Part shown: positions 1 to 64,000 of the stretch, in pieces
Layout: each line of letters begins with the position of its first letter
How positions within the stretch are numbered: the stretch's first letter is position 1
From: an uncultured Prevotellaceae bacterium
GTDB lineage: Bacteria; Bacteroidota; Bacteroidia; Bacteroidales; Muribaculaceae
DNA length: 64,000 nucleotides
Assembly: GCA_946406035.1 (NCBI GenBank)
Contig: CAMJJG010000001.1
Span: 62,001-126,000, forward strand
Direction of reading: 5' to 3'
Notes under the pieces: generated by a model
The model's database searches: none
The model's input: only the letters and a program-made list of their open reading frames with translations
Told to the model about the DNA's origin: nothing
Position numbers and translations under genes: made by a program

Positions 1-701
1 AGCTCATTGCTCATGCCACTGACGCCGCCACCGCCCTTCATTTCCTCATACCACGATCCCTTGTAGAGCGTCAACACCAGGTGCCGCTTGTCCTCGGTCA
101 TGCTCAGGCGGCCCGAGTCGGCAGCGACGATGCGGGGAAACATAGAGCCCTGTGACACGTCATAGATGAGCATGTTGTACAACATGTCGCGGTCCTTGTC
201 CTTGCGCTTGACGTAGATGTTGTAGCCGGGAATCTGGCTATATACAGCCCCCTCGGGAATGTCGAGGGTGGGCGATGTCTGCCGCATCGAGAACATCAAG
301 GTCCACATCTTTACCTGGGAGTGTGGCAACACGATGTCCTGGAAAAAGAATGCTCCGATGGCTACAAGGGTCATGAGAACGGCCAGCGGCTTCATGATGG
401 TCGTCAACGAGATGCCCGATGACTTGAGGGCCGTGAGCTCGATGTGCTCGCCCAGGTCGCCAAAGGTCATGAGCGCCGCCAGCAGTATGCTCAATGGCAG
501 CGCCAGAGGCACCATCGACAGGGCCGCATAGAAGAACAGCTCGGCAATCACATCCACACTCAGCCCCTTGCCCACGAGCTCGTCGATGTACTTCCACAGG
601 AATTGCATGATCACGATAAACAAGCAGATGCAGAAGGTCATCAAGAATCTGGGCAAGAATCTTGACAACATGAACAGGTATAGCTTCTTTATCTTTAACA
701 T
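1..701 (-). CDS. LptF/LptG family permease, partial (C-terminus beyond left edge)
   Basis: Inner-membrane permease of the YjgP/YjgQ family; family members form the LptB2FG ABC transporter that extracts lipopolysaccharide for transport to the outer membrane. Reading leftward from ATG at 701 the protein begins MLKIKKLYLFMLSRFLP, then a first membrane segment (FLMTFCICLFIVIMQFLW) and a second (FFYAALSMVPLALPLSILLA), with a coupling-helix-like stretch TFGDLGEHIELTALKSSGIS that is typical of the family. The frame stays open to base 1, so about 233 residues are visible and the C-terminal half is missing. A longer frame starting at 717 is an out-of-register shadow. LptF and LptG cannot be told apart here. 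A TAnnTTTG promoter box lies just upstream. Confidence 0.88.
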   Translation of the reverse strand, partial: MLKIKKLYLFMLSRFLPRFLMTFCICLFIVIMQFLWKYIDELVGKGLSVDVIAELFFYAALSMVPLALPLSILLAALMTFGDLGEHIELTALKSSGISLTTIMKPLAVLMTLVAIGAFFFQDIVLPHSQVKMWTLMFSMRQTSPTLDIPEGAVYSQIPGYNIYVKRKDKDRDMLYNMLIYDVSQGSMFPRIVAADSGRLSMTEDKRHLVLTLYKGSWYEEMKGGGGVSGMSNE

Positions 702-728
702 GAATGCCGGGTTGCATTAAATTGCCTG

Positions 729-736
729 CAAAAGTA
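729..736 (-). promoter_or_regulatory. -7 box for the LptF/LptG gene
   Basis: On the minus strand this reads TACTTTTG, matching the Bacteroidota -7 consensus TAnnTTTG, about 28 nt upstream of the ATG at 701. A TTTG-like -33 element is present upstream but the spacing is shorter than usual. Confidence 0.55.
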
Positions 737-746
737 CAAAAAATAA

Positions 747-766
747 CGGCGCAAATCGGTGCGCCG
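747..766. terminator. Short GC hairpin with T-runs on both sides
   Basis: CGGCGCA (747-753) pairs with TGCGCCG (760-766) over a 6-nt loop. T-rich stretches follow on both strands, so it could stop transcription in either direction. It sits between the protease terminator and the LptF/LptG promoter and may back up the former. Confidence 0.5.
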
Positions 767-821
767 TTTAGTTTTTTTATATTTGACTAAATATCTGTAA
801 CAGTTCAGTCACTTAAATTGC

Positions 822-864
822 ACAAAAAACGGGGTTTGGACAAGCCTGATGGTGTCCAAACCCC
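822..864 (-). terminator. Rho-independent terminator of the C10 protease gene
   Basis: A perfect 12-bp stem, GGGGTTTGGACA (831-842) with TGTCCAAACCCC (853-864), is followed on the minus strand by a run of six T residues. It lies 43 nt past the protease stop codon. Confidence 0.88.
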
Positions 865-906
865 TGGATGTTGTACCCGATAATGAAGATACTAGGCGGC
901 AAACAC

Positions 907-3288
907 TCAGTTGCCCTGTAACAGGTTGTCGATGAGAGCGGTGACATCTGCGATGTTCACGTTGCCGCTGCTGTCAACGTCGGCACAGGTTGTGCAAGCA
1001 TTGCCAGCTGACCCCAACAACAGGTCAATGAGGGCGGTGACGTCCGAGATGTTCACCTTGCCGTCATGGTTCACATCGCCAGGCTGATAGCTATGGCCGT
1101 TATCAAACAGGGTCACGCTTTGAACATTGCTCCAAGCACTCGAGGTGCCGTCAACATAGGTCGCCTTTACCTTGAAGAAGAAGTTACCACCCGGGGTGAG
1201 GTTCTTGACGGTGTAGCATTTATCAGTGATACCCGTGATGAGTCGATAAGTGGCATCACCTTGCTCAATCTCATTGGCCCTGATAGTGTTCATCTCGTTC
1301 ACATCACCAGCATAAACCCTGATCATGCTCATGTCGGGAGAGTAGTATTCCTCGGCCGAAGTTATAGAGATGATTTCGCCTGAGCTGGCTGTCACTGTCC
1401 ACGTGTGGGTTTTGCCATAAGTGAACCAGTGACCAGTGGGTGCCGTCTGAGTGGAACCCACAGTCACATCTCCAGAGCCATAGGAGTCGGTGGCGGTAGT
1501 GATCTGTATAGTGAACGTGTCATTGGAGTAACCGCCTGGTACAGTGAAGTTAACGTAGCCGTCAAAGAAGGAGTTGCTGATGTACATCGTGCTATGGCCT
1601 CCCATGAGACCTTCTCCACTCCATGGCTCGACAAGAGGAACGTTATTGTAGCCGCCGGGGTAGTCACTGCCGTCGAGCGTGGCAAGCAGTTCAACGGCCG
1701 GACGGGTTGACACCTCGAGGGTGTAGCTGTCAACATACTTGGACAGCGTCTGATCGGTCCAGTCGGCACGAAATTGCGTCAGATTGATGAACTGTTCGTT
1801 AGCGGGGCTCAACACGGGCTTATGGGTGTCAAGAGTTGCCATGCCACTGATGGTGACTGTCTTGTCCTGGGCATCAGGATTGCTCAGGGTGATGGTAGCG
1901 GTGTGAGTTCCACTGGATTTTGGGGCATAGGTCACCGTGATCACCTTGCCGTTCTCCTGCTCGGCCATCGAGACGCTGTTGGCGTCAATGGCAAACGCGC
2001 CACTCTCGTCGTTGAGCGTTAAGGTGATATTGCTATCCAAGTACTGTCCCCTAACCGTAAAGGTGGCTGTAGTGGTCTCGTCGACATTGGCGCTCAAGTA
2101 CAGTTTGGCGGGATTTACTTTGATCACCGGGCCCTGGGGTGGGGGCTGGATGCCTAAAATCATCTGCTGCTCAATGTTGTAAGTCATGTCATTTCCTGTA
2201 AAGGCATTGAGCGCAAAATCGCCGTTACCTTCGCCACTCCAGCCCCAATTCACGTGAAAGGTGCTGGTGCCGGCATTGTAGCCATCGACATTGAAGGCAT
2301 GACCGCTCCAGCCAAACCATGTATTGTAATCATAGGCACAATACACCACCGGTCGGCCCTCGTCGAGCTCGTCCTGAAGCAGCTCAGTCCACTCCTCATC
2401 GGTATAATACACGGCGGTATCGACAGCATTGTCATCGGTACGGGTCTTGTACACCACATGAGCATTATCGTCGTAGCCAAAGAAGTTGATAGCGCGCAGG
2501 ATGTCCTCGCTATAGGCCCCGCTGCCGCCCGAGGAGTAATTCATGTGCTCCTCCTGCCCCACATAGCGCATGAGCCAGGCTACAGCATCGGCTTGGGCCG
2601 TGCTGAAAGAACCGGTGTATTTGTCCAACATGTTATCCCAGTCAAAGGTGATAGAAGGAAGAGCCGTAACTTCAAATCCGCCAGTCTGATTGATGTACCC
2701 TTGGATCTCATCGGTGGGGTCGGTTGGATATTTCCAGTAATAGAACACCATCGATAGCGAGGTGGCAGGACAGCCTGTCAGGCAGTTGACGCCGTTATAG
2801 ACAGGGCAATGGTTATAATATGGGTAGCCCTGGTCCCACTCGGCGGTGAGCAGCGGGCCAACCTGAGAGGCCCTCATGCCCGCTTTCATTTTGGGTTGCT
2901 CGACGACAAGTCCGGGATGGGCCTGGAGGTACTCGATTTGAGTCTTGTAGGCACCCAGCCAGAACTTCATGTTATCGGGCATGCGCTTCATGTCCAGCTG
3001 ACGGTCTCCATAGGCAAGAATCTGCTGAGCACGATCGTCGCCGGCAACGATAACAAAGCCCCGGTTGCTGTTAAAGATGTAATAGACCGGCTGGTCGGCA
3101 CGATGGGAACTGGCCTCGGCATGCAGGAGTTTGACATCGGTAATGGACATAGCGTTGATTCCCTGTCGTGCTGACTGGTTGTGCAAGAAACGATGAGCCG
3201 CTGCTTGAGCCATCGACAGACTCACATCAGCAGCCCTAGCTGGCAGAATTGCCAGTAACAGAGCGAAAATAGGTAATAGTTTCTTCAT
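907..3288 (-). CDS. Secreted C10 family (streptopain-like) cysteine protease with C-terminal dockerin
   Basis: Extracellular cysteine endopeptidase. Residues 1-20 are a Sec signal peptide (MKKLLPIFALLLAILPARAA). Residues about 25-130 look like the Spi_C10 inhibitory propeptide. The catalytic domain follows, with the nucleophile Cys173 in NCLTGCPATSLSMVFYYW and the general base His330 in GWSGHAFNVDGY, then HVNWGWSGEGNGDF. Residues about 395-490 form an Ig-like region and about 500-730 a further beta-rich region. The last 57 residues are a paired EF-hand dockerin (GDVNHDGKVNISDVTALIDL, then ADVDSSGNVNIADVTALIDN). All C10 landmarks are present. The gene stands alone between its own promoter and a strong terminator. 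Family membership is clear; substrate and maturation are unknown. Confidence 0.93.
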   Translation of the reverse strand: MKKLLPIFALLLAILPARAADVSLSMAQAAAHRFLHNQSARQGINAMSITDVKLLHAEASSHRADQPVYYIFNSNRGFVIVAGDDRAQQILAYGDRQLDMKRMPDNMKFWLGAYKTQIEYLQAHPGLVVEQPKMKAGMRASQVGPLLTAEWDQGYPYYNHCPVYNGVNCLTGCPATSLSMVFYYWKYPTDPTDEIQGYINQTGGFEVTALPSITFDWDNMLDKYTGSFSTAQADAVAWLMRYVGQEEHMNYSSGGSGAYSEDILRAINFFGYDDNAHVVYKTRTDDNAVDTAVYYTDEEWTELLQDELDEGRPVVYCAYDYNTWFGWSGHAFNVDGYNAGTSTFHVNWGWSGEGNGDFALNAFTGNDMTYNIEQQMILGIQPPPQGPVIKVNPAKLYLSANVDETTTATFTVRGQYLDSNITLTLNDESGAFAIDANSVSMAEQENGKVITVTYAPKSSGTHTATITLSNPDAQDKTVTISGMATLDTHKPVLSPANEQFINLTQFRADWTDQTLSKYVDSYTLEVSTRPAVELLATLDGSDYPGGYNNVPLVEPWSGEGLMGGHSTMYISNSFFDGYVNFTVPGGYSNDTFTIQITTATDSYGSGDVTVGSTQTAPTGHWFTYGKTHTWTVTASSGEIISITSAEEYYSPDMSMIRVYAGDVNEMNTIRANEIEQGDATYRLITGITDKCYTVKNLTPGGNFFFKVKATYVDGTSSAWSNVQSVTLFDNGHSYQPGDVNHDGKVNISDVTALIDLLLGSAGNACTTCADVDSSGNVNIADVTALIDNLLQGN

Positions 3289-3384
3289 AAATGATCGTAT
3301 TATTTAATGTGATATTGGGTTGTAATAAAAGTATTAGGAGCAAATGGCGGCTTATCTGCCACTTTTCTTAGCAAATCTGGATTG

Positions 3385-3392
3385 CAAAATTA
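3385..3392 (-). promoter_or_regulatory. -7 box for the C10 protease gene
   Basis: Minus strand reads TAATTTTG, a match to TAnnTTTG, about 97 nt upstream of the protease ATG at 3288. No good -33 TTTG is seen at the usual distance. Confidence 0.45.
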
Positions 3393-3423
3393 AAAAAAAT
3401 AGTAAAGATATAGCAGCTATTCA

Positions 3424-3444
3424 AGCGTTTTTTTAAAAAACGCT
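3424..3444. repeat. 21-bp palindrome AGCG-T7A6-CGCT
   Basis: AGCG, seven T, six A, CGCT: a perfect inverted repeat around one unpaired base. It may be a weak terminator for the CYTH gene or a protein-binding site; nothing here decides between them. Confidence 0.4.
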
Positions 3445-3450
3445 CATTAA

Positions 3451-3506
3451 TTAATCAAATTAAATGAATAATTATAAAAACAAGAATGAAAAGATAATTT
3501 GATTAA
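3451..3506. repeat. 12-bp inverted repeat downstream of the CYTH gene
   Basis: TTAATCAAATTA (3451-3462) is the exact reverse complement of TAATTTGATTAA (3495-3506), with a 32-nt A-rich spacer. Role unknown; operator or RNA hairpin are both possible. Confidence 0.4.
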
Positions 3507-3572
3507 CCGAAGATAGACTCACAGGAATCCACCTTGGTTAAGCAGACTCGATTATGAGTATATAGCAGTTGG

Positions 3573-4019
3573 TTAAAGCCCTAGTTGGGAATTGTAGTAG
3601 CGCCGGTCGCCAGTGACCTCCTCGCCGATGAAAGCAGGCAGGTCGAAACGGTATTCCTCGTTGGGCACCTCGAGTTCGGCCAAAACCAGGGGGTGTAGGT
3701 CGCCGTGGAACTCATCCACTTCCCATCGGTTGCCCGTGTGCATGACAATGTAGCGCGTCTTCTCGATGAGCGGGGGCTGGCACATGTCCATCAGCTGCAA
3801 GGCGTCGTCAAGGGGTATTTCATACTCAAACTCGGGATGGGCCGCCCCCGAGCCCCGCCCCTTGATGGTGATGAAGGCCTTGTCGTCCTTGATCCTCACG
3901 CGCACAGTCCTCTCGGGATCCCTTGACAGGAAACCCTGCTTGATCTCACTCTTGCTACTTGCCAGCTGCCTGTAGGTGTCGTCTATTACCTTATACTTGT
4001 GTTCAATCTCGATACCCAT
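3573..4019 (-). CDS. CYTH domain protein
   Basis: A 148-residue single-domain protein of the CYTH superfamily, whose bacterial members are inorganic triphosphatases or class IV adenylate cyclases working in a beta-barrel tunnel. The signature ExExK is at the N-terminus (MGIEIEHKYKV). The regularly spaced charged residues expected on the tunnel strands follow: RTVRVRIKDDKAFITIKG, FEYEIPLDD, RWEVDEFHG and LAELEVP. Length matches short bacterial CYTH proteins without a CHAD domain. It is divergent from the DUF5686 gene across a short shared intergenic region. Triphosphatase activity is the more likely role by family; the substrate cannot be read from sequence. Confidence 0.88.
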   Translation of the reverse strand: MGIEIEHKYKVIDDTYRQLASSKSEIKQGFLSRDPERTVRVRIKDDKAFITIKGRGSGAAHPEFEYEIPLDDALQLMDMCQPPLIEKTRYIVMHTGNRWEVDEFHGDLHPLVLAELEVPNEEYRFDLPAFIGEEVTGDRRYYNSQLGL

Positions 4020-4101
4020 GATAGCCTTATAACGATGTTTACATGGGTTTTATTATATGAGTTTTATTGATGAGATTATGCTCTCATAACCGAAAAATGT
4101 C

Positions 4102-4109
4102 TAATTTTG
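4102..4109 (+). promoter_or_regulatory. -7 box immediately before the DUF5686 gene
   Basis: TAATTTTG matches TAnnTTTG exactly and ends 7 nt before the GTG start at 4117. Transcription would begin within a few bases of the start codon, giving a nearly leaderless mRNA. No clear -33 element. Confidence 0.5.
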
Positions 4110-4116
4110 TGCCCTC

Positions 4117-6657
4117 GTGAAAGACGTGTTAAGACATATCGTGTGGTTGGCTGCTATAGCCCTGGTGGCGTTGAGTGCAATGGCTCAGCAGTCCACAGTG
4201 ACCCAAATAACGGGCCTGGTGAGGGATTCGGTAACCCACGAGGGTGTCGCGCTTGCATCAATCTCGCTGGTGGGCACCACCGAGGGGACATTGGCCACCG
4301 AGAAGGGTGGTTTCACGATCAATACCCGTGCCGAATTCTCTAAATTGCGCGTCACAGCCATGGGATATAAAGCCAAGGAGGTGGAGGTGAAAACGGGGTG
4401 CGGCAGTGTCGTGCTCGTCGATTTGGCCCCGACTGGTGTCGAGCTGGACGAGGTGGTCGTGCGCCGGGGTAAAGAGAAGTATAGCAAGAAGAACAATCCT
4501 GCTGTAGAGATGATCAAGAAACTGCGGGCTCGTCGTGATGACAACGATCCGCGGCAGTACCCCCACTACGGATACTCGCAATATGAACGCATGATGCTGG
4601 GATTTGGCGACTTGGATAACCTGATAGGCAAGCCCGAGGAGCGGAAATGGATAGACGAGTTTGCCGACACGTCGTTGCTCACTGGCAAACGCATATTGCC
4701 CGTCTCGATCAAGGAAACCGTTGCCCGTGACTATTACAGCCAGTCGCCAGAGTACCACAAGCAGGTCATCCTGGGCACCAAGAGCGCCGGCATCGATGAA
4801 CGCATCGATCAAGAGAACGTCAAGAAGGTGCTGGACGACTTCATGGGAGAGATCGATATTTTCCAGAACGATGTGACCTTGCTGACCAACCGCTTTGTGA
4901 GTCCCTTGTCTCGCATCGCAGTCGATTTCTACAAGTTTTACCTTAACGACACGGTCATGGTCGATGGCGAGCGCTGCGCCGTGTTGAGTTTTGTGCCGTT
5001 CACACCCCAGACATTCGGATTCCTGGGGCGCCTATATGTCTCGCTCGAGGACACGACCATGTTTATCAAGCGGGTGTCGATGGGAGTGCCCCACGACATC
5101 AACCTCAACTATGTGGAGCGCATGAGTATTGAGCAGGATTTTGAACGTGCCCCCAATGGCTCGCGCCTCAAGGTGCGCGACAATGTGGAGGTGAGTTTCA
5201 AGATCATGCCGGGGCTGCCCGAGGTGTTTGCTCGCCGCGAGACGGTCTATCGGGGTCATAACTTTGAGCGGCCCGAGGGCGGGGTCTTCAATTTCAAGGC
5301 AGAACGAGCCGTCGAGGGCAGTGCCGCCTATATGCCCGATGAATTCTGGCAGGAATACCGGCCCGCCAATGCGCATACCACCGCAGCGACGATGAAGGGG
5401 CTGATGCAGCGCCTGCGCGGCTCTCAGCTGTTCTATTGGGCCGAGCAAGTCGTTGTCGTGCTGGTCAACGGCTATATTCCCACCGCCAAGGAGAGCAAGT
5501 TGGACATCGGACCATTGAATACCCTCGTTAGCGGTAACTCGTTGGAGGGAGTGCGTTTGCGTCTAGGGGGAATGACAACGGTAAACCTGAGCCGTCATTG
5601 GTTCGCCCGTGGCTATCTGGCCTATGGCACGCGCGATAAGAAGTTCAAGTATATGGGCTCACTGGAATACTCCTTCATGCCCAAGAAGTCGCTTGACCAG
5701 GAGTTTCCTATCCATAGTGTGCGCCTGACTCATAAATATGATGTGGATAAGCTGGCCCAGCATTATCTCTATACCAACCAGGACAATGTCTTCTTGACGC
5801 TCAGGCGCCACAAGGACGTGAGGATGCAGTACCTGCGCACCACTCGCCTGGAGTATCGCCGGGAATGGTATAACCATCTCTCGATCGCCCTGGGCATTGA
5901 GCACAACGTCCACGAGGCGACGCAATATGTGCCTTTTGTCTATAATGATGGCACGAGTCGCCAGCGATATACCCAAGCGGGATTCACGGCACAGTTGCGA
6001 TTTGCGCCCGGAGAGACCTTCTATCAGGCCCGGTCCTACCGCATTCCCATCAACATGGACGCGCCGATAGTCACGTTGACACAGACCTATATGCCCAAGG
6101 GCTTCATGGGTAGCCTGCATGAGGTGAACAAGACCGAGATCGGGTTGCAGAAGCGCTTCTGGTTCTCGGCCTTTGGCTATGCCGATGTCATCGTCAAGGG
6201 TGAAAAGGTGTGGAGCAAGGTTGCCTATCCCGACTTGTTGATGCCCAACGTGAACTTGAGCTACACCATCCAGCCCGAGAGTTACACCTTGATGAAACCC
6301 ATGGAATTCATCAACGACCAGGCCCTGTCATGGGACTTGACCTATTGGGGCAACGGCATCTTGATGAACCGCTTGCCGCTTATCAAGCGGTTGCGGCTGC
6401 GCGAGGTGCTCACGCTGCGCGGCATTTGGGGTAGCCTGAGTGACAAGAATAACCCGGCCCTGAATGGAGACATCTTCCAGTTTCCGAGCGATGTCTCGTG
6501 TCGAGCAATGGGCAATGAACCCTATATCGAGGCTGGCGTGGGAATAGATAACATCCTCACCATCCTGCGTGTCGATTACGTGTGGCGCGTCACCTACCGC
6601 GATAATGCCGGAACCGACCGCCACGGCATCCGCATCCAGCTCCACTTCAATTTCTAA
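4117..6657 (+). CDS. DUF5686 / carboxypeptidase-regulatory-like domain protein
   Basis: Predicted outer-membrane protein common in Bacteroidota. Residues 1-23 are a signal peptide (VWLAAIALVALSAMA-QQ). Residues about 27-115 form a carboxypeptidase D regulatory-like beta-sandwich (ITGLVRDSVTHEGVALASIS), as in SusC-like proteins. The rest matches DUF5686, with many short amphipathic strands in the last 400 residues (for example LRLGGMTTVNLSRHWFARGY) and an aromatic C-terminus GIRIQLHFNF that suits a membrane barrel. The start is taken as GTG 4117 because it is the only start that keeps the signal peptide. The transcript appears almost leaderless. Molecular function of the family is not established. 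Confidence 0.85.
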   Translation: MKDVLRHIVWLAAIALVALSAMAQQSTVTQITGLVRDSVTHEGVALASISLVGTTEGTLATEKGGFTINTRAEFSKLRVTAMGYKAKEVEVKTGCGSVVLVDLAPTGVELDEVVVRRGKEKYSKKNNPAVEMIKKLRARRDDNDPRQYPHYGYSQYERMMLGFGDLDNLIGKPEERKWIDEFADTSLLTGKRILPVSIKETVARDYYSQSPEYHKQVILGTKSAGIDERIDQENVKKVLDDFMGEIDIFQNDVTLLTNRFVSPLSRIAVDFYKFYLNDTVMVDGERCAVLSFVPFTPQTFGFLGRLYVSLEDTTMFIKRVSMGVPHDINLNYVERMSIEQDFERAPNGSRLKVRDNVEVSFKIMPGLPEVFARRETVYRGHNFERPEGGVFNFKAERAVEGSAAYMPDEFWQEYRPANAHTTAATMKGLMQRLRGSQLFYWAEQVVVVLVNGYIPTAKESKLDIGPLNTLVSGNSLEGVRLRLGGMTTVNLSRHWFARGYLAYGTRDKKFKYMGSLEYSFMPKKSLDQEFPIHSVRLTHKYDVDKLAQHYLYTNQDNVFLTLRRHKDVRMQYLRTTRLEYRREWYNHLSIALGIEHNVHEATQYVPFVYNDGTSRQRYTQAGFTAQLRFAPGETFYQARSYRIPINMDAPIVTLTQTYMPKGFMGSLHEVNKTEIGLQKRFWFSAFGYADVIVKGEKVWSKVAYPDLLMPNVNLSYTIQPESYTLMKPMEFINDQALSWDLTYWGNGILMNRLPLIKRLRLREVLTLRGIWGSLSDKNNPALNGDIFQFPSDVSCRAMGNEPYIEAGVGIDNILTILRVDYVWRVTYRDNAGTDRHGIRIQLHFNF

Positions 6658-6719
6658 CTGCGCGCAATTGTCATATCATTGATATGGAGTTGCTACGTCA
6701 TCGAGTGTTAATAACTTTT

Positions 6720-6751
6720 TTTGTGCGCTTGGGAAAATAGCAGTAATTTTA
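6720..6751 (+). promoter_or_regulatory. Promoter of dnaE
   Basis: TTTG (6720-6723), a 20-nt spacer, then TAATTTTA (6744-6751), one base off TAnnTTTG. It lies 37 nt before the dnaE ATG. Confidence 0.5.
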
Positions 6752-6776
6752 CACTCCGCATCTGTAACAATAATTG

Positions 6777-6783
6777 AAGGAGA
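6777..6783 (+). promoter_or_regulatory. Ribosome binding site fixing the dnaE start
   Basis: AAGGAGA lies 5 nt before ATG 6789. An in-frame TTG at 6774 would place this motif inside the coding region, so ATG 6789 is preferred. Confidence 0.65.
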
Positions 6784-6788
6784 AAACA

Positions 6789-9700
6789 ATGATACCATTT
6801 GTACATCTGCACGTACATTCACAATACTCGATCCTGGATGGTATGGCACCTGTCAAGGATCTGGTTGACAAGGCGATAGCCAACGGCATGCGAGGCATGG
6901 CCATTACCGACCATGGCAACATGTTTGGCATCAAGGAGTTTCATGATTATGTAAACAAGCTGAACAAGAAACGCGGCGACGAGAAATTCAAGCCCATTTT
7001 TGGTTGTGAGGTATATGTGGCCAACCAATCGCGTCACGACAAGAGAGACAAGCGGGACAATGGTAATCACTTGATATTGCTGGCCAAGAATCTGCATGGC
7101 TACAAAAACCTGATCAAGATCGTGTCCCATGCCTGGACCGAGGGCATGTATTACCACCCTCGCACCGACCACAGTGAGCTCGAGAAGTACCATGAGGACA
7201 TCATCTGCTGCTCGGCATGCTTGGGTGGCGAGGTGCCTCAACTGATCATGAGCGGGCAGATGAATCAGGCACGCGAGACCATCAAGTGGTTCAAGAGCGT
7301 GTTTGGCGACGACTACTACCTGGAGTTGCAGCGCCACAAGGCCACCGTGGCTAGGGCCAATCATGAGACCTATGAGCGGCAGTGCATGGTCAATGACGCG
7401 CTCATCCAGTTTGCCCGCGAGCTGGACGTGAAACTCATCTGTACCAACGACTCCCACTTTGTCAACGAGGAGGATGCCGACGCCCACGAGCGCCTCATCT
7501 GCCTCTCGACAGGTAAGAAGATGACCGACGAGAACATCATGCTTTATAGCAAGCAGGAGTGGTTCAAGACCCAGGAAGAGATGAACGAGGTGTTTGCCGA
7601 CGTGCCCGAGGCCCTGCAAAACACCAACGAGATTCTCGACAAGGTTGAGATCTACAGTATTGATCATGGCCCCATCCTGCCTGATTTCCCGTTGCCCGAG
7701 GGATTTGCCAACGAGGACGACTACCTGCGCTACCTGGTATATGAGGGAGCCAAGGAGCGCTGGCCCGACATTACCGAGGAGCAACGCGAGCGACTCGACT
7801 TTGAGCTCGAGACCATCAAGAACATGGGTTTCCCGGGCTACTTCCTTATTGTGCAGGATTACATCCGCAAGGCGCCCGAGCTGGGGTGCTCGGTGGGACC
7901 GGGCCGCGGGTCGGCCGCGGGGTCGGCAGTGGCCTACTGTCTGGGCATCACCAAGATTGACCCCTTGAAATATGACTTGCTGTTTGAGCGATTCCTCAAT
8001 CCTGACCGAATCTCGTTGCCCGATATCGATACCGACTTTGACGACGACGGCCGCGCGGCTGTGCTTAACTATGTCACCGAGAAGTATGGCGCCGAAAAGG
8101 TGGCCCACATCGTGACCTATGGCACAATGGCTGCCAAGAGTGCCATCAAGGATGTTGCCCGTGTCGAGGATCTGCCCTTGCCCGAGAGCAACCGTCTGGC
8201 CAAGTATATTCCCTCGTCGCCCAACGAGATGCCCGAGGACAAGAACGGCAAGAAACCCAAGATCACCGTCAAGAATTGTCTGGAATGCTTCCCTGAATTC
8301 CGTCACGAGCTGGACAATGAGGATCCGCGTGTGGCCGAGACCATCCGCTTTGCCGAGAAGCTCGAGGGCAGCATACGCAGCACGGGCGTGCATGCCTGTG
8401 GCGTAATCATCGGGCGCGACGACATCACCGATTGGGTACCCGTGAGCACGGCCACCGACAGCGATGGCGAGAAGATCATTGTCACCCAGTATGAGGGCGG
8501 TGTCATCGAGAGCACGGGGCTGATTAAGATGGACTTCCTGGGACTGAAGAACCTGTCCATCATCAAGGAGGCCCTGGCCAACATCAAGCTCAACCATGGC
8601 GTGGATATCGACATCGAGAAGATACCCATCGACGACCCTAAGACCTATGACCTGTACTGCAAGGGCATGACGTCGGGCACATTCCAGTTTGAGTCGGCCG
8701 GCATGCAGAAGTATCTCATCGAGCTGCATCCCACCTGCTTTGAGGACCTGATCGCCATGAACGCCCTGTACCGGCCGGGCCCCATGGACTACATCCCGCA
8801 GTTCATCAACCGCAAGCTTGGCCGGGAGCCCATCGAGTATGACATCCCGTGCATGGAGAAGTACCTCAAGGAGACCTATGGCATTACCGTCTATCAAGAG
8901 CAGGTGATGCTCCTGTCGCGACAACTGGCAGGCTTCACGCGTGGCCAGAGCGACACCCTGCGCAAGGCGATGGGTAAAAAGCAGATCGAGAAGATGAACG
9001 AGCTCGAGGCACTCTTCTATGAGGGCGGCGAGAAGAACGGCCACGACAAGAAGGTGCTCAACAAGATCTGGGAGGACTGGAAGAAGTTTGCATCCTATGC
9101 CTTCAACAAGTCTCACGCCACCTGCTACAGCTGGGTCGCCTACCAGACGGCCTATCTCAAGGCCAACTACCCGAGCGAGTACATGGCCGCCGTGTTGAGC
9201 AGCAACCTCAACGACGTGGACAAGCTGTCCAAGTACATGGACGAGTGCCGCGCGATGGGCATCGAGGTGCTGGGCCCCAACATCAACGAGAGTTACAAGA
9301 ACTTCAGTGCCACCAAGGACGGGCGCATCCGTTTCGGTCTGGCTGGTATCAAGGGCGTCGGCGTGAGTTGCGTTGACTCGATCGTCGAGGAGCGTGACAA
9401 GAACGGTGCCTATAAAGACATCTTTGACTTTGTGCAACGCATCAACCAGGGCGCCTGCAACCGCAAGGCGCTCGAGTCGATGGCGCTGGCAGGCGCATTT
9501 GATGATTTCAAGGAAATCAAGCGCGAGGACTTCTTTGAGGTGAATGCCCGCAACGAGACCTTCAGTGAGACGCTGATGCGTTTCGGGCAGCGTTATCAAG
9601 TGAGTCAACAAGAGATGCAAAACTCATTGTTTGGAGCCCTGGGTGGGGTAGAAGTGGCAACGCCTGCAATCCCCAATGCCGAGCCATGGTCACAGCTTGA

Positions 9701-10328
9701 GCGACTCAACCGCGAGCGTGATCTGGTGGGCATGTATCTGTCGGCCCACCCGCTGGATCCCTATTATATCGAGGTCAATTACGGCTGCGACACGCCACTG
9801 GCCGACGTCAAGAACCAGTCAGACAAGGTTGACAAGGAATTGACAATGGGCGGACTGGTTGTGGATTTCCAGACGCGAATGGGCAAGAAAGGCCAATTTG
9901 GCATCCTCAAGATTGAGGACTATTCAGGCTCGTTTGAGTTCATGCTTTTCGGCAACAAGTTTGTCGATTACCAGAAGTATGGTGTTCCTGGATATGCGAT
10001 AGTCGTGCGTGGCGCCTACGAGAAGGGATACAATGACAATGTGCGTTTTAACGTTCGCAGCATTGATCTGCTCGAGAACATGAAGGGCAAGATGCTCAAG
10101 AACCTGGTCGTTTACCTGAATGATGAGGACTTGGGCAATGTGGACTTCTTGAAGCAGTATCTGGGGGCCAAGAATGACAACAGTTGTGACTTGTTCTTCA
10201 GGATGAGGGACCACCAGAACGGAAATTATGTCATGTTGCGCTCCAAACAGGCCATCGCTGTGACCAAGCGCCTGCTGGAAACCCTGCGCGAGTCGCACAT
10301 CCGTTTCAAGGTCAATGCCCGATTGTGA
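6789..10328 (+). CDS. dnaE: DNA polymerase III subunit alpha
   Basis: Replicative DNA polymerase catalytic subunit (C family), 1179 residues. The N-terminal PHP domain starts directly (IPFVHLHVHSQYSILDG, then ITDHGNMFGIKEF). The palm holds GPGRGSAAGSAVAYCLGITK and the catalytic aspartates in LPDIDTDFDDDGR (Asp412, Asp414, Asp416). Finger and thumb motifs include NALYRPGPMDYIP, ITVYQEQVMLLSRQLAGFTR and FNKSHATCYSWVAYQTAYLK. An OB-fold is visible near residues 1010-1090 (MGGLVVDFQTRMGKKGQFG). Length and order fit DnaE1 rather than PolC or the error-prone DnaE2. It is followed by trxA after 86 nt. The long opposite-strand frame inside it is a shadow. Confidence 0.97.
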   Translation: MIPFVHLHVHSQYSILDGMAPVKDLVDKAIANGMRGMAITDHGNMFGIKEFHDYVNKLNKKRGDEKFKPIFGCEVYVANQSRHDKRDKRDNGNHLILLAKNLHGYKNLIKIVSHAWTEGMYYHPRTDHSELEKYHEDIICCSACLGGEVPQLIMSGQMNQARETIKWFKSVFGDDYYLELQRHKATVARANHETYERQCMVNDALIQFARELDVKLICTNDSHFVNEEDADAHERLICLSTGKKMTDENIMLYSKQEWFKTQEEMNEVFADVPEALQNTNEILDKVEIYSIDHGPILPDFPLPEGFANEDDYLRYLVYEGAKERWPDITEEQRERLDFELETIKNMGFPGYFLIVQDYIRKAPELGCSVGPGRGSAAGSAVAYCLGITKIDPLKYDLLFERFLNPDRISLPDIDTDFDDDGRAAVLNYVTEKYGAEKVAHIVTYGTMAAKSAIKDVARVEDLPLPESNRLAKYIPSSPNEMPEDKNGKKPKITVKNCLECFPEFRHELDNEDPRVAETIRFAEKLEGSIRSTGVHACGVIIGRDDITDWVPVSTATDSDGEKIIVTQYEGGVIESTGLIKMDFLGLKNLSIIKEALANIKLNHGVDIDIEKIPIDDPKTYDLYCKGMTSGTFQFESAGMQKYLIELHPTCFEDLIAMNALYRPGPMDYIPQFINRKLGREPIEYDIPCMEKYLKETYGITVYQEQVMLLSRQLAGFTRGQSDTLRKAMGKKQIEKMNELEALFYEGGEKNGHDKKVLNKIWEDWKKFASYAFNKSHATCYSWVAYQTAYLKANYPSEYMAAVLSSNLNDVDKLSKYMDECRAMGIEVLGPNINESYKNFSATKDGRIRFGLAGIKGVGVSCVDSIVEERDKNGAYKDIFDFVQRINQGACNRKALESMALAGAFDDFKEIKREDFFEVNARNETFSETLMRFGQRYQVSQQEMQNSLFGALGGVEVATPAIPNAEPWSQLERLNRERDLVGMYLSAHPLDPYYIEVNYGCDTPLADVKNQSDKVDKELTMGGLVVDFQTRMGKKGQFGILKIEDYSGSFEFMLFGNKFVDYQKYGVPGYAIVVRGAYEKGYNDNVRFNVRSIDLLENMKGKMLKNLVVYLNDEDLGNVDFLKQYLGAKNDNSCDLFFRMRDHQNGNYVMLRSKQAIAVTKRLLETLRESHIRFKVNARL

Positions 10329-10414
10329 CACCGGTGGCAGTTGGCATTGAAATTGCAGTGTAATCAACCATCAGAATATTATATCAACCAATTAAAACAA
10401 GTATTTTTAGAAAA

Positions 10415-10729
10415 ATGGCTATTGTAATTAATGACACTAACTACAAGGAATTACTGGAATCGGGTAAGCCGATGGTAATTGATTTCTGGGCTCCCTGGTG
10501 CGGTCCCTGCCGTAGCATCGCTCCCATTGTTGAAGAACTGGCCGCCGCCTATGAGGGTCGTGTGATCATCGGCAAGTATAATGTTGATGACGACACCGAC
10601 CTGGGTGTCGAGTACGGCATCCGCAATATCCCCACGATGCTGTTCTTCAAGGACGGCAAGATGGTAGAGAAGCATGTGGGCACCATTACCCGCGACGCTC
10701 TTGCTGCCAAGATCGACGCCCTGCTGTGA
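10415..10729 (+). CDS. trxA: Thioredoxin
   Basis: A 104-residue cytosolic thiol-disulfide oxidoreductase. The active site is WCGPC (Cys29 and Cys32) in DFWAPWCGPCRSIAPIVEEL; the cis-proline loop is IRNIPTMLFFKDGKMV. There is no signal peptide and the length is that of a stand-alone thioredoxin. It lies 86 nt after dnaE and just before a strong terminator, so dnaE-trxA may be read together. A TATTTTTA motif at 10400-10407 could give it a weak promoter of its own. Confidence 0.95.
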   Translation: MAIVINDTNYKELLESGKPMVIDFWAPWCGPCRSIAPIVEELAAAYEGRVIIGKYNVDDDTDLGVEYGIRNIPTMLFFKDGKMVEKHVGTITRDALAAKIDALL

Positions 10730-10755
10730 CGCGCAGGCTTATTACAACTGACTGA

Positions 10756-10807
10756 AATTGAGAGGCTGACCTGGCGGGAAACCGCAGTCAGCCTCAATTA
10801 TTTTTTC
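10756..10807 (+). terminator. Rho-independent terminator after trxA
   Basis: GAGGCTGAC (10762-10770) pairs with GTCAGCCTC (10787-10795). Nested inside is GCGG-GAAA-CCGC with a GNRA tetraloop. AATTATTTTTT follows on the + strand. It separates trxA from the convergent transglutaminase-like gene. Confidence 0.85.
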
Positions 10808-10826
10808 TGTATAAGTATACCGTGTA

Positions 10827-13400
10827 CTACTTGTCGAGGTTATTGATGACCTTAACGAGTTGTTCTCCCAGGCCGATGGTATAGCCCTGCGAACTGAACA
10901 TCACGCGGTTGAAGGTATCGGCAAGGATGAAAATGGGCAGTTGGCTATCGCTTTGTAATTTCATCTCCTGCACAATCTGGTTGCGAATGCTGCCATCGCT
11001 GTCGATGCCATAAATGATGTTGCGAGGCATTGTGCCATAGCTTTCCTGGCGATATTTCATCGCATCGGCCTCATTCTCAAACAGCAACACCATCGGGCGT
11101 CCCCACTTGTCGAGGGCGTCGCTCATCTTGGCGATGTCGCGCATGGCATGGTTGGTGGGCTCTTGCCCCACACCCAGAATGCCGACGATGAAGTATCCTC
11201 GCCCGGTTTGAGAAAGGATGCTCACGTCGCCGCCACCAACAGGGCTCAACTCACTGTTAAGCAGGTGGAACCTTGACTCGGAGTTGAAATTGCCGATAAC
11301 GGCTACGATGTCGTCACTCTGGCGCATCGTCAGATTGATGGTCGTTGTCTCGTCGGGCCTGATGGTGAAAATGCGGTTAGCGACCAGTATTTTGCCGCTC
11401 GCGGCACGGGTGCCACTGGTGAGCATGTAGGTGCCAGCGTCAAGAGGTGTGCCATTCTGGAAAGTATTGCTCCACGATGCCCCCTCTTCCAGACCCGAGT
11501 CGCCCTCGTCATAGTTCAGCAACTGGGTTGAACCGTCGTCCAGGATGCGCGAGAGTGAGAAGTGGTGGTAATACTTCGGGTCATCGAGAGCCGGGGTGGG
11601 GGTGTAACGCAATTTGAGCGTTCCCGTCTTGGCGTTGGACTGCTCAATGGACTCAAAATTAACGTCTTGCCAGTCCCCATTGGCTCGGTATTGCACTTTG
11701 CCGGTCACGGGATCCATGCGCGACTCGATATCGAGTGAGCGGGCAAGATCGACAAAGAAAATGTCACGTCCACGCCCATCGGCCACTCGCGAGCGCCAGA
11801 CGCCCATCGGCGTCTGGGCGATGTGCAGGGCGTTCTCCTCGGGATGGATAGAGATGTTGTCACGCACCCATGCCACGAGCCTAGCGGGATCATTCCTGAA
11901 TTGTGCTGCTGTCGATGGGTCAAACGCGTCTTGCAATTCCATCTTGAACGGAGAAGTGATCATCTCATATTCCACGCGTTGGGATAGCTGATTGCTGCGA
12001 GCGTTGAAAGCGTCCTCGAGAACGGCGGCTGTCACGTCTCTCATGTCCTTGTCGTTGAGAGCCTTGAGTATGCCTATGGCCCGCTCCTGGTTGTCGCTGT
12101 GACGATTCACAAACTCTAGAATAGTCTTCCAATTACCTCTCGACTTGACCAGATAGTCGGCTGCCGCTGGGCATAATTGCCGAGCCTTTTCGGCATTGAC
12201 AAAGGTGGCTTCATAGGCCTTGCGGATGGAGTCCTCACGGGCAAAACGCGCCTTGTTGGCCGCGGCCATCTCGGGTTTAACCTTGGGAATCACGGCTTTT
12301 TCGGCGGGAGGAATGATGTCAAATGTCTCATAGGTAGGGCCGCTCTTGAGAGAGTTGCTGCGAGTGAGCATGATATCCACCTTACCGTCCTTGCCGAAGC
12401 TGACCTTGCGGTAGCCGTACCAGCCGTCTTTGCTGGCCCACACGAGCATGTCGCCCTTGCCGGCGGTGAGGCTGGTCTTACCCTTGTCGTCGGTATATTT
12501 TGTTGCGGCGGGATAGAACTCGCCATAGTTATAGATGCGGAACTCAACCTTTGCTCCCTTGACGGGATTGCCGCCCTTGTCCACAACCAGCACTTGGACC
12601 GACGCCGTGGGGGCATAGTTGCCGATGAGGTTGATTTCGGTAAAGTTGCGGGTGCGCAGCATGACCTCTTCGGGACCATTGTAATCACCAAAGGCGCGCG
12701 TGTGCATGAGTAAAGCCCTCGATGCGGGAGCATTAAACCATCCCAGGTCTAGGACAGCCTCGGGCTCACAGGCTCCCATGAAGTGCCATTTGCCGTTAGC
12801 CCAAGCCTCGACCCAGGCATGGTTGTCGTCGGTGTGTGCCCAACGTGGAGTGTAAACCTGGCGGGCAGGAATGCCTATGGAACGAAGCGCAGCGACCGTA
12901 AAAGTCGATTCCTCGCCACAGCGGCCGATTGCCGTGTTCATGCACGCCAGTGGTGAGAGCGTGCGTGCATCGCTGGGCTGATAGGTCACATGCTCGTGGC
13001 ACCAGTGGTTGACCTCAAGGATCGCCTCCTCCATGCTCATGCCCTTTACCCGTTCCCGCAATTCCTTGAAAAACAGGGGCCGAGACATGTCGAGGGCCTC
13101 ATTATTGACGCGCAAGGGGAGGACAAAGTGGTTAAACAACAGGTCCGGCACTTTTTTGCCCCATGGCATCAGCTGGCGGGCTTCGAGCGTGGCACGTATG
13201 TTCTCGAGATGAAATTGTACGGAATAGTCCGTCACATCGGCTAGCGGCATGTAGGCGTAAAGGAAACGCAGCGCGTCCATCTCTTGTTGGTTCACGTCCA
13301 GCCCCGATACGACTGGGGTTCTCAATTCTTCGATGGTGGCTGATAATGCGCCGCCGGCGATGCAAACCACCATCCACAAGATGCTTAATAAACGTTTCAT
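10827..13400 (-). CDS. Secreted transglutaminase-like protein
   Basis: An 857-residue exported protein. Residues 1-20 form a signal peptide (MKRLLSILWMVVCIAGGALS); there is no good lipobox. A transglutaminase/papain-like core spans about residues 105-230. It has Cys161 in IGRCGEESTFTVAALRS and His194 in DDNHAWVEAW, followed by GACEPEAVLD where the third catalytic residue is expected; an Asp is not obvious and Glu212 may fill that place. Residues about 265-345 are an Ig-like/carboxypeptidase-regulatory domain (VVDKGGNPVKGAKVEFRIYN). The last 150 residues (GYFIVGILG ... LPIFILADTFNRVMFSSQGY) have a thioredoxin-fold look. Enzyme class (protease, cross-linker or amidase) cannot be settled. It is a single-gene unit with its own promoter. 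Confidence 0.8.
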   Translation of the reverse strand: MKRLLSILWMVVCIAGGALSATIEELRTPVVSGLDVNQQEMDALRFLYAYMPLADVTDYSVQFHLENIRATLEARQLMPWGKKVPDLLFNHFVLPLRVNNEALDMSRPLFFKELRERVKGMSMEEAILEVNHWCHEHVTYQPSDARTLSPLACMNTAIGRCGEESTFTVAALRSIGIPARQVYTPRWAHTDDNHAWVEAWANGKWHFMGACEPEAVLDLGWFNAPASRALLMHTRAFGDYNGPEEVMLRTRNFTEINLIGNYAPTASVQVLVVDKGGNPVKGAKVEFRIYNYGEFYPAATKYTDDKGKTSLTAGKGDMLVWASKDGWYGYRKVSFGKDGKVDIMLTRSNSLKSGPTYETFDIIPPAEKAVIPKVKPEMAAANKARFAREDSIRKAYEATFVNAEKARQLCPAAADYLVKSRGNWKTILEFVNRHSDNQERAIGILKALNDKDMRDVTAAVLEDAFNARSNQLSQRVEYEMITSPFKMELQDAFDPSTAAQFRNDPARLVAWVRDNISIHPEENALHIAQTPMGVWRSRVADGRGRDIFFVDLARSLDIESRMDPVTGKVQYRANGDWQDVNFESIEQSNAKTGTLKLRYTPTPALDDPKYYHHFSLSRILDDGSTQLLNYDEGDSGLEEGASWSNTFQNGTPLDAGTYMLTSGTRAASGKILVANRIFTIRPDETTTINLTMRQSDDIVAVIGNFNSESRFHLLNSELSPVGGGDVSILSQTGRGYFIVGILGVGQEPTNHAMRDIAKMSDALDKWGRPMVLLFENEADAMKYRQESYGTMPRNIIYGIDSDGSIRNQIVQEMKLQSDSQLPIFILADTFNRVMFSSQGYTIGLGEQLVKVINNLDK

Positions 13401-13415
13401 AGCAAATTTTTTTTA

Positions 13416-13423
13416 CAAAAATA
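13416..13423 (-). promoter_or_regulatory. -7 box for the transglutaminase-like gene
   Basis: Minus strand TATTTTTG matches TAnnTTTG, 16 nt upstream of the ATG at 13400. A CTTG motif 17 nt further upstream is a weak -33. Confidence 0.5.
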
Positions 13424-13657
13424 CGCAAATTTCAATAGACCAAGCTAAATCTGGCAGAATAATTAAATCGTTTTGATTTGTTATGAAATGACAGGAGGTG
13501 AAATGGCCCGGTGATCGGCATCAACCAGCAGAGGATGAAATAGTTGAAAAAGACGATAAAAATACACTAATAATGAATAATGATTGTTGTTTTGATTGCT
13601 GACTTGATGGATTGATATGGTTATTTGTTTTGTGGCTATGAAAATTGAGTGCGTTTT

Positions 13658-13689
13658 TTTGCGTAGCTCAAAGAAAAAACGTAATTTTG
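13658..13689 (+). promoter_or_regulatory. Main promoter of the glycan locus
   Basis: TTTG (13658-13661), 20-nt spacer, TAATTTTG (13682-13689): a full match to the Bacteroidota housekeeping promoter. It is the only strong promoter ahead of the first 18 kb of the locus. Confidence 0.75.
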
Positions 13690-13694
13690 CAATT

Positions 13695-13880
13695 TAAATG
13701 TTAGCGTGATATCGACAAGTGAAGTTTTGTCTCGCTAGTACTAAATAAGTTAGGTAAATCGCTGATAATGACTACTGAGATAGTGTCGCAGCCTTACCCA
13801 CTCTCCACCGATTCGCTGGCTTGCCGATGGGCTGGCGTCCCCTTTGTTGTCTCTGTGTCAGTAAGTTAATAGATTTGCCC
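13695..13880 (+). other. Long 5' leader of the glycan operon
   Basis: About 185 nt separate the predicted transcription start from the first glycosyltransferase start. Capsule operons of Bacteroides often carry leaders read by UpxY/NusG-type antiterminators; no such gene lies here, and no clear hairpin-plus-T-run was found. The role is unknown. Confidence 0.4.
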
Positions 13881-14912
13881 ATGGTCTCTGTTATAGTAAC
13901 TGTATATAATATCGAGAAATACCTCAAGGCGTGTCTTGATAGCATCCTGGCATCGACTTATAAGGATTTGGAAATAATCCTGGTCGATGATGGCTCGACA
14001 GATAGCTCCGGCAGGATATGCGATGAGTATGTTGCCTCTGATTCCAGATTCAAAGTCCATCACAAGTTGAATGACGGCTTGTCCGAAGCCAGAAACACAG
14101 GATTGTCGTTGGTGTCGGGCGAGTACGTGATGTTTGTTGATGGTGATGATTTGATTCACCCTAACATGATTCAGGTACTTGTTGAAGCTATCCAGTCTGG
14201 TGACTATGATGTCTCGATGGTACAAGGTATTCAGTTGCTTGAAGGTGATAGTGGCAACTACTTGGCCGACAAAAAAAATGGGCTGAGTGCGAACCATAAA
14301 ACGCTGTCACAAAAGGATTACATTCGAGGACTCTTTGGTACAAGCAGTTCTGAATTTCAATATATAGTCGTTTGGAATAAGTTGTATAAGAGAGACTTGA
14401 TTCAAGGACTTCACTTCAGAAAAACAATTAGTATTAGTGAAGACCTAGAATGGTCGCTGCAAATGGGTTTGAGGGTCAATAGGATTAATTATGTTGAGGC
14501 GTGGTTGTATTACTGGTTGCAGCATACTTCATCAATAACGCATCAAGGAATTAGTCTCAGGCATGTCGAAAGAGTTAATTCTTATCTACTGTCATTAAAT
14601 AACATTCCCTATGAGCAGAAAACTTATCGCACTTGGTGCCTGGAGAAACTCTATAAAGTGATGCTTCACACGCGTTACAATGCCAGGGATACCCAGTATT
14701 CTAGCCAAGTGAAGGCTCTTGTGGGAGCAACCTATAAGAAGACCATAAAGGAATATCTGGCAAGTGAGATGGCATTCACCAAGAAAGCTGGTCTCTTGGC
14801 GTTTTATCATATTCCACTGGCTTATAATCTATTCATGAAACTGAAGGCCCGTAAGGTTAAACGAATCGTTCGTTCCAGTTCGGGCATGCTATATGTTCAA
14901 GAGGGCAAATAG
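13881..14912 (+). CDS. Family 2 glycosyltransferase
   Basis: A 343-residue GT-A fold inverting glycosyltransferase, first gene of the glycan locus, expected to add a sugar to the lipid-linked repeat unit on the cytosolic face. The N-terminus MVSVIVTVYNIEKYLKACLD is the GT2 start signature. ILVDDGSTDSSGRICDEY contains the nucleotide-binding Asp pair and VMFVDGDDLIHP is the DxD metal site. ATG 13881 is chosen because it begins right at the family start; an in-frame TTG at 13821 would add 20 unrelated residues. No good Shine-Dalgarno is seen, as is common in this phylum. The C-terminal 100 residues are basic and may bind the membrane. Donor and acceptor are unknown. Confidence 0.88.
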   Translation: MVSVIVTVYNIEKYLKACLDSILASTYKDLEIILVDDGSTDSSGRICDEYVASDSRFKVHHKLNDGLSEARNTGLSLVSGEYVMFVDGDDLIHPNMIQVLVEAIQSGDYDVSMVQGIQLLEGDSGNYLADKKNGLSANHKTLSQKDYIRGLFGTSSSEFQYIVVWNKLYKRDLIQGLHFRKTISISEDLEWSLQMGLRVNRINYVEAWLYYWLQHTSSITHQGISLRHVERVNSYLLSLNNIPYEQKTYRTWCLEKLYKVMLHTRYNARDTQYSSQVKALVGATYKKTIKEYLASEMAFTKKAGLLAFYHIPLAYNLFMKLKARKVKRIVRSSSGMLYVQEGK

Positions 14913-14944
14913 GCATTAGTTCTCTTAACCAAGAGTACAACGAC

Positions 14945-16063
14945 ATGGCCAAGAAGAAGATACTGATATTCCATTATAATCTACAGGCAGGTGGCGCCGA
15001 GCGCGTACTCATCAATCTGCTCAAGTATCTGAATCGTGACAAATATGATGTGACGCTGATGACCGTATTTGGTGCAGGTCCATACGTTAACTCTGTGCCC
15101 AAGGATATCAAGTACCGCTACGTTTTTAAGCACGAGTTCAAGGGATTCAACACCATGATGAAACTCTTGCCAGGACGCCTGTTGCACAGGTTGTTCATTC
15201 GTGGTAAATATGACATTGAAATCGCTTATCTGGAGAATTCACCAACACGCATTATCGCCTCTTGCCCCAATAGGGATACCAAGAAAGTTGCGTGGGTGCA
15301 TATAGAATTTGACCGACGTGATTTCCCTTGTGCCGGCTTCAGAAATGAGCAGGAGATGATCAATGCCTATAATCAGCTTGACGAGCTGGTTTATGTGGCC
15401 CAGCGCACCAGGGAATGCTTCGTCAAGTTGTTCCCCGAGATAAAGGTCCCGATGCGTGTCATCCACAATGTCAACGATTTTGACCAGATCAAGCGGCTTT
15501 CACAAGAGCCCTGTCCGATAGAGATCGATCGCACCAAGCTTAATATGTGTGCGGTCAATAGATTGTTCTATGTGAAGGGTTTCCACCGTCTGATAGCTGC
15601 CTTTGCCCGATTGAAGGACGACGGCTTGATCGATGATGTGAAGCTGTACATCCTGGGCCGTGGAACCGAGCGAGACGTGCTAGAGCAGCAAATTGCTGCC
15701 GCAGGACTGACTGAGCATATCATTTTAGTTGGTTTTGACGCCAACCCCTACAGATATCTCTCACGAATGGACCTGTTTGTGTGCTCTTCCTATCGCGAGG
15801 GCTATAGCACCGCGACTACCGAGGCGATTTCTCTGGGTGTTCCCGTTTTCACGACCGATTGCTCGGGAATGGAAGAAATCCTTGATGACGGAAAATTTGG
15901 AATGATTGTTCCTAATGATGACGAGTCGATCTATCAAGGATTGAAAGACCTCTTGACCCATAGGGAGAGAATCGGTGAGTATGCCGGCAAGATCAAGGCC
16001 GAGTCCAATTTCACGACCCGAGCCCTGGTCGAGGAGTATGAAAAGTTTTTTGATTCACTTTGA
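14945..16063 (+). CDS. Family 4 glycosyltransferase
   Basis: A 372-residue GT-B fold retaining glycosyltransferase. The N-terminal domain opens KKKILIFHYNLQAGGAERVL with the glycine-rich acceptor-side loop. The C-terminal donor domain carries YILGRGTERDVLEQQI and the GT4 signature SSYREGYSTATTEAISLGVP near residue 280, whose Glu residues bind the nucleotide sugar. It lies 32 nt after the preceding GT2 gene and 15 nt before rfbF. The sugar transferred is not predictable; closeness to the CDP-sugar genes is suggestive only. Confidence 0.87.
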   Translation: MAKKKILIFHYNLQAGGAERVLINLLKYLNRDKYDVTLMTVFGAGPYVNSVPKDIKYRYVFKHEFKGFNTMMKLLPGRLLHRLFIRGKYDIEIAYLENSPTRIIASCPNRDTKKVAWVHIEFDRRDFPCAGFRNEQEMINAYNQLDELVYVAQRTRECFVKLFPEIKVPMRVIHNVNDFDQIKRLSQEPCPIEIDRTKLNMCAVNRLFYVKGFHRLIAAFARLKDDGLIDDVKLYILGRGTERDVLEQQIAAAGLTEHIILVGFDANPYRYLSRMDLFVCSSYREGYSTATTEAISLGVPVFTTDCSGMEEILDDGKFGMIVPNDDESIYQGLKDLLTHRERIGEYAGKIKAESNFTTRALVEEYEKFFDSL

Positions 16064-16078
16064 ATTGATTAGAATAGC

Positions 16079-16855
16079 ATGAAAGTCGTAATTCTGGCGG
16101 GAGGCTTTGGTACCCGCATCTCTGAGGAATCCCAATTCCGTCCCAAACCGATGGTTGAAATTGGCGGTATGCCCATCCTGTGGCACATCATGAAAGTGTA
16201 TTCTTATTACGGCTTCAATGATTTTATCATCTGTGCCGGATACCGGCAACATGTGATAAAAGAATGGTTTGCCGACTATTTCCTTCACACGTCAGATGTG
16301 ACCTTTGACTTCACCCGCGACAACGAGATGATTGTACACCGCAAGCACGTTGAGCCCTGGCGCGTGACAATCATCGATACAGGCTTGAATACCCAGACCG
16401 GAGGCAGGGTGAAGCGCATTAAGGATTACATTGGTGATGAGACGTTTATGCTCACCTATGGCGACGCAGTGGGCGACATCAACGTGAAGGAATTGCTGGA
16501 ATATCATCGTGCCCACAAGAAAATCGGTACAGTGTCAGTGTATAATTTCAGCCAGAACAAGGGTGTGCTTGAACTTGCTGCCGACGGGAATGTTGAAGCC
16601 TTCCGTGAGAAAAGCGATCAGGATGACGATATGATCAACATTGGTTTTATGGTCTTTGAGCCTGCCTTGTTTGACTATATCTCCGGTGACAGCATTATCT
16701 TTGAGAAAGAGCCCATGAACGGACTGGTTCGTGACAATCAGCTGATGGGCTATGTGCACAGGGGCTTCTGGCAGTGCATGGACACCCTGCGCGAGAAGGA
16801 AAAGCTCGAGAGCCTGTGGGCTTCAGGGAACGCTCCCTGGAAGCTGTGGGATTGA
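16079..16855 (+). CDS. rfbF: Glucose-1-phosphate cytidylyltransferase
   Basis: Makes CDP-glucose from CTP and glucose 1-phosphate, the first step to CDP-linked 6-deoxy sugars. The 258 residues show the sugar-nucleotidyltransferase signature VVILAGGFGTRISEESQFRP and the conserved KPMVEIGGMPILWHIMKVYS. Next come DTGLNTQTGGRVKRIKDYIG and the product-site FMLTYGDAVGDINVKELL, all characteristic of RfbF/DdhA rather than of the dTDP enzyme RmlA. Length is that of the family. rfbG follows after 43 nt. Confidence 0.95.
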   Translation: MKVVILAGGFGTRISEESQFRPKPMVEIGGMPILWHIMKVYSYYGFNDFIICAGYRQHVIKEWFADYFLHTSDVTFDFTRDNEMIVHRKHVEPWRVTIIDTGLNTQTGGRVKRIKDYIGDETFMLTYGDAVGDINVKELLEYHRAHKKIGTVSVYNFSQNKGVLELAADGNVEAFREKSDQDDDMINIGFMVFEPALFDYISGDSIIFEKEPMNGLVRDNQLMGYVHRGFWQCMDTLREKEKLESLWASGNAPWKLWD

Positions 16856-16898
16856 TCCTTTTAACTCGAGAGTGGAACGAATTTGACACCCCAAGCTC

Positions 16899-17957
16899 AT
16901 GGAATTTGATTTAAGTTTCTATCAGGGTAAGAAGGTCCTGGTCACGGGCCACACTGGTTTTAAGGGCTCGTGGTTGTGCAAGCTGCTCGCTCATCTAGGC
17001 GCCGAAGTGACGGGGTACTCTTTGGATCCCGCAACAAATCCATCATTGTTTGAGATCGCTGGACTGGATAAATCATGTCGGTCGATTATCGGCGATATAC
17101 GGGACTTTGACTTCCTGAAGCGAGTGTTTGAAGAGTTCAGGCCCGAGGTCGTTCTTCATCTCGCCGCACAACCCATTGTGCGTGACAGCTACAAGGAACC
17201 TAGATACACCTATGAGGTGAACGTGATGGGAACTGTCAATGTGATGGAATGTGTGCGTCAGAGCTCGTCGGTGCGTTCTTGTCTGAATGTGACGACCGAC
17301 AAAGTGTATCTCAATAGGGAATGGCCATGGGGCTACCGCGAGGATGAGATGCTTGATGGCTTTGACCCCTATTCCAATTCAAAGTCATGCTCGGAACTGG
17401 TGACCCATAGTTACAAGAACAGTTTTTTTGCTAATGGCGGGGTGGCCATTTCGACTGCTCGCGCCGGCAATGTGATAGGTGGAGGCGACTTTGCCAACGA
17501 CCGCATCGTTCCTGATTGCGTTCGTGCCGCCATGGGACACAAGGAAATCATTGTTCGTAATCCTCATTCCACCAGACCCTACCAGCATGTTCTTGAGCCC
17601 TTGTTTGCTTACCTGATGATTTGCGCCAAGCAATATGAGGACATTCAATATGCCGGTTGGTACAACGTTGGCCCCGATGATAAGGATTGCTTCAGAACCG
17701 GAGCCTTGGTGGACATGTTTGTCAAGCACTGGGGCGAGGGCATGACATGGACCACGCCAGCGACTGCCGATGGCCCTCACGAGGCTAATTTCCTGAAACT
17801 TGACTGCTCTAAGATCAAGTCGGTGCTCGGTTGGAACCCACGGTGGGACCTGGAAACGGCTATTTCCAAAGTTGTTGAGTGGAGCAAATGCTGGCTGGGA
17901 GGCGGCGATGTCAATGCATGCATGCAGGGGCAGATACAAGAATACCTAAATGATTGA
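16899..17957 (+). CDS. rfbG: CDP-glucose 4,6-dehydratase
   Basis: Converts CDP-glucose to CDP-4-dehydro-6-deoxy-glucose. A 352-residue extended SDR. The NAD-binding loop is VLVTGHTGFKGSWLCKLLAH and the catalytic motif is DPYSNSKSCSELV (YxxxK). NVTTDKVYLNREW and ARAGNVIGGGDFANDRIVPD are family-specific. It ends 3 nt before the next SDR gene, a likely coupled pair. No pyridoxamine-dependent 3-dehydrase (RfbH/DdhC) follows, so 3-deoxygenation is not supported here. Confidence 0.95.
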   Translation: MEFDLSFYQGKKVLVTGHTGFKGSWLCKLLAHLGAEVTGYSLDPATNPSLFEIAGLDKSCRSIIGDIRDFDFLKRVFEEFRPEVVLHLAAQPIVRDSYKEPRYTYEVNVMGTVNVMECVRQSSSVRSCLNVTTDKVYLNREWPWGYREDEMLDGFDPYSNSKSCSELVTHSYKNSFFANGGVAISTARAGNVIGGGDFANDRIVPDCVRAAMGHKEIIVRNPHSTRPYQHVLEPLFAYLMICAKQYEDIQYAGWYNVGPDDKDCFRTGALVDMFVKHWGEGMTWTTPATADGPHEANFLKLDCSKIKSVLGWNPRWDLETAISKVVEWSKCWLGGGDVNACMQGQIQEYLND

Positions 17958-17960
17958 TAC

Positions 17961-18881
17961 ATGATGAAGCAAGCGATTATATCAGGGGCCGATGGCTTTG
18001 TAGGTAGTTATACGGTTCAGTGTTTTCTTGATAACGGCATCAAAGTGTTAGCGCTGGATGTCGTTCAAGAGCCCAGACGGTTAAAACCTCAGGCTGGTTT
18101 GGACTATAAATGCATTGACGTGAGCGATGTGCAACAGTTGGTGGGTGCAATCCCCGTGGGCATGTATGACACGTTTATTCATTTTGCATGGGCAGGCTCA
18201 GCTGGGCCGCAAAGGACTGATTATAACCTGCAGATGCAGAATGCGCTCAATACCGTAGAATGCATGAAAGCCGCGAAACAGCTCGGTTGTCAACGCTTTG
18301 TTTGCGCTGGCAGCATCATGGAACGTGAAGTGGAAGCCGCTGTTCACACCCAAGGCAGTCATCCCGGTATGGGCTATATCTATGGCATGGGCAAGCTTAT
18401 TGCCCATTGCTTGTGCAAGTCGGTAGCAGCCCAGATCGGTATAGACCTGCTGTGGCCAATGATAACAAATGCTTATGGAGTAGGGGAACTGTCACCCAGG
18501 TTTGTTAACACGACGTTACGGAAAATTATCAATAACGAGCCCTTGCAGTTTACCGCAGGAACCCAAAATTATGATTTTGTCTATGTAACCGATGTGGCCA
18601 GAGCGTTTTATGCCGTAGCCAAGAATGGCATTCCCTTTAAGGAATATCTCATCGGCAGTGGTAATGCACGCCCGCTCAAGGAGTTTATCATTGAAATGCA
18701 GCATGCGCTGGCACCACACAATGAGCCCCTGTTTGGCGATGTTCCCTTTACGGGCACCAATATGCCTTTATCGGCATTTGATACATCAGACATTGAGCAG
18801 GATTGTGAGTTCAAGCCCGAGGTGAGCTTTGCTGATGGCACTCGCATGACGATGGAGTGGCTCAAATCCTTGAAGAATTAA
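17961..18881 (+). CDS. NAD(P)-dependent SDR, probable CDP-4-keto-6-deoxyhexose reductase
   Basis: A 306-residue extended short-chain dehydrogenase. The glycine motif GADGFVGSYTVQCF binds NAD(P) and the catalytic pair is in GYIYGMGKLIAHCLC (YxxxK). QNYDFVYVTDVARAFYAVAK and LIGSGNARPLKEFI are typical of sugar epimerase/reductases. It lies 3 nt after rfbG and 10 nt before the RmlC-like epimerase. A role as the terminal 4-ketoreductase of a CDP-6-deoxyhexose pathway is inferred from position. RfbJ-type synthases and C4-epimerases are alternatives. Confidence 0.78.
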   Translation: MMKQAIISGADGFVGSYTVQCFLDNGIKVLALDVVQEPRRLKPQAGLDYKCIDVSDVQQLVGAIPVGMYDTFIHFAWAGSAGPQRTDYNLQMQNALNTVECMKAAKQLGCQRFVCAGSIMEREVEAAVHTQGSHPGMGYIYGMGKLIAHCLCKSVAAQIGIDLLWPMITNAYGVGELSPRFVNTTLRKIINNEPLQFTAGTQNYDFVYVTDVARAFYAVAKNGIPFKEYLIGSGNARPLKEFIIEMQHALAPHNEPLFGDVPFTGTNMPLSAFDTSDIEQDCEFKPEVSFADGTRMTMEWLKSLKN

Positions 18882-18891
18882 TTAAAGATTT

Positions 18892-19455
18892 ATGGTGCAA
18901 AAGTTTGAATTCCAGGAATTGGAGTTGAGTGGCGCTTATTTGATCAAGCCCTTTTATGCTGCCGATATACGTGGCGGATTCATTAAGGATTACAACATCG
19001 ACACCTTCAAGGCCAATGGTATTGACCACGAGTTGAAGGAAGTGTTCTATACCGTTTCTAAGCGCGGAGTGATCAGGGCAATGCATTTCCAGCTGGTGAA
19101 GCAGCAGGCCAAATTGGTGCGCTGTGTGAGTGGTCACGTCTATGATGTTATTGCCGATTTAAGGCCGGATTCACCTACGTTTGGCAAATGGTGCGGTTTT
19201 CACCTGACAGGAGAAAACATGCTATCCTTGTATGTCCCTCAACATTTCGCTCACGGTTACCTTGTGCTTGAAGATTCTGTCGTGAGCTACAAGTGCGGGG
19301 AAGTCTTCTATGCTGATGGCGATTCGGGTATTATGTATAATGACCCCGATTTGAATATAAGCTGGCCGTTTGAGGAAATCGGGGGCCAACAAAATCTCAT
19401 CATCAGTGACAAGGACCTCAATCTGATGTCTTTCCAGGACTACAAGGCACTGTAG
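18892..19455 (+). CDS. RmlC-like 3(,5)-epimerase of a keto-deoxysugar
   Basis: A 187-residue cupin of the dTDP-4-dehydrorhamnose 3,5-epimerase family. The catalytic His is in GVIRAMHFQ and the core motif is LVRCVSGHVYDVIADLRPDS. The second catalytic stretch is LYVPQHFAHGYLVLED, followed by YKCGEVFY. RmlA, RmlB and RmlD are absent from the window, whereas RfbF and RfbG are immediately upstream. The substrate is therefore more likely CDP-4-keto-6-deoxyglucose than the dTDP form. With the adjacent reductase it would give an epimerised CDP-6-deoxyhexose. Whether it inverts C3, C5 or both cannot be read. Confidence 0.85.
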   Translation: MVQKFEFQELELSGAYLIKPFYAADIRGGFIKDYNIDTFKANGIDHELKEVFYTVSKRGVIRAMHFQLVKQQAKLVRCVSGHVYDVIADLRPDSPTFGKWCGFHLTGENMLSLYVPQHFAHGYLVLEDSVVSYKCGEVFYADGDSGIMYNDPDLNISWPFEEIGGQQNLIISDKDLNLMSFQDYKAL

Positions 19456-19525
19456 TGTTTGGCATATTAGTATTCAAGAGAAGTAAGCCAAGCGCGAGGG
19501 AATACACTATCAGTTTCATGAAACA

Positions 19526-20560
19526 GTGAGAATAAGCATTATAACCACAATATATAAAGCGGAGAAAGACTTGCCTCGCCTTCTTGACTCGATGATGGCG
19601 TTGCAAAGCCCGAATTTGGAGTTTTTCCTAATTGATAATGGCTCACCCGATTGCTGTGGAGAAATATGTGCTGAGTATGCGTCACGCGATAATCGCTTTT
19701 TTATCAGGAGCCTAAAGGATAATATCGGTTATATCAAGGCTCGCATGCTGGGCATCAAGGAGTGTCATGGAGATTATGTGGGCTTTTGTGACTCTGATGA
19801 TTATCTGGAACCAGGGGGATATGATCACGCTATACAAGTGATTAAAGATCAAGGCTGTGACCTGCTAATAACTTCACATAAAGTCCACTTTGGAGAAGAC
19901 GTATATTTGATGAATCCCCCTTTTCAGGAGGGTCTCTATCAGCATGAGTCTATCAAAAAAGATATCCTGCCTCAAGCGTTTGGCTTCTTGAAGGAGCGGG
20001 ACCGTTTGCATGGCTTTATGTGGAAGCAGATTTATAGGAAAAGCATAATTCTGGATTCTGATATCTCGCTCATCGAGGAATTAAAACCCTGGGAAGACCA
20101 GATTTTCAATATCGATGTGATTCAGCGGTGCGATAGCGTTAGCGTTGATCATCAAGTGATATATAATTATTTTGCCAATTCAGGCTCTGTTACCGATAGT
20201 ATGATCAAGAATTTTGACGCTGATGATTTCTGGCGGAAAACTAGGCTACTATACGTCGAGAAACAGCGTCGAGCCACTCAGCCCATTGAGCAACGGGCCA
20301 ATGCCAATGCCGCAATGGTGAATTTGGACTCACTGGTCGTGTGCTTGTGCAAAAAGGTATCTTTATCAGCAACTACTGTTTCTGGCACATTGCGATCTCT
20401 CTTGGGGAGTGATGAGGTGGCTAGTCAGATAATGACTACCGCTTCATGGCATGACATGGGCAAGCGCTTGCGGTTTGTGACGTTTTGTCTTCGTTACAGG
20501 TTATATGGTATTCTTGTGCGTATTGTGAGGCGCGAACTTAAACGAGCAGGCATAATATGA
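19526..20560 (+). CDS. Family 2 glycosyltransferase
   Basis: A 344-residue GT-A glycosyltransferase starting at GTG 19526 (MRISIITTIYKAEKDLPRLL). The nucleotide-binding stretch FLIDNGSPDCCGEICAEYAS and DxD site VGFCDSDDYLEPGGYD are intact. KPWEDQIFNIDVIQ is the usual acceptor-side E-D-x-x-F motif of such enzymes. The gene begins the AT-richer central block and its stop overlaps the next start by 4 nt. No donor assignment. Confidence 0.86.
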   Translation: MRISIITTIYKAEKDLPRLLDSMMALQSPNLEFFLIDNGSPDCCGEICAEYASRDNRFFIRSLKDNIGYIKARMLGIKECHGDYVGFCDSDDYLEPGGYDHAIQVIKDQGCDLLITSHKVHFGEDVYLMNPPFQEGLYQHESIKKDILPQAFGFLKERDRLHGFMWKQIYRKSIILDSDISLIEELKPWEDQIFNIDVIQRCDSVSVDHQVIYNYFANSGSVTDSMIKNFDADDFWRKTRLLYVEKQRRATQPIEQRANANAAMVNLDSLVVCLCKKVSLSATTVSGTLRSLLGSDEVASQIMTTASWHDMGKRLRFVTFCLRYRLYGILVRIVRRELKRAGII

Positions 20561-21573
20561 GCAGTGATAAACGCATATCTTGGATTGACACAGCTCGCGG
20601 CATCGGGTTGATGTCCGTATTTATTGCACATCTAAATGTGCCGTTTGCCTCTGCATGGATGCATACTTTTGCGATGCCTTTGTTTTTTTTCTTGAGCGGG
20701 CTGTTGTATCCAGGCTATAAGAAACAGGACTTCACGCAGTTCACATGGCGTCGATTCAAGAGATTGGTTATTCCATATTTTACTCTTGGTTCGGTAATTA
20801 TACTGTTTTATTGTTGTGTGTATGCAATGCAGAACGAGCCACTATCGAGCTATATCGAGATGCTGCGCTCATTTCTCATTCAAGAGCATTATTGGACAAT
20901 ATGGTTCCTGGCGGCCTTGTTCCTGACCCAATTGATCTATTATGGAATCGACTATTGTTTTAGCCGTTGGAAGTATGCCGTGACAATCGCTTCTGTAGCG
21001 TTATGTGCCTTTGGATTAATGAGATATAGACTTGGATGGGGCTCGCTGCCATGGAACTTGGATGTGGCATTCGAGGCGCAATTCTTTTTTCATTTAGGCT
21101 ATCGATTCATGCATTCGACACGGGTAAAAGAATTTTTCGTCGGGAATCATTCGATTTACAAGTTTGCCGCCATCATTCTTGTTTGTCTTGCTGTTAACGT
21201 TATTGCTGCCAAAGCGTGCATAGTATTATCCGGGTATTCGCTGGACATGTCAATCGGCCTGTACGGAAACGAGATAATGACCTTTATTGCGGCAGTAGCT
21301 GGCATTTTGATGATCGTGTCGCTGGCCTCGGTGATTCATTCTGTATTTCTCTCCTACATTGGCCGAAACACGATGATTCTGTTCTCATGGCATTCACGCA
21401 TCGTAATAGTTGCCTGCGGCATGATATATGCGCACTTTGGATTGTTCCAGACGCATGACATTGGAACATCAGTGTTGCGGGCATCAATTACGCTTATTAT
21501 AATTCTAGTTGTTCTTATTCCCGTAAACGAGCTTATAAAGCGATTACCCTGTCACAAGCTTTTTGGTGTGTGA
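20557..21573 (+). CDS. Acyltransferase 3 family membrane protein (O-acyltransferase)
   Basis: A 338-residue integral membrane protein with about ten hydrophobic segments. The family start is ISWIDTARGIGLMSVFIAHL with the conserved His25, then AMPLFFFLSGLLYPGYKKQ and FTWRRFKRLVIPYFTLG. Family members O-acetylate or otherwise acylate exported glycans at the membrane, using acyl-CoA. Its ATG overlaps the preceding glycosyltransferase stop (ATGA), so the two are translationally coupled. It probably modifies a sugar of the repeat unit; acetyl is the default guess. A second, unrelated-in-detail copy lies at 44256. Confidence 0.88.
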   Translation: MSSDKRISWIDTARGIGLMSVFIAHLNVPFASAWMHTFAMPLFFFLSGLLYPGYKKQDFTQFTWRRFKRLVIPYFTLGSVIILFYCCVYAMQNEPLSSYIEMLRSFLIQEHYWTIWFLAALFLTQLIYYGIDYCFSRWKYAVTIASVALCAFGLMRYRLGWGSLPWNLDVAFEAQFFFHLGYRFMHSTRVKEFFVGNHSIYKFAAIILVCLAVNVIAAKACIVLSGYSLDMSIGLYGNEIMTFIAAVAGILMIVSLASVIHSVFLSYIGRNTMILFSWHSRIVIVACGMIYAHFGLFQTHDIGTSVLRASITLIIILVVLIPVNELIKRLPCHKLFGV

Positions 21574-21627
21574 TAGCTTTAATCGCTTTAATGGATTATA
21601 GGGCAGAATTTAAGAGATTTTATTGAT

Positions 21628-22806
21628 ATGGGACCTATTACATTTATCGAACCCTACTATTATAACACCGTGTGGTATGTTGTATTATTGATTATCACAT
21701 GGATGACGATTATATACTACGTTGGCTCCGGTGACCAGAAGATGCTGCTATCAGAGGGCGATGCTTCTCAAGGTTTTGCGATATTGTTAGCATTTATTGT
21801 TACCTATTATATTGGATTGCGCCCCATCTATCGTGACTTCGTAGATATGAGCAACTACGCTTACATGTTTAGGCATGCTGACTTTGATTATATCGCACCT
21901 AGCTTCAACGAGGAATGGTTGTGGAGCGATGTTACGGCTTTTTTCAAAAAAAATGGTTTTACGGTCCATGATTTTTTCTTATTTGTTGAGCTCGTTTATG
22001 TAATGGGATTTCTCGTGAGTGCCATTCTGGTCACTCGAGATCACTTGTGGATGGTGATGCTCTTTGTATATACATCGTTCAGTTTCCTCTCTTTTGGCGA
22101 GAACGGCATTCGTAACGGCATGTCATGTAGTATCATGTTGATTGGAATCTGTCTGATGGCCGATAAAAGGACATCTCGAAGAGTGCTGGCATATATTATG
22201 ATGTTTTTGGCGTTTGGTATCCATCGTAGTATTATGTTACCAATTGTCGCGTCATTTGCGTCATTATATCTAATCAAGGATACAAAAATAGCTATACGAT
22301 TCTGGCTTATATCTATTGGCATTTCTTTGGTCGCTGGCTCCTCAATGGAGCAATTCTTTGCTTCTCTTGGTTTTGATGACCGTATGTCTTCATACGTTGA
22401 AATAGATGAAAGCTTTAAAGAGTATGCTTTCTCTAAAACCGGTTTTAGGTGGGACTTTTTCCTTTATAGTGCTTTCCCTGTAGTATTAATTTGGTACGTT
22501 ACCGTTTATCGTAAGTTTAGAGACAAGACCTATGATGTCATAGCGATTACCTATTTGTTATGCAATGCGTTCTGGCTTATGGTGATTCGTGCTGCCTATT
22601 CTAATCGCTTCGCATATTTGTCCTGGTTTATGTATCCGTTGGTGGTTGCCTATCCGCTATTTAGAATGAACCTCTGGAAGGACCAAGACCGTCGAACCGC
22701 ATTGATCCTCTTTGGTTACTCTGGCTTTGATTTCTTTATGTTCTTCATCTATTACTTTGGAACATCTGGTTTTAAAGGCTTCGATCAGTACTGGTGGAGA
22801 AAGTAA
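21628..22806 (+). CDS. EpsG family protein, probable repeat-unit polymerase (Wzy-type)
   Basis: A 392-residue polytopic membrane protein with about ten segments. EpsG/Wzy-like features are the early VTYYIGLRPIYRDFVDMSNY with charged residues in a periplasmic loop and SFLSFGENGIRNGMSCSI, the family's R-N/Q-hallmark region. FGIHRSIMLPIVASFASLYL and AAYSNRFAYLSWFMYPLVV follow. Sequence conservation in polymerases is low, so the call rests on topology, motif pattern and position inside a glycosyltransferase cluster. If right, it joins lipid-linked repeat units in the periplasm. It is the only polymerase candidate in the window. Confidence 0.82.
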   Translation: MGPITFIEPYYYNTVWYVVLLIITWMTIIYYVGSGDQKMLLSEGDASQGFAILLAFIVTYYIGLRPIYRDFVDMSNYAYMFRHADFDYIAPSFNEEWLWSDVTAFFKKNGFTVHDFFLFVELVYVMGFLVSAILVTRDHLWMVMLFVYTSFSFLSFGENGIRNGMSCSIMLIGICLMADKRTSRRVLAYIMMFLAFGIHRSIMLPIVASFASLYLIKDTKIAIRFWLISIGISLVAGSSMEQFFASLGFDDRMSSYVEIDESFKEYAFSKTGFRWDFFLYSAFPVVLIWYVTVYRKFRDKTYDVIAITYLLCNAFWLMVIRAAYSNRFAYLSWFMYPLVVAYPLFRMNLWKDQDRRTALILFGYSGFDFFMFFIYYFGTSGFKGFDQYWWRK

Positions 22807-22839
22807 TCACATTGCTACAAGTTGATTTTTCATGTGAGA

Positions 22840-23886
22840 ATGGAACGCACGCCTCTTGTCTCAATCGTTATTCCAGTTTACAATGTCGAGAAATATCTGC
22901 GGCAATGCCTTGATAGTGTCGTCAACCAAACTTATGGTAATCTTGAGATAGTATGTGTCAATGACGGATCCCCTGATGGGTCAATTGATATCCTGAGGGA
23001 ATATGAAAAACAAGACAACAGGGTAAAAGTCATCAGTATTGAGAACCAGGGCCTTTCCGGTGCTCGTAACGAGGGCACCGCTATGTGTTCTGGGGATTAT
23101 CTCATGTATATTGATAGTGATGACTGGGTGGACATTGATACCATCGAGATTGCGCTAAGGGCGGCGCTCGAGGATGATGTGGATTTAGTATTGTGGAATT
23201 ACGTCAAGGAGTATGAGGATTCATCTCAGCCAGTCAGTGTCTTTCATGAGAGGACGTGTTTCAAGGGGGAAGATTACGTTCGGTTGAATCAGCGTTTGGT
23301 TGGTCTAACAGGTGAGCAACTTGCTCATCCCGAACAGTGTGACTCGATTTCAACTGCATGGGGTAAATTGTACAGGATGTCTGTCATTCGAGAACACGAT
23401 ATCAAGTTTGTGGATACTAGAATTATTGGTACCGAGGATTTGTTGTTCAACGCTGAGGTATTTAATTATTGCGCTTCGGCTGTAGCGTTGCCCAATAAGT
23501 TCAATCATTATCGCAAGTCCAATGTTTCGTCGTTGACAAAGAACTTCAAACCTCAGTTTTTTGATCAGTCATGTGAGTTGCAGCGCCGATTGCGTGCCGT
23601 TTGTGGTGGTCAGGAACATCTGCAACAATCACTTTCTAACAGAACTGCCCTGAGTTTAATAGGCCTAGGTATAAGAGTGGCGTCGTCACCAGGATCATTT
23701 TTCCAAAAGAAAAAACGCCTTGACAACATTATCTCTAACCCGATGTACAGGTCGGCATTTCGGACTCTCGAAACCGAGTATATGCCGATCCACTGGAGAC
23801 TGTTTTATTTTTGCGCAAAAAACAGGATGACAGTCTCTCTATTATCTATGCTTTGTGTGATGAGGCGAATCATCATTCGGCGATAG
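22840..23886 (+). CDS. Family 2 glycosyltransferase
   Basis: A 348-residue GT-A enzyme. ATG 22840 (MERTPLVSIVIPVYNVEKYL) is preferred over an in-frame TTG at 22822. Nucleotide-binding stretch VNDGSPDGSIDILREYEKQD and metal site MYIDSDDWVDIDTIE are intact, as is TRIIGTEDLLFNAEVFNY. Its overall layout, including HWRLFYFCAKNRM near the C-terminus, parallels the GT2 at 25828 (HWRVFYRAASNKI), so the two look like paralogues with different acceptors or donors. Confidence 0.88.
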   Translation: MERTPLVSIVIPVYNVEKYLRQCLDSVVNQTYGNLEIVCVNDGSPDGSIDILREYEKQDNRVKVISIENQGLSGARNEGTAMCSGDYLMYIDSDDWVDIDTIEIALRAALEDDVDLVLWNYVKEYEDSSQPVSVFHERTCFKGEDYVRLNQRLVGLTGEQLAHPEQCDSISTAWGKLYRMSVIREHDIKFVDTRIIGTEDLLFNAEVFNYCASAVALPNKFNHYRKSNVSSLTKNFKPQFFDQSCELQRRLRAVCGGQEHLQQSLSNRTALSLIGLGIRVASSPGSFFQKKKRLDNIISNPMYRSAFRTLETEYMPIHWRLFYFCAKNRMTVSLLSMLCVMRRIIIRR

Positions 23887-23924
23887 ACCTTTAGATGCTG
23901 TAGATGTAATAAAAATAGTTGAGA

Positions 23925-24590
23925 ATGATGAATTGGGCAAGGATCAAGCATTACGAGCAGGTTTTTTATAACAAGTATTATCCTCCAACGGTAATTCATA
24001 GAATTATCTCTAGGCGTAATAATAAGAATAAGGATTTTTCTATTCTGTGTGGAAATTGCATGGGTGGCATCATCTGCAACAAGTTAAACGTTCCATTCCT
24101 ATCTCCAACGGTTAACCTCATGATGTCTCAGCCTGATTTATACAAGTTGCTGATGAACCTCTCCGATTATTTGAGCAGTGATTTTGAAGAACTGCCAGCC
24201 ATGGAGGTGCCCAGAGGCAGATTAAAGGACATTGTGATAAATTTCACTCATTTTAATTCCTATGATGATGGCGTGAAAGCATGGAAACGGCGTTGTGGCA
24301 GAATAAACTATAACAACTTATGGGTCATTGCTACCGATAGGGATGGTGTAACCGAAGAGGATATTGCCTCGTTACAGCATGTCGATTGTCGAGGCCTTGT
24401 GGTTTTTACCGCAAAGAAATATGATTATCCCTATTGTTTCCAGCTAAAACAATTTGAAGGGCAGAACCAAATCGGTGACATCATGCAACAAACGATTTAC
24501 GGCAAGCGCTATTTTGAAATATACTTCGACTATGTGAGGTGGTTAAATTCTGACGACAAGGTTGCAGAGCATTTTAGATTGAAGGATTAA
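23925..24590 (+). CDS. DUF1919 family protein
   Basis: A protein of about 221 residues matching the DUF1919 family, found in many glycan clusters and without an established activity. Visible landmarks are FSILCGNCMGGIICNKLNVP near residue 40, LSPTVNLMMSQPDLYKLLMN, and IVINFTHFNSYDDGVKAWKR. NLWVIATDRDGVTEEDIASL and VVFTAKKYDYPYC follow. ATG 23925 or 23928 is the likely start; an in-frame TTG at 23919 is less plausible. Soluble, no signal peptide. Family context suggests transferase-like modification of the glycan. Confidence 0.8.
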   Translation: MMNWARIKHYEQVFYNKYYPPTVIHRIISRRNNKNKDFSILCGNCMGGIICNKLNVPFLSPTVNLMMSQPDLYKLLMNLSDYLSSDFEELPAMEVPRGRLKDIVINFTHFNSYDDGVKAWKRRCGRINYNNLWVIATDRDGVTEEDIASLQHVDCRGLVVFTAKKYDYPYCFQLKQFEGQNQIGDIMQQTIYGKRYFEIYFDYVRWLNSDDKVAEHFRLKD

Positions 24591-24615
24591 TAGGTCTTTA
24601 AATCATCTGTTTGAT

Positions 24616-25761
24616 ATGAAGATTGTATATTGCCTTAATAGCATCAGATTTCTAGGTGGAATTCAACGAGTTACACCTGTCAAGGCCAATGCGTTGGCTG
24701 AGATTCCAGGAAATGAGGTATATGTAGTGGTGACAGACAACAAATCGGGTCCAGCAATTCATGAATTATCTCCCAAAGTTCACCTCATCGACTTGGACAT
24801 CAACTACTATGATCATAATGACGAACGGTCAACACTGGTTAACATGATTGTTGGCTTGGCCAAGGGCATTCCTCACAAGAGGGCGCTCAAGCGGGTGCTG
24901 AGGCAGATCGATCCCGATGTTGTGATTTCAACAGGTACATCCGAGAAATTTATGCTCACCTCGATGGGTAAAAGGACTTGGAAAATAATCCGGGAATTCC
25001 ATAATGAACGGTATTACAGGTCAAAATATGCGCGTTCACGGTTTAAGAAATTAATAGGTAAGTTGTCTGATTACTATGAGTTTAACCACGTTGATAGAAA
25101 ATTTGATCGAATAGTGGTTTTAACCCAAGAGGATAAGGAAACCAATTGGATTGGTTGGGATAATGTTACCGTTGTACCCAATCCGGTTGCGTTCACTTGT
25201 AGTAATCCTTCAGATGTGAGCGAAAAACTGGTGGTTTCATCGGGTCGCTATCACCATGTGAAGAATTTTGCCGCGTTGATTAGGGTGTTCAGCAAGGTTG
25301 TGTCAAAGCATCCGGATTGGGTCTTGAAAATCTATGGTGACGGGGAATTGAGATCATCGTTGCAGTCACAAATCAACGACCTCGGCTTGCAGCACAATGT
25401 ATTGCTCATGGGATTTTCCAACGCAATTGACCAGGAATTGAGGCAAGCGTCAATTTTTGCTTTCTCGTCTTTGGTCGAGGGATTTGCCCTGGTTATCGTC
25501 GAAGCCATGGAGTGTGGCTTGCCTGTGGTGTCCTATCAATGCCCTTGCGGCCCCAAGGACATTATTACAGACGGTAAGGATGGCTTCCTGATTCCCGTGA
25601 ATGACGAGCAGCTGATGGCCGAGCGCATCTGCACCTTGATTGAAGATGAAGAGCTTCGCCACCAGATGAGCATTGCCGCGCGCAAGCGGGCCAAAGACTA
25701 TCAAGCCGACAGCATCGCCCAGCAATGGATGAAATTGTTTAACGAAGTCGTTAACAATTAA
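24616..25761 (+). CDS. Family 4 glycosyltransferase
   Basis: A 381-residue GT-B retaining glycosyltransferase. The start is MKIVYCLNSIRFLGGIQRVT. The donor domain has VVSSGRYHHVKNFAALIRVF and LKIYGDGELRSSLQSQINDL, then the GT4 signature SSLVEGFALVIVEAMECGLP around residue 285 and YQCPCGPKDIITDGKDGFLI. The last feature resembles GalNAc/GlcNAc-transferring PglA/PglJ-type enzymes, but that is a weak hint. It stands 25 nt after the DUF1919 gene. Confidence 0.88.
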   Translation: MKIVYCLNSIRFLGGIQRVTPVKANALAEIPGNEVYVVVTDNKSGPAIHELSPKVHLIDLDINYYDHNDERSTLVNMIVGLAKGIPHKRALKRVLRQIDPDVVISTGTSEKFMLTSMGKRTWKIIREFHNERYYRSKYARSRFKKLIGKLSDYYEFNHVDRKFDRIVVLTQEDKETNWIGWDNVTVVPNPVAFTCSNPSDVSEKLVVSSGRYHHVKNFAALIRVFSKVVSKHPDWVLKIYGDGELRSSLQSQINDLGLQHNVLLMGFSNAIDQELRQASIFAFSSLVEGFALVIVEAMECGLPVVSYQCPCGPKDIITDGKDGFLIPVNDEQLMAERICTLIEDEELRHQMSIAARKRAKDYQADSIAQQWMKLFNEVVNN

Positions 25762-25827
25762 TTTAATAGACAGGTCTTTAAGCATTTTATAATTGCCGGT
25801 TGGTGCAGTAAAATAGCGCTCTCTAGG

Positions 25828-26850
25828 ATGACGACTCCACTAGTGTCTATCATTATCCCTATTTATAACGCAGAGAAATACCTCTCTAAGTGCCTTGACT
25901 CTGTACTGAATCAGACATACACAAATATAGAAGTGATCTGTGTTAATGACGGTAGTAATGACGGCAGTAGGGGAATCCTGGAAGAGTACGCATCACAAAG
26001 TTCAAACCTCAAAGTTATCAGTATTGATAATGCGGGCGTATCTAATGCGCGAAATGTTGCCTTGAAACAGATTTCTGGTTCATTGGTTATGTTTGTTGAT
26101 GCTGATGATTGGATTGACAATAATTGTGTCGAAGTTCTTGTTCATTTCTTATGCGAGCATGAATGTGACATTGTTATGTTTCCATATTTGAGGGAACGAG
26201 TGAAGTCTTCACTCAAGTGCGATCTGTTTGATGACCAGATTATTTTTAGAGGGAGTGAGTGCCGCCGTTTGGCCCGATTGATGATAGGGCCTATTGGTAA
26301 TGAGATTACCTCGCCGTCTAAACTGAATTCGTTTGCTACGGTGTGGGGCAAGCTATATCGCAGCGAACTATTAGAAGGACTCGGTTTTATTGATTTGAAC
26401 ATTATTGGCAGTGCCGAAGACTCTCTTTTCAATATGTTCGTTTTCAAGCGGGCAAGCATTGTTGGTTATTGCCCAGATCTATACTATCATTACCGTAGGT
26501 GCGATGAGTCTTCTTTAACAGGTAGCCACATTGCTGAACTGAAAGAAAAGCGCAAAGCAATGTATGGGATGATAGCTGATCATTTTAAAAGTGCCGACGA
26601 GAAACAAGCATTGACTAATCGAGTCGCAATAGATGTTTTGAGTCTACTGATCAATGCGAATATGTCCCAAACACCTCGTGCTGAGATTCGTTCTGTGCTT
26701 GCTGATGACTATTATCAGGCGGCATTGCGTCAGTTAAACACTTCTAAGTTGCAGCTTCATTGGCGTGTGTTTTATAGAGCGGCTTCCAATAAAATTTTTT
26801 GGATAGTAAAGATATTGCTTGAAATCATTGACTTTATACGCCGACAATGA
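25828..26850 (+). CDS. Family 2 glycosyltransferase
   Basis: A 340-residue GT-A enzyme starting MTTPLVSIIIPIYNAEKYLS. It has VNDGSNDGSRGILEEYASQS and metal site VMFVDADDWIDNNCVEV, followed by NIIGSAEDSLFNMFVFK. It is similar along its length to the product of the gene at 22840, including the unusual C-terminal HWRVFYRAASNK segment. Very AT-rich, like its neighbours. A 112-nt gap with inverted repeats follows. Confidence 0.88.
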   Translation: MTTPLVSIIIPIYNAEKYLSKCLDSVLNQTYTNIEVICVNDGSNDGSRGILEEYASQSSNLKVISIDNAGVSNARNVALKQISGSLVMFVDADDWIDNNCVEVLVHFLCEHECDIVMFPYLRERVKSSLKCDLFDDQIIFRGSECRRLARLMIGPIGNEITSPSKLNSFATVWGKLYRSELLEGLGFIDLNIIGSAEDSLFNMFVFKRASIVGYCPDLYYHYRRCDESSLTGSHIAELKEKRKAMYGMIADHFKSADEKQALTNRVAIDVLSLLINANMSQTPRAEIRSVLADDYYQAALRQLNTSKLQLHWRVFYRAASNKIFWIVKILLEIIDFIRRQ

Positions 26851-26906
26851 TTCGCCGCTTCATGTGGGGAAATTTACAAGTATAAGAATTAGTTAAATTT
26901 CGTGAA

Positions 26907-26965
26907 GTTTACATTAACGATACCAGTTTAGGCCTTAAGAAAGGGCCAGGATGTAAACGTTAATG
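26907..26965 (+). repeat. Overlapping inverted repeats reaching into the next start codon
   Basis: GTTTACAT (26907-26914) matches ATGTAAAC (26951-26958). The overlapping CATTAACG (26912-26919) matches CGTTAATG (26958-26965), which contains the ATG at 26963. Between them is a small GGCCTT/AAGGGCC hairpin. The two outer pairings exclude each other. Confidence 0.45.
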
Positions 26966-27766
26966 AGATACAATGATATGGCAAGAATCTCAGTACTCAT
27001 GGGTATCTATAATTGTGGCTCGACGCTTGTTGAGGCATTAGAGTCACTTTATGCCCAGACTTACCAAGACTTCAAGATCATTTTGTGCGAGGACGGCTCG
27101 AGTGATGATACTTATCAGGTAGCCCAGGACTATGCCTCATCCCATGATAATATCTTGTTGCTGCGCAATGAGCGCAACATGGGGCTGAATTATACCCTCA
27201 ATCGATGCCTAGAGCATGCCGACACTGAGTATATCGCCCGCATGGACGGTGACGATATCTCATTACCCAAACGATTTGAGACGGAGGTCAACTTTCTCGA
27301 TACCCATCCCGAATATGCTGTAGTTAGCGGACCCATGATTTATTTTGATGAAAATGGGGATTTCCGCACTGGTACGGGCAAGGGCGAAGTCAAGAAAGAA
27401 GACTTCATCATGGGCTCTCCGGTTTGCCATGCTCCTTGTATGGCCCGCACAGCCGCGTTCAAGGCCGTAGGTGGCTACTCGGTCGACGGTCGATTGTTGC
27501 GCGTTGAGGATTATCACTTGTGGTTTAAATTGTTCGCCGCGGGATATAAATTATACATGCTCAACGACGTGATTTACAAGATGCGCGATGACAGGAATGC
27601 ATTCAAGCGCCGCACTTTCAGTAGCCGCCTCAATGAGGCCTATGTGAAACACGTCGGCTATAAAATGATAGGATTGCCGTGGTACACCCAGGTCTTCGCC
27701 CTCAAACCCATTCTCTTGTCCATCATTCCCGGATTCATGTACAAGAAACTTCACAATAATCATTGA
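26963..27766 (+). CDS. Family 2 glycosyltransferase
   Basis: A 267-residue short GT-A enzyme. After an optional five-residue extension it reads MARISVLMGIYNCGSTLVEA, so ATG 26978 is an alternative start. Motifs are IILCEDGSSDDTYQVAQDYA, YIARMDGDDISLPKRFETEV with a MDGDD metal site, and GSPVCHAPCMARTAAFKAVG. VEDYHLWFKLFAAGYKLYML corresponds to the ExDxxLW acceptor motif of this subfamily. It is closer to WaaE/LgtF-like small GT2 enzymes than to the other GT2 genes here. Which start is used may depend on the inverted repeats upstream. Confidence 0.87.
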   Translation: MRYNDMARISVLMGIYNCGSTLVEALESLYAQTYQDFKIILCEDGSSDDTYQVAQDYASSHDNILLLRNERNMGLNYTLNRCLEHADTEYIARMDGDDISLPKRFETEVNFLDTHPEYAVVSGPMIYFDENGDFRTGTGKGEVKKEDFIMGSPVCHAPCMARTAAFKAVGGYSVDGRLLRVEDYHLWFKLFAAGYKLYMLNDVIYKMRDDRNAFKRRTFSSRLNEAYVKHVGYKMIGLPWYTQVFALKPILLSIIPGFMYKKLHNNH

Positions 27767-27807
27767 TTGGTTAAACATATCAAACTGTCAAAAATTATAA
27801 TCGACAA

Positions 27808-28944
27808 ATGAGAAAAAAGATTTGTTTTGTGGTGGCAGTATCTCCGACTGCAAATTCATTCTTGAAAAATCACATATCAGCCTTATCCAAGTACTATGAC
27901 ATCTATCTTGCTGGGAACATTAAATCTGTTGATGAGATACCAGAACTAAAGGTGCAAGGTTTATTCCAATTTGATGTTCAGCGAGAGATAAAGATTCAGA
28001 AGGACATAAAGGCTCTGAGGCAATTGTATCGTTATTTTAAACGAATGAAGTTTGATGCCGTTCATTCTGTCTCACCTAAGGCCGGATTGACTACAGCGAT
28101 TGCTGCAAGATTGGCGGGGATAAAACACCGCACTCACATTTTTACAGGTCAAGTGTGGGCTACTCGACATGGCGTGATGAGGTCATTGTTGAAAACAATA
28201 GATTGGGTGATAGCTCACTTAGATAACCATATCTTAGTCGATGGACAATCACAACGTCAATTTCTTATTAAAAACGGAGTCGTGAGTGAATCAAAGTCTA
28301 GAGTGTTAGGCGCTGGTTCTATTAGCGGAGTTAAAACCGAAGCTTTTAGCCCTTCTTCGGAGGTAAGAAACCAGATGCGGAAGGAACTTAATCTGAGCTC
28401 TGAAAAAGTCGTTTTCTCATTTTCTGGCCGGTTAAATAAAGAAAAAGGCATCTATGAACTATTTGATGCATTTAACAATATTGTACATAATCATCCCGAA
28501 GCGTTTTTATTGATATTTGGCTGGGATGAGAACAAACTTGTCGATGAGATATCCAATTATCCGAGTATCATTGATGGCAAGAATTTTCATTTTTATGGCT
28601 TCACTCCAACGCCAGGTATCCAGCTTCAGGCATGCGATGTCTTTTTAATGCCCTCTTATCGCGAGGGCTTTGGCTCTAGTGTCATAGAAGCCTCCTGCTT
28701 GGGAATACCCGTTATCTGTAGTGATGCCTATGGTATTATGGATGCGATGGAGGATGGGGTCACAGGACTTCGCTGCAAAGTCGCTGATACACCCTCGTTG
28801 CAATCTGCTATGGAAACTTTACTTCTAAATAAAGAATTGCGACAGCAATTGGGAAGCAATGGCCGCAAGATGGTTCTTGAAAAATTTGATGGAGACGTGA
28901 TTACAGCTGAATGGGTGAAGTATTATCATCAGCTCCTGAACTGA
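27808..28944 (+). CDS. Family 4 glycosyltransferase
   Basis: A 378-residue GT-B enzyme. The N-terminal domain has VVAVSPTANSFLKNHISALS and AVHSVSPKAGLTTAIAARLA, the latter shared with sugar transferases that act just after the first sugar, such as PglA-like and CapM-like enzymes. FSFSGRLNKEKGIYELFDAF opens the donor domain, and the GT4 signature is SYREGFGSSVIEASCLGIPV near residue 284. It lies 23 nt before the phosphoglycosyl transferase, which fits a role as the second enzyme of repeat-unit assembly, by inference. Confidence 0.88.
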   Translation: MRKKICFVVAVSPTANSFLKNHISALSKYYDIYLAGNIKSVDEIPELKVQGLFQFDVQREIKIQKDIKALRQLYRYFKRMKFDAVHSVSPKAGLTTAIAARLAGIKHRTHIFTGQVWATRHGVMRSLLKTIDWVIAHLDNHILVDGQSQRQFLIKNGVVSESKSRVLGAGSISGVKTEAFSPSSEVRNQMRKELNLSSEKVVFSFSGRLNKEKGIYELFDAFNNIVHNHPEAFLLIFGWDENKLVDEISNYPSIIDGKNFHFYGFTPTPGIQLQACDVFLMPSYREGFGSSVIEASCLGIPVICSDAYGIMDAMEDGVTGLRCKVADTPSLQSAMETLLLNKELRQQLGSNGRKMVLEKFDGDVITAEWVKYYHQLLN

Positions 28945-28967
28945 TTTTCTTTTGAATTTCTATTATT

Positions 28968-29585
28968 ATGAGCTGTATGTATGGTAAGTATATAAAGCGG
29001 TTTTTGGGCTTTATTATTTCCTTATTGGCTTTACTCTGCCTTTCTCCGTTATTGCTTATTGTGGCCATATGGTTGCATTTTGCCAATAAGGGGGCGGGAG
29101 CCTTCTTCTTCCAGGAGAGGCCTGGTAAAGATGCTAAGATATTCAAGATCATTAAGTTTAAGACCATGACCGATGAACGTGATGCCGACGGCCGACTCTT
29201 GCCGGATGAACGGCGGTTGACTCGCGTGGGACGATTCGTTAGATCAACAAGCATTGATGAGTTGCCTCAATTATTTAATGTGTTAAAAGGTGACATGGCC
29301 TTAATTGGTCCGCGCCCCTTGCTGGTAGAGTATTTGCCGCTTTATACGGCCGAACAAGCCCGCCGTCACGAGGTGCGTCCCGGAATCACAGGATGGGCGC
29401 AATGCCATGGTCGCAACATGTTGTCCTGGGATGAGAAGTTCAAACTCGATGTATGGTATGTTGATCACTGTAGCTTCATGACCGATGTGAAAGTGATTTT
29501 TACAACAATAAAGAAAGTGATCTCTAGGGATGGAATATCTCAAGACGGTCACGCAACAATGGAGGTTTTTAAAGGTTCGAACTGA
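28968..29585 (+). CDS. Phosphoglycosyl transferase, PglC/WcaJ-core type (initiating sugar transferase)
   Basis: A 205-residue monotopic enzyme of the bacterial sugar transferase family that moves a phospho-sugar from a UDP-sugar to undecaprenyl phosphate and so starts the repeat unit. One N-terminal re-entrant hydrophobic segment (FLGFIISLLALLCLSPLLLI) precedes FFFQERPGKDAKIFKIIKFK. The catalytic Asp97-Glu98 dyad is in STSIDELPQLFNVLKGDMA, then LIGPRPLLVEYLPLY and EVRPGITGWAQ. Its size is that of PglC, with no extra membrane domain, which fits diacetamido-bacillosamine-type or related amino-sugar substrates. A DegT aminotransferase and PglD-like acyltransferases occur downstream, in keeping with this. 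Confidence 0.93.
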   Translation: MSCMYGKYIKRFLGFIISLLALLCLSPLLLIVAIWLHFANKGAGAFFFQERPGKDAKIFKIIKFKTMTDERDADGRLLPDERRLTRVGRFVRSTSIDELPQLFNVLKGDMALIGPRPLLVEYLPLYTAEQARRHEVRPGITGWAQCHGRNMLSWDEKFKLDVWYVDHCSFMTDVKVIFTTIKKVISRDGISQDGHATMEVFKGSN

Positions 29586-29589
29586 CAAT

Positions 29590-31884
29590 ATGAAAAATGT
29601 TCTTATCACATCGGCAGGAAAAAGGGTCGTGTTAGTTAAGATTTTTCAGCATACTTTACGCGAGAGCGGATTTGATGCAAAAGTCTTTACTACCGACATG
29701 AGACCAGAAATGGCACCTGCTGGAATCGTTTCAGATGGCTGTTTTGATGTCCCTAGATGTTCTGATGCTGGCTTTGTTGATGCCATTCTGAACATTTGCC
29801 GCGAAAATAACATTGGAGTTATTATTCCAACGATTGACCCAGAGTTACTTGTGTTTTCTGAGAATAAGCAATTATTTGAAGAAAATGATGTTAAATTAAT
29901 GCTATCAGATACTGAGTTTATCCGCATCTGTCGAGATAAGCGTTTGACATCAACATTTTTTGAGCAAATAGGAATCCATGTACCCAAGATGTTAGATAAA
30001 AGGCATCCAGTTTTTCCCATGTTTGCAAAACCATATGATGGATCTCTTAGTACAAATATTCATGTTATAAAGAACGCGGATAATCTTACTAGGGAAATTC
30101 TGGATGATCCGAAACTTCTTTTTATGGAGTACATTGATAAAAGTGAATACAAGGAATTCACTGTTGATATGTATTTCGGCTTAGATCATAAGGTTAAGAG
30201 TATAGTACCTAGAGAAAGAATTGAGATTAGGGCAGGAGAGATTAATAAGGGCATTACTCGGAAGAATTATATTGTTGATTTCTTGAAGGATAGAATGGGA
30301 TATCTACCTGGTATTAGGGGGTGCATTTGTGTCCAATTGTTTTACCGAGATACAGATAATGATATTAAAGGTATTGAGATTAACCCCCGTTTTGGAGGTG
30401 GATATCCGTTGTCTTATCATGCTAAAGCCAATTATGCAGATTTTGTAATCCGTGAATACTTATTAGGCGAAAATTTAGAATATTCTGCCAATTGGCTTAA
30501 TAATACCTTGATGTTACGTTATGACAAGGATGTTGTGATATATGATCAAAAGGTTGTAGCATTTGATTTGGATGACACCCTTTATAAGGAGGTAGACTAT
30601 CTTAAGTCGGCTTACCGCGAGATAGCAGAAAAACTCGAGCTGAAGTACTCTATTCGTGGAGTTTATGATTTCTTGTGGAATAAATGGAGCAATGGGGATA
30701 AAGATCCATTTGGTCGGTTAATCGAGGAATATGAATTGAATGTTTCTAAAGAGGATTTAATTCAATGTTATCGTAATCACATTCCATCCATTACGCTTGG
30801 ACAAGATATTGCCGATTTATTGAGCAAATTAAAGGCTTCTGGTATTATTTTGTGTTTAATCACAGACGGACGATCTCTTACACAACGTAATAAGATTCTT
30901 GCTTTGGGTCTGGACCGTTTCATTGATAATGAGAATATATTTATTTCAGAGGAGATTGGGACCAATAAGTATAGTCCCAAATCATTTGAAATTCTTAATT
31001 CCAGATATCCTGATGCATTGAAAATATATGTTGGGGATAATTGTGAGAAAGATTTTTATTGGCCTAATGCCCTTGGGTGGAATACAATTTGTATAAAAAA
31101 TGAGCAAGATAATATTCATCCGTTCCGCCAAGTTTCTCAGTCAAAATCTCCGAAGTATATCATAGAAAAATTGTCAGAGGTTATGGAGCTGATAAATAAT
31201 AATGAGAATAATCAGATGTACAGAAACAAGGTGGTCAAGAGGATTGCGGTTTATGGTGCCGGGGGGCTGGGGCGCGAAGTGGCCGGCGGCATCCAGCGCA
31301 TCAACAAGGCCAATAAGGAGCAATGGGAGTTTGTGGGCTTCTATGACGATAACATCGAGGTGGGTACCAAGGTGTCTCACTATGGCACTGTCATGGGTGG
31401 CATGGATGAGCTCAATGCCCTCGATGAGCCGCTCGCGCTTGCCATAGCCGTGGGCAATGCCAAGGTTAGGAAACTCATCCATGAGCGCATATCAAATCCT
31501 AACATCTATTTCCCGAATCTGATTGCCCCTTCGTTCAAGGTGCTCGATCCCGAGACTTTCACCATTGGCCAGGGCAACATCATCCAGGATAGCTGTAGCG
31601 CCACGTGTGATGTGAAGATTGGAGACTTCAACGTGTTTAACGGCGCCAATGTGCTGGGTCACGATGTGGTCATCGGCGACTATAATGTGTTTATGCCCAG
31701 TGTGCACCTCTCGGGCGCTGTCGAGGTGGGGAATTGCAACATGCTTGGCGTGGATAGCGTCGTGTTGCAGAAGGTAAAGATTGGCAACGAGGTCACCCTC
31801 GGAGCCGGTAGTGTGCTGATGACTAAGCCCAAGGATGGCAGCACCTACATCGGCGTGCCAGCCAAGAAATTTGATTTTGAGTAA
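29590..31884 (+). CDS. Three-domain fusion: ATP-grasp ligase, HAD phosphatase, PglD-like acyltransferase
   Basis: 764 residues from ATG 29590, 4 nt after the PglC-type gene. Residues 1-315 are an ATP-grasp domain of the carbamoyl-phosphate-synthase-like type (MKNVLITSAGKRVVLVKIFQ; FAKPYDGSLSTNIHVI; metal-binding IEINPRFGGGYPLSYH). Residues 318-530 are a HAD hydrolase with the nucleophile in VVAFDLDDTLYKEVDYL (Asp326, Asp328), LITDGRSLTQRNKI and VGDNCEKDFYWP. Residues 543-764 are a PglD/NeuD-like acyltransferase: IAVYGAGGLGREVAGGIQRI, then hexapeptide repeats with GHDVVIGDYNVF and ending IGVPAKKFDFE. The third domain is similar end to end to the separate gene at 38731. Base composition changes abruptly near 31200-31250. 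An internal ATG at 31216 could give the acyltransferase alone. Confidence 0.88.
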   Translation: MKNVLITSAGKRVVLVKIFQHTLRESGFDAKVFTTDMRPEMAPAGIVSDGCFDVPRCSDAGFVDAILNICRENNIGVIIPTIDPELLVFSENKQLFEENDVKLMLSDTEFIRICRDKRLTSTFFEQIGIHVPKMLDKRHPVFPMFAKPYDGSLSTNIHVIKNADNLTREILDDPKLLFMEYIDKSEYKEFTVDMYFGLDHKVKSIVPRERIEIRAGEINKGITRKNYIVDFLKDRMGYLPGIRGCICVQLFYRDTDNDIKGIEINPRFGGGYPLSYHAKANYADFVIREYLLGENLEYSANWLNNTLMLRYDKDVVIYDQKVVAFDLDDTLYKEVDYLKSAYREIAEKLELKYSIRGVYDFLWNKWSNGDKDPFGRLIEEYELNVSKEDLIQCYRNHIPSITLGQDIADLLSKLKASGIILCLITDGRSLTQRNKILALGLDRFIDNENIFISEEIGTNKYSPKSFEILNSRYPDALKIYVGDNCEKDFYWPNALGWNTICIKNEQDNIHPFRQVSQSKSPKYIIEKLSEVMELINNNENNQMYRNKVVKRIAVYGAGGLGREVAGGIQRINKANKEQWEFVGFYDDNIEVGTKVSHYGTVMGGMDELNALDEPLALAIAVGNAKVRKLIHERISNPNIYFPNLIAPSFKVLDPETFTIGQGNIIQDSCSATCDVKIGDFNVFNGANVLGHDVVIGDYNVFMPSVHLSGAVEVGNCNMLGVDSVVLQKVKIGNEVTLGAGSVLMTKPKDGSTYIGVPAKKFDFE

Positions 31885-31897
31885 TAAGATTAATAAG

Positions 31898-32659
31898 ATG
31901 GAAACCAGTAATCATTCTCCTTTCTCCCTCGCGGGCAAGACGGTGCTGGTGACGGGAGCGTCATCGGGCATCGGCAGGGCTACGGCCATTGCCTGCTCGC
32001 GCATGGGAGCCCGTCTGGTGTTGACGGCCCGTGACCAGGACCGCCTGCTCGACACGTTCAACCAGCTTGCTACTTGTGGGCAGGATCACGTGCAGCTGAC
32101 TGCCGATTTGACCAACAGCGAGCAGCTTGAGGCTCTTGTCGCAGCCTTGCCTCATATCGAGGGCGCGGTGTTGTGTGCCGGCAATTCGACCACGTTGCCC
32201 TTGCAGTTTGGATCCCGCGAGAAGTTTGACGAGATGTTTGATGTCAATTTCTTTGCCCCAGTGGAGCTGATGCGCTTGATGTACAAGAAGAAGATCTTTG
32301 CCAAGGGCGCTTCGGTTGTGCTGCTGGCGTCAATTGGCGGCACACACAGTTTCATGCCCGGCAATGGCGTCTATGGCGCATCCAAGGCTGCCCTGAATGC
32401 CGTCATGAAATATGCCGCGCGTGAGTACGCTTCACGCCGTGTGCGTGTCAACAGCATCTGCCCGGGCATGGTCGATACTCCCCTTATCCATCGTGGCACG
32501 ATTACCGAGGAACAACTGGCCGAGGATGCCAAGAAATATCCTCTGGGCCGCTATGGCCAGCCCGACGATATCGCCTATGGCGCGGTCTATCTGCTGAGCG
32601 ACGCTGCCAGCTGGCTCACGGGGCACGATCTGGTGATAGACGGCGGCTTCTCAATATAG
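31898..32659 (+). CDS. Short-chain dehydrogenase/reductase (FabG-like)
   Basis: A 253-residue classical SDR, probably an NADPH-dependent reductase of a beta-keto or keto-sugar substrate. The cofactor loop is VLVTGASSGIGRATAIACSR (residues 17-36). The catalytic tyrosine and lysine are in GNGVYGASKAALNAVMKYAA, and the C-terminus DAASWLTGHDLVIDGGFSI is FabG-like. ATG 31898 is chosen because earlier in-frame starts lie inside the previous gene. The location, directly before ACP and KAS III genes, suggests that it reduces a beta-ketoacyl-ACP made by the module; this is inference. Confidence 0.87.
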   Translation: METSNHSPFSLAGKTVLVTGASSGIGRATAIACSRMGARLVLTARDQDRLLDTFNQLATCGQDHVQLTADLTNSEQLEALVAALPHIEGAVLCAGNSTTLPLQFGSREKFDEMFDVNFFAPVELMRLMYKKKIFAKGASVVLLASIGGTHSFMPGNGVYGASKAALNAVMKYAAREYASRRVRVNSICPGMVDTPLIHRGTITEEQLAEDAKKYPLGRYGQPDDIAYGAVYLLSDAASWLTGHDLVIDGGFSI

Positions 32660-32675
32660 TTTTTAGGGGGAATTA

Positions 32676-32706
32676 TTTGCTGATTAAAAAAATATCAGTA
32701 CTTTTG
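32676..32706 (+). promoter_or_regulatory. Internal promoter before the first ACP gene
   Basis: TTTG (32676-32679), 19-nt spacer, TACTTTTG (32699-32706): full consensus. It lies 17 nt past the SDR stop and starts a separate transcription unit for the acyl module. Confidence 0.75.
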
Positions 32707-32773
32707 TGCCAAGTTTTAATAGTTTTTGTTTTCTTTTGGGAAAATATTATTAGATTGACAAGGTCATAACTAT

Positions 32774-33007
32774 ATGAATATACAGGATTTTATTGAAAAC
32801 TTTGCTTCTCAGTTCGACGAGACAGAGCTTGAGGAATTTACGCCCGAAACCCATTTCAAGCAGCTCGACGAATGGTCATCACTCACCGCGCTATCAATTA
32901 TCGCCATGGTTGATGATGAATATGACGTCATCATCAAGGGTAATGACATCATCAATTCCGACACCATTCAGGACTTGTATGATGTTGTTGAAAGGCAGCA
33001 GAAGTAA
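32774..33007 (+). CDS. Acyl carrier protein (divergent, WSSL motif)
   Basis: 77 residues, strongly acidic, with the four-helix ACP pattern. The phosphopantetheine site lies in FKQLDEWSSLTALSIIAMVD; the usual Asp-Ser-Leu reads Ser-Ser-Leu, with Ser36 the expected attachment residue. It matches the ACP at 39536 at 38 of 77 positions without gaps. First gene after an internal promoter and 37 nt before a second, different ACP. Likely carries an acyl intermediate for glycan decoration; the loading enzyme is probably the AMP ligase nearby. Confidence 0.85.
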   Translation: MNIQDFIENFASQFDETELEEFTPETHFKQLDEWSSLTALSIIAMVDDEYDVIIKGNDIINSDTIQDLYDVVERQQK

Positions 33008-33044
33008 CCCCTATACGAATTAAATAGAATCTCCTCTATATTTC

Positions 33045-33275
33045 ATGGATACGCAGGTCAAGGAAATCATTGCCCGGGTCTTGAACGTGGATATGGGTGT
33101 GATTACCGACAATCTCTCATCGGGTGACATTCCCGAGTGGGACTCTGTTGGCAACCTGGCGATCATCAGTACCATAGAGCAGGAACTGAACATTGAATTC
33201 CCGCTCGAGGATTTGTTCGACTTGACCTCAGTGCAGTCAATCATCGACGAAGTCAATAAGTTGTTAAATGCGTGA
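33045..33275 (+). CDS. Acyl carrier protein
   Basis: 76 residues with a canonical site GDIPEWDSVGNLAIISTIEQ, Ser in Asp-Ser-Val, and an acidic helix II (ELNIEFPLEDLFDLTS). The start is MDTQVKEIIARVLNVD. Its last 8 bases overlap the start of the AMP-dependent ligase gene, which argues that the two proteins work as a pair, the ligase charging this ACP. Clearly distinct from FabF-pathway AcpP in length and sequence. Confidence 0.9.
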   Translation: MDTQVKEIIARVLNVDMGVITDNLSSGDIPEWDSVGNLAIISTIEQELNIEFPLEDLFDLTSVQSIIDEVNKLLNA

Positions 33276-34740
33276 TGTCACCCACAGCCGCCTGCTCTGC
33301 ACGATAGCAGAACATGCAGCGACATCCCCCTGTAAAGTTGCCCTAGTCGCTGGGGCATCCCGCATAACCTATACCCAGCTGGTGCATAATATACATTGTG
33401 CGGCTGGCTACCTTCATTCCCGGGGTATCAAGCGAGGTGACTATATTCTCTTGTCAGCCCAAAAAGAGCTGGAATTTGTCTATCTCTACTTTGCCGCCCA
33501 CCTTATGGGCGCTATTAACGTCGTGGTAGATGCCGCGGCCCCCCAAGAGCGTCTGGACTACATCAACGGCATCATTCATCCTGTAGCCGCGTTTGGAGCG
33601 GGGCAGAGTGATGTGGCTCAGAGCTTTACCTCATTTCATGATATACAGCTGGATCTTGATGCCGGCAAGATGGAATATGACTCGCATGAAATCTGCTCGA
33701 CCGATGTGGCCGATGTCATGTTCACGACCGGAACGACTGGCAATCCCAAGGGCGTCTGCCTGAGCCATGACAACATCGCTGGCTCGGCCAGCAACACCAA
33801 TGGCTTTATCCGAACAGCCTCCAACGACATCGAGGCGCTGGCTCTGCCGCTTAGCCACTCCTTCGGCCTCGGCCGATTGCGCTGTGTGTTGATGGCGGGT
33901 GCCACACTTGTCCTCGTCAGCAACTTTGCCAACCTCAAGGCCTTCTTCAACGTCCTGGCCACCGAGCAGGTGACAGGATTTGGCATGGTCCCCGCCGTGT
34001 GGCAATACATCAAGCGAATCAGCGGCAAGCGGATAGGCCAATTTGCCGATCAGCTGCGATATATCGAGTTTGGCAGCGCATTGCTCCCCATCCAGGACAA
34101 GCGATTGCTCATGGAACTCTTCCCTCACACGCGACTGTGCATGCACTATGGGCTCACCGAGGCTTCCCGGGCCATGTTCATCGAGTTTCATGAGAATCAA
34201 GACAACCTCAACTCGATCGGGCGCCCTGCCTCGTCGCTGGTCGAGGTCTCTGTGCGCGACGAGAACGGTTTACCCGTTGGTGACGGCGTTGACGGCGAGA
34301 TATGCGTGAGGGGTAACATGGTCTCACGTTCCTATTTCCTGGCACATGACAACGAGAATGCCTACTTTGGAGACTGGTTCAGGACCGGAGATTGGGGACA
34401 CCGCGACAGCGATGGCAACTTTTACCTGACGGGGCGCAAGAAAGAACTCATCAACGTCGGCGGCGAGAAAGTCAGCCCTGTGTCTATCGAAGATGCCATC
34501 ATCGGCACTGGTGGAATCCAGGAGTGTGCATGTGTCGCCATTCCCGACCCCAATGGGGTGCTCGGCGAGGTGCCCAAGGCCTTCCTGGTCAAGCAGGGGG
34601 CTACATTGACCGTTGACGAGGTCAAGCAGCGACTGTCTGCCGTGTTGCCCACCCATGAGATCCCTGTGCAGTGGGAATGGGTCGATAGCCTGCCCAAAAC
34701 ATCTTCGGGCAAAATCCAGCGTCAAAAATTGAAACAATAA
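33268..34740 (+). CDS. AMP-dependent acyl-ACP/CoA ligase
   Basis: A 490-residue ANL-superfamily adenylating enzyme that activates a carboxylic acid as acyl-AMP and passes it to a thiol. The phosphate loop is VMFTTGTTGNPKGVCLSHDN. Core motifs LCMHYGLTEASRAMF, DWFRTGDWGHRDSDGNFYLT and GRKKELINVGGEKVSP follow, and the catalytic C-terminal lysine is in PKTSSGKIQRQKLKQ. Overlap with the upstream ACP gene points to transfer onto that ACP, rather than CoA. The acid it selects is unknown. GC content is clearly higher than in the glycosyltransferase block. Confidence 0.92.
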   Translation: MRDVTHSRLLCTIAEHAATSPCKVALVAGASRITYTQLVHNIHCAAGYLHSRGIKRGDYILLSAQKELEFVYLYFAAHLMGAINVVVDAAAPQERLDYINGIIHPVAAFGAGQSDVAQSFTSFHDIQLDLDAGKMEYDSHEICSTDVADVMFTTGTTGNPKGVCLSHDNIAGSASNTNGFIRTASNDIEALALPLSHSFGLGRLRCVLMAGATLVLVSNFANLKAFFNVLATEQVTGFGMVPAVWQYIKRISGKRIGQFADQLRYIEFGSALLPIQDKRLLMELFPHTRLCMHYGLTEASRAMFIEFHENQDNLNSIGRPASSLVEVSVRDENGLPVGDGVDGEICVRGNMVSRSYFLAHDNENAYFGDWFRTGDWGHRDSDGNFYLTGRKKELINVGGEKVSPVSIEDAIIGTGGIQECACVAIPDPNGVLGEVPKAFLVKQGATLTVDEVKQRLSAVLPTHEIPVQWEWVDSLPKTSSGKIQRQKLKQ

Positions 34741-34752
34741 TCACATGATGAT

Positions 34753-35814
34753 ATGTCACAACTAACGATTAACAACGTGAGAATTGCCGGCATGAGCGCC
34801 TGTGTGCCATCTACTGTAGAAGACAACCTCACGTTGCCCATCTACAAGGATCAGAACGATGCACTCAAGGTGATTGCCTCAACAGGTATCGAGAGACATC
34901 ACAAGGTAGATCCCGGCACCACCGCATCTGACCTGACGGTCAAGGCCGTCGAGGCGTTGCTCAGTGATATGGGCTGGCAGCCCGAGGAAGTGGATTGCCT
35001 GGCCTATGTGTGCACGTCAAGGGACTTTATAGCCCCACAGACGGCATGTGTGCTCCAAGACCGCCTCAAGTTGCGCAACGATTGCTGCGTGTTTGACTTG
35101 CCATTCGGTTGCTCGGGGTGGGTTTACGGCATGAGCATTGTGGGCTCACTGATGTCCCATGGCACGTTCAAGCGCGCAATCCTCGTCGCTGCCGAGACTA
35201 ACACCCTCAACCGCAGCCAGCTCGATACCGCGGTGCGCCCGTTGTTTGGTGACGCGGCAACAGCGACCGCACTGGCGTTTGATCCCGAGCATGCGCGCCC
35301 AATGAATTTTGTGTATGGCGTTGATGGCAGCGGCTATCAGGCCGTGTGGGCGCCCTTTGGCGGCGTTCGCAATCCTGTTACTACCGAGGCTTTGCAGCAG
35401 CAGGAGGTCTCTCCTGGCTCCTACAGGCGTGGCGTGGACATGATTGTCAATGGCATGGACGTCTTTGGGTTTGCCATCAAGCGCCCGCCACAATCGCTCA
35501 AGGAACTGATTGCCACCTTTAATATAGATGTGGAAACGGTTGACCTGCTACTATTGCACCAGGCCAACAAATTCATCGATGAGAAAATCCGCAAGGCCAT
35601 CAAGATGCCGCCCGAGAAGACACCCTATTGCCTCGAGGAATATGGCAACGTCACCAGTGCCTCGATACCGTTGACAATGGTAACGCGGTGCCGCGAGAAG
35701 CTCTCGGGCGACGACAAGCATTGCATTGCATGTGGATTTGGTGTCGGCCTGGCATGGGCTAGTATGGAATTCTATGCCGGCAATGTTAAGGTCAGCGAGG
35801 TGATTACCTATTAA
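34753..35814 (+). CDS. KAS III-like 3-oxoacyl-ACP synthase
   Basis: A 353-residue thiolase-fold condensing enzyme of the FabH type. The full triad is present: Cys120 in DLPFGCSGWVYGMS, His269 in LLLLHQANKFIDEK, and Asn299 in YGNVTSASIPLTM. It starts 12 nt after the ligase stop. It shares its plan with the second KAS III at 39880, with Cys at the same position 120. Expected to extend or transfer an acyl group held on one of the neighbouring ACPs. It is unlikely to be the housekeeping FabH given its context. Confidence 0.92.
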   Translation: MSQLTINNVRIAGMSACVPSTVEDNLTLPIYKDQNDALKVIASTGIERHHKVDPGTTASDLTVKAVEALLSDMGWQPEEVDCLAYVCTSRDFIAPQTACVLQDRLKLRNDCCVFDLPFGCSGWVYGMSIVGSLMSHGTFKRAILVAAETNTLNRSQLDTAVRPLFGDAATATALAFDPEHARPMNFVYGVDGSGYQAVWAPFGGVRNPVTTEALQQQEVSPGSYRRGVDMIVNGMDVFGFAIKRPPQSLKELIATFNIDVETVDLLLLHQANKFIDEKIRKAIKMPPEKTPYCLEEYGNVTSASIPLTMVTRCREKLSGDDKHCIACGFGVGLAWASMEFYAGNVKVSEVITY

Positions 35815-35836
35815 TTAACTCAAAATCATTCTGGTT

Positions 35837-36937
35837 ATGGCCCATTTTATCAATACCAACAAGGAGTATTACTGGGGCGACTGGTACTTTAAGGACCATG
35901 TGATGGACCCCATGTTTGATTATAAGGCGCACAAGAAGGAGTTGTCGCCCTATTACGAGCAACGGGGATTCAAGGTCTCGATGATGTTTGCCGACTTCTT
36001 TTCACAAGTCAACGGCATCCACAGTGACAAGTACTTGTCGATGGATGTGTATTACTTCTTTGTCGTGCCGGCGCTCAACCGTTACGACTTCATCAATGCC
36101 TATCTCGACAAGAACATCTATACCGAGTTGTTCCCCAACGTGAAACAACCCGCCACCATCGTCAAGAACATCCACGGCCATTTCTACCACAATGGCGAAG
36201 AAATCACTGCCGACCAGGCTGTGACGGCGATTCAACAGGCTGGTGGGGAACTCATGATCAAGCCCACCGTCGAGACCTGTAACGGCGACGGCGTGGAGCA
36301 AATCGAGCTCTTTGGCACCGACCAGTTGAAGGATATGCTTGCCCAATACAAGCTCAACTTCATCGTTCAGGAAAAAGTGAAACAGCACCCCGACATACAG
36401 CGGGTGAATCCCACCTCATTGAACTCGATGCGGCTTTATACCTATCGCAAACTCGATGGCACCTGTGTCTTCCTGTATCCCTATGCGATGTTGCGCTACG
36501 GCGGCAAGGGGGCTATCAAGGACAACACTTCCAAGGGGGGAGGTACTTGCCTGATTGACACCAACGGCTTGGTCGATGATAAGGTTTACCGCTTCAAGAG
36601 CTTGTCGGTATCGTCTCTCAAGCAAGAGACGGGAACCGAACACCTGGTGATTCCCAATTATCACGGGGTCGTCAAGACACTGCTCGATGCACACAGCCGT
36701 TTGCCCTATTTTGATTTTGTGGGATGGGATGTGACGGTGCTGCCCGATGGAGAGCCGTTGCTCATCGAGTTCAACCTGGTGCCCGCTATCGAGGGGCCCC
36801 AGTTGATGGCCGGACCCATGTTTGCCGAACATCTCGACGAGGTCGTTGACAGGGCTCGCCGTGTTGAGTGCAGCAAGGTGCAGGCCAACAAGAAGGTGTT
36901 TGACAAGGGATCATCGTTCTACCTGCACATGCAGTAA
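35837..36937 (+). CDS. ATP-grasp enzyme of the sugar-transfer-associated type
   Basis: A 366-residue soluble protein resembling the 'sugar-transfer associated ATP-grasp' family (ATPgrasp_ST). Visible are the nucleotide-binding strand ELMIKPTVETCNGDGVEQIE, NFIVQEKVKQHP, and SLNSMRLYTYRKLDGTCVFL. The glycine-rich loop is KDNTSKGGGTCLIDTNGLV, and the metal-binding segment FDFVGWDVTVLPDGEPLLIE is followed by FNLVPAIEGPQ. Family enzymes join a carboxylate to an amine via an acyl phosphate. Here it could form an amide between an acid and an amino sugar or amino acid. It is not similar in detail to the ATP-grasp domain of the fusion at 29590. Confidence 0.85.
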   Translation: MAHFINTNKEYYWGDWYFKDHVMDPMFDYKAHKKELSPYYEQRGFKVSMMFADFFSQVNGIHSDKYLSMDVYYFFVVPALNRYDFINAYLDKNIYTELFPNVKQPATIVKNIHGHFYHNGEEITADQAVTAIQQAGGELMIKPTVETCNGDGVEQIELFGTDQLKDMLAQYKLNFIVQEKVKQHPDIQRVNPTSLNSMRLYTYRKLDGTCVFLYPYAMLRYGGKGAIKDNTSKGGGTCLIDTNGLVDDKVYRFKSLSVSSLKQETGTEHLVIPNYHGVVKTLLDAHSRLPYFDFVGWDVTVLPDGEPLLIEFNLVPAIEGPQLMAGPMFAEHLDEVVDRARRVECSKVQANKKVFDKGSSFYLHMQ

Positions 36938-36956
36938 ACCGGGCAATCGACAAGAG

Positions 36957-37538
36957 GTGGAGATTCGGCAGATTGTCAATCGTGTGTTCAACTCGTGCAG
37001 CTATGTGATCTCGTGGCGTGACCAGTCGTGGCTCGTCGATTGTGGCGACGTGCCGCCTGTGTTGGCAGCCATCAGGGGCACATTGAGTGGGGTGCTGTTG
37101 ACCCACGCCCATTTCGACCATATCTACGGCTTGAATCAACTGCTGTCGTTATTTCCTGGCCTGCCCATTTTTACCAACCAACACGGGAAGGACGGCCTGT
37201 TGAGCGACAAACTCAATTTCTCGAGGTATCACGAGGAGCCCTTTGTGCTAGACGTGCCAGAGTGTATCCATGTTGTTGATGATGGCGCGGTAATCAAGCT
37301 GATGGAGGGGGTGCTGGCACGCGCGGTGGCTACTCCTGGACATGGCCCCAGTTGCATCACATGGGTGGTAAACGATGCCGTTTTCACGGGCGACAGTTAC
37401 ATTCCCGGTGTCAAAACGGTTACCAACTTCCCACATTCTGATAAGGAACTCGCCCATCAAAGTGAAGATCATATCAGGCAGCTCGCGCGTGGCCGCAGGG
37501 TCTTTCCGGGCCATCCATCACAATTAACTGAAACATAA
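36957..37538 (+). CDS. Metallo-beta-lactamase fold hydrolase
   Basis: 193 residues from GTG 36957 (EIRQIVNRVFNSCSYVIS). The metal site VLLTHAHFDHIYGLNQ (HxHxDH), VATPGHGPSCITW, VFTGDSYIPGV and VFPGHPSQ supply all zinc ligands. The GTG start lies 19 nt past the previous stop; a start further upstream would overlap the ATP-grasp gene by over 100 nt and is rejected. Members with this compact layout hydrolyse thioesters, lactones or esters. Its place among ACP genes makes an acyl-thioester or lactone hydrolase plausible, by inference. Confidence 0.82.
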   Translation: MEIRQIVNRVFNSCSYVISWRDQSWLVDCGDVPPVLAAIRGTLSGVLLTHAHFDHIYGLNQLLSLFPGLPIFTNQHGKDGLLSDKLNFSRYHEEPFVLDVPECIHVVDDGAVIKLMEGVLARAVATPGHGPSCITWVVNDAVFTGDSYIPGVKTVTNFPHSDKELAHQSEDHIRQLARGRRVFPGHPSQLTET

Positions 37539-37554
37539 CAAAAAAGTATATATA

Positions 37555-38694
37555 ATGGCAAACAATAGAATTTTACTTTGTCTCGCCCACATGAGTGGGC
37601 ACGAAATGAAATACATCCAGGAGGCTTTTGACACCAACTGGGTTGTGCCACTCGGTCCCAACGTCAATGCCTTTGAGCAGGACTTGGAGCAATTGTGCGG
37701 TAACGGCAAGCATGTTGTCGTGCTCAGTTCGGGAACAGCGGCGATTCACCTGGCGCTTGTGCAGCTAGGTGTGGGACGTGACGATGAAGTCATTTGTCAG
37801 TCCATGACCTTCTCGGCGAGTGCCAATCCTATATGTTATCAGGGGGGCGTACCAGTGTTTGTCGACAGCGAGCGTGACTCATGGAACATCGACCCCAATC
37901 TGCTCGAGGATGCCATCAAGGACCGTATAGCCAAGACGGGTCGTAAACCCAAGGCCATCATTCCCGTTTACTTGTACGGCATGCCCGCCAGGATCGACGA
38001 CATCATAGCCATCTCACGTCGCTATGAGATTCCCGTCATCGAGGATTCGGCCGAGGCCTTCGGCTCGCGTTATCGCGGCCAGTTGTGCGGCACGTTCGGC
38101 GATTTTGGCATCATGAGTTTCAACGGCAACAAGATGATTACCACTAGTGGCGGTGGAGGCCTCATCTGTCCCGACGAGGCGACCAAGAAACGCACCATGT
38201 TCTATGCCACCCAGTCACGAGAGCCCTTCCCCTATTACCTGCACAAGGAGCTTGGCTACAACTATCGCATGAGCAACATCTGTGCCGGCATCGGCCGTGG
38301 CCAGATGTTTGTCCTCGAGGAGCACTTGGCTCATCACAGGCACCTGTGCGACCGTTATGTGGAACTGTTTGCCAACGTGGATGGCATCACCGTTCACACC
38401 AACCCCGACGAGCGCTGTGACAGCAACTACTGGCTCAACACAATCCTCATCGATCCCCACAAGACAGGAACCGATTATGAGACCGTTCGCCAGCATCTCG
38501 ACGCGTGCAACATCGAGAGCCGTCCGCTGTGGAAGCCCATGCACACCCAACCCGTGTTCAACGGCGCGCCAGCCTATGTCAACGGCGTGAGCGAGGAGTT
38601 GTTCTCGATGGGCCTCTGCCTTCCTAGCGGCCCTTGGGTGAGCGACGAGGATGTTGAGCGCGTGGCACGTGAAATCATCGCTTGCTGCAAGTGA
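37555..38694 (+). CDS. DegT/DnrJ/EryC1 family sugar aminotransferase (PglE-like)
   Basis: A 379-residue PLP-dependent aminotransferase. Motifs in order: VVVLSSGTAAIHLALVQLGV, QSMTFSASANPICYQGGVPV, IPVIEDSAEAFGSRYRGQLC, and the Schiff-base Lys193 in GIMSFNGNKMITTSGGGGLI. NYRMSNICAGIGRGQM and IESRPLWKPMHTQPVF follow. This pattern is that of enzymes that aminate C4 of UDP-4-keto-6-deoxy-HexNAc, such as PglE. It is directly followed by a PglD-like acyltransferase, as in bacillosamine-type pathways. The 4,6-dehydratase that would supply the keto sugar is not in the window. Confidence 0.9.
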   Translation: MANNRILLCLAHMSGHEMKYIQEAFDTNWVVPLGPNVNAFEQDLEQLCGNGKHVVVLSSGTAAIHLALVQLGVGRDDEVICQSMTFSASANPICYQGGVPVFVDSERDSWNIDPNLLEDAIKDRIAKTGRKPKAIIPVYLYGMPARIDDIIAISRRYEIPVIEDSAEAFGSRYRGQLCGTFGDFGIMSFNGNKMITTSGGGGLICPDEATKKRTMFYATQSREPFPYYLHKELGYNYRMSNICAGIGRGQMFVLEEHLAHHRHLCDRYVELFANVDGITVHTNPDERCDSNYWLNTILIDPHKTGTDYETVRQHLDACNIESRPLWKPMHTQPVFNGAPAYVNGVSEELFSMGLCLPSGPWVSDEDVERVAREIIACCK

Positions 38695-38730
38695 AAAACC
38701 TGATTATTAAAAAAACTTCAAGATAGATAT

Positions 38731-39372
38731 ATGAAAATCGCAATATATGGAGCGGGTGGATTTGGCAAGGAAGTGGCCTGCCTTATCGAGAGAATCAATA
38801 AGCACAACGGTGACTGGGAACTGATAGGTTTCTTTGACGACACCAAGCCGGCTGGCACTATGGTTTCACGATATGGTAAAGTGCTTGGAGGATTGGAGAC
38901 CCTCTGCCAGTACAACGAACCGCTGGCAGTGGCATTTGCTATCAACGAGAACAAGAGCGTTCGCCGCATCAGTGAGAGCATCGACAATGATAACATCTCG
39001 TTCCCCAACCTGATTGACCCGTCAACCTTCCTGGTCGATGAACTGGCTTTTGAAATAGGCAAGGGTAATATCATTCAGAACGACTGCATGGTCTCCTGTG
39101 ATGTGAAGATAGGTGATTTCAACCTCATCAATGATCATGTCGTCATTGGCCATGACAATGTCATCGGCGATTACAACGGCCTCATGCCTGGCGCCCATCT
39201 GTCTGGGGGTATCGTCATCGGCAACAACAATCTGTTGGGGGTCGCTAGTGTCGTCTTGCAGGGCATGGTCATCGGCAATGGAGTCACTCTGGGGGCCAAT
39301 AGCGTGCTCATGACCCAACCCAAGGACGACAGTACCTACCTGGGCGTGCCTGCAATGAAGTTTGATTTTTAG
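38731..39372 (+). CDS. PglD/NeuD-like sugar N-acyltransferase
   Basis: 213 residues. An N-terminal Rossmann-like half (MKIAIYGAGGFGKEVACLIE) binds the sugar nucleotide. A C-terminal left-handed beta-helix of hexapeptide repeats follows, with NDHVVIGHDNVIGDYNGLMP holding the expected catalytic His, then IGNGVTLGANSVLMTQPKDD. It ends YLGVPAMKFDF. Family enzymes acylate the 4-amino group of UDP-sugars, normally from acetyl-CoA. It is co-linear with the last third of the fusion protein at 29590. Two such enzymes plus dedicated ACPs suggest that at least one uses an unusual acyl donor. Confidence 0.9.
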   Translation: MKIAIYGAGGFGKEVACLIERINKHNGDWELIGFFDDTKPAGTMVSRYGKVLGGLETLCQYNEPLAVAFAINENKSVRRISESIDNDNISFPNLIDPSTFLVDELAFEIGKGNIIQNDCMVSCDVKIGDFNLINDHVVIGHDNVIGDYNGLMPGAHLSGGIVIGNNNLLGVASVVLQGMVIGNGVTLGANSVLMTQPKDDSTYLGVPAMKFDF

Positions 39373-39421
39373 TTGCACCACTTTACCATATCTGGTAGAA
39401 AACTGCAAGAAAAAACAATAA

Positions 39422-39443
39422 TTATGGCCCAAAAATGCCATAA
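39422..39443. repeat. Hairpin upstream of the second ACP promoter
   Basis: TTATGGC (39422-39428) pairs perfectly with GCCATAA (39437-39443) over an 8-nt loop. There is no T-run. It may be an operator or a weak 3' hairpin of the preceding gene. Confidence 0.35.
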
Positions 39444-39479
39444 GCAATGATAAAAAGTGTGCAATTAAGATTTTTTGTG

Positions 39480-39487
39480 TATTTTTG
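39480..39487 (+). promoter_or_regulatory. -7 box before the second ACP sub-operon
   Basis: TATTTTTG matches TAnnTTTG, 48 nt before ATG 39536. A -33 element is not clear at the expected distance. The 164-nt gap here is the longest within block C. Confidence 0.55.
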
Positions 39488-39535
39488 CATGCTCGTAAAA
39501 ATATCTTTAGGTATTTTTCGTTTTATATTCGTAGA

Positions 39536-39769
39536 ATGGATTTAGAACACTTTATAGTGAATTTTGCGGATCTGTTTGAAGAAACAGATTGCGACTCAAT
39601 AAAGGCCAATACCTGCTTCAAGGATTTGGAGGAATGGTCGTCTTTGCTTGCTTTGTCGGTCATTGCTATGATCGATGAGGAATATGATGTTGAGTTCCGT
39701 GGTGATGACATTCGCGGAAGCAAAACCGTTGAGGACCTTTACAAAATTGTGAAATCTAGAGTAGGGTAG
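39536..39769 (+). CDS. Acyl carrier protein (divergent, WSSL motif)
   Basis: 77 residues starting MDLEHFIVNFADLFEETDCD. The attachment region FKDLEEWSSLLALSVIAMID again has Ser-Ser-Leu instead of Asp-Ser-Leu (Ser36). Ungapped match to the ACP at 32774, 38 of 77 residues. ATG 39536 is preferred over an in-frame ATG at 39489 because the predicted transcription start lies only about 5-8 nt from the latter. It heads the second ACP/KAS III sub-operon. Confidence 0.85.
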   Translation: MDLEHFIVNFADLFEETDCDSIKANTCFKDLEEWSSLLALSVIAMIDEEYDVEFRGDDIRGSKTVEDLYKIVKSRVG

Positions 39770-39879
39770 GGCTTGAGAAATATGAGACCGTTCTGTCACC
39801 ATGTCTAGCTAGTGGCAGGTTGGTCTTGTATGTGTGGCTGTTCTTGTTACATTCTAACCTTTTTTCGCCAATAATCATT

Positions 39880-40929
39880 ATGGCCAACATAACCTTTAAC
39901 GCAGTGGGCATTAGGGCATTGAGCGCCTGTGTTCCTCACGACATCGTTTATAACCGAGATTTAGGCTATCTAATTCCTGAAGAAGAGATTGAAAAAGTGA
40001 TAAGCAATATCGGCATCGCCGAGCGCCGCATCGCTCCCGATGACGTTACTGCGAGCGACCTGTGCTATAAGGCCGCAGTGCAACTGATGGCCGACAATGA
40101 TATTGATCCCGAGAGTATTGACCTGTTGCTGTTCATGAGTCAAACTCAGGATTATCGCATTCCTGCTACATCGTGCATCTTGCAGCATCGCCTGGGCCTG
40201 CCCAAATCCACCATGTGCTTTGACATATCGCTGGGATGCTCGGGATATCTGTATGCCTTGAGCACCGCGTTTGCCTATGCCTCCCTGCCCGGCATTAATC
40301 GCGTGCTGTTGCTCGACGGCGAGACCTTCTCCAAAATCGTCAACCGCCGCGACAAGGTGGACTGGCCGCTCTATGGCGACGCCGGAACGGCGACCCTGGT
40401 CGAGAAAGGTGACTTCGGGCAATCATCGTTCCTGCTTAACACCGACGGCAGCGGCGAGAACACCCTCAAGATACACGCTGGCATGCGCAATCCCATTACC
40501 GCTCAATCCTGTGTCGAGCGTGAGCAAGAAGATGGCAACATTCGCAGCGACCTCGAGGTATTCATGGATGGCATGGATGTCTTCAACTTCGCCATCAGCA
40601 AGGTCCCGCGCTGCGTCAAGCAGGTGCTGGCCGATGCTGGCAAGACGGTCGATGACGTCGACTATCTGGTCTTCCATCAGGCCAACCGCTTCATGATGGA
40701 CTTCTTTGTCAAGAAGCTCAAGATTGACCCCGAGCGGGTGCCCTATTGCATTAGCAAGTATGGTAATACCAGCAGCTCGTCGGTGCCCTTGACGGTCGCT
40801 AGTGAGCTGGTGGGTAAACTCGACGGAACCAAGAACGTGGTCTTCAGCGCATTTGGTGCCGGCTTGAGCTGGGGCGCCGCCCTCTTGTCGATGCATGATT
40901 GCAAGGTGTCTCCTGTTATTGAGTATTGA
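39880..40929 (+). CDS. KAS III-like 3-oxoacyl-ACP synthase
   Basis: 349 residues from ATG 39880 (MANITFNAVGIRALSACVPH). FabH-type triad: Cys120 in DISLGCSGYLYALS, His266 in YLVFHQANRFMMDF, Asn296 in KYGNTSSSSVPLTV. The substrate-side segment GETFSKIVNRRDKVDWPLYG is conserved in KAS III enzymes of glycan-acyl pathways. Its stop codon overlaps the ATG of the VOC gene (TGATG). It is a paralogue of the enzyme at 34753 but not a near-identical copy, so the two probably handle different substrates. The in-frame TTG/GTG starts upstream are rejected. Confidence 0.91.
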   Translation: MANITFNAVGIRALSACVPHDIVYNRDLGYLIPEEEIEKVISNIGIAERRIAPDDVTASDLCYKAAVQLMADNDIDPESIDLLLFMSQTQDYRIPATSCILQHRLGLPKSTMCFDISLGCSGYLYALSTAFAYASLPGINRVLLLDGETFSKIVNRRDKVDWPLYGDAGTATLVEKGDFGQSSFLLNTDGSGENTLKIHAGMRNPITAQSCVEREQEDGNIRSDLEVFMDGMDVFNFAISKVPRCVKQVLADAGKTVDDVDYLVFHQANRFMMDFFVKKLKIDPERVPYCISKYGNTSSSSVPLTVASELVGKLDGTKNVVFSAFGAGLSWGAALLSMHDCKVSPVIEY

Positions 40930-41339
40930 TGGAAAACCTGTTGAGATTCCACCACATCGGCATCGCGTGTCGCGATATCAGCAAAACCGTGGCGTTCTAC
41001 ACGTCGATGGGCTATGCCGCGTCACCTGTCGTGCCCGATGAGTTACAACATGTCAATGTCTGTTTCCTTGACAAGGAGGGAGCCCCCCGCATCGAGCTGC
41101 TCGAACCCTTGGATGAGGAAAACCCGGTAGCTCGCACCCTGGCTGCCATGGGTGTGTCACCCTATCACATGTGCTACGAGGTGGATGACGTCAACGAGGC
41201 CATTTCTGCCCTGCGTCGCCAGCGTTTCATCCTCGTGAGTGGCCCTGTGGCAGCATGCGCGATGCAGGACAGACTCATCGCGTTCTTGTTCAATAAGAAT
41301 ACTGGACTCATCGAACTCGTTGAGTCTCCCAAACAGTAA
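40929..41339 (+). CDS. VOC superfamily protein, epimerase/glyoxalase-like
   Basis: 136 residues with two beta-alpha-beta-beta-beta modules. The metal-binding pattern is present: His in LLRFHHIGIACRDISKTVAF, Glu in APRIELLEPLDEE, His in SPYHMCYEVDD and Glu in TGLIELVESP. This arrangement resembles methylmalonyl-CoA epimerase and glyoxalase I more than dioxygenases. ATG overlaps the KAS III stop by one base, and its own stop overlaps the next start (TAATG). A role in epimerising or isomerising an acyl thioester of the module is inferred. Confidence 0.85.
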   Translation: MENLLRFHHIGIACRDISKTVAFYTSMGYAASPVVPDELQHVNVCFLDKEGAPRIELLEPLDEENPVARTLAAMGVSPYHMCYEVDDVNEAISALRRQRFILVSGPVAACAMQDRLIAFLFNKNTGLIELVESPKQ

Positions 41340-42349
41340 TGACCGACTTGCTGTTGACCTATATCGTCCCGGTCTATAATACGGCCCCCTATGTCGTCAA
41401 GTGCCTTCAGTCACTTGTCAATCAGGGCTTTGAGCCTGATCAGTATGAAATCATTGCTGTTGATGACGGTTCCACCGACGACAGCAGGGCCCGAATCGAG
41501 GCTTTTGCTCAAGAGCACCCCCAGGTGCGCCTCTTGTGTCAAGCCAATGCTGGCGTGAGTGCTGCCCGCAACCTTGCGCTTGATCATGCCCGTGGACGCT
41601 ATGTTCAGTTTATCGACAGCGACGACTATCTGGCCGATGGCGCGATGGCTCAGCTGGTGCGCCGGGCCGTGGACGAGAACCTGGACGTGTTGATGTTCAA
41701 CTTTGATTGGGTTGATGTCGATGGCCAGGCGCTCAAGGTATCTAAGCCCAGAGACGACATGCAATCGACACCCGTAATGACCGGGGTCGAGTTTCTGGAT
41801 GCCTTCACGCTGATGCAATACGTCTGCTGGTATATTGTCCGTCTGGACTGCCTTAACAAGCGGGAGATTCGTTTCAACACCTCGCTCATTGCCTGCGAGG
41901 ACGGGGAAATGTCCCCTCGCTTCATGCTCTATGCCAGCCGTGTCGCTTATTGTGACGCCTCTCCCTACTGCTATGTCAATCGTGGCGACAGCGCCATGAA
42001 TAATACTAACAGGGAACACCTGCGCCGACGCATTTTCAGCCAGATCGACGCAGCCCAATCGATTGACCGAACCATCAACCAATTTGAGGCCGCGACTGGA
42101 CGTGACGTGCCGGCTAGCGTGGCGGGGCTGAGAAACCTTTACCTCTACTTCAGCATGACCAAGGCTCTAACATGTGGCTGTGTGGATGACGCGGTTTCCC
42201 GCATCCGCAGTGCGGGCTTGTATCCCTTCCCCTGCATCGGTCCCGAGACCAATTACATGGGTGCCAAGTGGAAGGTGATTCACCGCTTGATGATGCATCC
42301 GGGCCTGTGGTCTGTGTTGAGCAGGGTCTACAGCATGATGAATAAATGA
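41339..42349 (+). CDS. Family 2 glycosyltransferase
   Basis: A 336-residue GT-A enzyme: MTDLLLTYIVPVYNTAPYVV, nucleotide site AVDDGSTDDSRARIEAFAQE, metal site QFIDSDDYLADGAMAQLV, and TSLIACEDGEMSPRFMLYAS. It is the only glycosyltransferase inside the acyl module and is translationally coupled on both sides (TAATG before, ATGA after). Its GC content matches the module, not the AT-rich glycosyltransferase block. It may transfer the specially acylated sugar. Confidence 0.88.
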   Translation: MTDLLLTYIVPVYNTAPYVVKCLQSLVNQGFEPDQYEIIAVDDGSTDDSRARIEAFAQEHPQVRLLCQANAGVSAARNLALDHARGRYVQFIDSDDYLADGAMAQLVRRAVDENLDVLMFNFDWVDVDGQALKVSKPRDDMQSTPVMTGVEFLDAFTLMQYVCWYIVRLDCLNKREIRFNTSLIACEDGEMSPRFMLYASRVAYCDASPYCYVNRGDSAMNNTNREHLRRRIFSQIDAAQSIDRTINQFEAATGRDVPASVAGLRNLYLYFSMTKALTCGCVDDAVSRIRSAGLYPFPCIGPETNYMGAKWKVIHRLMMHPGLWSVLSRVYSMMNK

Positions 42350-43944
42350 CCATGACAACTTTTATCTTTCGCAATCAGACGGTTGAACCCTTCTTTGGCG
42401 ATGAGGGGGTAACCTATTCGGGATATGGCGACATCAGCCTTGTCCCCTCCGACGTGGACCGCTACATCTGGTTCTATCAAGTACCAGTCAATGCCAATGC
42501 CGTGCAGCTGGCCCAGGAAATCCTCTCTTATCAGGACAAGTTGGACCTGGTGCTCAAGAGCGTTGATCCACACAAGCCGTTCATCATCTTTTCCTTGGTC
42601 AACCTGTTCCCGTTAAGGTTGACTGGAGACGCGGTCACTGTCGATCATGCTGTCATGGCGTTTAATCGTTATGTGACCGAGAGGGTCGTTGGAGCCACCC
42701 ATGTCAAGTGGGTCGATTTCGGAGATTTCACCTCGCGCTACAGTGACGTGAACCTGGTGAACTGGAAGTTTTATCTCATGTCACAGACGCTGCTCAATCC
42801 CAAGCTGGCCCATGACTTCAAGTCGTGGTGGAGTGGGGTGGAACGTGGCCTCGCACTGCAGCGCAAGAAGTGCCTGGTTCTGGACCTGGATAACACCCTC
42901 TGGGGCGGTGTGCTGGGCGAGGATGGCGTTGACGGTATCAAGCTGGGAGGTGATTATCCCGGCAAGGCGTTCTCCTACTGGCAGCAGGCGTTGTTGCAAC
43001 TGGCCAACAATGGTGTGATATTGACCGTGTGCAGCAAGAACAACGAGGCCGATGTCCAGGAAGCTTGGGACAACAACCCGTTCATGGTGCTCAAGCGCGA
43101 ACACTTCAGCGCCACGCGCATCAACTGGCAGGACAAGGTGAGCAACATTCGCGACATGGCCGACGAGCTCAACATCGGGCTAGACAGCATGGTCTTTATC
43201 GATGACAATCCTGCCGAGCGGGAACTTGTCAAGCAGATGCTGCCACAAGTCGAAGTCCCCGATTTCCCTGATAAACCGCATCAGCTCATGCCGTTCTTCA
43301 AGGGCCTGGTGGAACGCTATTTCCGCATCTATGCTGTGACCGACGAGGATCGGCTCAAGACGCAGCAGTATCGTGCCAATGCCATGCGCAGGTCCCAGCA
43401 AGCGCGTTTTGCCGATTTGGACAGTTACCTCGAGAGCCTGTCCATGCAGCTTGACATCATTCCGGCCGATGAGCACAACCTGCCCCGCATAGCCCAGATG
43501 ACGCAAAAGACCAATCAATTCAACCTCACCACCCGCCGCTACAGCGAGGCCGATGTGCAACAGCGCATCGATGAGGGATGGCGCATCTATTGCATGAGCG
43601 TGAAAGACCGGTTTGGCGATAACGGGATTACTGGAACCGTCTTTCTGGAACCTCTCGACTGGGACAAGATGGGCATCGATTCTCTGCTGCTCAGTTGCCG
43701 GGTGCTCGGAAAAGGGCTCGAAGATGCCTTTATCGCATCGATTTTCAACCAGTTGAGGCTCGAGGGCGTGAGGCGCATCGTGGCCGACTACCTGCCAACG
43801 GCCAAGAATGGGCAGACGGCCAACTTCTATGACCGCTTGGGCATGAATTGCGTCAGCGTCGATGATGATGGCGCCAAGCATTACGAGATGGATCTCGATC
43901 ATGCAATAGAAATTAAGAATTATTATAACATTAATATATTATGA
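42346..43944 (+). CDS. FkbH-like HAD enzyme with GNAT-type C-terminal domain
   Basis: 532 residues. FkbH enzymes dephosphorylate 1,3-bisphosphoglycerate and load the glyceryl unit onto an ACP. Residues about 1-170 are the family's N-terminal region (SWWSGVERGLALQRKKCLVL at its end). The HAD core follows with LVLDLDNTLWGGVLGEDGVD (Asp180, Asp182), GVILTVCSKNNEADVQEAWD and MVFIDDNPAERELVKQMLPQ. The C-terminal acyltransferase-like part has TQKTNQFNLTTRRYSEADVQ and LLLSCRVLGKGLEDAFIASI. Start overlaps the preceding stop (ATGA), and its stop overlaps the following ACP start (ATGA), matching the usual FkbH-ACP pairing. Confidence 0.93.
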   Translation: MTMTTFIFRNQTVEPFFGDEGVTYSGYGDISLVPSDVDRYIWFYQVPVNANAVQLAQEILSYQDKLDLVLKSVDPHKPFIIFSLVNLFPLRLTGDAVTVDHAVMAFNRYVTERVVGATHVKWVDFGDFTSRYSDVNLVNWKFYLMSQTLLNPKLAHDFKSWWSGVERGLALQRKKCLVLDLDNTLWGGVLGEDGVDGIKLGGDYPGKAFSYWQQALLQLANNGVILTVCSKNNEADVQEAWDNNPFMVLKREHFSATRINWQDKVSNIRDMADELNIGLDSMVFIDDNPAERELVKQMLPQVEVPDFPDKPHQLMPFFKGLVERYFRIYAVTDEDRLKTQQYRANAMRRSQQARFADLDSYLESLSMQLDIIPADEHNLPRIAQMTQKTNQFNLTTRRYSEADVQQRIDEGWRIYCMSVKDRFGDNGITGTVFLEPLDWDKMGIDSLLLSCRVLGKGLEDAFIASIFNQLRLEGVRRIVADYLPTAKNGQTANFYDRLGMNCVSVDDDGAKHYEMDLDHAIEIKNYYNINIL

Positions 43945-44168
43945 ATTTAAACGACAAGGTTTTAGCAATTATGCGCGAGGTGTTTGGCATCGAGGAAATT
44001 TCCACCGATGTCTCCCAGAAGAATTGTGAACGCTGGGACTCCTTGCGGCATCTCACACTGGCTTCGGAACTCGAGGATGCCTTTGATATCGAGCTTGAGC
44101 CCGAAGAGATTGCCGAGATGACCGATTTCTCGCGGGTAGTTGAGAAACTCAATGAGAAGTTGAGCTAA
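43941..44168 (+). CDS. Acyl carrier protein paired with the FkbH enzyme
   Basis: 75 residues: MNLNDKVLAIMREVFGIEEI, then the phosphopantetheine site in KNCERWDSLRHLTLASELED, an intact Asp-Ser-Leu, and the acidic recognition helix FDIELEPEEIAEMTDFSRVV. Overlap of its ATG with the FkbH stop argues for a stoichiometric pair; glyceryl-S-ACP is the predicted loaded form. It differs from the WSSL-type ACPs in this locus. Confidence 0.93.
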   Translation: MNLNDKVLAIMREVFGIEEISTDVSQKNCERWDSLRHLTLASELEDAFDIELEPEEIAEMTDFSRVVEKLNEKLS

Positions 44169-44255
44169 GGCGACTCAACAAGCATCAGGGCATTTTATTT
44201 GTACCCCTCTCATGTGGGGTGGCAAGATACTGTAAGGGAGAGGGAGAGTGGTTTG

Positions 44256-45275
44256 ATGGCACGGCAGCGCATCGCCTATATTGATTTCATGAAGTGCCTG
44301 TGCATCATGCTCATCGTGATGTACCACATCGACCATGACTTTTTCAACTATTTGTTGCCCAATCTGAACAATGCTTTGCAGGCTTTCCGCCTGCCCATGT
44401 ACTATTTCATTTCGGGCATCTTCTTTAAGCTCTACGGCGGCTTTGCCGACTTCACGCGGCGCAAGGTGAACAATATCCTTGTGCCGTTTGTGTTTTTTGT
44501 GGTGTTTGCCTTTGTTGTGCGCTCGGTTGAGCATTGCTTGCGGCTGGCCGTTGGTGCCGATGGCTTGGACATTTCTCCCGTCCAGCTTGTCGAGCCGTTT
44601 TATCTGCGGTATTGGGCCAATACCACCCCCATCTGGTTCTTGCTAAGCCTGTTCTGGGTCAACATCATTTTCTATGCCTTGCAGCGGTTCATCAAGCCGC
44701 TGTGGGGGCTGTTGGCGGCGACTGTGGCTATTTCGGTGGTTGGCTACTTGTTGGGAATCAACAAGATTGAGCTTCCCCTCATGTTGGACTCCTCGCTTGT
44801 CGCGCTTCCCTATTTCGTGCTGGGATGGGGTGTGAAGCGATTGGGAGGCGTGGAGCCAACGCGCTACGACAAGTGGGGCGTCTTGTGCTTGGCCGCGGTA
44901 GCGGTGCCCATCTATTGCGTGAGCCAATTCATGAACCTTCATTTCCAGGTCCTGCCACCCTACTGGAAACTCTATCTCTTGCCGTTTGTGGCCATCTTGT
45001 CGCTTTTCTGGGCTTGCAAGCCGTTGCCGCGCATCCCCGTGTTCTGCCACTATGGGCGCTATTCCCTCATTATCCTGGGCACCCATCCGTTACTTTTCCT
45101 GCCATTGCGTTTCGTGTTCGTTCACTTCGGCATGCAGCCGGGTGTGGCGCTCACCCTGATGGTCTTTACCCTCACCATGGCCATCGAGTGGCCCTTAATA
45201 TGGTTGCTCAAGACCTATGCGCCTCGTTTCACGGCCCAGGAGCCGTTCTTCAAGCAAGGGTGGAGGGTGCGTTAA
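44256..45275 (+). CDS. Acyltransferase 3 family membrane protein
   Basis: 339 residues, about ten membrane segments. Start MARQRIAYIDFMKCLCIMLI with His24 and His27 in VMYHIDHDFF, then LPMYYFISGIFFKLYGGFAD and FTRRKVNNILVPFVFFVVF. ATG 44256 follows an AG-rich ribosome binding stretch (GGGAGAGGGAGAG); an earlier in-frame start at 44199 adds hydrophilic sequence unlike the family. Last enzyme of the acyl module, it may move an acyl group to a glycan hydroxyl at the membrane. Donor unknown. Confidence 0.87.
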   Translation: MARQRIAYIDFMKCLCIMLIVMYHIDHDFFNYLLPNLNNALQAFRLPMYYFISGIFFKLYGGFADFTRRKVNNILVPFVFFVVFAFVVRSVEHCLRLAVGADGLDISPVQLVEPFYLRYWANTTPIWFLLSLFWVNIIFYALQRFIKPLWGLLAATVAISVVGYLLGINKIELPLMLDSSLVALPYFVLGWGVKRLGGVEPTRYDKWGVLCLAAVAVPIYCVSQFMNLHFQVLPPYWKLYLLPFVAILSLFWACKPLPRIPVFCHYGRYSLIILGTHPLLFLPLRFVFVHFGMQPGVALTLMVFTLTMAIEWPLIWLLKTYAPRFTAQEPFFKQGWRVR

Positions 45276-45293
45276 TCATGATTTGAATCCACT

Positions 45294-46349
45294 ATGAAAT
45301 ATATTTTTCGCCTAATAGCGATCGTCGCCTCTTTTGCATTATTGTTTGCCGCCTATGGCGGACGGGTAGATCCCACGGTGTGGATTTTGCCGTCGATGGC
45401 AACGCTGGCATTGCCTGTGGTTGCGGGTGTGTGCCTGCTGTTGCTGCTGCTGTTAGTGCTGTTCAGGCAGTGGCGTTCGGCAGTCGTCCTGTTCGGCGCA
45501 TTGTTGCTCTCGTGGCCCACGTTGCGGCTCATTTCGCCCCTCAACATCAGCTCGCCCAAGGGAACCCCCGGCTCTCAGCAGCTCAAGGTCCTCACGATGA
45601 ATGTCACCGAGTTTAACTGGTTGGGCAATGAGCAACCGAGCAAGAACATGCGCTACATCCTTGACCAGGATGCCGACATAGTGGTCATTCAAGAAGGACT
45701 GGTCTATTTCAGGTATGAGCAGTTGCCCACCGTCAAGCCGATGCTCAGCGAGCTGTACAAGAAGTACCCCTATCGCAAGGAGGCTTTCTTCGACGTCGGC
45801 ATTTTATCCAAGTACCCCTTCGACGAGGTGCAGACGCCCATTTTGGCTACCGATGCCCTCAATTATTTCATCAAGGCGTGGGATGTTGATGTGCCGGGCG
45901 ATGACATCAGGGTCATCAGTATGCACTTGAGCTCTCTCAAGTTTAATCAAAACGATAGCCAGATCTTTGATTCGATCAATGTGCCGTCGGGCCGCAAGAG
46001 GCGCATCAAGTCGGTCGCCAAGAAATTGGGTGACGGCTTTCGCAAGCATGTTCCCCAGGTTATGGCTATGCGCAAGCTGGTCGATGAGACCGTGGGCGAC
46101 GTGCTGGTTATGGGCGACATGAACGACACGCCGGGATCCTTTGCCTATCGCACCCTGTGTGGCGATGACCTGCGCGACGCGTGGGCCGATACCGGATTTG
46201 GACCCGTTTACACCTTCCGTGCCAACCATTTGTACGTCAAGATCGACCATATTTTCTACCGAGGCAACCTCAAGCCCTTGTCATGTCGCCGCGACAAGCA
46301 GGGCGAGAGCGACCATTACCCCTTGGTGGCCGTTTTTGAGCGGGAATAG
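45294..46349 (+). CDS. Membrane-anchored endonuclease/exonuclease/phosphatase family protein
   Basis: 351 residues. Two or three N-terminal membrane segments (LIAIVASFALLFAAYG; LPVVAGVCLLLLLLLVLF; SAVVLFGALLLSWPTLRL) place a C-terminal EEP domain outside the cytosol. EEP catalytic motifs are complete: DIVVIQEGLVYF, VISMHLSSLKFN, VLVMGDMNDTPGSFAYRTLC and GESDHYPLVAVFE. Family members cleave phosphodiesters of nucleic acids or lipids. Such genes are frequent in Bacteroidales beside unrelated loci, so a link to the glycan pathway is not certain. It is the last gene before the operon terminator. Confidence 0.87.
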   Translation: MKYIFRLIAIVASFALLFAAYGGRVDPTVWILPSMATLALPVVAGVCLLLLLLLVLFRQWRSAVVLFGALLLSWPTLRLISPLNISSPKGTPGSQQLKVLTMNVTEFNWLGNEQPSKNMRYILDQDADIVVIQEGLVYFRYEQLPTVKPMLSELYKKYPYRKEAFFDVGILSKYPFDEVQTPILATDALNYFIKAWDVDVPGDDIRVISMHLSSLKFNQNDSQIFDSINVPSGRKRRIKSVAKKLGDGFRKHVPQVMAMRKLVDETVGDVLVMGDMNDTPGSFAYRTLCGDDLRDAWADTGFGPVYTFRANHLYVKIDHIFYRGNLKPLSCRRDKQGESDHYPLVAVFERE

Positions 46350-46410
46350 GTGCCCGCGGTACACTAAAAGGGCCTCTTCCTCGTTTTATATTTATAATTC
46401 AAGTTTTTAG

Positions 46411-46425
46411 AGTAGCAAGGCTACT
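46411..46425 (+). repeat. Small hairpin after the EEP gene
   Basis: AGTAGC-AAG-GCTACT followed by TT and an A-run. It precedes the stronger terminator 22 nt downstream and may contribute to 3'-end formation. Confidence 0.4.
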
Positions 46426-46446
46426 TTAAAAGCAAAACTATAACCT

Positions 46447-46464
46447 GCGGCAACGCCGCTTTTT
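46447..46464 (+). terminator. Rho-independent terminator at the end of the glycan locus
   Basis: GCGGC (46447-46451), loop AAC, GCCGC (46455-46459), then five T. About 98 nt past the last stop codon of the locus. Confidence 0.8.
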
Positions 46465-46515
46465 AAGCAGTGAGCAAGTGTTATCCGCTTGCGAAACCTA
46501 ATCTATAAATGCGAT

Positions 46516-47952
46516 ATGATGACCTACTCTAGAATATACCTGTTGATTGTTGCCGCAATTGTGGCGATGTCCATGGCCTTTACCTCGTGTATCGAGGACG
46601 GATTTACCACCTCGTCGAGCGACGTGCTCACATTTAGCCAGGACACGGTGGCATTTGACACGGTCATCACGCTGCAAGGCACGGCCACCAAGCAGATGGT
46701 GGTCTATAACCGCAGCCCCAAGCAGATCAATATCTCGTCAATCAAGGTGGCTGGACTCTCCGACAAGGGACACTTCCACCTCAATGTCGACGGCATCCGC
46801 GGCGACGAGTTCCAGAATGTGGAGATAAGAGGCAATGACTCGATTTATATCTTCATCGAGGCCTATCTCGACGAGATGAAACAGGATGCTCCCACCTTGC
46901 TCGAGGACCGGCTGGAGTTCGTCACCAACGGGGTGAGCCAGAGCATTCTTCTGTCGGCCTGGGGGCAGGACGTTATACGCATCAGTGGCGACACCATTGC
47001 CCGCAATACCCGATTCACTGCTGCCAAGCCCTATCTCATCTACGACACGATGTATGTCGCACCCAACGCCACGTTGACCCTCGACGCCGGCACCACGCTG
47101 CTTTTCCATGACAAGGCGGCACTGCGCTGTGCCGGACGCATGCGTGCCAACGGCACTGCCGAGGATCCCATCACCTTCCGCGGCGATCGGTTAGATCACG
47201 TTGTGGGCTCGATCAATTTCGATATCATGTCGGGCCAGTGGGGAGGAGTTATCTTCACCCCTCCCACAACCGGTAATGTCCTCAAGCATGTGATCATGAG
47301 GGGGTCCAGCATCGGCATGCACTGCAGTAACCTCTATGGCGACACGACGCAATGCGCCCTCAAACTCATCAACTGTGTACTCACCAACTCGGCATCAACC
47401 TGCCTGGCTACAGCTGCTTGCTATGTCGAGGCCATTGGCACCGAGTTCAGCGATGCCGCCGAGGAAGTCGCCTACTTTGCTGGTGGCAAGGTCAAGGCCA
47501 CCAACTGCACCTTTACCAACAACTACCTTTTCAAGTTGCCGTCGTTGCCCATCGTCAATGTGTTTAATGTGGAGTTTAGTGATGGTAGCATTGGCAAGAT
47601 CAAGGCCTATTTTGATAACTGCATCCTTCATGGCCTCTCAAGCGAGATCAATGAGGGAGACTTGTCTAACTTTGACGTCTTTATGCGATATTGCCTCTTC
47701 AAGAGTTCGGGCTCTGATGATGCTCATTTCATCAACTGCACTTGGGAGGGAGATCCCAAGTTCCTGACCGTGCGCGATGAGTATATCTTTGACTATCGAC
47801 TGGGTAACGAGAGCGATGCCATCGGCAAGGGAAATCCGGCTTTGTGTCCCGAGGAGGCCCGTTATGACCGCTATGGTAATGACCGCCTTGCCAGCGGCTC
47901 CATCGACGTTGGGGCCTACGTCTGGGTCTTTATCCCCGATGAGGAGGAATAG
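46516..47952 (+). CDS. Lipoprotein with right-handed beta-helix-like repeat region
   Basis: 478 residues from ATG 46516 (ATG 46519 is an alternative). The signal peptide ends with lipobox AFTSC, Cys25. CIEDG after the cysteine is acidic, like the lipoprotein export signal that directs Bacteroidota lipoproteins to the surface. Residues about 40-150 look like an Ig-like domain. About 180-470 contain repeated short strands with the pattern of a pectate-lyase-like beta-helix (LTLDAGTTLLFHDKAALRCA; FDNCILHGLSSEINEGD). No catalytic motif was recognised. A surface polysaccharide-binding or structural role is possible. An in-frame TTG at 46489 would spoil the signal peptide. Confidence 0.78.
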   Translation: MMTYSRIYLLIVAAIVAMSMAFTSCIEDGFTTSSSDVLTFSQDTVAFDTVITLQGTATKQMVVYNRSPKQINISSIKVAGLSDKGHFHLNVDGIRGDEFQNVEIRGNDSIYIFIEAYLDEMKQDAPTLLEDRLEFVTNGVSQSILLSAWGQDVIRISGDTIARNTRFTAAKPYLIYDTMYVAPNATLTLDAGTTLLFHDKAALRCAGRMRANGTAEDPITFRGDRLDHVVGSINFDIMSGQWGGVIFTPPTTGNVLKHVIMRGSSIGMHCSNLYGDTTQCALKLINCVLTNSASTCLATAACYVEAIGTEFSDAAEEVAYFAGGKVKATNCTFTNNYLFKLPSLPIVNVFNVEFSDGSIGKIKAYFDNCILHGLSSEINEGDLSNFDVFMRYCLFKSSGSDDAHFINCTWEGDPKFLTVRDEYIFDYRLGNESDAIGKGNPALCPEEARYDRYGNDRLASGSIDVGAYVWVFIPDEEE

Positions 47953-48010
47953 CAGCTCTAGGCAATGAGGCATTAGGTATTAATAACATATATACTAAGG
48001 TGTGAATAGT

Positions 48011-49531
48011 ATGAGACGATTTCTATTGTGCTCGATGCTTGTCATGGTTATGGCAGCATGTGCGATTGCCGCGAGTGATGTTCCAGCAACTGCTTTGTCA
48101 TTGCCCAAACGTGAGTTTCGTGGTGCCTGGATGCACATCATCGGACAAAATCAGTATGCCCAGATGTCGCCTGAACAGACGCGCCAATACCTCGTCAACC
48201 AGCTCGACCTGCTGCAGCAGGCCAACTGCAACGCCATCATCTGGCAGATACGCCCTCAGGCCGATGCGGCCTACGTGAGCGATCTCGAGCCCTGGAGCCG
48301 GTGGCTCACGGGCGAGCCCGGAAAGGCTCCGCAGCCCGTGTGGGACCCCTTGCAGTTCATGATTGACGAGACCCACCGCCGCGGCATGGAACTGCACGCC
48401 TGGATTAACCCCTATCGAGTGACCAGCAGCGAGGAGGATAAGCCCGCTCCGGGACACATCTATTACGAGCACCCCGAGTGGTTCCTCAAGTATGCCGACG
48501 GCAAGATATACTTCGATCCGGGCCTGCCCGAGAGTCGCGACTTCATCGACACAGTGGTGCGCGACATCCTCACGCGCTATGACATCGACGCCCTGCACAT
48601 GGACGATTATTTCTATCCCTATCCTGTCAAGGGTGCCGAGTTCCCCGACACGGCTTCCTACAATGCCTATGGCATAGGCTGGGACCGCGACGACTGGCGC
48701 CGCCACAATGTGGACTTGCTCATCGAGCAGCTGCATGGCACGATCCGGGAACTTAAACCCTGGGTGCGATTCGGCATCAGCCCATTCGGCATCTGGCGCA
48801 ACAAGGCCAGCGACCCCGACGGCAGCAACACCAACGGCCTGCAGTGCTACGACGCCCTGTATGCCGATTGCCCCAAGTGGACTGCCGAGGGGTGGGTCGA
48901 TTACATGGTGCCCCAGCTTTACTGGGAACTCGAGCACAAGGCCGCTAGCGATCTCGTGCTCATGCACTGGTGGAACGACCATGCCAATGGCCGCCACATG
49001 TACTACGGCCAGGCGGTCAACAACGTGATGACACATCGCGACATCGCTGCCGAGGACGGCGATACCATCAACCCAACGCAGCTCGACCACAAGCTGCGCC
49101 TGCAACGCGGCATGGATAACGTACATGGCGTGACGTGGTGGCCTGGATACACGATTACCAGCAACTTCAATGGTGTGCTCGACTCGCTGGCTACTCACCA
49201 GACCTGCCAGCCTGCCCTCATTCCGGCCTATACATGGCTTGATGACGCGGCCCCTGATCCTGTTCACCAGGTCAAGGTAAAGAAGGTGAATGGCAAGAAG
49301 TGCCTCACTTGGCGCCCGCATGACACCGACAATCCCATGCAGCAGTCCGTGAGATACGTCATCTACCGTTTCCCCAAGGGCAAGAAAGGCTCGCTGGATA
49401 ACTCGGCCAACATACTGTCCATCACTGGCGAGACGGTCTTCCCGCTGCCCGATGGCGGCAAGGGCGACTGGCAATATGCCGTCACCGCCCTCGACCGCTG
49501 CTGGAACGAGAGCGACCCCGCCTGGAAGTGA
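48011..49531 (+). CDS. GHL10 (DUF187) family glycosyl-hydrolase-like protein
   Basis: 506 residues from ATG 48011. An N-terminal export signal (MRRFLLCSMLVMVMAACAIA) has a possible but imperfect lipobox at Cys17. The TIM-barrel domain of the 'glycosyl hydrolase-like 10' family covers about residues 30-370. Its landmarks are FRGAWMHIIGQN, NAIIWQIRPQADAAYVSDLE, RGMELHAWINPYRVTS, IDALHMDDYFYPYP and RFGISPFGIWRN. The rest (HQVKVKKVNGKKCLTWRPHD) resembles a fibronectin III domain. Some family members act on peptidoglycan-related glycans; substrate here is unknown. It lies 58 nt after the lipoprotein gene, probably the same transcript. Confidence 0.88.
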   Translation: MRRFLLCSMLVMVMAACAIAASDVPATALSLPKREFRGAWMHIIGQNQYAQMSPEQTRQYLVNQLDLLQQANCNAIIWQIRPQADAAYVSDLEPWSRWLTGEPGKAPQPVWDPLQFMIDETHRRGMELHAWINPYRVTSSEEDKPAPGHIYYEHPEWFLKYADGKIYFDPGLPESRDFIDTVVRDILTRYDIDALHMDDYFYPYPVKGAEFPDTASYNAYGIGWDRDDWRRHNVDLLIEQLHGTIRELKPWVRFGISPFGIWRNKASDPDGSNTNGLQCYDALYADCPKWTAEGWVDYMVPQLYWELEHKAASDLVLMHWWNDHANGRHMYYGQAVNNVMTHRDIAAEDGDTINPTQLDHKLRLQRGMDNVHGVTWWPGYTITSNFNGVLDSLATHQTCQPALIPAYTWLDDAAPDPVHQVKVKKVNGKKCLTWRPHDTDNPMQQSVRYVIYRFPKGKKGSLDNSANILSITGETVFPLPDGGKGDWQYAVTALDRCWNESDPAWK

Positions 49532-49562
49532 CCCCCTTCCTGGGTAGTGGGGCAATAGTAAA

Positions 49563-49603
49563 TGAATTGAGGGACGCGCATTCAAGGCGCGTCCCTCAAT
49601 TCA
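49563..49603. terminator. Perfect 17-bp hairpin between convergent genes
   Basis: TGAATTGAGGGACGCGC (49563-49579) and its exact complement (49587-49603) with a 7-nt loop. No T-run on either side, but the position between the convergent GHL10 and dockerin-protein genes suggests a bidirectional 3' hairpin. Confidence 0.65.
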
Positions 49604-49634
49604 TCTTACTCTACTGGTTACTTGTGAAAAGTAA

Positions 49635-50942
49635 TCAGTTCCAGGCTCCTGACAGCAGGAAGTCGATGAGTGCGGTGACATCGGCGATGTTCACGCCGCC
49701 CATCTGGTTGCAGTCGGCTGCCTCAAGGTTGATGTTGGTCTCATCTCCGCTCAGCAGATAGTCAATCAGGGCAGTCACGTCGGCGATATTAACGAGTGTG
49801 TCGTTGTTCACGTCGCCGCGGATGAATGTGGGCTCAACATATTGCTCAAATGCAACGAGATTGAACTTCAATGCACCGTCCACCTTGCAGATAATGCCAA
49901 AGACATTGTACTTGCCAGAGGCGGGCTGATTAGAGGCCCACAAGCAGTCGGTCAATGAAATTGTCGTGCCATCGGGCAACGATAATGAGCGGATGGGGAA
50001 AAAGCTCTTGTTTACATTCTCGACGACAACATAGGCGTTAAGCATGCTTTCATCCACAGCTCCTGTGAGCTTTACTGCTGCAGCTAGTGTGGCATTGGTC
50101 TCACCGCTGGCTGCGAGGCCCGTGGCATCGGTATGCTTAACCCAACCGTCAACGCTGGTTTTGGTGGCATTCCAGCCCTGGCTCAGCACCTGGCCGTTCT
50201 CGAATGAGCCCTCAACGACGTTGCAAATCTGGCCGTAGCCGCTCTCGTCGCGCACAAACAGGTAACCATTCTTATAGGCCGTTACAACAGCATTGCCGTT
50301 AAACGTGAACTGAGCGTTGTCATTAAGAGCATTGGCCTCACTGAGTTGGGTTACAGCAGTTTGATCACTTCCCTCCTCATAGGTGAAAGTGGTCTTGGGA
50401 TAGAAAAGTTCGCCAAAGTATTGATTCCCTCCATAGACTGATCTTGGCACATTGGTATTCACTCCATAGAAATAGCCGGTACCTGAAACTGTTCCCGCTT
50501 GAGTAACCGATACCATGAGTGCAAGGTTTCCGCCTTCATAGGCGAAGGGTGTATCAAGGTTGACCACGATCTTGTTTTCACCGGGGGTCATCGGCATAGC
50601 ACCCACTAATGTCAGATCGCTCTCTGGTATGCGAAATGGCGAGATCGTGGAGAATTCCGACACATCGACCACTCCCAGGCGGAATGAGAGTTCACCGCCG
50701 TTCATCACATTGCCGCCCTCGTTAGCGATATAAAACGTCAGCGCGGTAATGTCCTTACCAACCAGTTCTGTGAGTTGGTTGGCCGGATAAATTACCTGAC
50801 CGAAATAGGGGGGATAGTTAAAGTTAGCAGCTCGGAACGGGATGTACTGATTTGTATCAGTGCCATCAGCAACTGTCAATTCAGTGGCTCGGGCAACCAG
50901 TGACAGAGCAGCCACGGTGATTAAAATAAATAATTTCTTCAT
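49635..50942 (-). CDS. Secreted protein with C-terminal dockerin, function unknown
   Basis: 435 residues from ATG 50942 (MKKLFILITVAALSLVARA signal peptide); an in-frame start 33 nt further upstream would mask the signal. Residues about 30-185 form a beta-rich domain (IPFRAANFNYPPYFGQVIYP) and about 195-370 a second one (YLFVRDESGYGQICNVVEGS). No enzyme motif was recognised. The last 60 residues are a dockerin-like pair: GDVNNDTLVNIADVTALIDY and ADCNQMGGVNIADVTALIDF. In the second loop one calcium ligand position is Cys and another Gln, so only the first EF-hand looks fully able to bind calcium. Monocistronic, with a TACCTTTG promoter box upstream. Confidence 0.82.
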   Translation of the reverse strand: MKKLFILITVAALSLVARATELTVADGTDTNQYIPFRAANFNYPPYFGQVIYPANQLTELVGKDITALTFYIANEGGNVMNGGELSFRLGVVDVSEFSTISPFRIPESDLTLVGAMPMTPGENKIVVNLDTPFAYEGGNLALMVSVTQAGTVSGTGYFYGVNTNVPRSVYGGNQYFGELFYPKTTFTYEEGSDQTAVTQLSEANALNDNAQFTFNGNAVVTAYKNGYLFVRDESGYGQICNVVEGSFENGQVLSQGWNATKTSVDGWVKHTDATGLAASGETNATLAAAVKLTGAVDESMLNAYVVVENVNKSFFPIRSLSLPDGTTISLTDCLWASNQPASGKYNVFGIICKVDGALKFNLVAFEQYVEPTFIRGDVNNDTLVNIADVTALIDYLLSGDETNINLEAADCNQMGGVNIADVTALIDFLLSGAWN

Positions 50943-51288
50943 AATAAATGAGATAAATTGAGTTAATATAAACACTTAATAAGCATAATCGATAAGCGGA
51001 TTTAGTTTTACCCTACAAAGGTAATAAAAATCAATCATGTATTTAATTGTTTGGTAATGAAATTAATATTGGCTCAAGTATTTTTCCGTCATGGATCTTC
51101 AACTTTTTGGTGACAATTCCACTCGTAAAGCGAATTACATGAATAAATATTACAAATTTATTTCAAGTGACTAAGTCCCGCAGGGGGCAGTCCAACGGCT
51201 ACATCATTACCAAGATTTATAGCTGATTTCTCGTGTGATTGAAGTTCCAAGCGATCACCTTGGTCTCCCCTCAATCCTATCACGCGGG
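50943..51288. other. 346-base intergenic region between a dockerin-protein gene and marC
   Basis: AT-rich near 50943-51060, with a -7 box at 51016-51023. The rest, downstream of marC, shows only a weak CCAAG/CTTGG hairpin at about 51248-51264. No coding frame or RNA gene recognised. Confidence 0.6.
51016..51023 (-). promoter_or_regulatory. -7 box for the dockerin-tagged secreted protein
   Basis: Minus strand TACCTTTG matches TAnnTTTG, about 74 nt before ATG 50942. No convincing -33. Confidence 0.5.
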
Positions 51289-51867
51289 TCAAAACAGGTG
51301 GGCAATGTTCTCGGTCATCATCTTCACGCTCATCGCCAGCAGGATGATGCCGAAGAACTTGCGTGAGAACATCATGCCGCCCTCGCCTAGCCATTTCTGG
51401 ATTTTTCCAGTGCTCTTGATGACAAGGAACACCCATAGCATATTGATAGCCAGCCCGATGAAAATGTTCACGTCGTCATACATCGCCTTGAGCGAGATCA
51501 ACGTTGTCAGCACGCCGGCGCCCGCGATCAGCGGAAACACCATCGGCACCATCGTTGCTCCCTTGTTGGGGGTGTTGTTCTTGAAGATTTCCACGTCAAG
51601 GATCATCTCCAGCGCCATGAGGAACATCAGGAAACCGCCTGCCGTGGCAAACGAGTGGATATCGCAGTTGAAGATGCGCAGCAGCCAGTGACCGCCATAG
51701 TAGAAGCCCACCATCAGCAGGGTAGAGTAGAGGGTGGCCTTCAAGGCATCGACATGACGCCCTTTTTCCCTCAACTGCAAGATAATGGGTATCGAACCCA
51801 CAATATCTATAATACTCAGCAATACCAGCGTCGCACTCAGAATCTGTGTAAAATTAACCTTTCCCAT
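51289..51867 (-). CDS. MarC family integral membrane protein
   Basis: 192 residues with six hydrophobic segments. Family features: LSATLVLLSIIDIVGSIPII with the conserved D-x-x-G-x-x-P near the N-terminus, HSFATAGGFLMFLMALEMIL, and VPMVFPLIAGAGVLTTLISL. Length is typical. MarC proteins sit in the inner membrane and have no confirmed transport substrate; the old link to multiple antibiotic resistance is not supported. It stands alone with a TACCTTTG box upstream. Confidence 0.9.
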   Translation of the reverse strand: MGKVNFTQILSATLVLLSIIDIVGSIPIILQLREKGRHVDALKATLYSTLLMVGFYYGGHWLLRIFNCDIHSFATAGGFLMFLMALEMILDVEIFKNNTPNKGATMVPMVFPLIAGAGVLTTLISLKAMYDDVNIFIGLAINMLWVFLVIKSTGKIQKWLGEGGMMFSRKFFGIILLAMSVKMMTENIAHLF

Positions 51868-51890
51868 ATTGCATCATTTCTATTCTGCTG

Positions 51891-51898
51891 CAAAGGTA
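51891..51898 (-). promoter_or_regulatory. -7 box for marC
   Basis: Minus strand TACCTTTG, 24 nt before the marC ATG at 51867. Confidence 0.55.
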
Positions 51899-52257
51899 GT
51901 CATTATCTCGCACACGATCACATTCTTTTTAAGAAAACAGGCCTGGAATCCTTCACTTGTTGCCTTTTTTTTCCCTCAATTTTACCTTTAATCAATTCGA
52001 TGACCCCAAAAAGGCTTTTCCTTTTTAATTATCAGACAATGAGTCGATTGCGATGCTAAATGGCTATCGAATGCGCCTCGTTTTTCCCGGTTTTCCCGTT
52101 TCCCCCCCGTTGTGGGGTTAATACGTGTCGCGTCCTGTGATCCGGGCCTGTGGCTCGGAAAATAATCGTCAGCGCGACTTTATCAAGAGCATTTCTCGCT
52201 TTCTTCCTTGAAAACCGGCACTTCCCTGTAATAGTTGCCAAAAAGGTCGTCATGCGT

Positions 52258-52288
52258 TTTGATGGTTGGCACTTTTTTAGTACCTTTG
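52258..52288 (+). promoter_or_regulatory. Promoter of valS
   Basis: TTTG (52258-52261), 19-nt spacer, TACCTTTG (52281-52288): full consensus, 53 nt before the valS ATG. Confidence 0.75.
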
Positions 52289-52341
52289 TCGTTTGAATCA
52301 TTTTTTTGAACAAAAATAAAACATTATTATAACCAAAACAA

Positions 52342-55056
<2,715 letters not shown>

Positions 55057-55066
55057 GAAACAGAAA

Positions 55067-55525
55067 ATGCAGAACTCGATTTTGAAACCAGGCGTGCCCG
55101 TGGCCCTGTGTAGTGACCATGCCGGCTATCAGACCAAGCAGGCCATCAAGCAGTGGCTTGATAAGCAGGGCATCGCCTATAAGGATTTCGGGACCAATAG
55201 CGAGGAAAGCTGTGACTATCCCGATTTTGCTCATCCGTGTGCTGCGGCTGTCGAGCGGGGCGAGTGCTATCCCGGCATCGCCGTGTGTGGCAGCGGTGAG
55301 GGCATCAACATCACCCTCAACAAGCACCAGGGCATCCGTTCGGCCCTGTGCTGGCGCTTGGCGGTGGCCCGTCTGGCCCGTCAGCACAACGATGCCAATG
55401 TCATCGCCATGCCCGGTCGCTTTGTGACCAACGAGGAAGCCATCATGATGGTTGCCGCGTTCTTGACAACCCCCTACGAGGGCGGTCGGCATCAACGCCG
55501 CATCGACAAGATACCCGTCAAGTAA
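55067..55525 (+). CDS. rpiB: Ribose-5-phosphate isomerase B
   Basis: 152 residues. Interconverts ribose 5-phosphate and ribulose 5-phosphate in the pentose phosphate pathway. The LacAB/RpiB signature includes VALCSDHAGYQTKQAIKQWL and the catalytic Cys74 in GIAVCGSGEGINITLNKH, followed by RSALCWRLAVARLARQHNDA and NVIAMPGRFVTNEEA. ATG 55067 is the family start and lies 10 nt after valS; longer in-frame starts would overlap valS and are rejected. Confidence 0.95.
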   Translation: MQNSILKPGVPVALCSDHAGYQTKQAIKQWLDKQGIAYKDFGTNSEESCDYPDFAHPCAAAVERGECYPGIAVCGSGEGINITLNKHQGIRSALCWRLAVARLARQHNDANVIAMPGRFVTNEEAIMMVAAFLTTPYEGGRHQRRIDKIPVK

Positions 55526-55533
55526 CTATCGGT

Positions 55534-55587
55534 TTATAACACACAAGAGGGGCAGTGCGGTTTGGCGCTGCCCCTCTTGTGTTATAA
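55534..55587. terminator. Long bidirectional hairpin between rpiB and the endonuclease gene
   Basis: TTATAAC-ac-ACAAGAGGGGCAG pairs with CTGCCCCTCTTGT-GTTATAA, interrupted by a 2-nt bulge. It lies between the convergent stop codons. Confidence 0.75.
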
Positions 55588-55601
55588 AGGAGAGATGATG
55601 C

Positions 55602-57389
55602 TTAGTAGTTATGGTCAGTTATAATATCGATGAGACAATTCGCATCAACGATATTTATCTCGCCGTCCTCGTTGACGTCGGCGCGCCGCAAGGTTTCAGC
55701 ATCGACTTCCTTGCCCAGGATGATTTCAATCAATAAATTCAGATCGGCGATGTTGATTTCATCGTCACAGTTAAGATCTCCAATTGAACACTCGTGCTTG
55801 CGATGATATATGGCGATATCGTCGATATTCACGCGCATGCCGCTGGTCTGCACGATGCGCAGGCGCACCCGGCCTTGCACGTCGGCACTCATGCGGTATT
55901 GCTTCAACTCGCCCTTGGTGACATTGACAGTCCCCATCTGTTGCCAGGTAGAGCCGCCGTCGGTGGAGTATTCGGCCTTCAAGATGGCGTTTTCATCGCT
56001 ACCGTAGCATCCGGCCCAGAAACCGATGCCGCTCGTGCCGCCTTCAAAGTCCTCGGCCATCGCAATGGAACTGTTGCTGTTCTTGCCCAAGCGACAGGTG
56101 AGCTCGCCGTGGCGCAGGTTGTCGCTCCAGATGCCGGCATCAGAGAAGATCCATGTCCACGTGTTGCCCTGGACTGTCTTACTCCAATACCCGCCGGTAG
56201 TGCATCCCTCCCAGTCCTCGATGGTGCACTCGGGGTCGGGTTCGGGCTCTTTCTCGCACGTGGCGATAACGGTAAACACGACCGAGACCTCGCTGCTCGA
56301 TAGGGTGATGTGATTCTCATAGGTGCCCAGGTCCTCGCCGTTGAAGGTAACGGTCAACGTTGTGCCGCCGTTCACTTCACTGGCGTTAAACGAGGTCGTG
56401 TTGACGCCGAAGTAGGCGCTATTACTCATCGATAGTGAGATGTCATCGGTCAGATCCTTGCCCTTAACAGTGATGTCCATCGATAATGCTTTCCCTTGAT
56501 AGGTATTACCCATGACGATCGTGGAACCATTAACAGGCGAGATCAGGGCAGGATTGCCTCCGCCGTCATCAGGCCAGGATTCTCCTTGTTTGTCTCCCCA
56601 GATGTATTCAGCCAGTTCAGGGTGGTCGATATAGGGATTGCGGTTGCCCTGTAGCTTGAAGACGGCATCGTTGCGCTTGATTTCCTTCTCGCTCACGGGG
56701 TCCAGACGGGTCCACTCCATGAGCATGTTGATCGACCAGGTCGAGAAGGCCTTGTACTTGTTGGCCGCATAGTTGAGTTGTGGACTGCCAGACCAGCTGG
56801 GCAACTCGTTCATGTAGCAGGTGACCATGTAGAAATAGGTGCGCGCAAAGTCGCCCTTATACTCATCGTCGGGCTCAAAGACTATGCCAGTGTATCCTGG
56901 ATAGGTGCAGTTGCCCAGTTTCCCCTTGGCTGTGTATTGGCCGGTGGTGATGCGGGTGCCATTCTTGCATTCGCCGAACGGATAGTTGCTGCGCTGCTGG
57001 TTGACGCATACGTCGGTCGGGTAAAGGTGATGGATATCGGTGTACATGGGATGTCCGTCGTCAAACCAGCTCTTGGGGAACGAGTGCTCGCGGTTATAGC
57101 CCGAACCGATATAGCTGGCCGATGAACCATGATCGGCAGGCAAGTAGCGGTAGTTGCTGTACATGTCGATGATGTATCCATTGGCATCGGTATCGGTCGA
57201 TTTGAAAGCGTCCCACACCTTACTATAGCTCAGTTGGGTGTGGTTATGGATAATATTTCTCAAGGCGACCATCAGATTCTTGTCTGCATTTCCCTCAGCG
57301 CTATTGTAGTAGTTGGCTGGTGCCGCTGCCTGTAACGACTGCACGGCAAGGATGAGTGCCGTAATGGTAAGGGCTAATCTGCTGTTCAT
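55602..57389 (-). CDS. Secreted endonuclease I family protein with dockerin
   Basis: 595 residues from ATG 57389 (MNSRLALTITALILAVQSLQ, signal peptide). The nuclease domain belongs to the endonuclease I family (His-Me finger): catalytic His102 in SGYNREHSFPKSWFDDGHPM, then DIHHLYPTDVCVNQQRSNYP and RNPYIDHPELAEYIWG. Such enzymes cut DNA or RNA non-specifically outside the cell. About residues 290-390 are Ig-like, 395-530 a carbohydrate-binding-like beta-sandwich, and the last 60 a dockerin pair (GDLNCDDEINIADLNLLIEI; ADVNEDGEINIVDANCLIDI). It follows rlmN by 22 nt and probably shares its transcript. Starts further upstream would overlap rlmN. Confidence 0.9.
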   Translation of the reverse strand: MNSRLALTITALILAVQSLQAAAPANYYNSAEGNADKNLMVALRNIIHNHTQLSYSKVWDAFKSTDTDANGYIIDMYSNYRYLPADHGSSASYIGSGYNREHSFPKSWFDDGHPMYTDIHHLYPTDVCVNQQRSNYPFGECKNGTRITTGQYTAKGKLGNCTYPGYTGIVFEPDDEYKGDFARTYFYMVTCYMNELPSWSGSPQLNYAANKYKAFSTWSINMLMEWTRLDPVSEKEIKRNDAVFKLQGNRNPYIDHPELAEYIWGDKQGESWPDDGGGNPALISPVNGSTIVMGNTYQGKALSMDITVKGKDLTDDISLSMSNSAYFGVNTTSFNASEVNGGTTLTVTFNGEDLGTYENHITLSSSEVSVVFTVIATCEKEPEPDPECTIEDWEGCTTGGYWSKTVQGNTWTWIFSDAGIWSDNLRHGELTCRLGKNSNSSIAMAEDFEGGTSGIGFWAGCYGSDENAILKAEYSTDGGSTWQQMGTVNVTKGELKQYRMSADVQGRVRLRIVQTSGMRVNIDDIAIYHRKHECSIGDLNCDDEINIADLNLLIEIILGKEVDAETLRRADVNEDGEINIVDANCLIDIITDHNY

Positions 57390-57411
57390 GACACTAGGAT
57401 GTTTGTATGGG

Positions 57412-58479
57412 TTATTGTTTCTTGTTCTTGGCATCGGCATTACGGGGCTTGCGCACCTGGCCGGCCAGCTGTCCGCAGGCTGCGGCGATGTCCTCACCAC
57501 GACTGCGGCGGATGGTGCAAGTGACGCCCTTACTGTTGAGATAGTCGCGGAAGTAGGCCATCCTCTCGTCGCTGCTGGTGCGCAGTTTCTCGATACCGGG
57601 AACCATGTGGTAGCGGATGAGATTGACACGCACGTGCTCGTTGGGCAGGAGCTCGCGCAGTTTCTCGGCGTGCTGGATATCGTCGTTGAACCACTGCCAG
57701 CAGATGTACTCTACCGACAGCCGGCGCTGGTGGGCAAAGTCATAGTTGCCGAGCATCTCCATGACTTCGGCAATGGGGTAGAGTCGCTCAATGGGCATCA
57801 TCGACGAGCGCTCCTCCTGGACGGCATTGTGGACGCTCACGGCGATGTGAACACTAGTCTGCTCACACAGGATCTTCAACTCGGGCTTCTTGCCCACAGT
57901 CGAGACGGTCACACGCTTGGGGCTCCATGCCAGTCCCCAGGGCTCGGTCAAGATGGCAATCACGCGCAGCACCTCGTCAAGGTTGTCAAGCGGCTCGCCC
58001 ATGCCCATGAACACGACGTTGGTCAATTTGTCACTGTTAGGGACGCTCAACACCTGGTTAACTATCTGGTTGGCGGTGAGGTTGCCGTGGAAGCCCTGCT
58101 TGCCGGTCATGCAGAAGTAGCAGTTCATTCGGCACCCCTTTTGGGACGAGATGCACAGCGTGGCGCGGTCATCCTCGGGGATATAGACCGACTCGACGGC
58201 TCGCTTGTCGCCCACGTCAAACAGGTATTTTACCGTACCGTCCTCGCTGCTCATGGCTTGGCTGGGAGGGTACAGTCCCACGCAGTAGCGGCTGGCCAGC
58301 AGCTCACGGTTGGCTTTGGAGATGTTCAGCATCTGCTCAAAGTCGTTGACACGCTTTTGGTAAATCCACTGTGCCAACTGTTTAGCCACAAAACGTGGCA
58401 TACCCAGGCTGCTCACCGCATCCTGCATCTCGTCGAGTGTCATGCCAGCCATCGGCTGCAAAGTCTTGTCGTTGTTCAT
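57412..58479 (-). CDS. rlmN: 23S rRNA (adenine-2503-C2)/tRNA methyltransferase RlmN
   Basis: 355 residues, radical-SAM methylating enzyme for A2503 of 23S rRNA and A37 of some tRNAs. The cluster motif CxxxCxxC is in CISSQKGCRMNCYFCMTGKQ. NVVFMGMGEPLDNLDEVLRV, VTVSTVGKKPELKILCEQ and the C-terminal GVTCTIRRSRGEDIAAACGQ with the methyl-carrying Cys complete the signature. First gene of a two-gene unit with the secreted endonuclease. Its promoter overlaps the terminator of the upstream LRR gene. Confidence 0.95.
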   Translation of the reverse strand: MNNDKTLQPMAGMTLDEMQDAVSSLGMPRFVAKQLAQWIYQKRVNDFEQMLNISKANRELLASRYCVGLYPPSQAMSSEDGTVKYLFDVGDKRAVESVYIPEDDRATLCISSQKGCRMNCYFCMTGKQGFHGNLTANQIVNQVLSVPNSDKLTNVVFMGMGEPLDNLDEVLRVIAILTEPWGLAWSPKRVTVSTVGKKPELKILCEQTSVHIAVSVHNAVQEERSSMMPIERLYPIAEVMEMLGNYDFAHQRRLSVEYICWQWFNDDIQHAEKLRELLPNEHVRVNLIRYHMVPGIEKLRTSSDERMAYFRDYLNSKGVTCTIRRSRGEDIAAACGQLAGQVRKPRNADAKNKKQ

Positions 58480-58510
58480 TGTCTAGAAAGGATTAATGTG
58501 TTTTGAACTG

Positions 58511-58540
58511 CAAAATTACTGAAAAAAATTGAGACGCAAA
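58511..58540 (-). promoter_or_regulatory. rlmN promoter overlapping the LRR-gene terminator
   Basis: On the minus strand TTTG (58540-58537), 18-nt spacer, TAATTTTG (58518-58511). The -33 element sits in the middle of the palindrome at 58527-58556. Confidence 0.6.
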
Positions 58541-58556
58541 ATTTTGCGTCTCAATT
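58520..58556 (-). terminator. Terminator of the LRR surface protein gene
   Basis: A 30-bp perfect palindrome (58527-58556; arm AATTGAGACGCAAAA) is followed on the minus strand by a run of T residues (58526-58521). It lies 36 nt past the LRR stop codon. Confidence 0.8.
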
Positions 58557-58592
58557 ACTAACGGTTAAGCGTTATTCTAGTGGATGGCGTGA

Positions 58593-61500
58593 TCAATTTC
58601 CGCCCAGCAGCTTGTCGATAAGGGCTGTAACATCGGCAATATTGACGCTATTGTCGGTGTTGATATCGGCAGCCTGCATGTTGATGGTTCCTCCCGAAAG
58701 GAGGTAATCGATCAATGCCGTGACATCAGCAATGTTGACATTGCCGTCGCCATTCACGTCGCCCAAGATGAAATCGGCTGCCTTCTCTTTGATGTGCGTA
58801 AACAGTTTCCAGATGTTGGCGGCCTGATAGGCTGCCTTGCAACCGGCAGGAACAGTCAGTCGTGAGTTCTGGAAGTGTAACAAATCAAACGGCGCGAAAA
58901 CGGTGGAACCGACGGTCGTCACCTCGCAAACTGGAGGTGTGGTCGCATCACACTCGATGGTGGCCAGGTTGTTGTCGTTATAGAACGCCCTTGCCCCAAG
59001 TGTCTCGAGTGTTGACGGCAGCGCCACGCTGGTCATTGCCGTGCAGTTGCTGAAGGCGTTACCCTCGATCGTCTTCACGCCCTTGGGCACGACCATGCCG
59101 GTGAGCTCAGTGCAGTTAGCAAAGGCGTAGGACCGGATCGTAGTGACTGTAATGGGCAGGTTCACTGTCCTGACAATGCTGCCGCGGAAGGCGTGATCCC
59201 CAATCACAGTAGTGCCCAAAGGCACGGTGTAGGTCATAGCCTTGCCGCCAGGGTAGATGGCCAGCAGGGTGCGGGACGTTCCCTTTCCGGCAAACACCAC
59301 ACCATTCACGACCTTGTAGGGCGTGTTGTCCAGCTGATTAAATCTGGTGAAGGCGGTCAGTGAGGTGCAATAGGCAAACGGACCGTTGCCGATGCTGGCG
59401 ATGCTGTTGGGGAAGTTGGCTGTGGTGATGCCCGTGCAGTGGGCAAACGCGTAGTTGCCCAGAGTCTCGAGTCCTTCTTTGAGCGCCAGGCTGCCTGTGA
59501 GGCCGGTGCACTGATAGAAAGCATAATCACCGATGGTCGTGATGCTGCTCGGGAAGGTCACGCTCTGCAGGCTGGAGCACTGGTAGAAGGCATGATTGCC
59601 AATGGCTGTGATGCCATAGGTCACTCCTGCCAGGGTCTCGCTCTCGGGGATGCTGGCAGCGGTCATGGTCTTGTAGCTGTTGGCGTTCTCGCGCACAAGC
59701 ATGGCCTGGTTGGCTCCAGTGATCTCATAGAAGAAACTGCCGCGCTTGAAGTCATAGGCCATCCCCACGATGTTGGCAAACTGTCCCCAGCTGCTGTTGG
59801 CCTGATAGGCGGCTACCGAGTTCTTGGGAACGGTGACGGTCACGCCGGCATACTGGTCGGCAGTCATATTAGTCATGCCTGCGGGCGGCACAATCGCCAG
59901 GCAGGTAATCGACGTGAGATTAGTCGCCATGTTATTGAAGAAAGCCTCGACAACGGTTGTCACTGTTGCGGGAATGGTCACGCTCGTCAAACCGGGGCTG
60001 CCAGTAAAGGCATTGAAATCGAGAGCCGCTACCGTGTAGGTCGTTCCGTCATATGTGACGGTTTCGGGGATGACCACATCACCGCTATAGCTCTCTTCAA
60101 AAGTGTTTATACGGCTGACACTGACTTTATTAGTAGAGGTTGATAAAATCTTGTAATAGATTCCATTGACCTCAAAGTCATAATCCTTCATGCTCCTGAT
60201 ATAACTGAAGTTCTGCCAGTATGGGGCATTCATGTAAGCGCTCCTGGAGTGGTAGTCGGGAACACATAGCATGCCAGTGTAAGTGCTGCTTTCAAAGGTG
60301 GTGGCGATGATGGTGGGAGGGGTTGTCGCGCGGCTATTGATGGTTTTCAAGGTATTGCAGCCAGTGAATGAGTTGCTCATGCTGGTCATGCCGCTGCCGA
60401 TGTTCACCGTGTTGAGGTTGGTACAGTTCTTGAATGCCGCATATCCCACTGTGGTGACGTTGTCGTGCAGTGTGACCTTGGTAATCGAGGTGCACCCTAC
60501 CATAGCATTTTGCTTGATTTGAGTGACGCTGCTTGGCACTGTCATGTCGGTCAACTTGGTGTTGGCAACATACAGGTTGTGAGCGTAATATAGGGGGTTG
60601 GAATACTCATTGACCATCTCGATTCCTAGCCAGGAAGCAAGGTCTGGTGTGTTCACCCGCGTGAGTCCGGTGCAATCGACGAATGCCTGGGAACCGATGT
60701 AGTTCACTGCTGCAGGAATAGTAATTGTTGTCAGTCCCGAGCATTTGTAGAAAGCATTATACTCTATTCGGGCGATAGTGGACGGGAGGGTGACACTGGT
60801 CAAGTCTGTGGCAAAGGCAAACGCATCGCCACAGACGCTGGTGACACTGTAGGTGATGCCATCGTTGACGGCTTGAACGGGAACGGTAACACTTCCTGTA
60901 TAGGTGTTGGAGCCATCGAATTCATAGGCCACGCCCACGGTGTTGCTACCCGTGTAGCGATAGTAGATGTTGTTATACTTGAAGTCGTAGCCCAACCGCG
61001 TGAACGTCGTGAAGTTACTCCAGTAGGCCGTGCTGGTGTAGGCATCATAGGACGAATAGAGCATGCGCAGTTTGGCGGTGGTGAAGCCGTTGTTGTTGCG
61101 GAAGGTGTAATAGGACGTCGCTGGCGGGGTGGGGGCTAAGCTGGTTACAATGAGTAACGAGGTGCACTCCATGAAGCACCACTCGCCCAGCGAGGTGACA
61201 CTCTTGCCGATGGTGACGTTCTTCAATCCCGAGCATGAGCCGAAGGCCGACGCTCCGACGGTGGTAACATTGTCAGGGATGGTGACCGTCGTCAGCCCGT
61301 CACAGCCGTCGAAGGCATAGTTGCCGATCTTGGTCAACGACTCCGGGAGCGAAATGCTCGTGAGTCCTGTAGAGACAAACGCATTGTTGCCGATCTCGGT
61401 CAACATGCTGTTGCTGCCGAACGTCACACTCGTCAAGTTGGGGCTGTTGGCAAAGGCGAAATTACCGATGAGGCCCACCGTCTCGGGCAAGGTGACGCGG

Positions 61501-62339
61501 GTCAGGTTCGGACAGTTGCGGAAGGCGTTGCTGGCCACCTCGTTGACGGTGTAGCCATGGTAGTCATACACGACCGACTTGGGTATCGTAATGTTGCCGC
61601 TGTAGCTGTTGTAATTGGCATCGCGGGCACACACGGCCACGGTGTTGGGCCCCGTCTGGCAGTAATAGATGCCGTCTTTCTCAAACGTGTAGAACTGGGC
61701 AACGCTGATGTTCGTGAAGTTGCTCCATCCCGGGGCGGCCTGGTATTTCTCCTTGGCCACCGAGTTGGGCACCAGCAGATAGGCATTGCTATACACCGTG
61801 TTTTCAAACACGTTGCTGCCCAGCGTGGGGGGCTCACAGGCCTCGCTAATAATGTAGCGCAGGTTGTTGCAGCCAGTGAAAGCCACACTCTCAATGGACG
61901 TCAGCGTCGAGGGCAGAGTGACCGACAACAGGCTGGTGCACTGTTCAAAGGCATTGTTGCCAATCCAGGTGACATTCTCGGGAATCGAGATTCCCGACAA
62001 GCTGGTGCAGCGGATGAAGGCCAGGTCGCCCACATAGGTCAATGACGTGGGCAGCGTGATGTCGGTCAAACCGGAGCATTCGCCAAAAGCCTTGTAGCCG
62101 ATGCCTCTCACCGTCCACGACTGGATGCCCTGTTGGGCCAATGAGGGAATGGTGACGTTGCCACTGTAGTCGGCCGAGTTGATGTTGGCATAGGCAACCT
62201 CGACCGTACTGTTGGTCAATTTGGTGTAATAAATGCCGTCGAGATACATGTCATAGGCACTCGCGCTCATAGGGTACATTAGGCAGGCCATCATGATGGC
62301 CATCAACCTGAGGAAGTAAAATTTAGGTCTCATAGGCAT
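58593..62339 (-). CDS. BspA-like leucine-rich repeat surface protein with dockerin
   Basis: 1248 residues. Signal peptide in residues 1-28 (RLMAIMMACLMYPMSASA). The body is made of LRR_5 (BspA-type) repeats such as LPESLTKIGNYAFDGCDGLT and IPDNVTTVGASAFGSCSGLK. They are arranged in five superunits, each opened by a header of the form F..(D/N)GIYY...T...V.......YSG.V.IP at about residues 30, 217, 451, 720 and 862. Superunits close with an aromatic W.NF segment. A dockerin pair fills 1193-1246 (GDVNGDGNVNIADVTALIDY; ADINTDNSVNIADVTALIDK). BspA relatives bind host matrix proteins or other bacteria; here adhesion is inference. No cell-wall or type IX C-terminal signal recognised other than the dockerin. 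Confidence 0.92.
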   Translation of the reverse strand: MPMRPKFYFLRLMAIMMACLMYPMSASAYDMYLDGIYYTKLTNSTVEVAYANINSADYSGNVTIPSLAQQGIQSWTVRGIGYKAFGECSGLTDITLPTSLTYVGDLAFIRCTSLSGISIPENVTWIGNNAFEQCTSLLSVTLPSTLTSIESVAFTGCNNLRYIISEACEPPTLGSNVFENTVYSNAYLLVPNSVAKEKYQAAPGWSNFTNISVAQFYTFEKDGIYYCQTGPNTVAVCARDANYNSYSGNITIPKSVVYDYHGYTVNEVASNAFRNCPNLTRVTLPETVGLIGNFAFANSPNLTSVTFGSNSMLTEIGNNAFVSTGLTSISLPESLTKIGNYAFDGCDGLTTVTIPDNVTTVGASAFGSCSGLKNVTIGKSVTSLGEWCFMECTSLLIVTSLAPTPPATSYYTFRNNNGFTTAKLRMLYSSYDAYTSTAYWSNFTTFTRLGYDFKYNNIYYRYTGSNTVGVAYEFDGSNTYTGSVTVPVQAVNDGITYSVTSVCGDAFAFATDLTSVTLPSTIARIEYNAFYKCSGLTTITIPAAVNYIGSQAFVDCTGLTRVNTPDLASWLGIEMVNEYSNPLYYAHNLYVANTKLTDMTVPSSVTQIKQNAMVGCTSITKVTLHDNVTTVGYAAFKNCTNLNTVNIGSGMTSMSNSFTGCNTLKTINSRATTPPTIIATTFESSTYTGMLCVPDYHSRSAYMNAPYWQNFSYIRSMKDYDFEVNGIYYKILSTSTNKVSVSRINTFEESYSGDVVIPETVTYDGTTYTVAALDFNAFTGSPGLTSVTIPATVTTVVEAFFNNMATNLTSITCLAIVPPAGMTNMTADQYAGVTVTVPKNSVAAYQANSSWGQFANIVGMAYDFKRGSFFYEITGANQAMLVRENANSYKTMTAASIPESETLAGVTYGITAIGNHAFYQCSSLQSVTFPSSITTIGDYAFYQCTGLTGSLALKEGLETLGNYAFAHCTGITTANFPNSIASIGNGPFAYCTSLTAFTRFNQLDNTPYKVVNGVVFAGKGTSRTLLAIYPGGKAMTYTVPLGTTVIGDHAFRGSIVRTVNLPITVTTIRSYAFANCTELTGMVVPKGVKTIEGNAFSNCTAMTSVALPSTLETLGARAFYNDNNLATIECDATTPPVCEVTTVGSTVFAPFDLLHFQNSRLTVPAGCKAAYQAANIWKLFTHIKEKAADFILGDVNGDGNVNIADVTALIDYLLSGGTINMQAADINTDNSVNIADVTALIDKLLGGN

Positions 62340-62382
62340 ATCGTATTAAAGGGAATTAATAATTATATTTGCTGTTTCGTTG

Positions 62383-62390
62383 CAAATTTA
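62383..62390 (-). promoter_or_regulatory. -7 box for the LRR surface protein gene
   Basis: Minus strand TAAATTTG matches TAnnTTTG, 44 nt before ATG 62339. No clear -33. Confidence 0.45.
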
Positions 62391-62464
62391 ATAAATCTAA
62401 CTAATAATTAAAAGATTTTTCTGGAATAATTAGACAAAATGACACACAAGATGCTTCTGGCATA

Positions 62465-62503
62465 ATAAAAACGATAGGCGCATCCATGTTGTGGACACGC
62501 CTA
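62465..62503 (-). terminator. Rho-independent terminator after the aldehyde dehydrogenase gene
   Basis: TAGGCG (62475-62480) pairs with CGCCTA (62498-62503), with an inner TCCA/TGGA pairing. On the minus strand it is followed by a run of five T (62470-62466). Confidence 0.75.
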
Positions 62504-62524
62504 CTCTTGTATCTGCCTATTTGT

Positions 62525-64000
62525 TTATTTCAGGTAGGTGTAGCGGTAGTCGGTGGGCGACACGAGGGTCTCCTTGATCACGCGCGGGATGATCCAGCGG
62601 ATGAGGTTGAACTCGCCACCAGCCTTGTCATTGGTACCACTGGCACGTGCGCCGCCAAAGGGCTGCATGCCCACAACGGCACCCGTCGGCTTGTCGTTGA
62701 TGTAGAAGTTGCCGGCGGCATAGCTCAGGCGCTCAGTGAGCTTCTCCACTGCCAGGCGGTCACGGCCCCAGACGGCACCGGTCAGGCCATAGGGCGAGGT
62801 CTCGTCACACAGCGTGGCGGTCTCGTCCACCTTGTCGTCGTCGTAGGGGTAAACCGTCAATACCGGACCAAAGATTTCCTCTTCCATAGACTTGAAGCGA
62901 GGATTGGTGGTCTCGATCACCGTGGGTTCAACAAACCAGCCCTTGCTCTTGTCACACTTGCCGCCAATGACAACCTTGGCGTCGGCTGCCTGCTCGGCAT
63001 AGTCGATGTAGCTCTTGCACTTGTCGAACGAGGCCTCGTCGATTACTGCGTTGATGAAGTTCATGGGATCCTTCACGTCGCCCATCTTCACCTCCTCGCA
63101 CATGGCCTTGATGTCGGCCAGCACGTCGGCCCACATGCTCTTGGGAATGTACATGCGCGATGCGGCCGAGCACTTCTGTCCCTGGAACTCAAACGCGCCG
63201 CAGAATGCTGCCGTGGCCACTGCCTTCTTGTCGGCACTGGGGTGTACAAAGATGAAGTCCTTGCCACCGGTCTCGCCCACGAGGCGGGGGTAGGAGATAT
63301 ATTGGTCCACATTCATGCTGGCCTGCTTCCACAGCGACTTGAATGTTGCGGTGCTGCCGGTGAAGTGAATGCCGCTGAAGTACTTGCTCTGGGTAGCTAC
63401 CTCGCCGATGAGGGCGCCGCTACCGGGCAGGAAGTTGATCACGCCGTCGGGCAGACCGGCCTCCTTGTAGAGCTGCATCAGGTAGTAGTTGCTCAGCAGG
63501 GCAGTGGTCGAGGGCTTCCACAGCGCCACGTTACCCATCAGCACGGGCGTCATGCACAGGTTGCTGGCAATCGAGGTGAAGTTGAACGGGGTCACTGCCA
63601 GGATAAAGCCCTCCAGCGGGCGATACTCGGTGTGGTTCAGCTGGCCCACGCCATCCTTGGGCTGCATGCCGTAGATCTTGCTGGCATAGTGCACATTGTA
63701 GCGGAAGAAGTCGATCGTCTCGCAGGCCGAGTCGATTTCGGCCTGATAGAAGTTCTTGCTCTGGCCCAGCATTGTGGCAGCGTTCATGATGGGACGGTAC
63801 TTGGTGGCCAGCAACTCGGCCATCTTCATCACGATGGCGGCGCGGGTGGTCCAGGGAGTGCGGCTCCACTCTTTCCAGGCCTTCATGGCGGCATCGATGG
63901 CCATCTCGATGTGCTCCTTGCCCACCTTGTGATAGGTGGCCAGCACGTGCTGGTGGTCGTGCGGGCAGGTTACTTGTCCCGTGTTGCCGGTGCGTATTTC
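62525..64000 (-). CDS. pruA: L-glutamate gamma-semialdehyde dehydrogenase, partial (N-terminus beyond right edge)
   Basis: Oxidises glutamate semialdehyde (from pyrroline-5-carboxylate) to glutamate in proline catabolism. The frame is open from base 64000, where it reads EIRTGNTGQVTCPHDHQHVL, so the first part of the gene is missing; the GTG at 63946 is internal. Aldehyde dehydrogenase motifs are complete: AVTPFNFTSIASNLCMTPVL, general base Glu in RLVGETGGKDFIFV, nucleophile Cys in EFQGQKCSAASRMYIP, EEEIFGPVLTVYPYDDD, and PFGGARASGTNDKAGG. TGNTGQV/HDHQHVLATYHK and the C-terminal SPTDYRYTYLK are specific to the P5C dehydrogenase group. Confidence 0.93.
   Translation of the reverse strand, partial: EIRTGNTGQVTCPHDHQHVLATYHKVGKEHIEMAIDAAMKAWKEWSRTPWTTRAAIVMKMAELLATKYRPIMNAATMLGQSKNFYQAEIDSACETIDFFRYNVHYASKIYGMQPKDGVGQLNHTEYRPLEGFILAVTPFNFTSIASNLCMTPVLMGNVALWKPSTTALLSNYYLMQLYKEAGLPDGVINFLPGSGALIGEVATQSKYFSGIHFTGSTATFKSLWKQASMNVDQYISYPRLVGETGGKDFIFVHPSADKKAVATAAFCGAFEFQGQKCSAASRMYIPKSMWADVLADIKAMCEEVKMGDVKDPMNFINAVIDEASFDKCKSYIDYAEQAADAKVVIGGKCDKSKGWFVEPTVIETTNPRFKSMEEEIFGPVLTVYPYDDDKVDETATLCDETSPYGLTGAVWGRDRLAVEKLTERLSYAAGNFYINDKPTGAVVGMQPFGGARASGTNDKAGGEFNLIRWIIPRVIKETLVSPTDYRYTYLK

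Follow-up and report, generated by a model that had tools for sequence, protein, structure and literature searches.

Gene content of the locus

The stretch of DNA analysed here, referred to as the window, is 64,000 nucleotides long and derives from a Bacteroidales bacterium, probably of the ruminant gut. Genes were identified by Pfam and NCBIfam profile matches with curated cut-offs. In this way, all the genes named in a first-pass annotation (four ACPs, KAS III enzymes, ligase, FkbH, VOC, SDR, MBL, ATP-grasp, PglE- and PglD-like proteins) were found to be present, and the module proved to reach upstream to a phosphoglycosyltransferase and an ATP-grasp-HAD-PglD fusion, in a gene order shared with many other genomes. 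Since this synteny recurs across genomes, a chance collection of genes was rejected. The features are:

28968..29585, +, phosphoglycosyltransferase of PglC/WcaJ type (PF02397 match)
29590..31884, +, fusion of PylC-like ATP-grasp, HAD hydrolase and PglD-like N-acyltransferase (likely start 29590, ORF opens at 29530)
31898..32659, +, FabG-like SDR, candidate 3-ketoacyl-ACP reductase (Pfam/NCBIfam)
32774..33007, +, ACP1, ACPa type, motif WSSL (Pfam)
33045..33275, +, ACP2, motif WDSV, carrier in the optional ligase block (Pfam, locus comparison)
33268..34740, +, AMP-dependent acyl ligase (Pfam/NCBIfam)
34753..35814, +, KAS1, second KAS III, complete triad, long tree branch (Pfam, tree, alignment)
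35837..36937, +, sugar-transfer-associated ATP-grasp (PF14397)
36957..37538, +, MBL-fold hydrolase, possible acyl-ACP editing thioesterase (Pfam/NCBIfam; start picked by eye, ORF opens at 36822)
37555..38694, +, PglE/LegC-like PLP aminotransferase (DegT type), for a 4-amino sugar (Pfam/NCBIfam, PDB relatives)
38731..39372, +, PglD2, NeuD/PglD/VioB-type N-acyltransferase (Pfam/NCBIfam)
39536..39769, +, ACP3, ACPa type, motif WSSL (PF00550, locus comparison)
39880..40929, +, KAS2, FkbH-linked KAS III clade (Pfam, tree, alignment; ORF opens at 39820)
40926..41339, +, VOC/methylmalonyl-CoA-epimerase-like protein (Glyoxalase_4 match)
41339..42349, +, GT2 glycosyltransferase, between VOC and FkbH in window-type loci (Pfam, synteny)
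42346..43944, +, FkbH-like glyceryl transferase/phosphatase (HAD-IIIC, DLDNTLW; TIGR01686)
43941..44168, +, ACP4, ACPb type, motif WDSL, FkbH partner (Pfam, synteny)
44199..45275, +, Acyl_transf_3 membrane O-acyltransferase (Pfam), adjoining ACP4 in 13 of the 14 window-type loci L035-L048

Two of the three KAS III C-terminal matches and three of the four PP-binding matches of the whole 2.23-Mb assembly fall in this locus. The phosphopantetheine serine was kept in the translations of all four ACPs; ACP3 scored 20.0 bits on PF00550, slightly below the cut-off of 20.8, and shared 38 of 77 residues with ACP1. Both PglD domains exceeded the Pfam cut-offs (PglD_N plus hexapeptide repeats) and reached 159.8 and 151.7 bits on TIGR03570, slightly below its curated cut-off of 160.8, with 127 of 213 residues identical between them. 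One of them forms the C-terminal domain of the fusion ORF (29530-31884), whose counterpart in eight relatives is a protein of 417-489 amino acids ending in the PglD part, and PglD has the phosphoglycosyltransferase as its neighbour in a number of small loci from other genera. The DegT-type aminotransferase scored 354 bits on the LegC-family model, below the cut-off of 420, and its best solved relatives were 1o61 and 4ztc, structures of C. jejuni PglE. The window's genome, the assembly of which is 74.7% complete, yielded no full-length PglF; a PF02719 match covering at least positions 1-291 was obtained in all nine FkbH-bearing relatives searched, the protein having 640-683 amino acids in eight of them and the full-length ones of B. 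fluxus only 347-360.

FkbH and KAS III across genomes

The FkbH of the window scored 294 bits on TIGR01686 (cut-off 146.65), while its N-terminal domain of about 170 residues had no sequence match in the PDB. For comparison, the best 80 of 513 candidate FkbH loci were used. Several of them are near copies of each other within a single genus, and four (L102, L108, L110 and L117) lie on MAG contigs that may owe their organism label to a binning error. The HAD-IIIC pattern D-x-DNT-x-W was present in 79 of these 80. An ACP of one type was the next recognised gene after FkbH in 78, and the spacing was at most 44 bp in 76; the two FkbH genes without a following ACP sit at contig ends. In the window the FkbH and ACP4 genes overlap by 4 bases. 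The VOC protein matched Glyoxalase_4, with the methylmalonyl-CoA epimerase model remaining below its cut-off, and positions H10, E57, H81 and E130 were invariant in all 60 aligned sequences. It was missing from 12 of the 44 loci with KAS2, and therefore epimerisation would not be essential.

When KAS1 and KAS2 were aligned with E. coli FabH, the Cys-His-Asn triad reported by the first-pass annotation was indeed intact in both, and also in all 38 rows of the KAS2 clade. The residues W32, R36 and R151, which we take to be the CoA-contact residues of E. coli FabH, with W32 and R151 stacking on CoA, were altered in both window enzymes and retained in the other FabH-like protein of the same genome, on contig C14. 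A tree was built with rows from 37 of the 80 FkbH loci, hand-picked to skip near copies and loci without KAS2, and from 19 FkbH-less stretches. The 38 FkbH-linked KAS2 rows formed a single clade (SH-aLRT 100) containing no FkbH-less row, and the eight FkbH-linked rows outside it comprised KAS1-type rows and one L100 row labelled KAS2. Within the clade, R151 was replaced by K in 34 of the 38 rows and W32, in a loosely aligned stretch, was lost in all of them. W32 was also missing from all 13 FkbH-less relatives compared, so that only positions 36 (N/S/T/A versus K) and 151 separated the FkbH-linked from the FkbH-less enzymes; these 13 come from 20 FkbH-less KAS2-labelled rows, the seven more distant ones having been left out. 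Since CoA-stacking residues are changed in the KAS2 clade, an ACP-bound starter fits, and these changes together with the coupling to FkbH suggest that KAS2 uses glyceryl-ACP.

Glycan loci of Bacteroidales repeatedly contain the gene set PST-PglD-ACPa-SDR-KAS2-(VOC)-FkbH-ACPb-DegT, and a Bacteroides fragilis locus is among them. Co-occurrence was counted in 55 of the 80 loci, and 25 with short flanks were counted apart; the 8-kb limit misses the SDR of window-type loci, so SDR counts are too low. PglD was found near FkbH in 42 of the 55 loci and DegT in 38. KAS2 and ACPa were both present in 44 and both absent in 11, the pattern to be expected of an ACPa working with KAS2 and an ACPb working with FkbH. 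In 12 of the 44 KAS2 loci, FkbH was accompanied by a single KAS and a single PglD (>90 bits, within 9 kb, a limit that misses the second PglD of window-type loci); most simply, both halves would then make one acyl group. Among the 297 genomes of the family, all 25 places where KAS2 relatives reach 53% identity or more lay within 1.6 kb of an FkbH, five further relatives at 47-49% identity had no FkbH within the 7-17 kb examined, and three of the 28 places with full-length FkbH (G252, G271 and G065) had no KAS2 at E <= 1e-90. As the FkbH-linked KAS2 rows were collected via FkbH, the coupling is partly due to selection; the reverse direction was tested only by these family-level searches and by order-level ones, which covered the surroundings of 16 of the 23 other KAS2 places.

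Each half was also found without the other. VOC-FkbH-ACPb occurred without a ketosynthase in 18 of the best 80 of 513 loci. An acyltransferase adjoined it in seven of these, and none was seen directly beside it in the other 11 (four with Pfam-less neighbours, L119 with the acyltransferase further off, and the rest truncated or outside the scan). Conversely, ACPa-KAS-SDR with PglD occurred without FkbH, and the KAS half lacked FkbH in 19 of 20 KAS stretches, the twentieth (L195) having an FkbH. What the first-pass annotation had described as one built-in acyl module is a conserved gene set that consists of two joined sub-modules, a glycerate-loading half and an extension half, plus an optional ACP1-ACP2-AMP ligase-KAS1-ATP-grasp block, which is missing from L036-L038.

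Relation to known glycan systems

Judged by family, the window holds an ACP, KAS, ketoreductase, PglD and PglE in a glycan locus, the combination found in F. psychrophilum, which belongs to the same phylum as the window's bacterium. The O-polysaccharide genes wfpC-G and pglE/pglF of that species encode an ACP, two ketoacyl-ACP synthases, a ketoacyl-ACP reductase and a PglD homologue, which the authors predict to synthesise a 3,5-dihydroxyhexanoyl group and place it on Qui2NAc4N, in a structure determined by NMR (PMC6519341). The main text of that paper does not contain the term FkbH and names one ACP (PMC6519341), and the starter there would be acetyl. This N-acyl R-group module of F. psychrophilum corresponds to the FkbH-less ACPa-KAS-SDR-PglD loci; the window adds to it FkbH, its own ACP and VOC. 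Literature searches combining FkbH with O-antigen or with Bacteroides found nothing, those with capsule or LPS gave PMC7099621 as the one paper judged to be on topic, and a search on Pseudomonas viosamine and flagellin gave no match. The N-acyl genes rfbK-O for perosamine, in the O-antigen locus of Vibrio cholerae O1, likewise include a carrier protein and a ligase; to our knowledge, that locus uses other enzyme families and has neither FkbH nor KAS III.

Glycerate-derived N-acyl groups occur in two other systems. The C. jejuni locus, which has fabH2 as a neighbour, serves a flagellin glycan and resembles the window in its annotated genes, which are candidates for making the group. It holds an fkbH-domain gene, cj1302, together with cj1301, annotated as an epimerase (PMC7099621), and acpP3 is Cj1304 (PMC4435418); for the di-O-methylglyceroyl-Pse of this glycan, Cj1295 has been shown to be required (PMC3068675). 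The glycan of T. forsythia bears N-glyceroyl on C7 of Pse (Pse5Am7Gra; PMC6120980), the gene for which 'remains elusive' in the published account of the cluster (PMC6120980, PMC6388019), which ties no gene to glyceroyl. In a Tannerella genome (L246) we found a cluster matching that of T. forsythia Pse5Am7Gra in gene order and lengths, with VOC-FkbH-ACP between pseH and pseG. Identities to the window were 250/528 for FkbH, 63/133 for VOC and 29/72 for ACP. As in the window, genes of these three families thus lie beside an N-acyltransferase, there PseH; unlike the window, the sugar is pseudaminic acid, and KAS2, SDR and ACPa had no match within 20 kb. An aldo-keto reductase gene lies five genes upstream of VOC-FkbH-ACP in this genome.

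Predicted acyl group and alternative readings

Taken together, the data favour, with a probability of roughly 0.55, a locus that builds an unusual N-acyl group on ACPs by extension of a glyceryl unit, for transfer to an amino sugar in a surface polysaccharide. FkbH would leave glyceryl from 1,3-bisphosphoglycerate on ACP4 with removal of the phosphate, as suggested by its family and by the matching glycan known from T. forsythia. By analogy with methylmalonyl-CoA epimerase, which acts on a thioester, VOC may invert the alpha-carbon of glyceryl-ACP. KAS2 would then condense the glyceryl of ACP4 with malonyl on an ACPa carrier, ACP3 and/or ACP1, after which reduction at the 3-keto position by the SDR would yield 3,4,5-trihydroxypentanoyl-ACPa or one of its stereoisomers. 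Homology points to PglD as the enzyme transferring this acyl group to the 4-amino group of UDP-2-acetamido-4-amino-2,4,6-trideoxyhexose, a sugar that the DegT enzyme of the locus would produce together with a PglF-type dehydratase encoded elsewhere in the genome, and to phosphoglycosyltransferase 28968 as the one that puts the acylated sugar on the lipid carrier and starts a lipid-linked glycan. In window-type loci, the probable role of the optional block and the second PglD is to attach or modify another acyl group. The first-pass proposal of ACP-based acyl synthesis feeding N-acylation of an amino sugar is thereby supported, with a PglD-type acyltransferase and a 4-amino sugar, and its glycerate-derived unit gains support from the T. 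forsythia match, the FkbH-ACP adjacency and the KAS2-FkbH coupling. Titles and opening abstract lines of the literature on trihydroxypentanoyl or glyceroyl glycans name no bacterial polysaccharide with a trihydroxypentanoyl group.

Alternatively, two separate acyl groups could be made, N-glyceroyl by FkbH-ACP4-VOC and an ordinary 3-hydroxyacyl, such as 3-hydroxybutyryl, from acetyl and malonyl by KAS2-ACPa-SDR, and placed at different positions by different acyltransferases. This is a possible but doubtful reading. Each half stands alone in some loci (FkbH without KAS2 in 11 of 55, and the KAS stretches without FkbH), and the window has two PglD domains and an Acyl_transf_3 enzyme; on the other hand, both halves occur with just one KAS and one PglD in the 12 loci mentioned above, and neither the tie of the KAS2 clade to FkbH nor its changed CoA-contact residues would be expected for an enzyme using acetyl-CoA. 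That FkbH loads another acyl phosphate in place of glyceryl is unlikely: lactyl-loading relatives are known from polyketide synthesis, but the Tannerella relative sits in a cluster for an N-glyceroyl glycan. Even less probable is a hydroxymalonyl-ACP extender unit, comparable to that of methoxymalonyl pathways, a use for which FkbH-ACP pairs have been proposed in polyketide clusters (PMC7489565). That route needs two dehydrogenases to oxidise glyceryl-ACP, with an O-methyltransferase as a further member of the methoxymalonyl-ACP operon, and between 28968 and 46349 Pfam and NCBIfam recognised only one dehydrogenase, the SDR, and no methyltransferase; in L104, L118 and L246, three loci without a KAS, VOC-FkbH-ACP had no recognised dehydrogenase as an immediate neighbour.

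A cyclic acyl group such as a tetronate, formed if FkbH, ACP and KAS III join glyceryl to a beta-ketoacyl chain, had been considered in the first-pass annotation and is now extremely improbable. All three core families are shared with the five-gene glycerate-utilisation operon of tetromadurin (mad7, mad8, mad16-18), whose FabH-like enzyme has been proposed to use glyceryl-ACP (PMC7489565). However, Pfam and NCBIfam identified in the window only these three of the five functions; the Agg4-type acyltransferase and Agg5-type dehydratase listed for such operons were not among the genes identified, the acyltransferases of the window being PglD and Acyl_transf_3. We take both to be families other than Agg4. 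The tetromadurin operon serves ring formation and the release of a polyketide chain, and its five genes do not include PglD, PglE or glycosyltransferases, whereas PglD and DegT are frequent neighbours of FkbH here. Moreover, the SDR, which lies beside KAS2 in smaller loci, would remove the required ketone, and a ring would leave no free carboxyl for an amide.

Beyond the window, we consider it an evenly balanced question whether the glyceryl-extension reading can be generalised, so that a portable Bacteroidales VOC-FkbH-ACP glyceroyl cassette feeds unrelated N-acyltransferases (PglD, PseH/GNAT, AAC(3)-like) and accounts for the T. forsythia glyceroyl whose gene is missing, and in many loci, including that of Bacteroides fragilis, a KAS III clade extends its product to a C5 polyhydroxy acyl group. 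If so, a polyketide-like step would act on a glycolytic intermediate within polysaccharide synthesis, tying the chemistry of capsules to the pool of glycolytic intermediates, and the KAS2 clade would be a KAS III acting on glyceryl-ACP outside antibiotic synthesis. The cassette also supplies specific candidates for the glyceroyl gene of T. forsythia, which makes the question testable. A gene signature for glycerate-derived groups would allow chemistry to be predicted from gut Bacteroidales genomes. N-acyl groups help decide serotype, and F. psychrophilum strains with different putative R-group genes differ in LPS antigenicity (PMC6519341).

Gene content and conservation of the module

The FkbH, carrier protein (ACP), KAS III-like and PglD genes that the first-pass annotation had placed in a glycan locus were confirmed by profile searches of the window (C1:62001-126000), whose source assembly of 2.23 Mb is 74.7% complete; among named genomes, the closest to it are MAGs that carry a Prevotellaceae, Muribaculaceae or Bacteroidales label, and several of these have names that refer to the ruminant gut.

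28968-45275, + strand: the module, in the order phosphoglycosyltransferase, ATP-grasp-HAD-PglD fusion, FabG-like SDR, ACP1, ACP2, AMP ligase, KAS1, ATP-grasp, MBL hydrolase, PglE-like aminotransferase, PglD2, ACP3, KAS2, VOC, GT2, FkbH, ACP4, membrane acyltransferase
29590-31884, + strand: the fusion, with ATP-grasp, HAD hydrolase and PglD in a single ORF of 764-784 aa
16079-19455: CDP-glucose pathway genes, an epimerase and RmlC, that is, a CDP-deoxysugar set in the same locus
49635-50975, - strand: a dockerin type I domain protein, in a Bacteroidales genome

Most genes of the module are separated by short gaps or overlap, by 4 bases at KAS2/VOC, GT2/FkbH and FkbH/ACP4. Since glycosyltransferases, EpsG and CDP-deoxysugar genes (glucose-1-phosphate cytidylyltransferase, CDP-glucose 4,6-dehydratase and RmlC, all exceeding curated cut-offs) lie 5' of it, its surroundings are those of a polysaccharide locus. 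The G+C content of the glycosyltransferase block 13801-29500 is 0.44 versus 0.50-0.54 in the remaining window, and that block may have been exchanged. In contrast to the window fusion, ATP-grasp and HAD are separate genes in two fetched loci (L130, L247), and 8 relatives have a PglD-ending protein of 417-489 aa.

FkbH was present in 41 of 297 family genomes, and in 28 places the alignment covered almost the whole protein with at least 48% identity. Among 20 of these loci read for gene content, 11 (L035, L039-L048) show the window arrangement, AMP-ligase block included, within stretch limits: L041 starts in the ATP-grasp gene, L039 has no PglD2 match and L042 no membrane acyltransferase. The block ACP1-ACP2-AMP ligase-KAS1-ATP-grasp is absent from L036-L038 and is therefore optional; it could provide a second, ligase-started acyl group. 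Other genera (L051, L053) carry a reduced form, PST-PglD-ACP-SDR-KAS2-VOC-FkbH-ACP-DegT.

In a scan of named genomes, the best 80 of 513 candidate loci included Bacteroides fragilis Q1F2, Bacteroides fluxus, Odoribacter lunatus and spirochaetes. The first recognised same-strand gene after FkbH was an ACP4-type carrier in 78 of these 80, at 44 bp or less in 76, and a pattern search recovered the serine motif for 166 of the 174 ACPs. A second, longer type of FkbH (~580 aa) was also seen (L033, L034, also B. fragilis; G589:C1:1139145-1140188), adjoined by an ACP-like ORF in L033 and L034; the solved FkbH relative 3slr (BF1531) is likewise labelled BF.

Two separable halves and the FkbH-linked KAS III enzyme

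Co-occurrence was counted in the 55 of these best 80 loci that had sufficient flank. KAS2, the KAS III-like enzyme linked to FkbH, and ACPa, the carrier type of ACP1 and ACP3, were both present in 44 and both absent in 11. VOC occurred in 32 of the 44 KAS2 loci and in 8 of the 11 others, so it goes with FkbH and not with KAS2. An acyltransferase of differing family directly adjoins the cassette in 7 of the 18 KAS2-less loci among the best 80: AAC(3)-like (L087, L118), GNAT (L102, a weak match, L104, L111), PglD (L124; also L049, not among the 80) or hexapeptide (L116). L119 has a hexapeptide protein at greater distance, no Pfam match was obtained for the neighbours in L093, L117, L120 and L130, and L112, L113, L127, L128, L131 and L132 are incomplete stretches or lie outside the neighbour scan. 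The other half, ACP-KAS-SDR with PglD and DegT variably present, is found without FkbH: among 20 KAS2 stretches of 7-17 kb, 19 (KAS identity 42-49%) had no FkbH match, and the 20th, with a KAS 62% identical, had one. L198, without FkbH, combines PglD and DegT with three KAS, two ACPs and two SDRs, possibly for a longer polyhydroxyacyl chain.

When the same 297 genomes were searched with KAS2, 30 places reached E <= 1e-90. Each of the 25 with at least 53% identity lies within 1.6 kb of FkbH, and the 5 at 47-49% are not near it; 295 genomes of the order added one place at 62% identity, FkbH-linked (L195). A tree built from 69 KAS sequences unites the 38 FkbH-linked KAS2 in a single clade (SH-aLRT 100) that contains no FkbH-less sequence, and places the window KAS1 outside it on a long branch. 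The Cys-His-Asn triad is kept in every KAS row examined. At the positions of E. coli FabH W32, R36 and R151, which we take to be CoA contacts, R151 is replaced by K in 34 of 38 FkbH-linked KAS2 and kept in all 13 FkbH-less rows examined, and position 36 holds N, S, T or A where FkbH-less rows have K. W32 is lost in all 38, but likewise in the 13 FkbH-less rows; the genome's other FabH-like protein retains all three residues. These changes fit an ACP-borne starter for KAS2. Exactly one KAS and one PglD accompany both halves in 12 of the 44 KAS2 loci, which favours one joint product.

Predicted acyl group and its amino sugar

As a working scheme, FkbH would load the glyceryl unit of 1,3-bisphosphoglycerate onto ACP4, VOC might epimerise it, KAS2 would condense it with malonyl-ACPa and the SDR would reduce the product, giving a predicted 3,4,5-trihydroxypentanoyl group that PglD would transfer to a 4-amino sugar. 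VOC positions H10, E57, H81 and E130, presumably metal ligands as in methylmalonyl-CoA epimerase, are invariant in 60 of 60 aligned sequences. The 4-amino sugar would require a PglF-type dehydratase; the window's 74.7%-complete assembly showed no full-length one, and all 9 FkbH-bearing relatives searched gave a full-length PF02719 match, in 8 of them to a protein of 640-683 aa.

In its working, the module resembles the R-group module of F. psychrophilum and differs in the starter. The F. psychrophilum repeat contains both L-FucNAc and Qui2NAc4NR (PMC6519341). The B. fragilis locus additionally encodes a UDP-GlcNAc-dehydratase-type enzyme, a UDP-GlcNAc 2-epimerase and a second epimerase, which has a Polysacc_synt_C domain; we read these genes as an L-FucNAc pathway. 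The tetronate operon, behind the cyclic product first considered, has three families in common with the module; Pfam and NCBIfam identified three of that operon's five functions here, and a tetronate-type product is considered unlikely. We found no description of the module in open-licence literature on FkbH with O-antigen, capsule, LPS or Bacteroides, a scope that makes its absence weak evidence of novelty.

The glyceroyl glycan of Tannerella forsythia

FkbH of the window's kind was found in 3 of 41 genomes grouped with a Tannerella MAG. In G592, pseB and pseC are followed by an aldo-keto reductase, a cytidylyltransferase whose position marks it as pseF, an aminotransferase of class III, an ORF of 183 aa, pseH, VOC, FkbH, ACP, pseG and pseI, with VOC-FkbH-ACP between pseH and pseG (L246:8382-10639). 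Its FkbH shares 250 of 528 residues with that of the window. PseH acylates the C7 nitrogen of Pse.

Protein lengths of 445, 90, 167, 382, 605, 402 and 255 aa in G592 are identical to those of GtfS, MtfJ, MtfO, GtfM, the asparagine-synthetase-like protein, GtfI and GtfE of T. forsythia ATCC 43037 (PMC6120980), and the deviations of 6 residues for GtfL and 26 for MtfY could reflect alternative start codons. We infer that this is the Pse5Am7Gra cluster of T. forsythia, whose glycan terminates in Pse5Am7Gra with N-glyceroyl at C7 (PMC6120980). VOC-FkbH-ACP of L246 is a candidate for its missing glyceroyl system, whose gene has been reported as elusive, and this match is the strongest evidence that the FkbH family supplies glyceroyl. 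A second, weaker parallel comes from C. jejuni, where cj1302, a gene with an fkbH domain, shares a locus with cj1301 (annotated epimerase); the product of that locus carries di-O-methylglyceroyl (PMC7099621, PMC3068675).
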